Shown here in pieces: positions 1-64,000 of a stretch of DNA of 64,000 nt. Source of the stretch: Eunapius fragilis (lineage: Eukaryota; Porifera; Demospongiae; Spongillida; Spongillidae); the NCBI GenBank assembly GCA_963681505.1, contig OY811980.1:7325572-7389571 (forward strand), given 5' to 3'. The first letter of the stretch is position 1, and each line of letters begins with the position of its first letter. A program made the position numbers and the translations under genes. The notes beneath the pieces are model-generated. The model was given only the letters and a program-made list of their open reading frames with translations, was not told the origin of the DNA and did no database searches.

Positions 1-773
1 CAGGATTACACACTTGTGGTGAAGTGCAGTTGATTAGGGGAGAAGTTATAGTGGTGACACTGCATGTGTACATCCCAGGTGCTCTCCCAGTCACAGTCAG
101 GGTGTTGTTGTAAGTAGATGTTGGTCGATCTGTCACTATCTGAGAGGAAGCATAGTTACCACCATTCACTGGACTTCCATTGATGGTCCACTGCACAGTT
201 GTAGGAGGAGAACTAGTGCTGGTGCAGGTCAACTGGAACACTGGTGGATCAACATTTGTAGGTGTCAACAGCTGAAACTGGACACCTCCTGTGATGTTAG
301 GACCATCTGTGGGAGAGTCAACACTTCCATAACACATGTGATGTACTTTCCTCTCTACTTACAAGTGGCTGCTACAGAGAGAGCATAGCTAGTAGTTCCA
401 ATTATGCCTGTTGCATTAGCTAGTGTGAGATCAGTGTACATTCCAACACAGAGTGTGATGGTGGTATTGGTACAACATTGAACACCATGTGTGAAGTCAG
501 AAGGAGTTCCACGGTACAGTTCTACTCCTCGCGACACATTTCGTTGACCCAACCCCCCAGAGGTGGTTACAGGGTCTGGTGTTGCTAGTGGAAACAGGGC
601 TCCATTTGGTTGATACCACTGTCCACCTGTTATACCCTCACACACGAGAGGTTTCATGTATGCTGATTGGTCGGATGTATTCACTCTGTTTGGTACTGCT
701 GAGAGAGACCACAGACTGTTGTTGGCAGCCATCACAAACATTTCATTCTGATTCCAGGTGATCCTAGGTTGGC
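1..773 (-). CDS. Gene 1: partial Ig-Ig receptor-family gene, cut by the left edge
   Basis: Two exons of the family ectodomain read on the minus strand. Module A is 773-363 (411 nt, phase 1 to phase 1): acceptor CACACAG, donor T|GTAAGT. It has the Ig-like pattern Cys in PLVCEG, Trp in GGQWYQPNG and the later GVQCCTN cysteines. Module B starts at 306 after CCCACAG and runs off the window; its F-G loop (ITSPLINCTSPQVCNP) resembles that of gene 4. The A-B intron is 56 bp. I see no frameshift or stop. No convincing signal-peptide exon was found upstream, although 774-1370 is homologous to the region upstream of gene 4 (46890-47545). By family comparison it is a secreted or membrane Ig-superfamily protein; which effector end it carries is outside the window. 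Confidence 0.8.
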
Positions 774-1924
774 CTGTGTGGAGGGTATGAAGTAATACAT
801 CAATACAACACCACAAGTGTAATGTGCATGAGGGTGTGTTGGTAGAGCAGGATGTACTGGTGAAGATGTATATCCGTGATCTCTACATAACAAGATGGTG
901 GCAATGGTACATGTGTTGACCTTAACTGATTCAATTGCAAAGTGCACTGTATAAGGCATGTCGTCTTAATCTCTCCCCATATTTATTTATATGAAACAGT
1001 TCACACGAAAATAGGGCAAGTCACGTACCCAGACCCAAGTACGTCATAGCTATGGATGGAATACACCACCGCTATTAGTGTTTGGGAAAGTTTTTATTAT
1101 AGAGACACTGAACTGTCCCATATATAACCCTTTCCCTAACACCATACAAAGGGATGCCTATCTAGACTGTAAGGAGGATATATGAGAAAGCTTATACACA
1201 CCTGCAATTAAATGTATCAGTCTTGAGCTGCAACCATGATATAATCATTATTTGGGTATACAATGCTCATAGTCTATTGCGTCTATGTTGTTGGTGTGTA
1301 TACTTAGCAACTTCTCTGTCGGGTTCCCGTACTTTCTAAGGAACGTAACACATAAATATATATCAGTCAGTCTTTTTAAAATTATTCATAAAAAATTAAT
1401 TATGTATCGCCCCCCTATTGCACAGTAGTTTGCGGCTGGACACTAGGTTACAATTAGAACAATACCGTAAAAACCACTTCTCATTTCATCGTGGAATTTC
1501 CAATCTCTGCATTATCTAAGATATCTGTTTGATTACAGCAAATTTAAGGTCTTTTTTTGCTATAATAGTCATTATTGTTGTACTTTTTCAAATTCCGTGA
1601 ATGATTTTGCGTGTTTTTCATGCAAACTGTGATTTTTTCAAAACATGGACTTTGCTAAAATGAAGAATTATTTTGTAATTTTGATGCCAATTGCTTTGAT
1701 TTGAAATTTATGTGACATATTTCACATGTTAGCAAGTGTATGCATGCTTTTTGCACAAATGAGATGATTTTTGGTGCTTTCAAGATAGCATGAAATAACA
1801 ATTCCTAAATTAAGAACTATCCATCCATAATACAAAATAAAATAAAATATCTCTGAGTTGTCACATATTTCATCTTGTATGCTTGCAGCTCATCTGTGAC
1901 ATGTAAAATCCTTTGCTCGTCAAT
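774..1924. other. Upstream flank of gene 1, duplicated in front of gene 4
   Basis: About 600 bp next to module A closely matches 46890-47545, the equivalent position in front of gene 4, so genes 1 and 4 are products of one duplication that included their upstream DNA. Shared stretches include the segment around the ACCCAGACCCAAGTACGTCATAGCT motif. It should hold the first exon and promoter, but I could not identify either. 1400-1924 is AT-rich with nothing recognisable. Confidence 0.5.
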
Positions 1925-2330
1925 GTATAGCCCGAATTCGACGTATCTGAAATTTCAGACCTGCCAAATCTACTGAAACAAAGTAGTTGTAACCACAATG
2001 CATACAAGGTTATAATTTTACATCTCAGTGTTGCCATATCCATATTTGAAATTTCAGACTCACCAAAATTTTTCTCACTGACTTATCATGATCCCCTACT
2101 AGTGAAATTTCAGACCTGTCAAATCTACTGAAACAAAGTAGTTGTAACCACAGTGCATTATAATTGTAGAGTGTTGCCATATCCATATTTGAAATTTCAG
2201 ACTCATCAAATTTTTCTCACTGACTCATCATAATTCATAATCACCTTCTATTAAGAATTCGATGTATCTGAAATTTCAGACCTGTCAAATCTACTGAAAC
2301 AAAGTAGTTGTAACCACAATGCAAAAAGGT
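1925..2330. repeat. Dispersed tandem repeat with CTGAAATTTCAG palindrome
   Basis: Three diverged copies of a unit of about 150-170 bp. Each holds the 12-bp palindrome CTGAAATTTCAG followed by ACCTG(C/T)CAAATCTACTGAA and a stretch reading AGTAGTTGTAACCACAATGCA. A second form of the same palindrome is repeated at 7502-7725. Confidence 0.7.
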
Positions 2331-4434
2331 TATAATTGTAACTTTTTGCTGATTGGTTGCAATTTTTGTACAATGGTAAATATTACATTTAATGCGAAAT
2401 TCAAATGCATATTTCAAAGAACAATAATAATATATTATTATGCATGAATTTCTAATTTTAAGTTTACCCTTAACGTTCAAAACTTCATTCAGTAAATTGA
2501 CATTAAATTTACTCATCGCACTCCAAAGGCTTGTGCCTGCAATATTCGTACAGGAAAATTATAATTACTGAGTACAGTGTTAATCTTGCATAAATTCAAT
2601 ACACTCATACAAGTTCTTTAACTTCTGAGCAATACTTTGGTACAACCTATGTGGCTTGGGAAGGGTTATACTATTCATCACAATGCAGTTCTTGTGGGTT
2701 GTAATCAACTGAGACTGTGATTTAACAACCCAAGGACTCCATGTACCATGGTAAGTTCCAGTCCACCATTCCAGTTACTTCTGTCACTATTAACACTTTA
2801 GCAATTTGAGGCAATTCATCATTATATTGTTCCAAGCCAAGTGCGACGAAATCACATTTATATATGGAACAGTGTCCATCAAAATCACCCTAACTTATGA
2901 TACTTTATCAATTTTTCCAGGACATGCAAAAGAAAACTAACGCTTGCATTGAAATGTATGGCTGATTATAATTCAGTACCTTATAACTGTATGATGGATA
3001 GCCCAATTTAGGACGCGTAAGTACTATGCTGCATGTGACAGAAGGTGATTTTGCTAGACACTAACACGCACACATATGAATCGAGGCATATTTCCAGGAA
3101 GGAGCATCAAATATCAAAGTATAAAAATGTACGCGAAATTACATGCATACAACATTCACGTACGTGTGGTCAAGAATGTTGTTACATACCTGAATCAACT
3201 ATACATGACGGTGGGGTCACTATCTCATCCTGCATCATTTGCTGTAACATGAATTAAATATATATGAACTTTCTGAAATCATTTCCATGCAACAAGCAGC
3301 CATTAAAATTACAATGCATAATACTTTGTACAGGCAGAGATCATATATAGATGATCTCTGGTACAGGTATACACGTATATTATTCGTACATTCACGACAC
3401 TGCCATGCACTGCCAGGTGAAGCACCGGAATGAACGGTGTCTGCTGGTGAGAATAGAATGTGCAGATAAAATGCCCATTGCAATGTACACTGATGGATAA
3501 TTTCGTACCAATACAGTTTGATCGTCACCACTTCTTCGATTGTTAGTTGCTGAGCGCGCACGCACGCACGCGCACGCATAAAAAGATTAGGACAATCAAA
3601 CTAAACACAGAACATGGTTCACCCCACATGCATACAACATGCCACCAATCCACTATCGCATGTATACACCGTTTGAATCACCGTATATGTTGTAGCTTCA
3701 GAGCAGTCACTGATGCTAATAAGTGACACCGCGTCAGAGAATTCACTGAAATCAATGAATGATTCAGGCTCAGAACAGTTACTGAAATTAATGGCAGTCA
3801 TAAAGTCGCTGTCTGTGTCACTATTCTCCCGGAGCGTTCACAGCTGCTGTAACTGTTGTATCAGCGCATGCGCATTATAGTTTTCACGAACATTACGCGC
3901 ACCGTTACTATTAATAGTTTTACCGCTGAATCTAGCACCTGCCACTAGTTTCTGTTGCAACTTAACTGTGGGCATCTGGATTATCATGGCTCTCTCTAGT
4001 TGTTGGAATTTTGATGTTGGTAAGGACCACTGCATCTATCTGGTGAAAGCAGGAGAAAGGCTCCGAGGAGAGGGGAACTTTTAAGAGGCCGTTTGTAGGA
4101 CCTGTCATTGATGTAAGATTCAGCTTCAAAAATGGAAAGCATTACTTGGTGGTAAGTGTTTGTGCACCTTTGGCCCATATCAACACTTGTATTGAGTTTG
4201 ATTTCCGATATAGCTTGAATCTATCCAAATGCGCCTGCAGCATAACAGATAATTTTTCGATTGTGCATGTTGATTCGTTCTTTCTAATACACTTAGTACA
4301 ATAAGGGTCCGTGCATAACCTTGAGAATAATAAAGGTCTGTTTATCCTTTCGATAGGTGTCCGTGTGTATGAACTTGAGTTACCGTAAAGTATATATACG
4401 CAGTATTAAAACTATAATTATGATTATAATTTAA
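2331..4434. other. Intergenic, nothing recognisable
   Basis: AT-rich DNA. Open frames here are below 115 codons, have no family resemblance I can name and no paired splice sites. An alternating CG/CA tract lies near 3556-3580. Confidence 0.4.
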
Positions 4435-5290
4435 TCGAGAGTTACGTTAGTAACTCTCATATAGGATTTGACCCCGATTATGAATGTCATTAAAAAAACG
4501 CGACCCGCTTCTAACAAGACTCCCGACGAGCGGATGGCTTATCTTGTTATCGTCGTCGTACAAGAAGGTAACAACAAGTAGTTTCGTGTTTGTTTGATGT
4601 CACAGAACCGCGTGGTTGTAGAGAACAAAACAATTTTCGAAACTCGTACCCAGTCCCACGTATTTCTCGTTCTTCTTCTTCTTCTTCTTCTTCTTGTTCT
4701 TGACCACGCATAACTCGGGATAGGAACACTTTTAAGAAATGAAAATCACACCAATGGCTTCAGAATTCGCTGGCATTTTCGCTTCTGTGGTCAAAACGTC
4801 TCGAGGCTACATGACATATATCGGTGGTTGTGTTAGCAAATCACGTATAGTTAAGCTTACTGCACTGACACGACGCGGATAGGTCCTACTTCGCTCTTTA
4901 TACGAAGTATTAGCAGTATACATCATGTAATCAAATGTGTACGGTCTGGGCACTACACGTAGTGGTAATTAACTGTGGCGATTATGTATTTTTAACAACG
5001 TGCACGTGCGTACTATAATCGTTCTTGTTATTCGATCGTTGTAAGTTTGACGCTCTTTGTAACTTAGTGAAGTTCTTTTTTTTTTTCAAAATGCCTTCAC
5101 GTCAGGAAAAGACGACGAGCATAGTACCTCAAAACTAGAGTCGACGTATTAGATTCAGCCCGAGCGGAACTACAAAGCAGAGCCTGAAAAGAAGCGGGCC
5201 TCTCAACGTGAAAAATATCGAGCAGAGCCTGAAAAGAAACGGACCTCTCGACGCGCAAGGTATCGAGATGCGATTAGTAGACTGTAGGAA

Positions 5291-5322
<32 letters not shown>

Positions 5323-5770
5323 GAGGGTGCTGTCTGCTTCAGTCTGGCCCGATACAAAATGCGTTCGTGGGTTCGATCGCGCTGGGGCGACAATTAATAA
5401 CCTCTCCTTCCTCTCATATCAAGATGGATTACTTAACATGCTATACGGCTCATAATCGGGTATGAATAAAAATCAATGAAACAAGTAAATAAAAAACATT
5501 CTCTATGAGAAAGTTGGTGGCATATAGGATTTGAAGACATGGTGGTGTAAAAAGGAAGGAAACAAGGGTCTAATAATAAGGGAAAATGGAATAGTCCTAT
5601 ATTTAGCACATTTCTATATGTAGGATATAGTATGTTGTTCGTGTGCTAAATATAGGACTATTCCATTTTCCCTTATTATTAGACCCTTGTTTCCTTCCTT
5701 TTTACACCACCATGTCTTCAAATCCTATATGCCACCAACTTTCTCATAGAGAATGTTTTTTATTTACTTG
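4435..5770 (+). mobile_element. Helitron-like element d (longest copy)
   Basis: 1336 bp. It starts TC immediately after host A, followed by a stem-loop (GAGAGTTAC, loop GTTA, GTAACTCTC) and the family motif ATATAGGATTTGACCCCGA. It ends ...TTTACTTG before host T, so insertion was between A and T with no target duplication. The last 289 bp (5482-5770) is a near-perfect palindrome. Inside are a TTC microsatellite (about 4672-4700), an ATG at 5091 (MPSRQEK) and, in another frame from 5159, a 15-residue basic repeat (YKAEPEKKRASQREK, then YRAEPEKKRTSRRAR) before a 31-base G run at 5291. I read this as the decayed start of the replicase/helicase gene. The terminal structures are seen; the Helitron assignment is inferred from TC start, A^T target and the 3' hairpin. 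Confidence 0.75.
5482..5770. repeat. 289-bp palindrome forming the 3' end of Helitron-like element d
   Basis: Arms of about 130 bp, loop about 25 bp around ATATGTAGGATATAGTATG. Conserved blocks (GAGAAAGTTGGTGG, ATATAGG, TGGTGTAAAAAGGAAGG, AAGGGAAAATG, TAGTCCTATATTTAGCAC) alternate with spacers that differ from other copies but pair exactly within this one. Confidence 0.9.
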
Positions 5771-6097
5771 TTATAATTATGATCCGTATTATTACGGCCA
5801 TACAATGTCTCATTTTTACCGGGCAGGCATATAGCAGCCGAGGATGACACTCCAGGCATATTTTGGTACACATTTTTGGTCACGATTGCTGGTTTTGTCT
5901 CGGTCGCGTGCGCGACGCACTAAGGTACAACTTTAGCAGAGACACAAAGATCAGTCGGAATACGAAGTAAGTGGTCCTTTCTAGTGTTAAAAAAAATGTT
6001 GTTTTTCTCACGCTAATGTACATAAAACAGCAACATCATTTCGAGGTACACTGTATATGTTCTAATTGATGCGCGCAAACAGTTACCTATTTAAGGT

Positions 6098-7325
6098 AAG
6101 GGTGTGTGGGTGTCAAAGGATTGTGGGGTGTGTGTGTTTCAAAGGCTTGTAGGGTGTGTGTGGGTGTCAAAGGCTTGTAGGGTGCGTGTGTGTGTGTATC
6201 GAAGGCTTGTAGGGTGTGTGGTGTCAAAGAATTGTAGGGCGTGTGTGTGTGTTGAGTGTGGTGTCGAAGGCTTGTAGAGTGTGTGGTGTCGAAGGCTTGT
6301 AGAGTGTGTGGTGTCGAAGGCTTGTAGAGTGTGTGGTGTCGAAGGCTTGTAGAGTGTGTGGTGTCGAAGGCTTGTAGGGTGTGTGGGTGTCGAAGCTTGT
6401 AGAATGTATGGTGTCGAAGGCTTGTATAGTGTGGTGTTGAAGGCTTGTAGGGTCTGTGTGTATCAAAGGCTTGTAGGTGTTTGTGTGTCAAAGGCTTGTA
6501 GGGTGTTTGTGTGTCAAAGGCTTGTAGGGTGTGTGGGTGTCAAAGGCTTTTAGGGTGTGTGGGTGTTGAAGGATAGTAGGGTGTGTGGGTGTCGAAAGCT
6601 TGTAGTGTGGTGTCGAAGGCTTGTGTGTGCGTGTCGAAGGCTTGTAGGGTGTGGTTTCGAAGGCTTGTAGGGTGTGTGTGGGTGTCGAAGGCTTGTAGAA
6701 TGTGTGGCGTCGAAGGCTTGTAGGGTGTGCGTATCAACGGCTTGTAGGGTGTGTGGGTGTCAAAGGCTTGTAGAGTGTGTGTGCGTATCGAAGGCATGTA
6801 GGGTTTTTGTGTGTCAAAGGCTTGTAGGGTGTGTTGGTGTCGAAGGCTCGTAGGGTGTGTGTGGGTGTCGAAAGCTTGTAAGGTGTGGTGTCGAAGGCTT
6901 GTAAGATGTGTGTGGGTGTCAAAGGCTTGTATGGTGTGTGTTGGTGTCGAAGGCTTGTAGATTGTGTGGTGTCGAAGGTGTGTGTGGGTGTCGAAGGCTT
7001 GTAGAATGTGTGGTGTCGAAGGCTTGTAGAGTGTGGTGTTGAAGGCTTGTAGGGTCTGTGCGTATCAAAGGCTTGTAGGTGTTTGTGTGTCAAAGGCTTG
7101 TAGGGTGTGTGGGTGTCAAAGGCTTGTAGGGTGTGTGGGTGTCGAAGGCTAGTAAGGTTTGTGTGGGTGTCGAAAGCTTGTGTGTGTGGTGCATGTGTGT
7201 GCGTGTCGAAGGCTTGTAGGATGTGTGTGGGTGTCGAAGGCTTGTAGGGTGTGTGTGGTCGAAGGCTTGTAGGGTGTGTGTGTGCGTGTCGAAGGCTTGT
7301 AGAGTGTATGGTGTCGAAGGCTACG
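6098..7325. repeat. Minisatellite, GT-rich strand, about 1.2 kb
   Basis: Tandem array of units of roughly 22-32 bp built on GGCTTGTAGGGTGTGTGG plus GTGTCGAA or GTGTCAAA. Units differ in length and in the number of GTGT steps. G and T are concentrated on the plus strand throughout. Long open frames on the minus strand (LQAFDTHTPYKP-type) are a by-product of the repeat and are not genes. Confidence 0.95.
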
Positions 7326-7501
7326 GCCGTTAAAAATCAACAGGCTATGCATTAACCATGCACACATTAATTGCAAACTAACACCCCGGGTCAGTATATA
7401 AAACCACCCCCCTGCCCCTGGACAAGCTTTTATATCTACACCCACATCTGTTTTACATTATGAAAATCAGTGATTGATGTTCTGGTGAATGAATATATGC
7501 A

Positions 7502-7725
7502 TGTTAGCTGATGATTTCTGAAATTTCAGATACACCAAACAGTATATGATTGGCATATCTGAAATTTCAGATACACCAAACAGTATATGATTGGCATATC
7601 TGAAATTTCAGATACACCAAACACAGTATATGATTGGCATATCTGAAATTTCAGATACACCAAACACAGTATATGATTGGCATATCTGAAATTTCAGATA
7701 CACCAAACATAGTATATCTGAATGC
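7502..7725. repeat. Five tandem 43-bp repeats containing TATCTGAAATTTCAGAT
   Basis: Five nearly identical units, each with the palindrome ATCTGAAATTTCAGAT followed by ACACCAAACA(CA)GTATATGATTGGC. The third and fourth carry two extra bases. A sixth, diverged palindrome is near 7748-7760. Confidence 0.9.
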
Positions 7726-7729
7726 GTTG

Positions 7730-10437
7730 CTTTTATTTTTTGGTTAATCTGAAATTTCAGGTATGCCAAGCATGTTTAAAATTTATTTTACAGCAACATG
7801 TAATTCAGAATTTATTCCCCTATAATTTCCCTTATACCATTCAACAGATTTACACAAGGCAGTACAGGATTCTAAAAGGAATGCCATAGTTGCATCAAAA
7901 AACACAAAGATGAGCTTTTCTGAGTCTCCTCACACTCCTGCCACTTCTGCCATTTTGAACAGTCCTGAATATTAAATTTAAAAACTTTCTTCTTGCACAT
8001 TGTATTTATAATCATTATCATTATATTTCATGCATTTCATGTATCACATCATTTATGTCACATAATTATCTAATTCTTATGATACTGTGCAAGCATAATT
8101 CTGATCGTTGAAGATTTTAAGCAATTCAGTACAATTTTGCAGACAAAAGCACTGAGTTGCATTTCTGAGGCAATATCTTAAATTCCTGCAACATTCTAAT
8201 TGGAATTGGAAATTCCACAATGAAATTGGAAGGAGTTTAAATGGTTTTGGAACTATAATCCACACCTCATTATCAATGCTACTTTTTGAGCGAGCCATAT
8301 CCATCCTTCATATAGGTCAGATATGGGCAAAACATGGTTCTTTGATCTTGATGTTCATCGTAGGTAAGTATATCCCATATGCGCAAGCGCTTTGTTGCGT
8401 TTCCTTTAAACGCGCATCCTACTTTTACACCATTGCCATAGGGAAGGGGGGTAAGTTCAAGCCTATGAGGCGAACGCCAGGCAAATTCCCAAGGAGGTCA
8501 GGACGTAGCATCATCGAGAAGAAGCATCACAATAGGCAAACACATGGTTTAGGACGTGTCACATTTTTTCTTTCAACACACAAATCACGAATGTGTTTTT
8601 TATGAATAATCGGCATAGTTTGTTATACAATCCGGTCACAGTAGTTGACTCGATCCGCAAAACTATAAGGTCCAGCAACGCTGCAGATGTGTGGAAGCCT
8701 TTTGGTGGCTACATAAAAGAGAAACAGGCCATCATATAAGTGTACTGAATTTTCTGAACGTCTGAATAGCGGGACAGAGCTACAACATATTCCAGCTCCA
8801 CAAATGTATATCAATGGAAGACACATGATGAAAGCTTACATGTACATATATGTGCATATAAAGTCTACCCAGATATCAGACCAAGAGAGGTGACAAGCAT
8901 ACACAGGCACATCCAAAAGGTCTCATCACAGTTAATAAAATAAAGGGTTGTACCACCACATCACTCACCTAATGTCCACCGCTGACCAGAAATAGATAAG
9001 GATCAAATGCTAGATGCATAGGAGCCTTACACTGGAAACCATCACATCTAACCATTCTAACCCTAGGTCCTTATGGCTGCTGGACATGTATTGCATATCA
9101 GAGCCACACTTTGATGTTCCCATACACATGGTCAGTATCTCAATTGTGTATTTACACTGGTAGGATAGATACCTGGGCTCCACATGACCCATGGAATCTT
9201 CATGAAGATCTTTGAGCTCTTTCTGTCATAACTGGACCCGCAGCTGGTCTTTGTACCCATGGCCATAACCAGCACATCCAGCTTTTTAGCTTTCTGTACA
9301 GACTTGCTTGTAGATTATGAAGGCATAGTGTTATGCAGAGGTCAAAGGTGGTCAAACATGTTGAGGAGAAGGGAACAAACAGGTTGAGGAGAAGGGAAGC
9401 TACAGAATGCAATGATACAATTCCAATATGTCTACTATAAAAACACATGCAGAAGAATGAAATAGTCAAAACCACCGAGCCACTGATAAGGGCATCAACC
9501 ATCATGATGCACCCTTTGTCTGACATTTAAGGCCAAACATCAACAATACTTTAATGGTGTATTTTTAGGGAACCTCATAAGGCTCTTCAAGCATAGACCA
9601 CACCTGATGCATACTAGCCATCAAACATCAACACGTGTACATTAATGGTTACTGTAGCACAAGAGAAGTGCCCTATACACATGCATCACTAGGTACACAT
9701 ATCACCATTTGAAGTCAATCAAAAAAGCATGGAACATCACTATTCCATGGCCAACCTTAGGGCATCATTCCCAGGCATCTCAATACTAGTACCACTGAAG
9801 ATGCATTTCATACCACCCCATGGGCAAGGCGTACCGGTGCAGGGTTTGGCCTTCTCGAAGAGCAAGGGGCTGAGTCCAACCACGCCAGGTTTTAATATCT
9901 TGCAGAGGACCTACCATGTCTTGTATTATGATGCTCAATGCTGCACAGAATGTTAAAGCGAAGCCACCTCACGAGTAAAACCTTTAATTGAACACCACAA
10001 GTGTACCGTGTGTGTATACGCTATACGCACACTCAACTTTAAACGTATCTACGACCGCCAAGAAAAAATGTGACAATAGTTCCATACGATACGCTGTACC
10101 TTTGGTTTTCCACTTTTAGTTTGGCCATAGAATTTGTCCTTCAGGGAGAATAAGCGCTTCAAAGTGGAGATGTCCGTCAAAAGTTGGTCGTTTCTCGCGA
10201 GCCATGCCACATCTTGGAAACATCACTGCGCCATGTGATTTGGGCAATAAATAGAACAATAGTGGTACAGTCCTTGTATGGCTTGTAAATGGCAACAGGA
10301 CGTGTCGTGTTAACAAGCAGTCTCATGTTTCAAAGGTCGGTGGTTGTCAAGGCTCGTTGCTAGGTCATTACGTGATCATTTCGTTCGGGGAACGAGGCTA
10401 CTGTCCTGGCCGCAAACAACTGTGATTGACAATGAAA
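7730..10437. other. Unassigned region of 2.7 kb
   Basis: No family I recognise. The longest frames are 8276-8605 (+, 109 codons) and 9200-9526 (-, 108 codons). A minus-strand stretch at 8623-8826 and another at 10116-10316 look weakly protein-like but have no domain signature I can name. A minus-strand gene with small exons or its relic is possible; I cannot support a model. Confidence 0.3.
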
Positions 10438-11055
10438 CGAATGACTACAACTGATTACTATTACTATACATAGTTTCACTACATTAGTCCTGAAAACTGT
10501 TCTAATGCTGAAATGTCCGCATCTCTGATTTATATGACTGGCAGAAGGTGTAAAAATGTTTGCGGAGTGTTGTTTTGTCTAGTTGCTTTGTAGGCCAGGA
10601 CGCCTGAGTAGCGTATACATGTATACGAGTAACTAGCTCCTCCGTACCTCATGATCTTGAACCTAGCACTCGCTGATTTAATTTGCCCGGTCAGCTAACA
10701 GGTCGCGTGAAACCAAACCGACAAGGGATACAAAACTAATACCATCCACTTACCTGCGGCTAGGAGCGGAAGCGTACAGAGAACGGTACATGCGAATGAG
10801 TAGCAGATATGATGGTGCATCGGATCGCCTAAGTGGTGGTTTCGCCCACTTCAAGTTCTTCTTGGGTTGGGGTATGAAAACAACTTACTGGTCTAGTAAC
10901 GAGACCGAAAGCCCCTCCCTAAATGAATTGTTTAGAGCTTCTTACTCAGAGAGATGCATGCATTGGTTCAAGCATGTGAAAGATACATGTATATTTGGAG
11001 ATATGTATGTATTAATTGGTTCAAACATGGATAGTGACAGATCGACCAACATCTA
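10438..11055. other. Duplicated block, left part (paralogue of 47621-48143)
   Basis: Closely matches 47621-48143 and ends in about 25 bp of a module B Ig exon (GATAGTGACAGATCGACC). The block is interrupted at 11055 by the CACTA-type element and resumes at 16421. No open gene was found in it. Confidence 0.8.
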
Positions 11056-13502
11056 CACTGTGCAAAAAATAGGATATACGCTATTGTATATTTTGCGTAT
11101 ATTTCGAGTATACGCACGAATATACGCGTGCGTATACGCGAAATATCCCACTGGTATATTTTGCGTATAGAACCAATTTCGCACTGCGTATATTTCGAGT
11201 ATCCTCAAATGTATCACGTGCGCTATGGAGGATTCTCTAATTAATGTCTCCGGATACTACACTGTACCTACGTTGACCGTATACTGTATTGGGTACGCCA
11301 CCCGATTATGTTCGTTGTATACTGGCTTGATTAGTATTAAAATTATTATCAATATTAAATAAAGCAATACAATCAATAGACAACGTTCAAGCTCTCCAGC
11401 CATCCAGGAAGGAGATACTCCAGTAGTGGCCCTCCAACCCGCCGTTGCCACGAGTTGCTCAGAAATCCATTGCAACCTCTTCTAACGAAACGCGCGGCAG
11501 TAGTTGAGCGTAGGCTTCAAACTGCTTCCCTGTACTGTCACCATAGTCCATATAGCTACAGCAAAATAGAGCATCCATACGATACAAATGCAAACAGAGG
11601 CCTACACTGACGGCGGGATTGCTTGACAAGCTCAGCTGAATCTGAAGTTTCCTTGTCTAGCTGCAGGGAATATACAGGGTTAAAACAAACGAAGCCATTA
11701 CCTTATACTCCAAAGCAATCCGCTACTTCTCTATCTCCGCTCTTCGTATAATTTGTCAATTCTGACAACAGACACTGATAAACAGCAAGTGTGAATGAAA
11801 ACGCAATCTCTTACCCGCTCTGCCTTTGCTAGTTTTTATGACGTCTCTAAATTTGATCGAGAAAAAAAAGGTGATGATGATCACTGCTTACGCTTCGAGA
11901 CTTCCAGCTGGATTCTCCTCAGTAGGGAAAAAAAAAAGCCGATATAACGTTACTGTACCTGTACAGAAAGTGATGTCCTTTTCCCTCGAGTTGGTCTTAC
12001 AGCATCGCTTTGAGACAGTTTTGGATCTGTAGTTTCGCAACCTCCTGCAGTAGTGTAACGGACCGTGCAAACAGCATCGCCATGCTGCCTAGGACCTAGG
12101 GTTTGGCGCGGTCTTCTTTGTCATCATCGTACTAGTATCGATATACATGTACATGTAGGTTCTGCTGTGACGACATGACTTCATCGTTTCTCGGGGACCT
12201 GTTAGAGGAGAGACTTGGGAATTAGCCACTAGTCCCTCAATTTACTTGAAGACCCACCTAAGATATTTCTTCTGGATGATAGGAACGTACGGTTATAGTT
12301 GCAGTAGATTTCCCGACGATGACGCCATATATGCATGCGGCTTTGAAGAGTCTACGCATGCGCGTTACATTCATTTGACAAGAAGCCTCGTACACACTGT
12401 ATTTGTTCTGCTCAGAGTGGGGTTTCAAAAGCAACTTAGAAATGACTTATTTGATGTACACAAGACTGTATTACAATACCTGGTCTGGCCACTAACATGA
12501 TTCTATTTGATGCACACCTACGAACATGACTCTATTAGATGCACACCAGGGACTGCCACTTTATTTGATTCATTCAATTGATGTAAGGCTTGATCCTATC
12601 AGAGTGAAAATATATCATTTAAAGATATCACACCATGCAAACATACCATACATACAATTTGGATGAAGACTATTGAGAAGGATAGATTCTTAGTGCACTC
12701 AGCTACTAAATGGCAGTAATACTGGTGCCACCTCCAAGCGCCAAGCCTCTAGCTAAACATTTTCATTCTGAATGCTCCAAAATCACATTCGCCTCTTTCA
12801 AACCACATTCTAAGCATCTTCACCTACTCACACAGATATAAGCACGTACAGACAATTGTAAACATATGTGGATGCACATGCACATACTGGTATAAAATGC
12901 AGACACATGCATACACACATCTTGACAGAATTGTGCTTTCTTCTCCTAGTGACATGCAGACAGATACACACACATGCGTACCCTATGTATGTAGCTGCAC
13001 ACATGCCAATATCCTCCCAAAAGGTCCTTCAATACAACCACTACATGTAAGAATGTTCACAGAACAATGAAAGCCCTACACAGCTAGGCACCAAAACATA
13101 TTGCTGCCTGGGTCTATTTGGCACTGACTAAACATCACACAGTGAACTATAAAAACTTCAGAGTGACACCAAAGCAATCAAACTTCAGTGCTAACAGCCC
13201 ACAGTTAGTCCACCAACCCTCCCCTTTGGCAGGAGTGCCCCAGTTATCAAGACTGTGGCTACATGCATCATGGTAGCCTCATCATGGGGTGTGGCAAAGC
13301 AGCCATCCCACCAACTGTGTGAGTGTATTACCCCTTGGCAACTTCTTCAAGTATGTGTATGTGTGTGTATGTGTGTATGTGTGTGCGCATGTGTGTGCAT
13401 GCAAGGTGAGTGTTAAGATCATGTGATGTGGTTTAGTAGACATTATTAGGTGATTAGGGTAAGTAGGAATGCTAGCATTAAATACCAAACCATCTTCATC
13501 AG

Positions 13503-14515
13503 GCACCTGATGACAGTATGAGGTGAACACATGACAGTATGAGGTGAGCACATGACAGTATGAGGTGAGCACATGACAGCGTGAGGTTAGCACATGATAA
13601 CAACATGAGGTGAGCACATGACGACAGCATGAGGTGAGCACATGACAGCATGAGGTGAGCACATGATGACAGCATGAGGTTAGCACATGATGACAGCATG
13701 AGGTTAGCACATGATGACAGTATGAGGTGAGCACATGACAGCATGAGGTTAGCACATGATGACAACATGAGGGTAGCACATGTCAGCATGAGGTGAGCAC
13801 ATGATAACAACATGAGGTGAGCACATGATGACAGCATGAGGTTAGCACATGATGACAGCATGAGGTGAGCACATGACAGCATGAGGTGAGCACATGATGA
13901 CAGCATGAGGTTAGCACATGATGACAGCATGAGGTTAGCACATGATGACAGTATGAGGTGAGCACATGACAGCATGAGGTTAGCACATGATGACAACATG
14001 AGGGTAGCACATGTCAGCATGAGGTGAGCACATGATGGCAGCATGAGGTTAGCACATGATGACAGCATGAGGATAGCACATGATGACAGCATGAGGTGAG
14101 CACATGATGACAGTACGAGGTGAGCACATGACAGCATGAGGTTAGCACATGATGACAGTATGCGATGAGATCATGACAGCATGAGGTGAGCACATGATGA
14201 CAGTATGAGGTGAGCACATGACAGCATGAGGTTAGCACATAATGACAGTATGAGGTGAGCACATGACAGCATGAGGTTAGCACATAATGACAGTATGAGG
14301 TGAGCACATGACAGCATGAGGTTAGCACATGATGACAGCATGAGGTGAGCACATGATGTCAGCATGAGGTGAGCACATGACAGCATGAGGTGAGCACATG
14401 ACGACAGCATGAGGTGAGCACATGACAGCATGAGGTGAGCACATGATGACAGCATGAGGAGAGCACATGATGACAGCATGAGGTGAGCACATGACAGCAT
14501 GAGGTGAGCACATTA
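13503..14515. repeat. 21/24-bp minisatellite with 0.2-kb higher-order units
   Basis: Units of 21 or 24 bp, ACAGCATGAGGTGAGCAC preceded by one or two ATG triplets. A higher-order block at 13594-13800 (207 bp) recurs at 13801-14031 (231 bp, one extra 24-mer). Because units are multiples of three, several minus-strand frames stay open for 70-210 codons (SCCHHVLT and LMLSCAH types); these are artefacts of the repeat. The array lies inside the CACTA-type element. Confidence 0.95.
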
Positions 14516-14689
14516 TTATCAAGGAGGCCATTGTTCATGTGCATCAGACTGTCAAACGGCATACGCTTGTCTCACCAATAACTCAGAACACACATATACA
14601 TGCAATGTACCCAGAGCACCGATCCTGCATGCTTGATGCACAGATTACATCATGACCAATGTAACAGGAACATTGAATCAGTGAATATA

Positions 14690-14875
14690 CACACGTTGAA
14701 CGTGTACACATATACATGCTCACATACACATGTATGCGCATACATGCACACAACAAACACACACGCACACACATGTACCAAATGCACACACATATCATAC
14801 ATGTTACTATTACATACACATGTATACACACACACACACACACAACACACACACAATCACACACATATGCAGCAT
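14690..14875. repeat. CA-rich microsatellite tract
   Basis: Impure (CA)n with ACATACACATG interruptions, longest pure part near 14827-14845. Inside the CACTA-type element. Confidence 0.85.
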
Positions 14876-15369
14876 GTAGCCTGACCCTGGGCGTGTATAC
14901 TGAGCTGGTTGCCACAGTTACAATCAGCCCATTTCAAAATTTGACTTTTAAAAATTGATTATAATAGTATGTATGACAACCATAAATTATTTATATACAT
15001 GGTACAACCCAGAAATATTACAAAACTACATTGGCTTACCTTTCAGTGGTCACTCCATCCAACGCGACGTCTACACAACTTGGGGCTTTCTGGCTTCACA
15101 CATATCATCACTGAAACTGTATACAAGTACCGGTAGACGAATCAAATTCAAATGTGCGTAATTCATAAACTAAGCTAGTATGTGTATACATACATTTTAG
15201 CCAGAACTCCGACCAACCAGATATACGCTTTCCTTCCGCGATTTCTTTATTTGACACTTCGGAACACGTATAGCCATCTTTCTTTTTAAATTTAAATTTA
15301 ATGGCCCATTATTAATGGCCAATAGCTCAATTAACAACGAATTACGCCCTCGCTATGATGCGGTATAAA

Positions 15370-15610
15370 ATTAGCATCACATGTATACAGTTATACACAA
15401 TGTGTATAACAGTTACTTGTATAACAATGATATACAGGCGGATATACAGGCGAGTATAACAACCCTTTTTACACTGCGGTTTTTTAATTAGTACATACTA
15501 CCATTATACACAGTTATACACAATTATATGCAATGTGTATAACAAATGCTGTATAACTACTTGTATAACAATGTTATACAGGCGAGTATAACAACCCTTT
15601 TTACACAGTG
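15370..15610. repeat. Local duplication with palindromes and a solo CACTG-type end
   Basis: Two diverged copies of a stretch reading TTGTATAACAATG, then ATACAGGCGAGTATAAC, AACCCTTTTTACAC (about 15415-15475 and 15560-15607), mixed with the palindromic TATACACA.TGTGTATA. The right copy ends TTTTTACACAGTG, similar to the right terminus of the surrounding element. No matching left end was found. Confidence 0.55.
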
Positions 15611-16420
15611 CAAGTGCCAAGACCACAAGGTGTCACTGCTATTTCACTGCTATTTCAGTGGTGATCATACTGTTGGCCTATTTGTCAGGAACCATATCAG
15701 CTAACCTCTGCAACTCTAGGTCCTTCTCACTGGGGATCTTGACCATTCTCCTGCTCCCTCACACACTTTAAAACAATGGCTGATATAAATGATGAGCTGC
15801 AAATATATGGTTGCATGGGCGGCCAATTCACCACCCTGCTGGGCTACCTGGTTACAAAGATTGCACCCGGTCAAACATGGCCTCCCATGCTTCCTACCAT
15901 CCTGTAGACACATTGACCCACTGGTATACAGCATACAATTACGCATTCGTTAACTTAGCTAGTGTTGCCTAAAGTACCCACTGGTCAACAGTGACGCATG
16001 CGATAACACATAACCCTGGCATACACACCCCCATTCCTGTCCTCCTCACTTATCTTACCCACCTGTTAAGCCATGCCATGCATCATTAATATCTTACATA
16101 CGTACCGACGCTTATAGTTCAAGTGGTAAACGTCCATAATGCTCTACGTTCGAATTCACATAGTAGGCATACTGCGGTTCAAATTATTCAAATCAAAGTT
16201 ATACATGTAAGTTATTTAGATTTGAATGCGTTGCATAATTCATTGCGGTGTGCGTATACGTGATATTTCGAGAATACGCACAATGAATAATTGTCACCTA
16301 GGGATTCTTGAAATATACCAGGTGGATATTCGAAATATACACTACCCTTGGTATATTGATGGTATACGCGAAATATACGCAAAAATATACGCTAGCGTAT
16401 ACTAGGTTTTTTGCACAGTG

Positions 16421-16718
16421 CTACTTACAACAACACCCTGACTATGGCTGGGAGAGCACCTGGGATGTACACATGCAGTGTCACCACTGTCACCAATAAC
16501 TGCACAACTTACTTGTGTAAAACAAATGGGCCTTACAATCCATGATCCACTACCTCATCCCTCAGTGTATCGCCTGTGAAGAGTGTCATGTACCTATAGA
16601 CATGTACCTCCATGCAAGTCCTCCTGCATGCCCCACCCACGGTGTCACTGCTGTGCAGTCTGGTTCCACATATGTCAGTCCAGTGAGCAGATATATGATA
16701 TCTACTATGGGGCTAATG
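16421..16718 (+). pseudogene. Ig/FN3 module relic (end of B, start of C)
   Basis: Continues the module B exon broken at 11055 (TACTTACAACAACACCCTG onward, including GMYTC-type coding) and runs through a B-C intron whose donor region is altered (tcgCCTGTGAAG) into the first part of module C. The C part has lost about 30 bp after VQSGSTYVS and stops matching at about 16718. It cannot encode a folded domain. The paralogous relic is 48124-48490. Confidence 0.8.
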
Positions 16719-18415
16719 TCTGAACAATATACATACCAATGAGAACTGTTGAAATAACACGATATGCCCAGAACACGGTTTGCCATGCCCTCTCCAAAGC
16801 CAAACCTCCTCGGTGCATATGGTTGTTAATATCAATGATGGATGCTGCATCAAATTATGCTTCCTCTACTTTTAACGTTTTGTTAAAAACTTATGATATC
16901 TCCTTATCTCACCAGTGATGCTTTTTTGAAGGTTTCCTAGGCAAGTGAGTGGAAACAAAATACTGTACCTTATCTCCCCATACATGCATGGATCATAATA
17001 ATATTACCTTCTATATTAGCCGCTAGTGTTACATCATCTCAAACATCACTTTATCCATGTACTTCTTTTAGGATACATCCATGTTGCTACCTTAATGAGC
17101 CATGTGAAGTGAATGCCATTCTTTTGACATGCAATGGCTGTATAGTCATGCTAGCCTCCCAGATCTATGCCATGGTTTTGTGAGTCGGTTCCAGCTAATT
17201 TGTATTCAACAGCACTCAGTTAGAGCATGATATATACATCTTCCTGTATTTCCGATTGCAGGATGATCTTAGTGTCAGCATCAGCATAATTTTTCAATTT
17301 ACAGCCCACATACCATTGGGCTTTCTGTCAATACTAGTTACATGGAACATCCCATCAGAACAAAAATGACTCGTCATGAAGATGCAAACTCATTAACACA
17401 GAGTTGCCATCCTGGAAAGATATTCTGCACCTTTGTTCATTAAAACCATTAACAAGACGTCAAACTGAGGGCCCATCTGTTGTCTGCAACCTCAAGTGCA
17501 GGGCAGAACGAAAGTTGTCGCTAGAGGATTTCAAAATGGTCTCTTAACAAGCTATCCTGCTTTTTAAAGTGAAGGACAGGAAATAGACCATCCCTTGATG
17601 ATCAACCATAAATCCCACCTGGTTTCTGATGTCCTCGTTAGGACATCCTACAGGCAAGCGGTCTGAAGTCTAAGAAATTACTCCAGGGATCATTTGTAAA
17701 AGACCATGACCACCAGCATCATCAGGTCCAGCTACTCCATCAGAACTTAAATTGTATGATGATACAGGTGATAGTAAAATATTCGCACTGTGTTAAAATT
17801 TCACTCAAACACATTGCCGCTCAGCTGGTGCCAATGTCTGAGATGGTGTTCATAGCCATGTAAATATAAAACTGCTCCAACCCAATAAGAACATTGAGAA
17901 ATATGTGCATGCTTGCTTTACATGTCAAGAGATGAAAGCTACTGAGAACCCTTAAATCGTGGTGGGGAATATGCATGTTGATTTTGAAGGGCCTATATAG
18001 CATAGTTGGGTGATTGTAGTGTAAGAGGTACAGATTTTTAATTCCTTCTTGGTCGTTACGAAAAAATGTGCTACAGAAAATTGGCGGGTGGACACACTGG
18101 GCAAAAACCTTGCATAATACTCAACACCTCATATGCATCGATATCCATCGGAGCAAACTAAAAACTGGATGTTAACTTCCTCCAATCGCTTGGTATTTGA
18201 GCAGGTATTTCACAGCTGCATGCATATATCATGATCAGTGATATTCAAATCTGTTATATCTCAAACAGAGACACCATGGTTATGCTTTTACTTGAGATGC
18301 CCAACACAGAATATTTTTTTGGCAGGTATACTGCATGCTGCTATAAATTGTGTCATTGGCCACGGGAAGCCACGTTCAATAAGGAAGCTACTGTGTGCAT
18401 AATGTCCCATAATGA
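16719..18415. other. Duplicated block with an old minus-strand coding relic
   Basis: Matches 48520-50700 (which additionally carries Helitron-like element c) and, from 17640, the partial copy at 28741-29500. On the minus strand, fragments such as CQKNGIHFTWLIK and GPQFDVLLMV are open in pieces in both copies but broken by stops. It looks like a decayed coding sequence that I cannot identify. 17980 is the intact target site of Helitron-like element c. Confidence 0.45.
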
Positions 18416-19186
18416 CATAATCTAGATACCCCCAAGAAGGAATGGCTGACCTCACGTCACTCATCTCTCGTCTACAAACTGGCATAGTTTCTTGCAGAGG
18501 GAAAAGTCCCACCTCTTCAAGAGTTGGGTCTGAGTACGAAACTAAATACTATGAGGGGAGGGGCTGCAGTACTATGAGAGGACGAGGGGAGGGGCTGCAG
18601 TACTATGAGAGGACGAGGGGAGGGGCTGCAGTACTATGAGAGGACGAGGGGAGGGGCTGCAGTAAATTAAATAAATTGTGTCAGATATTGGCCAAGCTGG
18701 GGGCAATCAGGAAGCTACTGTGTGCATAATTTGTTGGGGTCAATAAATAGAAAGATATTTTATACTTAAAAGTATTTGAGATGTGGGCCCAACACAACAG
18801 CTCAGAAAACAGTTGAAATTTGTGACAAGGATTTTCGACATACTAACTGCAAGTGGTCATATAATGGCCAAAATTGACAGAAGCAATGTAAGTGCTAAGC
18901 TCACTGCAGCCCCTCCCCTCACCCCCCTCATTGCACTGCAGCCCCTCCCCTCATTCCCCTCATTGCCCTGCAGCCCCTCCCCCATCCCCTCATAGAACTG
19001 CAACCCCTCCCCTCTCAATGCTGCTCCTCGTACTGCAGCCCTTCCCCCCATAGTACTAAGTTTTGCACCCAGACCCAACTCTTGAAGAGGTGGGACTTTT
19101 CCCTCTGCAAGAAACTGTACCAGTTTGTAGAGGAGAGATGAGTGACGTGAGGTCAGCCATTCCTTCTTGGGGGTATCTAGATTATC
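18416..19186. mobile_element. Foldback element with about 250-bp inverted arms
   Basis: Left arm 18416-18665 starts ATAATCTAGATACCCCC and contains AAGAAGGAATGGCTGACC. Right arm, about 18905-19186, is its reverse complement, ending GGGGTATCTAGATTAT. Each arm's inner part is a tandem array of a roughly 30-bp GC-rich unit (GGGGAGGGGCTGCAGTAC). A right arm alone survives at 51125-51375. I see no coding potential. Confidence 0.75.
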
Positions 19187-19448
19187 TCATTGATTATACG
19201 CCATTTATTGGAAACTGAAGAACATTGGAAACTGAAGAATGCATATCACAATGGACCAAAGGCAATGGATGTCAAAGCATAATTTCGGTGATAGCGAGGG
19301 GGTGATGAGGTGGGAATGGTATGTGACTAACCGATCGATCCCGCTGTATCAAACAGTAATGTGTCTAGGCAGCAGTTGCTACAAACATTCCTGACGGCAC
19401 ATTAATTACAACCCTTGTATGGCAAAAGTGCATTTGTCAGTCTTTGAG

Positions 19449-19512
19449 ATGGATGCGTGTATGAAGTCTGTACCGTCTCTACTATTGTTGATCGCTCTGG
19501 AACAAGTGTCAG
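19449..19512 (+). CDS. Signal-peptide exon of gene 2
   Basis: ATG at 19449, hydrophobic core VPSLLLLIAL, donor TCAG|GTGCAT in phase 1. The same exon with start at the second Met precedes gene 3 (27693-27744) and gene 5 (51918-51969), which supports it as the real first coding exon of the family. Confidence 0.8.
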
Positions 19513-22500
19513 GTGCATGCATGGTTAATTAATGTATGATGGGCGCAGCAGTCTACAGATTTCAGCCTTTGCATTCAGAATTACCTACAGTTGTGAAAGA
19601 GAATATACGGGGAGGACAGAGGGAGGAAGAATGTTTGGTCTGTAGATGACAGGGCGGATACAGGGAGGGGAGTCCATCGTAATGAAGGAGAGTGTGTGAG
19701 AGGCGGTTCTCCTCTCCGGGCTGGGAGGGCATTGTAGACTTGTCCATCGAAGACTGGGGCGCTCAACGGTGCTTTTTTGTTCGACGTTGATTACTTATAC
19801 GAACGTAGACAGACGTACGTACATGTATGTTGACGTTGAAATTAAACCACGGCGGCCACAGCTGGTCAAAAGAAAAACAGGCTATACAATGAACAGCCCT
19901 AGCCCCCAGGCCAGCTTATAGGGACAGCCATAGTCAGTACTCCACAGACCTGTCAGACCAGCTTATAGGGACAGCCCTAGTCCCCAGGCCAGCTTATAGG
20001 GACAGCCCTAGTCCCCAGGTCAGCTTATAGGGACTGCCCTAGTCCCCAGGCCAGCTTATAGGGACAGCCCTAGTCCCCAGGTCAGCTTATAGGGACAGCC
20101 CTAGTCCCCAGGCCAGGTTATAGGGACAGCCCTAGTCCCCAGGTCAGTTTATAGGAACAGCCCTAGTCCCCAGACCAGCATATAGGGACAGCCCTAGTCA
20201 GTAGTACAATCTCTTTCCCAAGATCAGTATCACTAACAGTTGAGGATGGACAACCTCCTCATGGTGCAATATCCCATGTGTCCCTTCATATCTTTAGACC
20301 AGCCATATTACTGGTATGAGAAATGATGGAATTAAATTGAGGTCTTTATTATAAAAAAGCACGACAAAACATTATTGGGTGGTGGAGTCAATGGCTCTTA
20401 CTCCTTCCATGGGATCATTGCTATATATGTGTTGGCATGTGCATATAAATCAGTGAACTAAGTGTTCTTTAACCACCACAGGCCAGACTGTTGGAATCTT
20501 TTGGAATGTGAATGGTGCAAATCTAATGGTTGCCAACAACAGTCTGGTGACTCTGGCGGCAATACAAAACAGAGTGAATACATCATCTACCCAAAGGTTT
20601 CCTCTGGTGTGTAAGGGTATAACAGGCGGTCAGTGGTATCAACCAAATGGAGCCCTGTTTCCACTAGCAACACCAGACCCTGTAACCATGGGAGGGTTGG
20701 GTCAACGAAATGTGTCAGTAGGAGTAGAGCTGTATCGTGGAACTCCTTCTGACTTCCCACATGGTGTTCAATGTTGTACCAATACCACCATCACACTCTG
20801 TGTTGGAATGTACACTGATCTCACACTAGCAGCATCATCAGGCATAGCTATATCAGGCACTATGGGCTATGCTCTCTCTGTAGCAGCCACTTGTAAGTAG
20901 AGAGGAAAGTACATCACATGTGTTATGGAAGTGTTGACTCTCCCACAGATGGTCCTAACATCACAGGAGGTGTCCAGTTTCAGCTGTTGACACCTACAAA
21001 TGTTGATTCACCAGTGTTCCAGTTGACCTGCACCAGCACTAGTTCTCCTCCTACAACTGTGCAGTGGACCATCAATGGAAGTCCAGTGAATGGTGGTAAC
21101 TATGCTTCCTCTCAGATAGTGACAGATCGACCAACATCTACTTACAACAACACCCTGACTGTGACTGGAAGAGCACCTGGGATGTACACATGCACTGTCA
21201 CCACTACCTGCTCACCAGTGTGTGGAGCTACAGGGTTTACTCTCAATCCAAGATCCACTACCTCATTCCTCAGTGTATCAGGTAAGTACTGCCTATGAAG
21301 AGTGTCTTGTACCTATAGACATGTACCTCTATACAGGTCCTCCTGCCCTACCCACTGGTGTCACTGCTGTACAGTCTGGTCCCACATCTGTCAGTGTCTC
21401 TTGGACTGCAGCAACCTCAGGTGGTTCAGTGAGCAGATATGATATCTACTATGTGGCTAATGGAGTCCCAAGTACAAGTGGTGGTTCAACCACTTCTACC
21501 TCTTATGTCCTAACCAACCTTCAAGTTGGGGTTCAGTACAACATCTCTGTCATAGCTGTGGGCACTTATATGCCATCTCTGAGTGTTGGTGTCATACTGA
21601 CTCTGAGTGAGTCATCATATTATAGTTATGGTACTTAACCAAGTGTCCTTAAAGCAATGTTTTAATTATACGTTCATCGCATTAATTTAGTATCCATACC
21701 CAAATGTTGCATCACCGCTTGCAATGTTTTTATGACAGTGTGCTTACCGACATGCTAGTTTCACCACCGCGCTATATACCGGAGCGTGTCGTTATGCAGA
21801 ACTGAGAATAAATTTTCTGCCATCACTTCTTTCAATTGCAGCGTATTTAAGTCTCGTCTTTTTTAATGCTAATCTATATCTATTTCATATTTAGTCTATG
21901 ACAGTACATAAGTGCATGTATTGTACCTTTTTACTGCAGAACGCGTTAGGCATGGATAACTCGTCTGAAAAAGTGTGTATAAAAACTTTTCCTTCGGCAG
22001 GACAAAAAGTGAGCCTCAGTTGGAACGGTAACCAGGTGGCCAACAACAGCATGGTCAGCAACCAGCAGCTGTACACATCCAGCTACTGGAGCTACACCAC
22101 TTACACACCCCTACGGTGCGAGCTCGCCGGATATGGCAACGCTTCGGCGAGGCAGTGGTATGGACCGACGGGTGCAGCCCTCCCGTCAAGGGACTTGTCC
22201 GTCAGCGCAGGGTACGGCCAGGTAATGGTGCAAGGCACTGGTGTGGACCTTTACAGTGGAGGGGTTAGCTATACCACGCAAGGCGTTCACCGCTGCGATA
22301 TCGTCGACGCAAACGGAACCTTATATCGCCTGTACGTTGCCATATACAACGACCCGAGTCAGACCTATGCCACGGCTAGTTGTGAGTTCCCCTGCACACA
22401 CAAAGGCACGCATGCATGTACATGTTATTGTATGGCGATAAATCAGGTCCCCAGACTTAATTATCTATTATACATGTTACCTGCAGACGGACCAAGCAAT

Positions 22501-25500
22501 TTCGGCGGTATCCAGTACCGGCTAATGACAGCTCTACCGGTCGAACCGGCAGTATTCCAGCTTTCCTACACCACCACTTATTCTCCCGCCACGATCGTCC
22601 GGTGGACGTACAACGGCAACATGGCGAACGGTACTACCTTTCAGGTTGTGACGGATCTGCTATTGTCCACCTATCAGAACGTCCTGGTGGTGACAGGCAA
22701 GATGGCGGGTGTATACACGTGCACCGTTACCACTACGTGTACACCAGCGTGTGGAAGCTTCACGGGACCACGTTCAGTCACCGCATCTCTAACCATACCA
22801 GGTACATACGCCGGCGGGTACTTTAAAAATTAAATTTTGACAATCACGTAATACAATTACGTACACATAACCGCAATGGAAAACTGTAGGGTCAGTCTGT
22901 TTTTAGCACCACTAAATGTCACGTGTAGCGTAAGAGCAGTGCTGTTTTGAGGGCAAAAAGGGCAAGACTTAATTTTAAAATAGCCACTGTTTTTGACAGA
23001 CATATCCTAAATGGCATACTAATACATACTGTTCACTGTTATGACCACATGTTGGCTCCACCCCCATGCAATGGCTCCACCCCCATGCAGCTCAGCCTGG
23101 ACCACCCACCCAAGTCACTGTGTCACAAACTGGACCCACCTCCTTGAGGGTGTCGTGGGTCCCAGGCAGTGGACCACTGAACGGTTACTATATCCTCTCT
23201 GGGTCAGAGGGAACACCTACTTACAGCACTGCGACCTCAGCATTACCATTCTATGACATCAATACTGGCCTCCAGTCAAATAACCTTATCACTGTAGCAG
23301 CCATAGGAACATACTTCACAAGCAGCTGTAAGAAAAAGTCCATTGCATATAAACATGTCTTCAACTGACTCTCCTCATGTCTCTCCATCCCTCTCCCTCT
23401 CTCTTTCTGCCTTCCACTTCATCCTCACCCCCACCCCACTTGCCTCTCTACTCCCTCTCCACCATCCCTCCATTCCCACTCTCATCCTCCCCTCTCTTCC
23501 TCACCCTTCACCTCTCCCCCTTCCACCTCCCCCCCCATGCAGTCTCACCTGTGGCACCCATTATAACAATCAACAGTCTTGCAACGCTCATAACCCTCAC
23601 ATGGAGGCAGCCTGATGAACCCTTTGGTGTTGGGGCTGTGGACCGATACGAGGTGTCCTACATCTATGTGGGGCCATGCCCTGCAATCGTTCACAAAGGC
23701 ACAGAAATACTGGACAGCTCCGCTACGGCCCTGACACTCTTGGGGATGCGAGAGTTCAGCACCTACAATTTGACCATAACCTCCGTGAAAAATGGTGGCA
23801 GCTCTCTTTCCAACATCCAGGTTTTAACGCCCACAGCAGGTAAGGTTGATGATATGCTTATCATTTTTAGGGTGTCACTGGATCCGCACTATTTCTTCTG
23901 TCCCCATTCCCTCTGCTTCTATTTCTTACTGCCACTGTGTACACCTGTGTCTCTACTTTGTCCCACACTTCATCCGTTTGCATAGCTCCTGATGCTCCAC
24001 CCACTTCCATCAATGAGGTTGCACGTAGCCACACCTCCCTGACAGTGGGGTGGAGTCCTGTTCAATGCATTCTTCAGAACAGTTTGATTGCCAAGTACGT
24101 GGTCAGATATGGCCTACCTTATGGAGTAAAGGCCACAGCTGAGACCTCAGTGAACTCCTTCACTGCTACAGGACTCACCCCGTTCACTTCATACATGTTT
24201 GAAGTGGCTGCTGTCAACTCTGCAGGACAGAGAGGTCCATTTAGTTATCCCTTCATCATGGACACAAAGCTAGGCAAGTTCACGTGTAATAGTAACCTTT
24301 GTTAGAGGCACTGGTAATGTGGTCCCAGTCCACACTCAATACATTACTTGTTCTCACCCTCTAGGACCACCGACAATCCTGAAACGTGCTACCCTCACTC
24401 CAACATCAGTTCTCTTCTCCTGGCTCCCTAGTGATGGAGACGGTCGCACCAACTATTCTGTCTCTTATGTGTACCTGGGACCATGCAGTGGTTTGAGCAG
24501 TGCTGGTGTGGCCTACACCAATACCACCCAGTACACCATCCAAGGTCTGGAGGAGTACAGCAGCTATGCTGTGACCATCAGGGCAGCAAGGGCTGGGCAG
24601 GTGACTATGGACAACTCCACAGTAGTTACCCTGGCAACAGGTAAGTCTATCCTGTAGGAATATCAACATCAGATATGAATGGTTATCTGTAACACTTTTC
24701 AGGGCCATCTGACTCAGCTACTGGTGTGGTTGCATTATCCAAGACCATCACGGCAATCACAGTGGGCTGGGGACCTGTTCCCTGCATCATGCGTAACAGT
24801 GATGTACGAGGATACAGAGTACGATACAAAAGCCTCAACAATGGGACCTTGCATCAGGAAGAAAGCGTTGGCATGACATTCACTGCGACAAAACTGGATC
24901 CATACACCGACTACTCATTTGAAGTCGCTGCAATCAATGTGGAGGGATTGGTTGGACCATACTCTACACCTGTTATTGTGAAGACCCTCCAGCGTGAGTC
25001 TCCCCATCAGTGGGGAAGTAACTACAGAACTGTTCAGTTGTAAATCCACCCTCATCATCTCCTTCCAGCACCCTCACCTGTGATCAGTATTACGACCGAT
25101 GGAGGCAGTCCCACAGATCGGAGCAACTTCTCCATGACCTGCAGTGTGTCTGTTCCCACTGAGGCACTAGGAACACTCACTGTCAGGTGGCTGGGCCCTC
25201 GCAGTCCACAGGTGGCACTCAACACCACTGCTGTTTCAGACGTTGGTGGAGCAACCATTGTACTTGGTTTGAAGTTCTCCCCCATCTATACCAAAGATGG
25301 GGGGTGGTACTCCTGTGATGTCATTTTTCAGTTGTACCCACATACAGCAGCAAACTCCAGAACAAAGGTGACAGTCCAAAGTGAGTATATAATTAATATA
25401 TCCAATTGATGCTCACCATGATGCCATGTTCTGTTACACAGGTGATGCACTCTTCCAAGTGAAGCTGGGTCCAACAGACAACTGTGTCCAGTGGCCATGG

Positions 25501-25878
25501 AGCATGGTGCCTATCAATGGAACCATGGGGATGATGAATGACAAAGCCATGGAGACAAAAGTTGATCAAGTTCAGAGGGCTGTCTTTGGTACAGTGGAGA
25601 GCCTCCTTCTGAAGAACTACTGTTCCTGTAAAGCAGACACCATTGATTGGGTATACAGCTGCCAAACCGGCTCTAGCGAGGTTGTGTTCAAGTACTCACT
25701 CCACCTGACAAGTGAACGTTGCAACTGTAGTGCATCTGATGTGATCTCCGTCATGGATCAGTGGGTGGAGTCTGCAGGAACTGTTCTCATGGGAAGGTAC
25801 CAATTCAGGACAAGTCAGGACTGTGCCTCCACAAAGATTCTGTCCTTTGATGACCCAGAGTGCAAGAAAAGGTCTTGA
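19449..25878 (+). CDS. Gene 2: secreted Ig/FN3 multidomain protein, 13 exons, 1303 aa
   Basis: Exons: 19449-19512, 20482-20892, 20949-21281, 21337-21606, 22001-22381, 22487-22801, 23091-23327, 23543-23839, 23986-24273, 24365-24640, 24703-24993, 25069-25380, 25442-25878. All internal joins are phase 1. Domains: signal peptide 1-21 (MDACMKSVPSLLLLIALEQV), Ig A 22-158, Ig B to 269, FN3 C to 359, second Ig pair A' and B' to 591, five FN3 to 1054, Ig to 1158, then a Cys-rich C-terminal domain of about 145 residues. There is no membrane helix, so it is probably secreted. The intron after 24273 has a GC donor (AG|GCAAGT). Every domain is open. Partner unknown; Ig/FN3 chains usually mediate adhesion or recognition. 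Gene 6 is its close paralogue. Confidence 0.88.
19895..20215. repeat. 31-bp minisatellite in intron 1 of gene 2
   Basis: About nine copies of a 31-bp unit (CCAGGCCAGCTTATAGGGAC + AGCCCTAGTCC). The same repeat lies in intron 1 of genes 3 and 5 and in front of module A of gene 6. Confidence 0.95.
25442..25878 (+). CDS. Cys-rich C-terminal domain of gene 2 (last exon)
   Basis: 145 codons plus stop, one exon. Cysteines fall in NYCSCKAD, WVYSCQTG, ERCNCSASD, QDCAS and PECKKRS. The middle has a helix/strand-like pattern (VVFKYSLHLTS ... VISVMDQWVESAG). I do not recognise a named family; a SEA-like or other extracellular alpha/beta fold is only a guess. The gene 6 copy (62858-63294) is almost identical. 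Confidence 0.75.
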
Positions 25879-26531
25879 AATCCTTAGACCATACAATATA
25901 AATATACTGACTGTATTTCTGCATAGGTAGAACAGCATTGGGTGTGAATTTATTGTTGAAGTATATCTGTAATTGCTGCATTTAAAGTTGAAGTTGTTTG
26001 AACTTGGATTACATCGTCTGCTGCATCCGTTGGGTCTGGGACCGTGAGAATACGATTGCCCCCTGTGGATGTTTTCAATTTGGCAGTGTTAGAGCCTCAA
26101 TTGTAAATCATTTTGACCATGTTTCATGCAGTTTAACTAAAGACCAAGAAGAAATGCTGATGTTTATACTGATGGTTTCAGTTACACCGACGTTTCTCCT
26201 GGAAGCGATGTCATGCAAGTATTATCACTGCATGATTATAGAGTATTTCAGTACAAAAGGACATGCCTGGAAATTTTGTGAACGAACGGGCCTTCATAGT
26301 CTTGAATCCAGGTCATGCATATGTATGCAACGATGATCAATGGTGATCGCTTATTCAGTATGACGTCACATACAACTGGTCTGAGCAAAGTTGGTCTTTG
26401 CGCTGGAATGTCGGCAATGATCTAGTCCAATCAAATCGAGATCTAGTGTGTAATGTTCTTACTATAATTAATGTACTTACTATAATTGTATGCCTCGATC
26501 TACTTAGGAGATTGGAGCAGTTTTATTTACA
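25879..26531. other. 3' flank of gene 2, duplicated behind gene 6
   Basis: Closely matches 63295-63960. Contains the 3' UTR and an unassigned plus-strand frame (25998-26336) that is shorter in the other copy. Similarity to the gene 6 flank ends exactly where the Helitron-like palindrome begins. Confidence 0.7.
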
Positions 26532-26792
26532 CAAGTAAATAAAAACATTCTCTACGAGAAAGTTGGTGGGATATAGGATTTGATTATGACATTGGTGGTG
26601 TAAAAAGCAAGGAAACAAGGTCTTATCAGAAGGGAAAATGTCATAGTCCTATATTTAGCACATTTCTAGGGCATGTGTTGTTTGTGTGCTAAATATAGGA
26701 CTATGACATTTTCCCTTCTGATAAGACCTTGTTTCCTTGCTTTTTTCACCACCAATGTCATAATCAAATCCTATATCCCACCAACTTTCTCG
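26532..26792 (-). mobile_element. Helitron-like element f, truncated to its 3' palindrome
   Basis: Starts CAAGTAAATAAAAACATTC after host A and folds on itself; the opposite arm stops at CTTTCTCG, so the terminal 20 bp and the rest of the element are missing. Paralogous sequence at 63950-63961 reads TTTTATTTACA|TGG, giving an empty A|T target. Confidence 0.8.
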
Positions 26793-27692
26793 TTGGTATT
26801 ATTGGTATTGGATAATTGAGACGAGGATGAAGACATTAGCAAGGGGGACATGACTATATCTGTTTATTATATATATGAAGGACATCAGCCCGTTGAGAGA
26901 TGGAAATGTGTGCATGCTTGTCATGTACTGAGAACCCTCACATCCTCAGCTTGGGTCTGACCGGGATATCCGTTGCAGAGAATACATGTTGATTTTGAGG
27001 GGGCGGATTTGGTTTTGTAAACTTCTGATGCCCAACACAGAATTTTGCAACTGTTTTTTTTTTCTGGCATGCAGGCTTCCATTAAAAAATTGTATTGGCC
27101 CTAGGGAAGTCACTTTCATCAGAGAGTCGAATATGTACCATTGGTGCCATGCATAAATTACTACAGTGCTCGATTAATTTATTGGGGTCAATGAATGGAA
27201 AGATATCACACAAAGTGGCCACAGTCATGCCCAACACAATAGCTCAGAAAACAGTTGAGGAGATTTTGCGACTTCAAAATACTATGCTGTTTGTGCCAGA
27301 TGAGTCTCAAAACCCACTTAGCCTAACTAAAATTACACGCATATTACATATAGATATTCAAAAATCGTTTCTCTTTACTTTTTAGAAGCTGTGGCTTCTC
27401 ATGGAGGAATTGCCATGATTGCAAAAAGAATAATCAATAATCGCTATTTTTCCTTGGATTAAATAACTATCTCAAAAAGTTTTCGAGAAGGCAAGTTAAC
27501 ATGTTAACTTAATAAACTAACAGGTCACGCCCCAGTACAATATATTAATAAAATAACAGGAGTACAGTATATTATAACTCTCAAAATGTGCACCCATTTC
27601 CCGTCGAATAATAATGTGCGGTTACTACATTGATTACTGACAACCTTTGTATGGTAAAAGTGCATTTGTCAGTCTTTGAGATTGATGCGCGG
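26793..27692. other. Intergenic; part duplicated near 51590
   Basis: 27350-27692 matches about 51595-51917, both lying directly before a family signal-peptide exon. It therefore should include promoter sequence, but no core element stands out. The remainder has no recognisable gene. Confidence 0.4.
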
Positions 27693-27744
27693 ATGAAGTC
27701 TGTACCGTCTCTACTATTGTTGATCGCTCTGGAACAAGTGTCAG
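27693..27744 (+). CDS. Signal-peptide exon of gene 3
   Basis: ATG at 27693 encodes MKSVPSLLLLIALEQVS, then TCAG|GTACAT donor in phase 1. An upstream ATG at 27684 runs into a stop after three codons. It fits the phase-1 acceptor of module A at 31073 across a 3.3-kb intron. Confidence 0.75.
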
Positions 27745-28740
27745 GTACATGCATGGTTAATTGATGTATGATGGGGCATGCACTAGTCTATACTGAGTTT
27801 TCAGTCATGTCTGTGTCACAGACAGCAGTGTACAGGGAAAAAGAAGGAAGTACAATACATGCAAGTATATTTGGTTGGTACTTGACAGGGAATGGTAAAT
27901 TATTAATAAGGGGGAGGGTGCGAGGTCGATATATCCCGCTCATACTGGACAAGATGTACTTCTAATTAAGAAAGCAAAGAAGTAAATGACATAAACGGTT
28001 ACTTGCCTTGCTTGCCTTCAACACTTTTCCGAAATAGACATGCACGTCATATTTTTACCGTACAACTGAAAGTTTTGATGAACTTTTCATCACACAAATA
28101 TGACGGTCTTATAAAACGTTTTATTTCGGTCCCTTTGCTATATTTGAACTTTACTTCGGCAGCCTATACTCTTAAGTAGCAATACAATTGTAGGATAACC
28201 AAACCATGGGGATGAACTCTGAACTCAATCAGGTCTGTTTTTAAATCGTTCTTAAGGTTTTAAAAATCGCTTCTCCTAGCTGATTTTTTCGGGTTGACAA
28301 CGCGCCCAAAATAATTGCGACTCGGGAGTGAAATTATATAGAGACGCTGTGTTAAAAAGATGTAATTAAAAATAAAGTAACTGATATGGACCCAACTACT
28401 GCCATACTTCTTACGATGCTGCCATCAGACGGGTCTCTAGACTACTCTTACGCTAGTTTTGAGCCAATGAGATATAGCAAAATTGAATACCACTCATAAT
28501 GGAATATGCAGTAAAATATATTCTGATAGGAAAGAATAATCAGCCATTTATTTTTCTGTTTGCCCCGAAATTGTCTCGTGGATGCGGTGTTAAGTGTTAT
28601 GCTATGCCCAACACAACAGCTCAGAACCGCACGGTTACTGTAGAGATTTTGCGACATCAAGAAACTGTGTTTGAGGAGAGAGAGGGGGGGGGGGGGGGGG
28701 GGGAGGGGGGGGGGTTGAGAGGCATGGTTAAGCCATTCCA

Positions 28741-29720
28741 GCCTTAGGACATTCTACAGGCAAGCGGTCTGAAGTCTAGGAAATTACTCCAGAGAGCATT
28801 TGTAAAATATACCAGGCATGATCCCCAGCATCATCAGGACCAGCTACTCCGTCAGAACTTAAATTGCATGATGATACAGGTGATAGTGAAATATTCCCAC
28901 GTGTCACTCAGCTCAGCTGGTACCAATGTCCGAGATGGCATTCATGGCCATGTAAGTAAAACTGCTCCAACCCAATAAGAACATTGAGAAATATGTGCAT
29001 GCTTGCTTTACATGTCAAGAGATGAAAGCTACTGAGAACCCTTAAATCCTTGTCAGGTCTGGAATATACAGGTTGATTTAGAAGGGGCTATATATCATAG
29101 TTGGGTGATTGCAGCGTAAGAGGTACAGATTTTTAATTCCTTCTTGGTCGTTACGAAAAAAATGCGTTAAAGTTAGGGAAAATTGGTGGGGTGGACACAC
29201 CGGGCGAAAACCTTGCATAATACTCAACATCTGGAGCAAACTGAAAACTGGATGTTAAATTTCTCCGATCAGAATCGCGCTTGGTTTTTGAGCTGCTATT
29301 TCACGGCTGCATATACCATGATCAGTGATATTCCAATCTCAAACAGACACACCATGGTTATGCTTATACTTGAGATGCCCAACACAGAATTTTTTTTGGC
29401 AGGTATACTGCATGCTGCCATAAATTGTGTCAGATATAATGGCCAATGGAAGCCATGCACGTTCAATAGTATCCCATAAAAAATTACATGCAGCAGGTTG
29501 GTGGGGTCAATAAATAGAAATAGATTTTATGCTTTTAGTTATACTCACTCAAAGTGGCCAGAAGTATTTGAGATGTGGGCCCAACACAACAGCTCAGAAA
29601 ACAGTTGAGAATTTGTGACAGGGATTATCGACATACTAACTGCAAGTGGTCATCTAATGGCCACAATTGACAGAAGCAATGTAAGTGCTAAGCTCCACTC
29701 ATTGCACTGCAGCCCCTCCC
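28741..29720. other. Partial third copy of the duplicated upstream block
   Basis: Matches 17640-18910 and 49450-51120. It lies inside intron 1 of gene 3. An uninterrupted Helitron target is seen at about 29060. The G-rich stretch just before it (28685-28715) is a broken G homopolymer. Confidence 0.7.
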
Positions 29721-30438
29721 GCCCCAGGAGCCAACGCTTTTTGCATCATTAGCTTCGACAATAAAACATGATGATGTATAGGTTGCATTTAAACTATAGT
29801 CAGGTTAGAAAGTACTTCATTTCACATATGGGGCATCAAATTATTGATAAGAGATTCTGATTCCTATAGGTACTTTACAACTTTTTCTTTCTTACGCACT
29901 TGGATATGAATTCCTAATTACGCGTATATTTCATTTGTACGCGGCGCTCGTTTCTGTTATTGCGTTAGGTCCATATATGGGATCGTGGACCTCATGTATT
30001 TATTCCATATTCTAAGAGACACCTATGCCCTCTACAATTAGTCCCTCCATCATGGAGTTACAGTGGCCCGAATTGCGCTCATTTAGTGGTACATTTTAAT
30101 TGCTCGCGTCAACGTCGATGCTCCTTCCTGGAGTATGTGGTAGGTCCCTTCAGCTGCCACGACCACATATGTTTTGGTGCAAGCATAATTTATTTCTTCA
30201 AAGCCCATGCTATATAATGCTGGGAAACAAAGGTTTCAACACAGCAACAGCAACATATATATGTATGACACGATATGTATGAATGAATACTTTGCTTACT
30301 CGAACATTCTAATTTATTGTTGGCAAATTAGGTCAACATCAATTTCAATGAAGTGGTTAATGCGAGGGTTTTAATACATGGTATACTTTTATTCACGTTA
30401 ATTTATTCATGATCGACTGGTAGTGGGGTACCTAGGAC

Positions 30439-30439
<1 letters not shown>

Positions 30440-30475
<36 letters not shown>
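30440..30475. repeat. 36-base C homopolymer followed by a MITE-like end
   Basis: An unbroken C run, then GGTATCCGCCTCTG, which resembles the inverted-repeat end of the MITE at 33349-33642. Confidence 0.85.
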
Positions 30476-30480
<5 letters not shown>

Positions 30481-30630
30481 CCGCCTCTGTAAAGGAGAGT
30501 GGGTAGGAGGCGGCTCTCCTTGCTGGGAGGGGCATTGTAAGCTAAGGACTGAGTTTTCAACCGTGCTTTAAATTGTTCGACATTAATTACTTCATAACTT
30601 ATACATGTTTAAAACCATGGCAGGCACACC

Positions 30631-30787
30631 TGGCCAGCTTATGAAGGACAGACCTAGTCCCCAGGCCAGCTTAGAGGGACAGCCCTAGTCCCCAGGCCAG
30701 CTTATAGGGACAGCCATAGTCCCCAGGCCAGCTTATAGGGACAGCCCTAGTCCCCAGGCCAGCTTATAGGGACAGCCCTAGTCAGTA
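30631..30787. repeat. 31-bp minisatellite in intron 1 of gene 3
   Basis: About five copies of the same 31-bp unit as at 19895-20215, about 290 bp before module A. Confidence 0.9.
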
Positions 30788-32166
30788 GCACAATCTCTTT
30801 CCCTAGATCAGTATCACTAACAGTTGGGATATACCATTACCTCCTCATAGTACAATATCCCAAGCCTTAACCCTTCAAGTGCCAGCCATGATACCAAGGA
30901 AATGGTGGAATCAGGCTAGATGAGGCTATACAATACAAAAAAGGCATCACAAAAACAATTGTGTGTTTTTTGGGTGGTGAGTCAATGGGAACAGAGTAAA
31001 CAGTTCACTCCTCCCCTCACTCCTAACAATGATGATGTCCACCTGTGCTTGGCATCACTATATCCCACACAGGCAAGACTGCTGGGGTCACATGGAATGG
31101 CATGACCGTAGCCAACAACAGTCTGGTGACCCTGGCAGTGGTCCTGCAGAGAGTGAGTGTGGTATCTGGATCATTGTTTCCTCTGGTGTGTGAGGGTATA
31201 ACAGGTGGACAGTGGTATCAACCAAATGGAGTCCTGTTTCCACTAGCAACACCAGACCCTGTAACCATCCCTGGAGGGTTGGGTCAACGAAATGTGTCAG
31301 TAGGAGTAGAGCTGTATCGCGGAACTGCTTCTGTCTTCCCACATGGTGTTCAATGTTGTACCAATACCACCATCACACTCTGTGTTGGAATATACACTGA
31401 TCTCACACTAGCAGCATCTGTACCAATAGCCCCTACTAGCTATGTTCTCTCTGTAGCAGCCACTTGTCAGTAGAGAGGAAAGTACATCACATGTGTTATG
31501 GAAGTGTTGACTCTCCCACAGATGGTCCTAACATCACAGGAGGTGTCCAGTTTCAGCTGTTAACACCTACAAATGTTAATCCACCAGTGTTCCAGTTGAC
31601 CTGCACCAGCACTAGTTCTCCTCCTACAACTGTGCAGTGGACCATCAATAGAAGTCCAGTGAATGGTTGTAACTATGCTTCCTCTCGGATAGTGACAGAT
31701 CGACCAACATCTTCTTACAACAACACCCTGACTGTGACTGGGAGAGCACCTGGGATGTACACATGCAATGTCACCACTACCTGCTCACCAGCGTGTGGAG
31801 GTACAGGGTTTACTCTCAATCCAAAATCCACTACCTCCTCCCTCAGTGTATCAGGAAGTACTGCCTATGAAGAGTGTCTTGTACCTATAGACATGTACCT
31901 CTATACAGGTCCTCCTGCCCCACCAACTGGTGTCACTGCTGTGCAGTCTGGTCCCACATCTGTCAGTGTCTCTTGGACTGCACCAACCTCAGGTGGTCCA
32001 GTGAGCAGATATGATATCTACTATGTGGCTAATGGAGTCCCAAGTACAAGTGGTGGTTCAACCACTTCTACCTCTTATGTCCTAACCAACCTTCAAGTTG
32101 GGGTTCAGTACAACATCTCTGTCATAGCTGTGGGCACTTATATGCCATCTCTGAGTGCTGGTGTCA

Positions 32167-32828
32167 CAAGTATATAAAAACATTCTCTACGAGAAAGTTG
32201 GTGGGATATAGGATTTGATTATGACATTGGTGGTGTAAAAAGCAAGGAAACAAGGTCTTATCAGAAGGGAAAATGTCATAGTCCTATATTTAGCACATTT
32301 CTAGGGCATGTGTTGTTTGTGTGCTAAACATAGGACTGTGACATTTTCCCTTCTGATAAGACCTTGTTTCCTTGCTTTTTACACCACCAATGTCATAATC
32401 AAATCCTATATCCCACCAACTTTCTCGTAGAGAATGTTTTTATTTACTTGTTTTCTTAATTTTTTTTTCATATATTATATAAAAGCGAGTCCTCCAGCCG
32501 ATTCTGAAGCTATTGGTGAAATTTTCATCGCTTAGAAATGTTCCTGTCCTGAGTTATGAGTTGCCAAGAAGAAGGAGGAGAAGAAGAATAAGAAGACGAC
32601 CCGCCCCTTGTTCCGAGACTGGGTACGAGGACGGGCAGTACACTCTTGTTCTCAACAACCACGCGGTTCAGCGACATGAAACAAAAATGAAACTACTCAT
32701 TTTTGACTTCTAGATCGATTGCTAAAACAAGCTATCGTCGGGAGTGTTGTTACAGACGGGTCGCGTTTTTTAATGACATTCATAGTCGGGGTCAAATCCT
32801 ATATAGAAGTTTCTAACGAAACTTCCGA
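32167..32828 (-). mobile_element. Helitron-like element a, inside the module C exon of gene 3
   Basis: 662 bp. In element orientation (minus) it starts TC at 32828 with the stem GGAAGTTTC / GAAACTTCC and loop GTTA, and ends CTTG at 32167. The host reads GGTGTCA|TACTGACT when it is removed, exactly as in genes 5 and 6: insertion at A^T on the minus strand, no duplication. The 3' palindrome is 32167-32450. Most of the interior seen in copy d is deleted. Confidence 0.85.
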
Positions 32829-33348
32829 TACTGACTCTGAGTGAGTCATCATATTATAGTTATGGTACTTAATCATTACCCTCTCCCTCCTCTCCCATAC
32901 CATTATCCCCCTCACCAATGGTAGCACAGATCACCCCAACATCCATCACTGTCATGTGGTCACAGGCTTCTGGAGAGATAGGTACTACCTACACCCTCTC
33001 CTACACCTACCAGGGACCATGTGCTGGTGGCGGTGGCGGTGGTGGGAATGTGTCCAATGGCACTACTACCCAGTACACCATCACTGGACTGCAGGAGTTC
33101 AGTCCCTACACCATCACCCTCACTGCCACCAATGGTGGAGGGATTAGCCCTCCGGCTAGTGTGATGGTCAACACCTCCTCTGCAGGTGAGTGAACAACCT
33201 AATCTCAAGATGGCTGACCCCCTTCTCTCCCCAACAGCTCCCTCTGCTCCTCCTAACAGCCTCACTGAAGTGAACAAGACCTACTCCACTGTCACAATCA
33301 GTTGAGGGGAAGTTCCCTGTGTGGACCAGAACAGTGTGATAGTGGGGT

Positions 33349-33642
33349 CAGGGGCGGATCCAGGATTTCAGAAAAGGGGGGGTTGCTAATTAATATTCAT
33401 GAAGCGGGGGAGGGGGTCTGGGGCGGAGCCCCAGCCGCCAACGCTTTTTTATTATATCATGCGCACAACACTACATAATACTGCCTTGCCATTTGTTTGC
33501 TCGCAGAGCTGCAGTTGTATTACGAATTTCAGCCATCTTTACTTCGCAATAATTCTTAATTGTTACTAATGATAATTATTCATTACGGGTTTGAAAGGGG
33601 GGGTTGCAACCCCCCCAACCCCCCCCCCTGGATCCGCCTCTG
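33349..33642. mobile_element. 294-bp MITE in an FN3 exon of gene 3
   Basis: Imperfect terminal inverted repeats CAGGGGCGGATCCAGG and CCTGGATCCGCCTCTG, flanked by GGGGT on both sides (33344-33348, 33643-33647). The paralogous exon of gene 5 (about 56181-56190) has no insertion. The G-rich interior includes GGGGGGGTTGCAACCCCCCC. The TIR resembles hAT-like MITEs, but a 5-bp duplication is short for hAT, so superfamily is open. Confidence 0.85.
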
Positions 33643-33884
33643 GGGGTACAGTGTTCTCTATGGACCTGTGACCAGAGGTGTGAGAGGGACAGTAGCTACC
33701 TCTGGGAGGGCAGTGACTGTGACTGGACTGGCTCCTTATACCAACTACTCCATTGAGGTGTCAGCAGTCAACAGTGATGGAGCCATGGGCCCTTATACCT
33801 CTCCTCTCTTTGTGGTAACTGAGCAAAGTGGTAAGTGTGAGGTGGATGAGTATTGAAGAGGTGAATTATATGTCTCCACACTAG

Positions 33885-34995
33885 CCCTTGGTCCAGTGAG
33901 TGGACTACAAGCCTTCAACAATACCTTCGCAACCATCACACTCACATGGCTACCCCCTCCTACCCCCAATGGGGTGATCATCATGTATCAGGTGACCTAC
34001 TCCACCAATGGAATAGTCAACACAAACACACCCCCAGTGACAATAACAGGACTGGTACCAAGGACCACCTACACCTTCTCTGTCGTTGGTTACACTATCA
34101 CAGGACCAGGGACACCACAACAAGTACAGACCAGTACTGCAGCTACACGTGAGTGTACAGCTGTTACTGTATCTTACATTTGTTCACTCATACACCTGCA
34201 TGATGCTTTAATGTTGTACCCTTCAGCCAATGTGACAGGAGTGATGGTAGTAGCCACCAACACAACATCTGTCAGAGTGTCCTGGCTGGCTGTCCAGTGG
34301 CTCCCTCAAGATGGCATCCTTACAGGGTACACTGTATATTATCGTTTTCTTCCCAACACTTCAAAGAGGCAGTCGGGTGGGTACATCAGTCAGACCTTCC
34401 CACCAACCACCACCTCTGGGGACATCACCAACCTCAATCCTAATGGAGTGTACCGGTTTAGTGTGGTAGCCATGGTGACCATTGCAAGGCAGTCATACAA
34501 TAGAGACATCCCATTATCAGGAAGTGACACACCCACCATCACACAAGGTTAGGACTATCTCTTGGCAATATCACAAACTAATGACATGTGATGTTGAAGG
34601 TACCCCAAACAATATGTGCAATTCATACTCTGGAGGTGTGCTTGCTGGCTCACTTATAGCTGAGTTTGTTATCCTTGTGGTTGTCACGGTGATCATTTTG
34701 GTTGTGGTGGAGTACTATAGGTGGAAACAAAGGTGTGGTCTCTATTTAGAATCTATTAATTTGTGCTAATACTTTTTCTGACACTGATCAATCACAGTAA
34801 GACATTCATTACATGGTCAAAAAGTGAATATTCTAACACTCGGTAAACAGTCTGAACCAATACATACATCTTTCTCATGTTTGAACCAATACATACATCT
34901 CTCTCAGTGATGGCATCACCATGAAGTCATGTGAGGCATATGATGAAATAAGACCAGGTGGACAGGACAGCTATGAAGTGGTTGGACACAACTAA
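33885..34995 (+). CDS. Gene 3 3' exons: two FN3, membrane helix, ITAM-like tail
   Basis: Exons 33885-34148 and 34227-34547 encode two FN3 domains. 34600-34732 encodes a short stalk and membrane helix (SLIAEFVILVVVTVIILVVV) ending YYRWKQ. 34908-34995 encodes a 29-residue tail with YDEIRPGGQDSYEVV and stop TAA. All frames and GT-AG sites are intact, in contrast to the exons upstream. YxxI followed seven residues later by YxxV approaches the ITAM consensus (YxxL/I, 6-8 residues, YxxL/I), so Src-family phosphorylation and SH2 recruitment are plausible but unproven. This part could still be expressed by splicing to other phase-1 exons. Confidence 0.8.
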
Positions 34996-35411
34996 AGCAG
35001 AACACACAGTTATATTTATATAAAAGTGCCAAAGGTCTTGCTAAGCATTAATTGTAGTACTAGGACATTAGTTAGTTAACTATGTTTGCAGATGTACTTC
35101 TCTGATGTCATAGCAAAGATGTAAACTTTACATGTAGGCATTGCATGAGCTGGTAGCAAAACCATCTGGATACCAATTGATGAGACTTCCCAGTTCAGCA
35201 CTACCCTCCTCCAATCAACATGAACACAAATAGATTCTAAACGGAGACCACATCTTTGTTTGGAGACCTATACATTTTTCAGGCACTAACAGTATTGTTT
35301 GTACCTGCAAAAAGATCACACATGCTTAGTATTGTGATGAGCATACTCATCACAATTCACACACATCACACACATCACACACATCACACACATCACACAC
35401 ATCACACAACT
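34996..35411. repeat. Gene 3 3' flank and CACATCACA microsatellite
   Basis: The 3' flank of gene 3, then at about 35355-35408 five to six copies of a 9-bp ACACATCAC repeat. The repeat abuts directly on the middle of module A of the next locus. Confidence 0.7.
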
Positions 35412-36351
35412 TCACTAGCAACACCAGACCCTGTAACCACCCCTGGAGGGTTGGGTCAACGAAATGTGTCACGAGGAGTAGAGCTGTATCGTGGAACTCC
35501 TTCTGTCTTTCCACATGGTGTTCAATGTTGTACCAATACCACCATCACACTCTGTGTTGGAATGTACACTGATCTCACACTAGCTAATGCATCAGGCATA
35601 GCTACATCAGGCACTATGGGCTATACTCTCTCTGTAGCAGCCACTTGTAAGTAGAGAGGAAAGTACATCACATGTGTTATGGAAGTGTTGACTCTCCCAC
35701 AGATGGTCCTAACATCACAGGAGGTGTCCAGTTTCAGCTGTTGACACCTACAAATGTTGTTCCACCAGTGTTCCAGTTGACCTGCACCAGCACTAGTTCT
35801 CCTCCTACAACTGTGCAGTGGACCATCAATGGAAGTCCAGTGAATGGTGGTAACTATGCTTCCTCTCAGATAGTGACAGATTGACCAACATCTACTTACA
35901 ACAACACCCTGACTGTGACTGGGAGAGCACCTGGGATGTACACATGCACTGTCACCACTGTCACCTATATCTGCACAGCAAACTTGTGTACAAAAAATGG
36001 GCCTACTAACAATTCAAGATCCACTACCTCATCCCTCAGTGTATCAGGTAAGTACTGCCTATGAAGAGTGTCTTGTACCTATAGATATGTACCTCTATAC
36101 AGGTCCTCCTGCCCCACCCACTGGTGTCACTCCTGTGCAATCTGGTCCCACATCTGTCAGTGTCTAATGGACTGCACCAACCTCAGGTGGTCCAGTGAGC
36201 AGATATGATATCTACTATGTGACTAATGGAGTCTCAAGTACAAGTGGTGGTTCAACCACTTCTACCTCTTATGTCCTAACCAACCTTCAAGTTGGGGTTC
36301 AGTACAACATCTCTGTCATAGCTGTGGGCACATCTATGCCAGCTCTGAGTG
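35412..36351 (+). pseudogene. Broken A-B-C ectodomain in front of the phosphatase
   Basis: Module A survives only from ACTAGCAACACC to 35646; its first half is replaced by the microsatellite. Module B 35703-36047 (345 nt) has TGA at 35882-35884 where paralogues have CGA. Module C 36103-36351 (249 nt) has TAA at 36165-36167 where paralogues have CTT. Splice sites are intact, and C ends with the same shortened AGTG|GTATGT junction as gene 4. As read, this ectodomain cannot be translated through. Confidence 0.85.
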
Positions 36352-36836
36352 GTATGTTCTATTAACCATGTTGGCTAGCTGAAGTAAATGTTAATGTAAT
36401 GGCACATGGTGTACAGGATGATGCCCTGGGGGCGGGGCAGGGTTATTTGTGTTGTGGAATAACAGAAGTAATTCATGATTATAATTTATGTGTGATGATG
36501 GAAGTGTGGATGTGAATGTTTTTAACATTAGGATGTTGAGTTAGGGCGCTGCTTAAGGGTATGCTTAATATTATACAGCAAATACAGTTACTCAGTACAC
36601 GGAAACGTCTCAACCTAACTCTTGTCCAGCTAGTCACGTGACAACCTTTACGTCAGTCAATTAACTCCACTACAAGTTACATATTTGAAGATGTGTTGTC
36701 CCTTATGAGATATGACTCCATATTTCTCAACTGCTGATGACCACCTTGCATATCCCAGTATACCTCTGCTTATCCCTGCCTATCCTTAAATAAGCCTAAT
36801 TCATTTTGATCTGGTATTTCTGTATGTCCACCACAG

Positions 36837-39800
36837 TTAGTACAAGCAGTACCTTGGTGTTCATCTCGAGTGGCTACCCTCTTCATACAACTACCATCTC
36901 CTCCCAACCTACAAGTGCTGTCCCCTCCTCCTCTCCTACATCCTCCTCTTCCCCCTCCTCCCTTTCCTCCTCCCCCCTCTCCCCCATTGGTGGTATAATT
37001 GGTGGAATCATTGGAGTACTGGTGGTTGTGGTGTTGATTATCATCATTGTTGCCATAGCAATACTCCTCCTGAGGTAGGCTACCCAGCAGTATGTATTAT
37101 TCATTACCATTGTCCACAGACGTAGGGAAAATGGAGCTACCGAACCAGAAGCAGTCTATGACATGGATGAAAAGTGAGTGGGCATTATTAGTACCATTAT
37201 TAATGAATCCCCATACAAGAAGTCAGTTTGCATCTTAGTCATGAATATGTTACTACAAAGAAAAGAAAATATTCTCTAAAGAGAAAGTTGGTGGGATATA
37301 GGAATTGGAGGCAAAAGTGGTGTAAAAAGGAAGGAACAAGGGATCAACAATGATACGAAAAATTTGAAAGTCCTGTTTTTAGCAACGTAAAATGTATGTG
37401 CTATACAGAAGTGCTAATTATAGGACTTTATAAAATATTTTGTATATCCCTTGTTTCCTTCCTTTTTACACCACCGTTGCCTCCAATTCCTATATCCCAC
37501 CAACTTTCTCGTTAGAGAATATTTTTCATTAGTGGTTTTCTCTATGTTATTTAATAAATAAATTATTTTTTAAGCTCTCCTCTTTTTTTTTGACGTGAAG
37601 GCATTTTGACAAAAACAACATCGCTAGCCAAAAGTGGTGAATGAAAACTGCGATCAAATGAAATGCCACCTGCTGCACAATTCTAATTATACGTGAATGT
37701 TGCCACGGGAACGCTTTAACATAGCACTACATATTACGTGATTACGTAAATCAGTTTCATGCTTTATTGATGTATCTGATACATGTACCTGAAGATGTTC
37801 TTTCAGGAGATTTGGTATAACTTGCGCACTAAAAAAAAACCGTTCCTATCCCGAGAAGACAAAAAGAATTGGTCTGGGAACGAGAACAAACGTTTGTGTT
37901 CTCTTAGCAAACAGTTAGAAGATTGGATTAAACATAAAAATAACTGTCTTTTTCCTTCTGGTTCAAAAGCAACAAAGAAATAAACTATCCATCTTTTGGT
38001 ACGCAAGTTATACATGGGTCGCTTTTCATAAATGTTTTCACAACCTGGGTCAAATCCTATATAGTTCCTACAAAAATTTAAAGCCATATTGGTTAGCTAG
38101 TCATCACTCACCTCATACCATGACCACCTCATACCATGACCACCTCATACCATGACCACCTCACACCATGACCATCACCTCCTCATACTATGACCGCCTC
38201 ATGCCGTGACCATCACCTCTTCATGCCATGACCATCACCTCCTCTTACCATGACCACCTCACACCATGACCATCACCTCCTCATACTATGACCGCCTCAT
38301 GCCATGACCATCACCTCCTCATGCCATGACCATCACCTCCTCCTAACCATGACCATCACCTCCTCATACCATGACCATCACCTCCTCATACCAGTCCATC
38401 ACCTCCTCATACCATGACCATCACCTCCTCATACCATGACCTTCGCCTCCTCATACCATGACCAGCACCTCCTCATACCATGACCATCACTCTCCTTAGA
38501 CCCAGTGCTCATAAGTCTGAAGTAGTGACCTATGAAGTTGTAGGTGACAAGAAGTAAGCTCACATACACACCCACCACCTCCTTCTCCCTCTACACTTCT
38601 CTCATGTTCCACCTCCAGCAATTCCCCTCCCCATACCTGTCCCCTTTAACCCTCTTTTGTATGATGTCTGTTACATGTGTTGGTTGCTTTCAGAAACGAC
38701 CCTCCCACCAAATCATCAAGTCCCCAGACCATGCCCAGTGCCCAGGCCCTGGGTAGCACCCATGATCATCAATATCTGAACATTAAAAAAACAGGTATCC
38801 TCTTCCCCTCTTCTCCACTACCCCCTCTACCACCAACATCTCTCATTCCCTTTCTCTTAAACCATTCCCTTTCCTTCCCTTCGATACTCTCCCCTTTCTC
38901 TCTCCTCTCTCTTTCCCATTCTCTCTTTCCCATCCTTCTTCCTTTCTTAAGCCTTCCGTATTCCCTATTCCTTCTCTCCCCTCATTCAGTCCCCTCCCCC
39001 CTGCTTCCCCTCCCTCCTCCTCTCCTTCCTTCCCTCCACTCACCAATGCCTCCACTCATTCCAGTTCCCACCATTAAGGAGTTCCCCTCTAACCGTGATG
39101 TGGTGGATGGGGAGGAGGTGGTCTTCAATGTTCGTGTCACAGGATACCCAAGGCCCTCCTTCACCTGGTACCATAATGGGACCAAGGTCACCACAGACTA
39201 CTCTCTCACCATTGGGGAGGATGGAAGCCTTGTCATCCACACAGCAGAGATGAAACATGCAGGTGTGTATGAACTGGAGGCGGCCAATGAACTAGGTGTG
39301 TACAGACGTAAAGTGTCCCTTGGTGTGTACGGCAGTGAGATAGAGCTGCCTGGGGACTACCAGATGACCATACCAATAATACCATTGGCCAAGTTAGGAA
39401 AGTATGTATCAAAAAATCGTGAGAAAACCAATTCTGGGTTCAACAATCAGTGTGTGTGGTTATTTCCATGGTAACAAGAGAGCTTTAACCCTTATGTGCT
39501 CTAAACTAGTCTCTGGAGTCCAGTACCAAACGTCCCTCCACTGTGGCCACTAGTGCTGATAATAAGACTCTCAACAGATTTGCCAACATTGTGCCCTGTG
39601 AGTTTGGGGTGGACTGGGGAGGAGGGATCACGTGCCACACCCTCATGCCTACAGATGATGAGAATCTAATCCAGCTCTCTCCAATGGAGGGTCAACAAGA
39701 CTGTCAGAGGAGCTACATCAATGCTTCTTACATTTCTGTGAGCACTTGAATTGATGGTGTGTTCCATGAACCACAAGATGTGTTTCTTCATAACAGGGAT

Positions 39801-42582
39801 ACTCAGGGCCAAAGAAGTTCATAGCCACTCAAGGTAGCTCACCTCTCATGAAGCATGTGACCTCTTACCTCCTCCATCTTTCCCCCTCTCTCCAAGGTCC
39901 TCTTCCACCTACTATTGTGGACTTCTGGAGGCTGGTGTGGCAGGAGGGTGTGCCTTCCATCGTCATGGTGACCAACATCAAGGAGGATGGCAAGATCAAG
40001 TGTCAGCAGTACTGGCCAGAGTCAGGCCATCAGAAGTATGGTCCCTTCACTGTAGCCACCACTGAGAATAAGGAATATGCAGACTATGTCATCAGGGTCT
40101 TTGAAGTGTCTGTGAGTTTTAGTGGGCAACTGATGCTCAGGATACTGTGGGATACTGTGGGATACTGGGGGATACTGGGGGATACTGGGGGATACTGTGG
40201 GATACTATCTGCAATGCGTAATTAAAGCCTGGATGGTTGGATTCTGCTAGCAATATACTGTAACTCCATACTGTAACTAGCTACATGATTTACTGAGGGT
40301 CATACATTGTTGTTGGTACCCTGTCTTTCTAGACCACCCTCTATAAAATTGCACTCTCCTAATCCATTAGCATTAGTGTGTACTAGTGTTGCTATGATGA
40401 CAATAACAGTTAGTATAGTATGGAATAGGTAAGTAGTCGTTTGTTCACAATCATGGCAATACACTACCAAGATAGACTGCACTAAAATAGTTTTTTTATC
40501 ACATGCATAGCAAATCTTATTAGTACACACCAATGCTAACGGACAAGGTGGGTACAATTCTGTGTGCAGCAGCCAAGCATTAAGGACTGGGGACCACTAA
40601 GATAGCATCAGTGTGTATGCTAGCATCCTTATATAAGAAATGTGGCACGGTCCCCAGTCCTTCCACCCTCTCATCCTCCTCCCGTAGCTGTCAGGGTCAG
40701 ATGTACCCAAAAGGAAGGTGATCCAGTATCACTTCACTGGCTGGCCTGACCATGGGGTACCAGAGTATGCCACCTCCCTCTTGGCCTTCCACAGGAAGGT
40801 CAAGTCCCAACATGATGGGGGCAGGGGACCCCTCTTGGTACACTGCAGGTGGGTGAGGGGAGGAGGGAGAGGGGTGTCATGGTGACCCATGTGACCCTAC
40901 AGTGCTGGTGTGGGGCGTACGGGAACACTGATTGCGATAGACACAGTCCTGGAGCAGATAGAGAAGGAGGGAATGGTGGACATAGCCGGTACCATCAGGA
41001 TGATGAGACGACAGAGGATGAAGATGGTTCAGACACCTGTAGGTCACCTCCTGTAGCCCCTCCCACCCCTCTCTCATGCCCCTCCCACTTCCTCTCTCAT
41101 GCCCCTCCTGTTTCCTCTATCATAGGATCAGTATATATTTCTCCATGATGCCATTCTGGAGTCAGTGATGTGTGGGAACACTCAGGTCCAGGTCTCTGAT
41201 ATCCATGTCTCTCTGAACTCATTCCAAACCAAGGATCCTGTCTCCAATAAAACTGGACTGGAATCTCAGTTTCAAGTACATTGTGGCATTCTATCTCTGA
41301 TGTGATTCATCATCTGTATACCTGTATACCTGTGCAGGTCCTGGGACAAGTGTCCCCTGATCCCACATCAGTCCGCAGGGATGTTGCCATGGAGGAAACA
41401 GGAAAGAAACAGGAAAGAACCGCAGTATGGACTACCTCCCTCGTGAGTAGGGGGAGAGGGAGAGGAATGGTGGGGAGGGAGGGGATAAGGTAGAAGGAAG
41501 GGAAGGAGAGGAATGAGGAAATGGCCTGGCCAGTGTGTTAGATTTTCATCATGTGCACATTCTCTCTGTGTACAGCTGACAGTTCTCGTGTTATCCTCAA
41601 ACAGGAATATCCTGATTACATCAATGCCTGCTTTGTTAATGTCAGTACTGGTTATTGCCTGTCTTTAAGGTTAGGGTTGCCATGACTACATTGCTCCTCT
41701 CACCCCAGGGATACAAGCAACAGAAGGCATTCATTATAGCCCAAGGTCCCTTGAAGTTCACATGTAGAGACTTCTGGAAGATGGTGTCTGACAGGAAATG
41801 TGGAGCCATTGTCATGTTATCCCAGCTCCAGGAGGAGGGGAAGGTGAGTGGAGCCTGAACTGGTGCCCAGACCATTATCAGTCCCATGTGGTATATAGGA
41901 GGTGTGTCACCAGTACTGGTCAGAGCAAGGGATAGAGACATACAATGAATTCACTGTAGAGGCAACTGAGCAGGAAACACATGATGGCTACACCAGGAGG
42001 ACATTTTTGGTGGCTACCAAGGTAACATTTTAGTAGGCCAGTGTGTTGGCACCACTATGTGATGTGTGTGGGTATGTACTCAGAGCTCCGAGGTCCAAAA
42101 GGTGACCCAGTTCCATATCACCAACTGGACACCTGATAGGGCGTGTGCTAACCTTGCCACCATCACTGATGTCATTGAAGAGGTGGACAAAGTGCAGAGA
42201 TGGACTGGGAACCACCCCATTGTGGTGCACTGCAGGTACCTCCTCCCCATCCCAACCATAGCCCCTTTGGATCATGTGAGGTCACATGATGCTTCCTCCT
42301 CCCCCTTCCAGTGACACTGTGGGAAGGTCTGGTATGTTCTGTGCCATCACCATGATGACCCAGCATAAGGCAGAAGGAGTGGTGGATGTGTTCCAGATAG
42401 TAAAGGCTATTCGTACCCATAAGCCTGGAGCTGTGCTCACTGTGGTAAGCTGTACTTGGCACTCTATTGGACCATAGGGTTATCTGTTTATATCTCCATG
42501 GATACAGGACCAGTACCAGCTAATCTTTAAGGTAGTGGTGGTCTTCCTTGATCAGTTCAACCAGTACTCTAACTTTCGATGA
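36837..42582 (+). CDS. Receptor-type tyrosine phosphatase: stalk, TM, I-set Ig, PTP D1 and D2
   Basis: Exons: 36837-37074, 37120-37173, 38500-38553, 38694-38794, 39065-39401, 39524-39737, 39797-39833, 39897-40111, 40688-40848, 40903-41038, 41126-41275, 41338-41442, 41576-41640, 41709-41843, 41899-42021, 42084-42235, 42312-42444, 42508-42582. Order: Ser/Thr-rich stalk; helix [20 protein letters not shown]; tail motifs VYDMDEK, TYEVV and QYLNIKK; one I-set Ig (FTWYHNG ... [13 protein letters not shown]); PTP D1 with [19 protein letters not shown] and VQTPDQY, so expected active; PTP D2 with WTPDRA and [11 protein letters not shown]1 should remove phosphate from tyrosines at the membrane. An 11-bp tandem duplication at 41398-41419 shifts the frame between D1 and D2. 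An Ig on the cytoplasmic side is unusual. Confidence 0.85.
37257..38075 (-). mobile_element. Helitron-like element e (diverged), in a phosphatase intron
   Basis: Palindrome about 37257-37530 with the family blocks (GAGAAAGTTGGTGGGATATAGG, GGTGTAAAAAGGAAGG, AAAGTCCT) but new spacers. On the minus strand the ATG of element d recurs with ATGCCTTCACGTC (about 37604-37592). The far end shows GACCC-AGG-ATATAG like other copies (around 38050-38065), but the terminal stem-loop is degraded, so exact ends are uncertain. It lies in the intron after 37173. Confidence 0.6.
38105..38490. repeat. 22-bp minisatellite in a phosphatase intron
   Basis: About 17 units based on CATACCATGACCATCACCTC, directly before the exon at 38500. 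The matching intron of gene 4 has a short version on the other strand (about 44770-44850). Confidence 0.9.
40135..40205. repeat. 10-bp tandem repeat GGGATACTGT/G in a phosphatase intron
   Basis: About seven units after the exon ending at 40111. The intron is otherwise unremarkable to 40687. Confidence 0.85.
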
Positions 42583-42734
42583 ATAATGCCCAGATGCTGG
42601 CATTAGATAATATTTTCTCAGTTTGCAGTTCTGGATGCTGTGGTAGAGACTATTCAAAGGCTGATGATATGTATTTGTGTGAGCAAATGTTTATAACTGA
42701 CATGCTTAAATCTGTTGAGTGTGGTATCATTGCT

Positions 42735-43110
42735 AGTGAGGACAGGAGAGATGATATATATCACTGCTAGTGGGGACAGGGGAGATGGTACATATCACTG
42801 CTAGTGAGGACAGGAGAGATGGTACATATCACTGCTAGTGGGGACAGGAGAGATGACACATATCACTGCCAGTGGGGACAGGAGACATATCACTGCTAGT
42901 GAGCACAGGAGAGATGGTACATATCACTGCTAGTGGGGACAGGAGAGATGGTACTTATCACTACTAGTGAGGACAGAAGAGATGGTACATATCACTGCTA
43001 GTGGGAACAGGGGAGATGGAACATATCACTGCTAGTGGGGACAGGGGAGATGGTACATATCACTGCTAGTGAGGACAGGAGATATGGTACATATCACTGC
43101 TAGTCCTTAT
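42735..43110. repeat. 34-bp minisatellite 3' of the phosphatase
   Basis: About eleven units built on ATATCACTGCTAGTGGGGAC plus AGGAGAGATGGTAC, beginning about 150 bp after the stop codon. It separates two convergent genes. Confidence 0.9.
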
Positions 43111-43576
43111 CTTTCTGTGTCCTCACACTCTCCTGGGATGTCACTACTACTTCCTAATAAGGTTTTGCTGTGTTCCCTTTACTTCTAAGTAGTGCAACTC
43201 CGACCATTTCGGATTCGGGGGGGGGGGGGGGGGGGGGGGGGGCCTTCCAAATGGCTGCTCCGCCATAAACATGATGAATTTCATTATTAGCATGAGCAAT
43301 TAAATCTATAGATGCTACTTGGCTTCCATCTATCACCTTTGCTTCCATCAATGTATTCCTTGCAGGCACCAATAATATTATTCGTACCTGCAAATAGCAT
43401 AACATAGAGCTGGGAGCAAACATATCTATAATAGATATGTTTGTTCTCAGCTATGTGCTTACATACCACACCACACTGTGAACCATAACACCAGTGGAGA
43501 AGTATCTCACACAAATGTAAAGTTTTCACTTTAGTAAACATAACTGTATACTGTTCTAGTTGTGTCCAACCACTTC
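43111..43576. repeat. Spacer with a 26-base G homopolymer
   Basis: G run 43217-43242 after GGATTC. The rest is the 3' flank of gene 4; no coding sequence seen. Confidence 0.7.
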
Positions 43577-46500
43577 CTAGCAGTCCTGTCCACCTGTTCT
43601 TATTTCATCATATGCATCACATGACCTCATGGTGATCACATCAAGTCCACCTGTTCTTATTTCACCATATGCATCACATGACTTCATGGTTATCTCATCA
43701 CTGAGAGAGATATATGTATTGGTTCAAACATGGGAGAGATGTATGTATTGATTAAAACATATGTGATGCGGCTATTTCTGCTTTTGAGACATGGAGACTA
43801 CACTCCTCTTATTGGTTGATTGGTTGTTGCTATAATGCTAGTTGAAATGTAGGTGAATTCTGGACCAAATATGACAGGTTTATTCCCTTTATGTCTTGTT
43901 CTCCTTATAAGTCCTCAGTACCAAAACATATACATGTGTTACATAAAGGAGCAATGGTACTCAAAGGATAAACAGATGTATGAAACGATTAAATGTGGTG
44001 ATCAGTCAAATCTTTGTATGCATCCAAGGAGTTAGATATTAATAGCACTTTATGTGACCTTGTGATGTGTTATATGATTGTAAGAAAGCTAGTGTGGTTG
44101 TGAATATGTCTGAGCTACTCTCAGTCAGTGTTTCATGCTTGCTCTAGCAGCCTATTTCTACACCTCACTATGATGTCATTAGCACATTTTTCAGTCATGT
44201 CATTACCCATCAGGATCACTTTCCCCAAACATGTTAAATCTGCTCAAAATCTTGCCACCTTTAAATCCTATATCTCAGTGATGCTGACCTGTCCCCTTCC
44301 TGCAAATTTATATCCCTACAAGTAGGCAGTACACAAGTGGATTTATATTACCTGCCTGATCAGTGTGTTGTTTTGTAGATTATATTGGTTCAACCATACA
44401 TGTAACTAACAGTTCATTTTTTAATTTTAATTTGAACGAATATAGGTACTGATGTTACCATGCAACTTACTTTTTGTCTACAACTTCATAAATGACACCT
44501 TCAGCATTAAGAGGAGTACTTCTGGGTGGAAAGAGGGAGGGAGGGAATGGGAGGAAGGGAAGGAAGGGAGGGGAAGTGGCAGGGAGGGAAAGAAAATCAG
44601 TATGGGAAAGGGGAGATGTGTGGGGAGGGAGGAGTCAGTAAGAAAAAAGTGGGCAGGAGAAAGGAGAGGGAGGTGGTGGGAGGAGAAAGGAGAGAATGTA
44701 TGTGAACTTACTTGTCACCTACAACTTCATAGGTCTCTGCTTCAGACATATGAGCACTGGGTCTGAGGAGAATGATGGTCATGGTATGAGGAGGTGATGG
44801 TCATGGTATGAGGAGGTGATGGTCATGGTATGAGGAGGTGGTGGTCATGGTATCCAACAAGACAAGGCAGTGGTCCACCTAAGTGTTTATGGCAGCCTGA
44901 ACCTCAACCAACACTATAACAAGTTACAGAAAATGATACATACACTCCACTCAATGATCTCATTGCTATAGACAATGCATGTGCGAGTCATACATAATTG
45001 ACCCTGGTGTTATTACTCAGTAATGATTATGTCCACTCACTTCTCTTCCATGTCATAGACTGCTTCTGGTTTGGTAGCTCTATTTTCCCTATGTCTGTGA
45101 ACAATGGTAATGAATTATACATACTGCTGGGTAGCCTACCTCAGGAGGAGTATTGCTATGGCAACAATGATGACAATCAACACTACAGCCACCAGTGCTC
45201 CAATGATCCCACTGACTATACCACCAATGGAGGAGGGAGAGGAAGAGGAGGAGGATGAGGAGGTGGTGGGGGAGGAGGAGGAGGAGGTAGAGGAGGTGGT
45301 AGGGGAGGAGGAGGAGGGGGAGTAGGAGGGGACAGCACTTGTAGGTTGAGAGGAGATGGTAGTTGTATGAAGAGGGTAGCCACTTGAGATAAATACCAAG
45401 GTACTGCTTGTATTAACTGTGGTGGACATACCGAAATACCGAGTAGACAAAATGAATATAGAAAAGTATATATTCAAGGATAGACAGGGATAATTAGGGG
45501 TATACTGGGATATGCAAGGTGGCCATCCACAGTTGAGAAGTATGGGGGTCTCATTCCATAAGGGACAACACACTTGGAATTTATAATTCAACATCCTAAT
45601 GTTCAAAACATTTACACACACCATAAATTACTTCTGTTATACCACAGCACAAATTGATATTTAATAACCCTGCCCTACCCTCAGGGCATCATCCTATACA
45701 CCATGTGCCATTACATTGACATTTACTTCAGCTTGCCAACATGGTCAATAAAACATACCACTCAGAGATGGCATACAAGTGCCCACAGCTATGACAGAGA
45801 TGTTGTACTGAACCCCAACTTGAAGGTTGGTTAGGACATAAGAGGTAGAAGTGGTTGAACCACCACTTGTACTTGGGACCCCATTAGCCACATAGTAGAT
45901 ATCATATCTGCTTACTGGACCACCTGAGTTTGGTGCAGTCCAAGAGACACTGACATATGTGGGACCAGACTGCACAGCAGTAACACCAGTGGGTGGGGCA
46001 GGAGGACCTTTATAGGGGTACATGTCTATAGATACAAGACACTCTTCATAGGCAGTACTTACCTGATACACTGAGGGATGAGGTAGTGGATCTTTGACTT
46101 AGAATAGATCCTGTATTACAATGTGGTGAACCAGTGCAGCTGATTAGGGGAGAGGTTATAGTAGTGACATTGCATGTGTACATCCCAGGTGTTCTCCCAG
46201 TCACAGTCAGGGTGTTGTTGTAAGTAGATGTTGGTGGATCTGCCACTATTTGAGAGGAAGCATAGTTACCACCATTCACTGAACTTCCATTGATGGTCCA
46301 CTGCACAGTTGTAGGAGGAGAACTAGTGCTGGTGCAGGTCAACTGGAACATTGGTGGATCAACATTTGTAGGTGTCAACAGCTGAAACTGGACACCTCCT
46401 GTGATGTTAGGACCATCTGTGAGAGAGTCAACACTTCCATAACACATGCGATGTACTATCCTCTCTACTTACAAGTGGCTGCTACAGAGAGAGCATAGCC

Positions 46501-46889
46501 CATAGTGCCTGATGCAGCTATGCCTGATGATGCTGCTAGTGTGAGATCAGTGTACATTCCAACACAGAGTGTGATGGTGGTATTGGTACAACATTGAAGA
46601 CCATGTGGGAAGACTGAAGGCATTCCACGATACAGCTCTACTCCTCGTGACACATTTCGTTGACCCAACCCCCCAGGGGTGGTTACAGGGTCTGGTGTTG
46701 CTAGTGGAAACAGGGCTCCATTTGGTTGATACCACTGTCCACCTGTTATACCCTCACACACCAGAGGATACTGGTATGATGATTGGCTGAGTGTGCTCAC
46801 TCTGTTTGGTACTGCTGAGAGAGACCACAGACTGTTGTTGGCAGCCATCACAAACAGTGCATTCTGATTCCAGGTGATCCTAGGTTGTC
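43577..46889 (-). CDS. Gene 4: Ig-Ig-FN3 single-pass receptor with multi-tyrosine tail
   Basis: Exons in order of transcription: 46889-46473 (A), 46416-46063 (B), 46007-45759 (C), 45416-45140 (stalk and TM), 45094-45041, 44762-44712, 44521-44471, 43700-43577. Phases agree at every join and I find no internal stop. A Ser/Pro/Thr stalk precedes the helix [20 protein letters not shown]. The tail carries YDME, YEVV, YEVV, YGEI and YDEI and ends GGQDC. The last exon contains an in-frame duplication of about 69 bp that doubled the Y(G/D)EIRTGG motif; the stop then falls before the YEVV kept in gene 3. The tail exons are paralogues of those of the neighbouring phosphatase. It is probably a surface receptor signalling through phosphotyrosine. 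The signal-peptide exon was not found. Confidence 0.85.
44525..44700. repeat. GA-rich low-complexity tract in a gene 4 intron
   Basis: GGGAGGGA/AGGAAGG-type purine-rich strand between the third and fourth tail exons. Not coding. Confidence 0.6.
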
Positions 46890-47620
46890 CTGTGTGGAGG
46901 GTATATGATGTAATACATCAATACAACACCACAAGTGTAATGTGCATGAGGGTGTGTTGGTAGAGCAGGATGTACTGGTGAAGGTGTATTCACGTATATC
47001 CATGATCTCTACATAACAAGATGGTGGCAATGGTACATGTGTTGACCTTAACTGATTCAATTGCAAAGTGCACTGTATAAGGCATGTCATCTTAATCTCC
47101 CCATATTTATATATATGGGACAGTTCACATGGAAATAGGGCAAGTCACGTACCCAGACCCAAGTACGTCATAGCTGTACATCACCGCTACTAGAGTCTGG
47201 GAAAGTTTTATGATTATATTATAGCGATACAATATCATGTTCGACATTTTCTCGTGAACTGTCCCAAGTATATAGCCTTTCCCTAACACCACACTCTTAG
47301 GGAAAGGGCCACCAGTTACGCCTATCTAGGCCCTGCTATGTTGTAAGAAGGATATATGAGAAAGTTCATACACACCTGCAATTAAATGTATAAGTCTAGA
47401 GCTGCATCCATAATATAATCATTATTTGGGTATATGATGCTCATAGTCCTTTGCGTGCCCATCGCTAGTGTTGTTGACGTATGGCAACTACTAGTAACCT
47501 CTCTGTCAGGTAACCGTACTTTCTAAGGAACGTCTTAATAGTATAACATAAAGCATAAATCAACTATGCCAGGTCCATCTCTGTCTTTAATTATCTAAAT
47601 TAATTATGTTCCGCCTGAAT
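46890..47620. other. Upstream flank of gene 4
   Basis: Matches 774-1370 upstream of gene 1. Expected to contain the missing first exon or its intron. No signal-peptide-like frame with a phase-1 donor could be identified on the minus strand. Confidence 0.5.
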
Positions 47621-49719
47621 GACTACAACTGATTACTATCTTAATTTCACTATGTCCTGAAATGCTGAAATGTCCGCACATCGCTGATCAATATGACTGA
47701 CAGAAGGTGTAATAATGTTTGCGGAGTGTTGTTGAGTCTAGTTTCTTTATAGGCCTGAGTAGCGTATTTGCGTTTTCGATTAGCTCCTCCGTACCTCATG
47801 ATCTTGAACCTAACACTCGTTGATTTAATTTGGCCGGTCAGCTAACAGGTCGCGTGAAACCAAACAGACAAGGGATACAAAACTAATACCATCCACTTAC
47901 CTGCGGCTAGGAGCGGAAGCGCACAGAGAACGGTACATGCGAATGAGTAGCAGATATGATGCATGGTGCATCGGATCGCCTAAGTGGTGGCTTCGCCCAC
48001 TTAAAGTTCTTCGTTGGGGTTATGAAAACAATTTACTGGTCTGGTAACGAGACCGAAAGGCCCTCCCTAAATGAATGGTTTAGAACCTCTTACTCAGAGA
48101 GATATTAATTGGTTCAAACATGGATAGAGACAGATCGACCAACATTTACTTAGAAGAACACCCTGACTATGGCTGGGAGAGCATCTGGGATGTACACATG
48201 CAGTGTCACCACTGTCACCAATAACTGCACAACAGACTTGTGTAAAACAAATGGGCCTTACAATCCATGATCCACACCTCATCCCTCAGTGTATCGCCTG
48301 TGAAGAGTGTCTTGTACCTATAGACATGTACCTCTATACAGGTCCTCCTGCCCCACCCGTTGGTGTCATTTCTGTGCAGTCTGGTCCCACATATGTCAGT
48401 GTCTCTTGGACTGCACCACACTCAGGTGGTCCAGTGAGCAGATATGATATCTAATATGGGGTTAATGGAGTCCCAAGTACAAGTGGTGGTTGTTTACCTT
48501 TTGAACAGAAGGTTTTAGCATCTGTCTCAGCAATATATATACCAATGAGAACTGTTAAAATAACACAATATGCCCAGGACATGGTTTGCCACACTGTCTC
48601 CTAAGCCAAACCTCCGTGGTGCATATGGTTGTTAATATCAATGATGGATGCTGCATCAAAATATGCTTCCACTACTTTTAACGTTTTGTTAAAAACTTAT
48701 GTTATCTTATCTCACCAGTGATGCTTCTTTGAAGATTTCCCAGGCAAGTGAGTGGAATCTATACCTTATCTCCCCATACATGCATGGGTCATAATAATAT
48801 GCTTCTACATTAGCCACAAGTGTTACATCATCTCAAACTTCACTTCATCCGTGTACTTCTTTTACGATACATCCGTGTTGCTGTCTTAATGAGCCATGTG
48901 AAGTGAATGCCATTCTTTTGACATGCAATGGCTGTATAGTCATGCTAGCCTCCCAGATCAATGCCATGGTTTTGTGAATCGGTTCCAGCTAATTTGTATT
49001 CAGCAACGTATTCTTCAGTTAGAGGCCATGATATATTCACCTTCCTGTATTTACAATTGCAGGATGATCTTGGTGTCAGTTGTCAGCATAATTTTTCAAT
49101 TCACAGCCCACAACTTTGGGCTTTCTTTCAATACTAGTTACATGTACATGGGGCATCCCTTCAGAACAAAAATACATCAACACAGATTTGCCATCCTGGA
49201 ATGATTTTCTGCACCCTTCCTTCATTAAAACCATTAACAAGACGTCAAACTGAGGGCCCATCTGTTGTCTGCAGCCTCAATTGCAGGGCAGAACCAAAGT
49301 TGTCACTAGAGGATTTCAAAATGGTCCCTTGACAAGCCATCCTGCTCAGTAGTCTTTAAAGTGAAGGACAGGAAATAGACCATCCCTGTCAATCGACCAT
49401 AAATCCCACCTGGCTTCTGATGTCCTCCTTAATGAATACAGTAGCCTTAGGACGTCCTCAGTCTGAAGTCTAAGAAATTACTCCAGGGAGCATTTGTAAA
49501 AGACCATGACCACCAGCATCATCAGGTCCAGCCTACTCCATCAGAACTTAAATTGTATGATGATATAGGTGATAGTAAAATATTCCCACTGTGTTAAACT
49601 TTCACTCAAACACATTGCCGCTCAGCTGGTGCCAATGTGTTCATAGCCATGGAAATATAAAACTGCTCCAACCCCGTAAGGACATTGAGAAATACATAGG
49701 GCAATCGTGGTTGAGAATA
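47621..49719. other. Duplicated block (paralogue of 10438-11055 plus 16421-17980)
   Basis: Continuous across 48143, where the other copy carries the 5365-bp element. Contains the relic at 48124-48490 and the unidentified minus-strand coding relic (48850-49400). Ends at Helitron-like element c. Confidence 0.8.
48124..48490 (+). pseudogene. Ig/FN3 module relic (end of B, start of C)
   Basis: Module B end with loop residues VTNNCTTDLCKTNGPYNP and a stop just before the usual STTSSLS, an altered B-C junction, then module C from GPPAPPVGV to SRYDI followed by TAA (paralogues TAC). Matching ends in GGTGGT at 48490. Empty-site counterpart of the CACTA-type insertion. Confidence 0.85.
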
Positions 49720-50527
49720 TCGGAAGTCTCGCTAGAGACTTCCATATACATGTAGGTTTTGACCCGACTATGAATTAATTAAAATCCCGTGACCCTTCCG
49801 TAGCTTCGCTCCCGACGATCGGATCGTCTAACTTGTTGCGGCAATCGATCTAGAAGTCAAAACTGAGTAGTTTCGTTTTTGTTTCACGTCGTAGAACCGC
49901 GTGGTTGTCGAGAACGAAAAATACTGCTGTCCTCGTTCCCCTTCCAATAATAATGGGCGGGTCGTCTGCTTCTGCTTCTTCTTCTTCTTCTTCTTGGGAA
50001 CTTATAACTCGGGACAGGAACACTTTTAAGCAATGAAAATTGCACCAATAGCTTTAGAATTTGCTGGAGGACTCGCTTTGATACACAAAAACCTAAAAGC
50101 CTATATACGGTCTTATCAAGTCTAATTAAGCAAAAGTACCTAGAAAATTTTCACAATACGTCTGGATTGAATTAAATGAAAGGGGGGGAACCTGCGATGC
50201 AACAGTGATTTGGGTAAAAAAAAAATTAAGGAAACAAGTAAATAAAAACATTCTCTCTGAGAAAGTTGGTGGGATATAGGTTTTTGCAGGCAAATAGTAT
50301 ACTGGTGTAAAAAGCAAGGAAACAAGTTTTATCAGAAGGGAAAATGTAATAGTCCTATATTTAGCACAGAAACAGCATATGCCTTGATCGAAGTGTGCTA
50401 AATATAGGACTATTACATTTTCACTTCTGATAAAACTTGTTTCCTTGCTTTTTACACCAGTATACTATTTGCCTGCAAAAACCTATATCCCACCAACTTT
50501 CTCAGAGAGAATGTTTTTATTTACTTG
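49720..50527 (+). mobile_element. Helitron-like element c with empty site at 17980
   Basis: 808 bp. Starts TC with stem GGAAGTCTC / GAGACTTCC and loop GCTA; ends TTTACTTG. Flanks TTGAGAATA| and |TGAATGTTGATTTT match the uninterrupted TGGGGAATATGCATGTTGA near 17970, which fixes both ends and shows A^T insertion with no duplication. Palindrome 50235-50527. A TTC microsatellite near 49975-49995 matches that of copy d. Confidence 0.88.
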
Positions 50528-51917
50528 TGAATGTTGATTTTGAAGGGGCATTTATAGCATAGTTAGGTGATTGTAATGTAAGAGGTACAGGTTTTTAATT
50601 CCTTCTTGGTCGTTATGAAAAAAAAAATTGGCGGGTGGACACACTGCATGGGCAATAATCTTGCATAATACTCAACACCTTATATGCATCTATATCCATC
50701 AGAGCAAACTGAAAACTGGATGTTAATTTCCTCCAATCGCTTGGTATTTGTACACGTATTTCACAGCTGCATATACCATGATTTGTGATATTCCAATCTG
50801 TTATATCTCAAACAGGCCCACCATGGTTATCACTGAGTGCTTTTACTTGAGATGCCCAACACAGATTTTTTTTTAATGCAGGTATACTGCATGCTGCCAT
50901 AAATTGTGTCAGCGGGAAGCCACGCTCAATTGGGAAGGTAACTGTGTGCATAATATCCCATAATATGGTGGGTACTTTTAGTTAAAAGTATTTGAGATGT
51001 GAGCCCAAAACAATAGCTCAGAAAACAGTTGAAAATTTGTGACAGATTATCGACATAGTAACTGCAAGTGGTCATCTAATGGCCACAATTGACAGAAGCA
51101 ATGTAAGTGCTAAGCTCCACTCATTGCACTGCAGCCCCTCTCCCCTCGTCCTCTCATAGTACTGCAGCCCCTCCCCTCGTCCTCTCATAGTACTGCAGCC
51201 CCTCCCCTCGTCCTCTCATAGTACTGCAGCCCCTCCCCTCATAGTATTTAGTTTCATACCCAGACCCAACTCTTGAAGAGGTGGGACTTTTCCCTCCGCA
51301 AGAAACTGTGCCAGTTTGTAGAGGAGAGAAGAGTGACATGAGGTCAGCCATTCCTTCTTGGGGGTATCTAGATTATGTCATTGAAACAATGATTATACGC
51401 CATTTATTGGAAACTGAAGAATACATATCACAACTGATGACCAATGGATGTCAAAGCATCATTTCGGTGATAGCGAGGGGGTGACGAGGTGGGAATGGTA
51501 TGTGACTAACCGATCGATCCCGCTACATCAAACAGTAATGTGTCAAGGCAGAGGTTGCTACAAACATTCCTGACGGCACCCTTGTAAAGTAAAAGTATTC
51601 AAAAATCGTTTCTCTTTACTTTTTATAGAAGCGGCTTCTCATGGAGGAATTGCCATGATTGCAAAGAATGATCAATAATCGCTATTTTCCTTGGATTAAA
51701 TAACTATCTCAAAAAGTTTCGAGAAGGCAAGTTAACAAACTTAATAAAATAACAGGTCACGCCCAGTACAGTATATTAATAAAATAACAGGAAGTATATT
51801 AACTCTCAAAATGTGCACCCATTTCCCGTCGAATAATAATGTGCGGTTACTACATTGATTACTTACAACCCTTGTATGGTAAAAGTGCATTTGTCAGTCT
51901 TTGAGATTGATGCGTGG
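50528..51917. other. Continuation of the duplicated block up to the gene 5 signal exon
   Basis: Matches 17985-19448 with a deletion: only the right arm of the foldback element remains (about 51125-51375). 51595-51917 matches 27350-27692 and is the putative promoter region. No other gene seen. Confidence 0.6.
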
Positions 51918-54900
51918 ATGAAGTCTGTACCGTCTCTACTATTGTTGATCGTTCTGGAACAAGTGTCAGGTACAGGCATGGTTAATTAATGTACGACGGG
52001 GGCAGCAGTACACATTTCAGCCTTTGCATTCAAAATTACCTACAGTTTTGACAGAGAATATACGGGGAGGACGGAGGGAGGAAGAATGTTTGGTCTGTAC
52101 ATGACAGGGCGGATACAGGGAGGGGAGTCCAACGTAATAAGGAGAGTGTGTGGGAAGCGGTTCTCCTTCCACTCCAGCTTCGGGCTGGGGGGGGGGGGCA
52201 TTGTAAGCTTGTCCATCGAAGACTGGGGCGCTCTGCGATGCTTTTTAAATTCTTCGACGTTAATTACATACATGTCCGGCGCTTCAGGCCCGATACGAAA
52301 AGCGGGGAGGGGGAGGGGGGGGGGGGGGGGGGGCTTCAGGCACATGCGCAATACGAAAAGCAGGGGGACTGCTTAGCAGAAGAGGGGGAGGTACCTTATA
52401 TGAAAGGGGGGGTTGCAACCCCCAAACCCCTCCCCTCCCCCCCCCCCCCCCCCCCCCCCCCCCGTATCCGCCTCTGCGTTTAAAACCACGGTGGGCAAAC
52501 CTGTCAAAAGAAAAACATAGTCCCCAGGCCAGCTTGTAGGGACAGCCATAGTCAGTAGTCCCCAGACCGGCTTATATATATATATAGGGACAGCCCAGTC
52601 CCCAGGCCAGCTTATAGGGACAGCTCCCTTCATTGCACAACGCCCAGTAAAAGATGATCCATGAATGCCATTCTTTTTAGTTGCTAAATGTCCATCACGC
52701 TGCTCCTTCAAACCATCACTCCAGGCATCACTCACCTCAATGGAGTCACATTCTCTTTAATAACAGCGGGCATCTTAGCTTCATCAACGTTCGGAGTAAT
52801 TAACACTGACGGACCTGCTTCACTACCAAGATCAAGATCAGTAACATTTACTGGAGCTACAACCAGTGAGTATGAAGCGATCGGTTCACCTATATCATCG
52901 TGCGGAGCCGAGTTCTTAAGAAAATCTTCCATGAACGAACTAAGCATTTCTTGTTCATCAATTCTGGCCAACTTTATTCTGCAACAAGTAAATAAAAACA
53001 TTCTCTACGAGAAAGTTGGTGGGATATAGGATTTGATTATGACATTGGTGATGTAAAAAGCAAGGAAACAAGGTCTTATCAGAAGGAAAAATGTCATAGT
53101 CCTATATTTAGCACATTTCTAGGGCATGTGTTGTTTGTGTGCTAAATATAGGACTATGACATTTTCCCTTCTGATAAGACCTTGTTTCCTTGCTTTTTAC
53201 ACCACCAATGTCATAATCAAATCCTATATCCCACCAACTTTCTCGTAGAGAATGTTTTTATTTACTTGTTTTCTTTATTTTTTTTCATACCATTAAATTA
53301 TACAAGACATAGGAGGCTGATAGTCGATTGTTTATCAAAGTATTATATTATATAAAAGCGAGTCCTCCAGCCGATTCTGAAGCTATTGGTGAAATTTTCA
53401 TCGCTTAGAAATGTTCCTGTCCTGAGTTATGCGTTGCCAAGAAGAAGGAGGAGAAGAATAAGAAGACGACCCGCCCCTTGTTCCGAGACTGGGTACGAGG
53501 ACGGGCAGTACACTCTTGTTCTCAACAACCACGCGGTTCAGCGACATGAAACAAAAACGAAACTACTCATTTTTGACTTCTAGATCGATTGCTAAAACAA
53601 GCTACACGATCCGATCGTCGGGAGTGTTTTACAGACGGGTCGCGTTTTTTAATGACATTCATAGTCGGGGTCAAATCCTATATGGAAGTTTCTAACGAAA
53701 CTTCCGATATTCCGCTCCAGACTTTTTACGCATACCTCTTGTCTGCAGAGACATAGCACTTCAATTGATATTTAGTAGGCTTCTGCAAGTCTGCAAAGTG
53801 TAACCGATATGAATACTATCATCGACTGCGGGTTATCCAAATAAACGAGTTGTATAGTTAATTATTTAATTCCTTAAAATTAATGGATAATTAGATATGT
53901 AACGGTTGGTGATATGTAATCGCTTTCACAGGAAAAAGTTATAAACGTCCAGCCTGGATTTTTTTTAACAAAAACCCATCCTGGAATGGAGCAAATAGCG
54001 TTAAAACAATCCTGGGATTGAGCGTCCAGGGTGGGAATAGATATGGTTCTACGAACTTCTACCCTGGTTATGTCGAACAAAAACCATGTTGAGGTAATCA
54101 TTATATTCGTACTTCAACATGGGTTTACAAAACCAGGGTAGAACAACCACTATTCCCACCCTGGACGTTCAATCCCAGGATGGTTTTTACGCTATTAGGA
54201 TGGGTTTTTGTTAAAAACCAGCCAAAAAAATCCAGGCTGGACGTTTATAACCTTTTCCTGTGTTTGTAGCCTCAATTAAGATTGTAGGCGCATTTAATCG
54301 GCGCATTCCAGACTAACTACTTCACTAACTTCAGGCGTAATTCTGGCGCCCTAATTACATTTTGGCGCCCCTGTATTTAGGGCCGCTGGGGGGGCAATTG
54401 CCCTTTCACTCCCGCCCCCACTTGAGCATGGAATTACTGTACATGTATGCCCACATCAGGGCATGGCATTACTGTACATGTATGTCCACATCAGGACTTG
54501 GCATTACTGTACATGTGTGCCCACATCAGGGCTTGGCATCACTATATCCCACACAGGCCAGACTGCTGGGATCACATGGAATGGCATGTCTGTAGCCAAC
54601 AACAGTCTGGTGACCCTGACAGTGGTCCTGCAGAGAGTGAGTGCTGTATCTAACTCACGATATCCTCTGATGTGTGAGGGTATAACAGGTGGACAGTGGT
54701 ATCAACCAAATGGAGCCCTGTTTCCACCAGCAACTCCAGACCCTCCTTACACCCCCGGAGGGTGGGGTCAACGAAATGTGTCACGAGGAGTAGAGCTGTA
54801 TCGTGGAACTCCTTATGACTTCCCACATGGTGTTCAATGTTGTACCAATACCACCACCACACTCTGTGTTGGAATGTACACTGATCTCACACTAGCAGCA

Positions 54901-56370
54901 TCATCAGGCATAGCTACATCAGGCACTATGGGCTATACTCTCTCTGTAGCAGCCACTTGTAAGTAGAGAGGAAAGTACATCACATGTGTTATGGAATTGT
55001 TGACTCTCCCACAGATGGTCCTAACATCACAGGAGGTGTCCAGTTTCAGCTGTTGACACCTACAAATGTTGATCCACCAGTGTTCCAGTTGACCTGCACC
55101 AGCACTAGTTCTCCTCCTACAACTATGCAGTGGACCATCAATGGAAGTCCAGTGATTGGTGGTAGTTATGCTTCCTCTCAGATAGTGACAGATCGACCAA
55201 CATCTACTTACAACAACACCCTGACTGTGACTGGGAGAGCACCTGGGATGTACACATGCAATGTCACCACTACCTGCTCACCAGTGTGTGGACCTACAGG
55301 GTTTACTCTCAATCCAAGATCCATTACCTCATTCCTCAGTGTATCAGGTAAGTACTGCCTATGAAGAGTGTCTTGTACCAAAAGACATGTACCTCTATAC
55401 AGGTCCTCCTGCCCCACCCACTGGTGTCACTGCTGTGCAGTCTGGTCCCACATCTGTCAGTGTCTCTTGGACTGCACCAACCTCAGGTGGTCCAGTGAGC
55501 AGATATGATATCTACTATGTGGCTAATGGAGTCCCAAGTACAAGTGGTGGTTCAACCACTTCTACCGCTTATGTCCTAGCCAACCTTCAAGTTGGGGTTC
55601 AGTATATCATCTCTGTCATAGCTGTGGGCACTTATATGCCATCTCAGAGTGCTGGTGTCATACTAACTCTGAGTGAGTCATCATATTATAGTTATGGTAA
55701 TTAACCATTGCCCTCTCCTCCTCCCCAGTACCATCATCCCCCTCACCCATGGTAGCACAGGTCACCCCAACATCCATCACTGTCATGTGGTCACAGACTT
55801 CTGGAGAGATAGGTACCACTTACACCCTCTCCTACATCTACCAGGGACCATGTACTGGTGGTGGTGGTGGTGGTGGTGGTGGTAGGTCCATTGGCACTAC
55901 TACCCAGTACACCATCACTGGACTGCAGGAGTTCAGTCCCTACACCCTCATCCTCAGTGCCTCCAATGGTGGAGGGAGTAGCCCTCCGGCTAGTGTGATG
56001 GTCAACACCTCCTCTGCAGGTGAGGTGGATGACCTCATCTCAAGATGGCTGACTCCCTTCCCTTCTCTCCCAACAGCTCCCTCTGCTCCTCCTAACAGCC
56101 TCACTCAAGTGAACAAGACCTCCTCCACTGTCACCATCAGTTGGGGGGAAGTCCCCTGTGTGGACCTGAACAGTGTGATAGTGGGTTACAGTGTTCGCTA
56201 TGGACCTGTGACCAGTGGTGTGAGAGGGATAGTATCTACCTCTGGGAGGGCAGTGACTGTGACTGGACTGGCTCCTTATACCAACTACTCCATTGAGGTG
56301 TCAGCAGTCAACAGTGATGGAGCCATGGGTCCTTATACCTCTCCTCTCTTTGTGGTGACTGAGCAAAGTG
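51918..56370 (+). CDS. Gene 5: signal peptide, Ig A, Ig B, FN3 C, two more FN3; no end seen
   Basis: Exons 51918-51969 (MKSVPSLLLLIVLEQVS), 54557-54958 (A), 55015-55347 (B), 55403-55672 (C), 55729-56019 (FN3), 56077-56370 (FN3). All joins are phase 1 and open. The first extra FN3 contains nine consecutive glycines from a GGT repeat (seven in gene 3). After AGTG|GTAAGT at 56370 no further FN3, membrane or tail exon follows. The next compatible exon is module A of gene 6 at 57904, also phase 1. Either gene 5 is truncated, or genes 5 and 6 form one very long secreted protein. The corresponding gene 3 continues with two FN3, TM and tail, so 3' exons have been lost or replaced here. Confidence 0.8.
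52300..52465. repeat. G and C homopolymers with MITE-like remnants
   Basis: G-rich run 52310-52333 and C run about 52438-52463, each next to GATACG or GTATCCGCCTCTG, with AAAGGGGGGGTTGCAACCC between. They look like decayed ends of the MITE family seen at 33349. In intron 1 of gene 5. Confidence 0.65.
52517..52628. repeat. 31-bp minisatellite in intron 1 of gene 5
   Basis: About three copies, one with a TATATATA interruption. Same unit as in genes 2, 3 and 6. Confidence 0.85.
52705..52978 (-). other. Possible captured or host exon beside Helitron-like element b
   Basis: A minus-strand frame without low complexity (RIDEQEMLSSFMEDFLKNSA ... GEPIASYSLVVAPVNVTDLD), preceded by TTGCAG and ending near CCATTGAG|GTGAGTG, so it has the look of one internal exon. 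It touches the 3' end of element b. I do not recognise the protein; no neighbouring exons were found. Confidence 0.3.
52985..53707 (-). mobile_element. Helitron-like element b
   Basis: 723 bp in intron 1 of gene 5. On the minus strand it starts TC at 53707 with stem GGAAGTTTC / GAAACTTCC and ends CTTG at 52985. Host is GGAATA|TTGCAG. Palindrome 52985-53268 (284 bp) has almost perfect arms. It retains about 80 bp between palindrome and body that element a lacks. Confidence 0.85.
53927..54262. mobile_element. Second foldback element, about 336 bp
   Basis: Left end CACAGGAAAAAGTTATAAACG, right end its reverse complement; arms of about 160 bp with several mismatches (CCAGCCTGGA, CCATCCTGGAATG, CCAGGGTGGGAATAG, CTACCCTGGTT). 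No relation to the Helitron palindromes and no coding potential. In intron 1 of gene 5. Confidence 0.8.
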
Positions 56371-57482
56371 GTAAGTGTGGGGTGGGTGAATATTGAATTA
56401 TTGATAGAGATAGCAATACCTGTAACAGTACTGCACCTGTTTTAGCAATGTATGCATATGTGACCTGCCAGGAGTAACCCTGATGAATAGTACAGAACTG
56501 CTCCATTTTTAGATGAAGTAATTGTACACATATAGATGTACCAGATTTTCAGATTTATAAAAGAAGGCAATTCAAGGGATATCCATTGCTCTATATAGTA
56601 TATCGTGCTATGGACATGATTAATGAGCAAGTTGCATTCTCTGAGAAGATATCTCTTAGCTCCATCGCCTCTGTACCTTGTAGTCAGAAAGTTGTACCTT
56701 TGAAACCAGATGGTCTTCAATTCCAGTAACTTACAGTAAAATCCTCACCTGCGGATAAAGCACAATTATATTTCATTTAGAAAAACCAAACGTGCTGCAT
56801 CATGGCTTTCTGTAACAGCGAGGCTTTCATCTGACACAGAGAAGTTCCATACTGGCAGTAAGATGGTGATTGGCTTAGACAATCTCATATGGGTCTCAAT
56901 GTGCGCTATGCCCTGAGCTTTCTTGACTCCTTAGGCCACTTCTTAGTGGAATCCTTCCACAAGGCACATTTGTCGGTCCAGGTGGAAGCAGGTGCATGCA
57001 GGGTTCAGCATAGACCTCTCCCAGTCAAGGCCTGTACAAGACTGGCATCACTGCTTTTGACATCTCTGTTGTCTCACCACTTGTCTACAGTGGGAGCAGT
57101 AGGAGGTGCAGCATCAGAGGCAGCTGAGATGATAAAGCACACTGCCTTTGATGCAGAGGGTGTTGAGTTGGGTGGGTGCCCATCCCCTCTTGTGATGTAG
57201 TCTTATGGGGCATGGGGCAAGGAGGCTCAATGGTGCTTTTCTAGACTTGCATCTCCCATGGCTGTGCCACGGCAAACCTTTCAACTTTATGCAAGGCTTC
57301 ACATCCCCCTGATGAGGGCGAACTCTAGGGCTAAGATTAAGTTAGTAATTATATAATGTATTTCATACCGTGTAGCTCATGTGTGCATGCATGCTTGATC
57401 GCATGTAATGCCTGCATCATAAAATGTGTGTATCTGCAGGTCAGTGTGTTGAGTCTGCCGTATACCTTCAATCATTATTAAT
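56371..57482. other. Spacer between the last FN3 of gene 5 and gene 6
   Basis: No family module, splice-paired exon or signal-peptide exon recognised. A 103-codon frame at 56889-57200 has no recognisable domain. It could be a long intron if genes 5 and 6 are one. Confidence 0.4.
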
Positions 57483-57633
57483 GGGACCGCCCTAGTCAGT
57501 AGTCCCCAGGCCAACTTATAGGGACAGCCCTAGTCCCAAGGCCAGCTTATAAAGACAGCCCTAGTCCCCAGGCCAGCTTATAAGGACAGCCCTAGTCCTC
57601 AGCCAGCTTATAAGGACAGCCCTAGTCAGTAGC
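57483..57633. repeat. 31-bp minisatellite before module A of gene 6
   Basis: About five copies of the unit that occupies intron 1 in genes 2, 3 and 5. Its presence without a signal exon suggests that intron 1 was retained while exon 1 was lost. Confidence 0.9.
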
Positions 57634-57903
57634 ACAATCCCTTTCCCAAGATCACTATCACTAACAGTTGGGATGGACAACCTCATCATGGTACAATGTT
57701 TCATGTGTCCCTAAATTCTTCTGGTTGAGGATATACCAGCCATGATATCTGAGAAATGGTGGAATTAGATTATGAGTTATTGCTATCATACACAAACAAG
57801 TATATGCAAATTGCACCCTCCTCCCCTCTCTCCATATAAAGCTCTAACAATGTTCATCCAACATGATGTCCATCTGTGCTTGGCATCACTATATCCCACA
57901 CAG

Positions 57904-60900
57904 GCCAAACTGCTGGGATCACATGGAATGGCAAGACTGTAGGCAACAACAGTCTGGTGACCCTGGCAGTGGTCCTGCAGAGAGTGAGTGTCGTAACTAC
58001 AACACTGTTTCCACTGGTGTGTGAGGGTATAACAGGTGGACAGTGGTATCAACCAAATGGAGCCCTGTTTCCACTAGCAACACCAGACAATACAACTATT
58101 CCTCAATCTTGGGGTCAACGAAATGTGTCACGAGGAGTAGAGCTGTATCGTGGAACTCCTTATGACTTCCCACATGGTGTTCAATGTTGTACCAATACCA
58201 CCATCACACTCTGTGTTGGAATGTACACTGATCTCACATTTGCTGCATCATCAGGCATAGCTGCATCAGGCAATATGGGCAATACTCTCTCTGTAGCAGC
58301 CACTTGTAAGTAGAGAGGAAAGTACATCACATGTGTTATGGAAGTGTTGACTCTCCCACAGATGGTCCTAACATCACAGGAGGTGTCCTGTTTCAGCTGT
58401 TGACACCTACAAATGTTGATCCACCAGTGTTCCAGTTGACCTGCACCAGCACTAGTTCTCCTCCTACAACTGTGCAGTGGACCATCAATGGAAGTTCAGT
58501 GAATGGTGGTAACTATGCTTCCTCTCAGATAGTGACAGATCGACCAACATCTACTTACAACAACACCCTGACTGTGACTGGGAGAGCACCTGGGATGTAC
58601 ACATGCAATGTCACCACTACCTGCTCACCAGTGTGTGGACCTACAGGGTTTACTCTCAATCCAAGATCCACTACCTCATCCCTCAGTGTATCAGGTAAGT
58701 ACTGCCTATGAAGAGTGTCTTGTACCAAAAGACATGTACCTCTATACAGGTCCTCCTGCCCCACCCACTGGTTTCATTGCTGTGCAGTCTGGTCCCACAT
58801 CTGTCAGTGTCTCTTGGACTGCACCAACCTCAGGTGGTCAAGTGAGCAGATATGATATCTACTATGTGGCTAATGGAGTCCCAAGTACAAGTGGTGGTTC
58901 AACCACTTCTACTTCTTATGTCCTAACTAACCTTCAAGTTGGGGTTCAGTACAACATCTCTGTCATAGCTGTGGGCACTTATATGCCATCTCAGAATGCT
59001 GGTGTCATACTGACTCTGAGTGAGTCATCATATTATAGTTATGGTACTTAATCAAGTGTCCTTTAAGCAAAGTTTAATTTTACGTACATCGTGTTAGTTT
59101 CGTATCCAGACCCAATGTTCATCATCGCTTGCAATGTTTTTATGACAATGTGCTTACCGACATGCTAGTTTCACCACCTGAGCGTGTCGTTATGCAGCCG
59201 GAACTGAGAAATAATTTTCTGCCATCACTTCCTTCAATCGTAGCTTATTTAATTCTCGTCTCTTTTAGGCTGTTATACATCTATTTTAGTCTATGACAGT
59301 ACATAAGTGCATGTATTGTGCCCTTATTTTTACTGCAGAACGCGTTAAGCATGGATAACTCGTCTGAAAAAGTGTATATAAAAACTTTTCCTTCGGCAGG
59401 ACAAAAAGTGAGCCTCAGTTGGAACGGTAACCAGGTGGCCAACAACAGCATGGTCAGCAACCAGCAGCTGTACACGTCCAGCTACTGGAGCTACACCACC
59501 TACACGCCCCTACGGTGCGAGCTCGCAGGATATGGCAACGCTTCGGCGAGGCAGTGGTACGGACCGACGGGTGCAGCCCTCCCGTCAAGGGACATGTCCG
59601 TCAGCGGAGGGTACGGCCAGGTAATGGTGCAAGGTACTGGTGTGGACCTTTACAGCGGAGGGGTTAGCTATACCACGCAAGGCGTTCACCGCTGCGATAT
59701 CGTCGACGCAAACGGAACCTTATATCGCCTGTACGTTGCCATTTACAACGACCCGAGTCAGACCTATGCCACGGCTAGTTGTGAGTTCCCCTGCACACAA
59801 AAAGGCACGCGTGCATGTACATGTAATTGTATGCATATTACCTACGAGGGGACCCGATGGAGCGATAAATCAGGTCCCCAGACTTACTTACCTGCTATAC
59901 ATGTTACCTGCAGACGGACCAAGCAATTTCGGCGGTATCCAGTACCGGCTAATGACAGCTCTACCGGTCGAACCGGCAGTATTCCAGCTTTCCTACACCA
60001 CCACTTATTCTCCCGCCACGATCGTCCGGTGGACGTACAACGGCAACATGGCGAACGGTACTACCTTTCAGGTTGTGACGGATCTGCTATTGTCCACCTA
60101 TCAGAACGTCCTGGTGGTGACAGGAAAGATGGCGGGTGTATACACGTGCACAGTTACTACTACCTGCGCACCAGCGTGTGGAAGCTTCACGGGACCACGT
60201 TCAGTCACCGCATCTCTAACCATACCAGGTACATACGCCGGCGGGTACTTTAAAAATTAAATTATTGACAACACGTAATACAATTACGGCAATGGAAAAC
60301 TGCAGGGTCAGTCTGTTTTTAGCACCACTAAATGTCACGTGTAGCGTAAGAGCAGTGCTGTTTTGAGGGCAAAAAGGGCAAGACTTAATTTTAAAATAGC
60401 CACTGTTTTTGACAGACATATCCTAAATGGCATACCAATACATACTGTTCACTGTTATGACCACATGTTGGCTCCACCCCCATGCAATGGCTCCACCCCC
60501 ATGCAGCTCAGCCTGGACCACCCACCCAAGTCACTGTGTCACAAACTGGACCCACCTCCTTGAGGGTGTCGTGGGTCCCAGGCAGTGGACCACTGAATGG
60601 TTACTATATCCTCTCTGGGTCAGAGGGAACACCTACTTACAGCACTGCGACCTCAGCATTACCATTCTATGACATCAATACTAGCCTCCAGTCAAATAAC
60701 CTTATCACTGTCGCAGCCATAGGAACATACTTCACAAGCAGCTGTAAGAAAAAGGCCATTGCATATAAACATGTCTTCAACTGACTCTCCTCATGTCTCT
60801 CCATCCCTCTCCCTCTCTCTTTCTGCCTTCCACTTCATCCTCACCCCCACCCCACTGGCCTCTCTACTCCCTCTCCACCATCCCTCCATTCCCACTCTCA

Positions 60901-63294
60901 TCCTCCCCTCTCTTCCTCACCCTTCACCTCTCCCCCTTCCACCTCCTCCCCCATGCAGTCTCACCTGTGGCACCCATTATAACAATCAACAGTCTTGCAA
61001 CGTTCATAACCCTCACATGGAGGCAGCCTGATGAACCCTTTGGTACTGGGGCTGTGGACCGATACGAGGTGACCTACATCTATGTGGGGCCATGCCCTGC
61101 AATCGTTCACAAGGGCACAGAAATACTGGACAGCTCCGCTACGGCCCTGACACTCTTGGGGATGCGAGAGTTCAGCACCTACAATTTGACCATAACCTCC
61201 GTGAAAAATGGTGGCAGCTCTCTTTCCAACATCCAGGTTTTAACGCCCACAGCAGGTAAGGTTGATGATATGCTTATCATTTTTAGGGTGTCACTGGATC
61301 CGCACTATTTCTTCTGTCCCCATTCCCTCTGCTTCTATTTCTTACTGCCACTGTGTACACCTGTGTCTCTACTTTGTCCCACACTTCATCCGTTTTCATA
61401 GCTCCTGATGCTCCACCCACTTCCATCAATGAGGTTGCAAGTAACCACACCTCCCTGAAAGTGGGGTGGAGTCCTGTTCAATGCATTCTTCAGAACAGTT
61501 TGATTGCCAAGTACGTGGTCAGATATGGCCTACCTTATGGAGTAAAGGCCACAGCTGAGACCGCAGTGAACTCCTTCACTGCTACAGGACTCACCCCGTT
61601 CACTTCATACATGTTTGAAGTGGCTGCTGTCAACTCTGCAGGACAGAGAGGTCCATTTAGTTATCCCTTCATCATGGACACAAAGCTAGGCAAGTTCACG
61701 TGTAATAGTAACCTTTGTTAGAGGCACTGGTAACGTGGTCCCAGTCCACACTCAATACATTACTTGTTCTCACCCTCTAGGACCACCGACAATCCTGAAA
61801 CGTGATGCCCTCACTCCAACATCAGTTCTCTTCTCCTGGCTCCCTAGTGATGGAGACGGTCGCACCAACTATTCTGTGTCTTACGTATACCTGGGACCAT
61901 GCAGTGGTTTGAGCAGTGCTGGTGTGGCCTACACCAATGCCACCCAGTACACCATCCAAGGTCTGGAAGAGTACAGCAGCTATGCTGTGACCATCAGGGC
62001 AGCAAGGGGTTGGCAGGTGACTATGGACAACTCCACAGTAGTTACCCTGGCAACAGGTAAGTCTATCCTGTAGGAATATCAACATCAGATATGAATGGTT
62101 ATCTGTAACACTTTTCAGGGCCATCTGACTCAGCTACTGGTGTGGTTGCGATATCCAAGACCATCACGGCAATCACAGTGGGCTGGGGACCTGTTCCCTG
62201 CATCATGCGTAACAGTGATGTACGAGGATACAGAGTACGATACAAAAGCCTCAACAATGGGACCTTACATCAGGAAGAAAGTGTTGGCATGACATTCACT
62301 GCGACAAAACTGGATCCATACACCGACTACTCATTTGAAGTTGCTGCAATCAATGTGGAGGGATTGGTTGGACCATACTCTACACCTGTTATTGTGAAGA
62401 CCCTCCAGCGTGAGTCTCCCCATCAGTGGGGAAGTAACTACAGAACTGTTCAGTTGTAAATCCACCCTCATCATCTCCTTCTAGCACCCTCACCTGTGAT
62501 CAGTATTACGACCGATGGAGGCAGTCCCACAGATCGGAGCAACTTCTCCATGACCTGCAGTGTGTCTGTTCCCACTGAGGCACTAGGAACACTCACTGTC
62601 AGGTGGCTGGGCCCTCGCAGTCCACAGGTGGCACTCAACACCACTGCTGTTTCAAACGTTGGTGGAGCAACCATTGCACTTGGTTTGAAGTTTTCCCCCA
62701 TCTATACCAAAGATGGGGGGTGGTACTCCTGTGATGTCATATTTCAGTTGTACCCACATACAGCAGCAAATTCCAGAACAAAGGTGACAGTCCAAAGTGA
62801 GTATATAATTAATATATCCAATTGATGCTCACCATGATGCCATGTTCTGTTACACAGGTGATGCACTCTTCCAAGTGAAGCTGGGTCCAACAGACAACTG
62901 TGTCCAGTGGCCATGGAGCATGGTGCCTATCAATGGAACCATGGGGATGATGAATGACAAAGCCATGGAGACAAAAGTTGATCAAGTTCAGAGGGCTGTC
63001 TTTGGTACAGTGGAGAGCCTCCTTCTAAAGAACTATTGTTCCTGTAAAGCAGACACCATTGATTGGGTATACAGCTGCCAAACTGGCTCTAGCGAGGTTG
63101 TGTTCAAGTACTCACTCCACCTGACAAGTGAACGTTGCAACTGTAGTGCATCTGATGTGATCTCCGTCATGGATCAGTGGGTGGAGTCTGCAGGAATTGT
63201 TCTCATGGGAAGGTACCAATTCAGGACAAGTCAGGACTGTGCCTCCACAAAGATTCTGTCCTTTGATGACCCGGAGTGCAAGAAAAGGTCTTGA
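57904..63294 (+). CDS. Gene 6: paralogue of gene 2, secreted-type Ig/FN3 chain without its own signal exon
   Basis: Exons 57904-58305, 58362-58694, 58750-59019, 59400-59780, 59914-60228, 60507-60743, 60959-61255, 61402-61689, 61781-62056, 62119-62409, 62485-62796, 62858-63294. Lengths equal those of gene 2 in every exon except module A (402 against 411). Domain order is Ig A, Ig B, FN3, Ig A', Ig B', five FN3, Ig, Cys-rich C-terminal domain, and no membrane helix. The GC donor (AG|GCAAGT) after 61689 is conserved. All exons are open. The A'-B' intron is longer than in gene 2. No signal-peptide exon lies between 56371 and 57904, so it either depends on gene 5 exons or is a copy that lost its start. 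Confidence 0.85.
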
Positions 63295-64000
63295 AATCCT
63301 TAGACCATACAATATAAATATACTGACTGTATTTCTGCATAGGTAGAACAGCATTGGGTGTGAATTTATTGTTGAAGTATATCTGTAATTGCTGCATTTA
63401 AAGTTGAAGTTGTTTGAACTTGGATTACATCGTCTGCTGCATCCGTTGGGTCTGGGACCGTGACCGTGAGAATACGATTGCACCCTGTGGATGTTTTCAA
63501 TTTGGCAGTGTTAGAGCCTCAATTGTAAATCATTTTGACCATGTTTCATGCAGTTTAACTAAAGACCAAGAAGAAATGCTGATGTTTATACTGATGGTTT
63601 CAGTTACACCGACGTTTCTCCTGGAAGCGATGTCATGCAAGTATTATCACTGATTATAGAGTATTTCAGTACAAAAGGACATGCCTGGAAATTTTGTGAA
63701 CGAACGGGCCTTCATAGTCTTGAATCCAGGTCATGCATATGTATGCAACGATGATCAATGGTGATCGCTTATTCAGTATGACGTCACATACAACTGGTCT
63801 GAGCAAAGTTGGTCTTTGCGCTGGAATGTCGGCAATGATCTAGTCCAATCAAATCGAGATCTAGTGTGTAATGTTCTTACTACTAATTAATGTACTTACT
63901 ATAATTGTATGCCTCGATCTGCTTAGGAGATTGGAGCAGTTTTATTTACATGGCCATGAACCCCATCTCGAACATTGGCACTAGCTGAGCGGCATGCAAT
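63295..64000. other. 3' flank of gene 6
   Basis: Copy of 25879-26531 up to about 63960, with a 6-bp insertion (CCGTGA) near 63460 and small deletions. From 63961 the two copies diverge; this side is the empty Helitron target TTTACA|TGG. Confidence 0.7.

Follow-up and report, generated by a model that had tools for sequence, protein, structure and literature searches.

The 64,000-nt stretch of Eunapius fragilis DNA analysed here (the window, on OY811980.1) lies in what is, on balance, probably a paired-receptor gene complex of a freshwater sponge. Its genes carry an ectodomain of three modules, A-B-C, that is joined to different ends: a secreted chain; X, a membrane end with FN3 repeats and an ITAM-like tail; Y, a short membrane end with an ITAM-like tail; and a receptor phosphatase (RPTP). 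How might such a set of genes work? In our proposal, an ectodomain that binds ligand (A-B-C, in some genes extended by FN3 repeats) would be kept alike between receptors with opposing cytoplasmic ends. (i) One end would be the RPTP, in which a juxtamembrane tyrosine of ITIM type precedes an intracellular Ig domain and two PTP domains. (ii) The other ends, X and Y, would carry tyrosine tails with ITAM-like spacing that a Syk-family kinase could read. (iii) The secreted form may serve as a decoy or ligand. Exchange between genes would homogenise the region from mid-A to C, with the first third and the last loop of A varying. We infer opposing signalling, a common ligand, and co-expression; the definition of paired receptors in PMC5701461 includes overlapping expression.

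Within the window, A-B-C copies lie at 20.5k, 31.1k, 54.6k, and 57.9k on the plus strand and at 46.9k on the minus strand, with partial copies at 35.4k (+) and 0.02-0.77k (-) (see the table). The assignment of the last of these to the Y type draws on minus-strand tail motifs at C10:7322334-7322420. Genes 2 and 6 had been described as secreted in the first-pass annotation, and this stands: the gene 2 open reading frame (12 introns, 11 starting with GT and one with GC) has a signal peptide and nothing that stands out as a membrane segment (top 19-residue hydropathy, 1.83), and its identity to gene 6 extends over 6.5 kb. Tyrosine-tailed membrane ends are found at 34.6-35.0k (+) and 45.4-43.5k (-). 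The sharing of stalk, TM, and first tail exons between the phosphatase gene (35.4-42.6k) and the minus-strand gene (gene 4) was also borne out, at 81% over 569 bp and, at the protein level, 82% for JM1 and 83% for JM2. Because it is located between the TM and the first PTP domain, the I-set domain of the RPTP is intracellular. Several window copies are damaged. Gene 3 has an insertion in the end of C (32166-32830), a second at about 33347-33642 that is without counterpart in the 55-56k gene, and a stop at 33303. In the RPTP, A is cut, stops fall in B (35882) and C (36165), and a short duplication shifts the frame near 41392, while the tail of the Y-type gene ends early, at a stop at 43577-43579 (minus strand) ahead of the last YEVV.

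Features of the receptor genes in the window (positions count from its first nucleotide)
Feature	Position	Strand	Basis
Another receptor gene, probably Y-type: A and B exons, truncated by window start	23..774	-	tblastn with exon pieces
Gene 2, secreted type, intact: signal-A-B-C-A'-B'-C'-4 FN3-like units-Ig-like-Cys-rich end	19449..25878	+	spliced ORF, 13 exons, 1303 aa
Gene 2, module A exon	20482..20892	+	spliced ORF
Gene 2, module B exon, Ig domain	20949..21281	+	Pfam Ig_3 4.2e-8
Gene 2, module C exon, FN3 domain	21337..21606	+	Pfam fn3 1.3e-13
Gene 3, X type, broken copy: signal, A-B-C, FN3s, TM (34599-34733), ITAM-like tail (34909-34992)	27681..34992	+	
RPTP, broken copy: cut A, B, C, stalk/TM, JM1-JM3, I-set, PTP D1 and D2	35415..42582	+	
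RPTP stalk/TM; JM1; JM2; JM3	36839-37076; 37121-37174; 38498-38554; 38695-38793	+	
RPTP I-set domain	39064..39402	+	Pfam I-set 9.1e-15; exon order; intact model elsewhere
Y-type gene, convergent with phosphatase: A-B-C-stalk-TM-JM1-JM2-tail	43559..46890	-	
Remnant of B and C, degenerate and interrupted by stops	48124..48526	+	
Signal exon and A-B-C, then two FN3-like units (probably a truncated gene)	51906..56396	+	no membrane end found
Gene 6, second secreted-type gene	57903..63291	+	93.9% identical to gene 2

The complex extends well past the window: C10:6.90-8.24 Mb holds 75 occurrences of the A-B-C ectodomain, some whole and some broken. One cassette yields by splicing both an intact RPTP (23 exons, 1155 aa) and an intact Y (8 exons, 501 aa), which have the ectodomain, TM, and first tail (JM) exons in common. 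The intact RPTP combines a TM with a phosphatase (PF00102) bearing both the WPD and the HCX5R motifs; its D1 domain reads GWPDHGVP (WPD) and [10 protein letters not shown], and its VTYEVV fits the ITIM consensus. The arrangement recurs: a tail motif on the opposite strand lies 4.5-8.3 kb downstream at 10 of 11 plus-strand I-set RPTP loci and within 15 kb at three of the four on the minus strand. These convergent pairs are duplicates of one cassette and not independent origins. Do the phosphatase exons ever carry the shared ectodomain? At 14/15 I-set RPTP loci, the same strand has an A exon 2.8-4.2 kb upstream; this, together with the one full gene model, indicates that they do and would contradict the possibility, raised in the first-pass annotation, that they never do. 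As for the X end, no intact X gene was spliced in E. fragilis, and the window copy is broken. No receptor kinase was seen as a further end in C10:6.90-8.24 Mb among the matches listed (134 of 1,095 candidates scored).

The stretch from mid-A to C, introns included, is homogenised whatever the gene type. Comparing secreted with RPTP types gives an identity of 0.98 for intron 1 and 0.96 for intron 2, against 0.30 for the 100 bases that follow C. The near-identity first claimed for all of A-B-C and its introns therefore needs trimming at two points: the first third of A is only 0.57-0.77 alike between types, except for RPTP-Y at 0.93, and the X-gene introns are 0.81-0.90 identical to those of other types. 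These values come from 18 of 25 copies, with win_364m (cut by the window start), 138556 (no PTP), and four loci and one window gene of unknown end dropped. Since the first third of A differs between X and RPTP (0.62), the close pair in E. fragilis is RPTP-Y. The idea that each RPTP best matches the Y of its own cassette was discarded, as the pattern was not consistent. In the PHI test for recombination, 0 of 1,000 permutations were as low as the observed value. Linked genes here have homologous ectodomains, as paired receptors do.

What are the modules themselves? The table gives the Pfam evidence that B is an Ig domain (a match to MuSK at 5.5e-4 agrees) and that C is FN3. The reading of module A as a named Pfam domain was dropped, since nothing rose above the cut-off even with E values up to 10 inspected; A' has a weak C1-set match (0.04), and the AlphaFold models of A and A' are poor (pLDDT 34 and 38). 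With neither a Pfam match nor a good model, the label of Ig for module A is unproven.

The related freshwater sponge Ephydatia muelleri has the same design, with the pairing in its predicted proteins extending over the whole ectodomain. For example, over 786 aa the RPTP P0003 is 85.5% identical to P0028, an X-type protein with a different end. In a tree of 18 of 19 proteins (P0009, too short, was dropped), RPTP and X ectodomains are intermixed in one supported clade, the labels being partly clustered (24-25 of 500 shuffles as low). An A-B search returned 31 matches, all 31 from E. muelleri, and the ectodomain thus looks lineage-restricted. The two E. muelleri protein sets were rejected as evidence of polymorphism, as they are partial and include A modules that are 100% identical. 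Might the same paired receptors be directed at microbes or symbionts rather than conspecific tissue? This is quite possible, though short of probable: lineage restriction would suit it, vertebrate paired receptors often face glycans or pathogens, and P0029, an E. muelleri relative, joins an SRCR domain (PF00530) to A-B-C with no TM seen.

The ITAM consensus is YxxL/I x6-12 YxxL/I, and that of the ITIM is I/V/L/S-x-Y-x-x-I/V/L. The conserved tail (YDEI-x7-YEVV or YGEI-x7-YEVV) ends in V, not I or L, so the membrane ends described as having ITAM-like tyrosines are in place but do not match the strict ITAM. The sole strict match is in E. muelleri P0032, inside a repeat-like stretch. YxxI-x7-YEVV-type spacing arises in 0.3-0.5% of shuffled tails for two X tails and in 4% for a Y tail, and Y[GS]EI-x7-YEVV is present in 8/18 E. 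muelleri TM-bearing proteins without PTP. On the phosphatase side, 10 of 13 E. muelleri I-set RPTPs with TM (P0001 and P0011 left out) have an ITIM consensus in the juxtamembrane (SPYEKV and VQYATI types). The motifs appear to set PTP plus ITIM consensus (RPTP) against ITAM-like tails (X and Y). The Y gene has a VTYEVV site in JM2 in addition to its tail motif, and the sign of its signalling is therefore not readable from motifs. A SYK-like tandem-SH2 locus is present in the same genome: its two SH2 domains score 6.7e-23 and 1.4e-15, the best solved match is SYK (4.5e-45), and two kinase N-lobe exon pieces follow in order, each below cut-off, making it a candidate Syk-family kinase.

An expanded adhesion or developmental RPTP family, with tyrosine tails that serve as common SH2 or trafficking sites without counteracting the phosphatase, would explain the failed strict ITAM. 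It would also fit the occurrence of the I-set and tandem-PTP engine with other ectodomains in Geodia barretti, Halichondria panicea, Amphimedon, and Dysidea. We think it rather unlikely, as tail spacing is kept in two species, convergent pairing with the RPTP is repeated, ectodomains are shared, and the RPTP side has the ITIM consensus. On a further reading, the locus would be a tandem array, rich in repeats and largely neutral, whose copies stay similar through gene conversion; many of its genes would be dead, and none would function in pairing. This would account for the broken window copies, the X copies of the neighbouring 200 kb (C10:6.92-7.12 Mb; 6/6 have at least one piece that is cut, split, or interrupted by a stop), and tandem segments with 99.6% similarity over 18 kb and 99.9% over 22 kb. 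It is improbable given 15/15 C10 I-set matches without a stop, intact 23-exon, 13-exon, and 8-exon reading frames, and the same design in E. muelleri.

We therefore favour a paired-receptor system, with allorecognition as one possible use. At the level of sequence, the intact RPTP and Y in one cassette, the recurring convergence, and the E. muelleri pairing support the paired-receptor reading first proposed. Vertebrate ITIM receptors recruit a phosphatase; the presumed inhibitory member in the sponge differs in that it would have its own, in tandem, built in, and no kinship of module A was found. The demosponge I-set RPTPs mentioned above are alike in the order of TM, I-set, and PTP domains but differ in their ectodomains (PF00084, or CCP, in Halichondria and FN3 in several others), and one of 15 relatives examined (P0057) has a juxtamembrane ITIM match. 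The sponge aggregation factor is an earlier candidate for sponge allorecognition (Grice 2017, as cited in PMC12065747). That factor is built of other domains than this complex. Siglec-11/Siglec-16 (PMC5701461) and CEACAM (PMC7042247) also have linked genes with similar ectodomains and different tails, gene conversion keeping the ectodomains alike. Hydractinia Alr and Botryllus fuhc resemble the sponge complex in having, among allorecognition candidates, receptor families with ITIM and ITAM or hemITAM; the relevant sections of the review, compared by description, include no phosphatase-bearing member, and the genetic link to fusion is theirs (PMC12065747). The layout is known from animal immune receptors; searches of open-licence PMC papers listed no description of this complex in sponges.

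Could freshwater sponges use this complex as their histocompatibility (fusion/rejection) locus? The A modules would then be polymorphic and recognise each other or the linked secreted form, and the outcome would depend on how a “self, stand down” receptor that bears the phosphatase balances against Syk-coupled receptors sharing its ectodomain. We regard this as unlikely at present; if true, it would place the on/off logic of paired receptors in sponges, with a different inhibitory part. Sponge self/non-self recognition has been without identified receptors of clear signalling logic, and a 2025 review speaks of “a complete mystery” with regard to how invertebrate allorecognition works (PMC12065747). 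The question becomes testable with a defined gene set that two freshwater sponges share, E. muelleri among them, a species described as easy to culture (PMC7385117).

Seven sites in the window carry the shared A-B-C ectodomain, whole or in part, and both self-comparison and exon searches bear out the first-pass claim that it is joined to different ends. Gene 2, for example, splices into an unbroken 1303-aa chain of the secreted type. The receptor phosphatase (RPTP) gene reads A(part)-B-C-stalk-TM-JM1-JM2-JM3-I-set-PTP-PTP, where TM is the transmembrane segment and JM1 to JM3 are juxtamembrane exons. The opposite, minus-strand gene has A-B-C, stalk, TM, JM1, and JM2, followed by a tyrosine tail in place of the phosphatase end; the proposed sharing of stalk, TM, and first tail exons by these adjoining genes is found for stalk, TM, JM1, and JM2. 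The X (membrane receptor with FN3 repeats and an ITAM-like tail) and RPTP copies of the window are broken, and the tail of its Y gene (a short membrane receptor, also ITAM-like in its tail) is truncated. The window also holds a minisatellite and fold-back elements of one family, one of which lies within the last part of exon C in the X gene.

Features and their coordinates (C10, contig OY811980.1)
Feature	Location	Detail
Near-palindromic fold-back elements	window 5480-5772, 26531-26793, 32166-32451, 37266-37525, 50234-50528, 52983-53270	roughly 260-300 bp
Minisatellite upstream of A exons, genes 2, 3, 6	window 19893-20199, 30629-30783, 57500-57627	roughly 31-bp
X-type TM with glutamate	window 34599-34733	AEF or TEF
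Cluster stretch of 200 kb	C10:6920001-7120000 (L009-L028)	tandem segments alike at 99.6% (18 kb), 99.9% (22 kb)
Intact RPTP	C10:7018822-7029836	23 exons
Intact Y	C10:7035494-7030884	8 exons
Tandem tail motif	C10:7397417-7397674	five copies, 57-bp spacing
Further PTP exon matches outside the A-module cluster	C10: 0.45, 0.74, 1.25-1.36, 5.53, 5.76-5.79, 6.32, 8.45 Mb	

How far does the complex extend? The window covers C10:7325572-7389571, and across 219 Mb (24 contigs) there are at least 101 module A matches. The 87 rows on C10 become 77 places once nine fragment rows are merged and one A' row is dropped, and 75 of the 77 lie within 6.90-8.24 Mb, broken copies counted. Along the 200-kb stretch the arrangement X (+), RPTP (+), Y (-) repeats, and a single cassette yields both the intact RPTP and the intact Y. 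In three other RPTP copies (one cut by the stretch end) stops are confined to the PTP_N piece, which is partly intron in the 23-exon model. The Y copies (n=3) have no stop in the pieces found, and each of the six X copies is interrupted by a stop, split, or cut. C10 holds 15 copies of the I-set phosphatase end, 14 of them nearly or fully complete and none with stops; at 14 of the 15, an A exon lies 2.8-4.2 kb upstream. The tail DNA motif was matched 77 times, against 0 for the reversed control, and the secreted end 7 times, 2 of these distant. An apparent second, divergent phosphatase lies at C10:7.84 Mb, downstream of an A-B-C and on its strand. X-like copies also lie on C7, C19, and C1; no stop interrupts the pieces from C7 and C19. 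Given the five tandem tail motifs at one locus, the number of YGEI units per tail differs among loci. The nearly identical tandem segments are either very recent duplications or uncollapsed haplotypes that would raise the copy counts.

The ectodomain had been described as nearly identical across loci, introns included. Among 18 copies of known end, this holds for mid-A (0.90-0.97 between types) and for introns (up to 0.98 between genes with unrelated ends), but not for the first third of A (0.57-0.77, except RPTP-Y at 0.93). Just 3' of C, identity falls to 0.20-0.37, RPTP-Y again excepted (0.78). The PHI recombination test (23 distinct sequences, 136 sites), in which 0 of 1000 permutations were as low, likewise points to exchange between genes. 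Over 22 distinct A exons, pS declines from 0.42 (columns 1-15) to 0.05 (columns 97-111), and pN/pS is 0.73 overall, rising to 1.58 across columns 121-135; these values describe the exons and do not amount to a formal selection test.

What might these ends do? In the intact RPTP, the first PTP domain has WPD and the second WTPD, each with a further ten-residue segment, and JM2 holds VTYEVV, a candidate ITIM by consensus. The types SPYEKV and VQYATI occur in 10 of 13 Ephydatia muelleri RPTPs; P0007, P0008, and P0013 contain no ITIM consensus. X and Y tails have YDEI or YGEI, seven residues, then YEVV, so that the final position alone departs from a strict ITAM, and Y adds an upstream YGEI. Such tails occur in 8 of 18 TM-bearing E. 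muelleri proteins lacking PTP; one (P0032) has other matches and nine have none. A locus at C10:3.46 Mb holds two SH2 domains, both covered by a SYK match (4.5e-45), and two correctly ordered exon pieces of a kinase N-lobe. The X-type TM contains a glutamate in both species (E. muelleri P0016, P0020, and P0021), a placement that may parallel the one in receptor chains pairing with a basic partner.

E. muelleri, compared through predicted proteins, supplies 31 of 42 protein matches to the window phosphatase receptor, 17 of the 31 named for one chromosome, Em0011. RPTP P0003 shares 85.5% identity with X-type P0028 across 786 aa spanning the ectodomain. Of the eight X-type proteins compared, P0026 (Em0011g930), a near neighbor by gene number, is slightly closer than the rest to RPTP P0002 (Em0011g928). 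RPTP and X ectodomains intermingle in one supported clade, though across the whole tree the two labels show partial clustering (a value as low in 24-25 of 500 shuffles). Two further architectures are P0001, with three A-B-C units, a TM, and two PTP domains, and P0029, joining PF00530 (SRCR) to A-B-C with no TM seen.

Because all 31 A-B module matches are from E. muelleri, A-B-C looks restricted to freshwater sponges, within a search limited to shared 5-residue words and lengths 0.55-1.75 of the query. The ITAM-like partners have so far been observed only there. Geodia, Halichondria, Amphimedon, and Dysidea also have the TM, I-set, PTP order, and this phosphatase engine is, judged by its spread, older than A-B-C; an old sponge phosphatase therefore seems to have acquired A-B-C in freshwater sponges. 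In Halichondria panicea several such genes (among P0057-P0069), with neighboring LOC numbers on one contig, bear PF00084 (CCP) ectodomains, and this marine species may have undergone a parallel expansion.

Searches of open-licence PMC papers turned up no description of such a complex. The E. muelleri genome paper (PMC7385117) notes that other families form tandem clusters, and its main text contains neither "phosphatase" nor "immunoglobulin." A candidate paired-receptor system is the reading that best matches the layout, conservation, and homogenization seen in these sequences.
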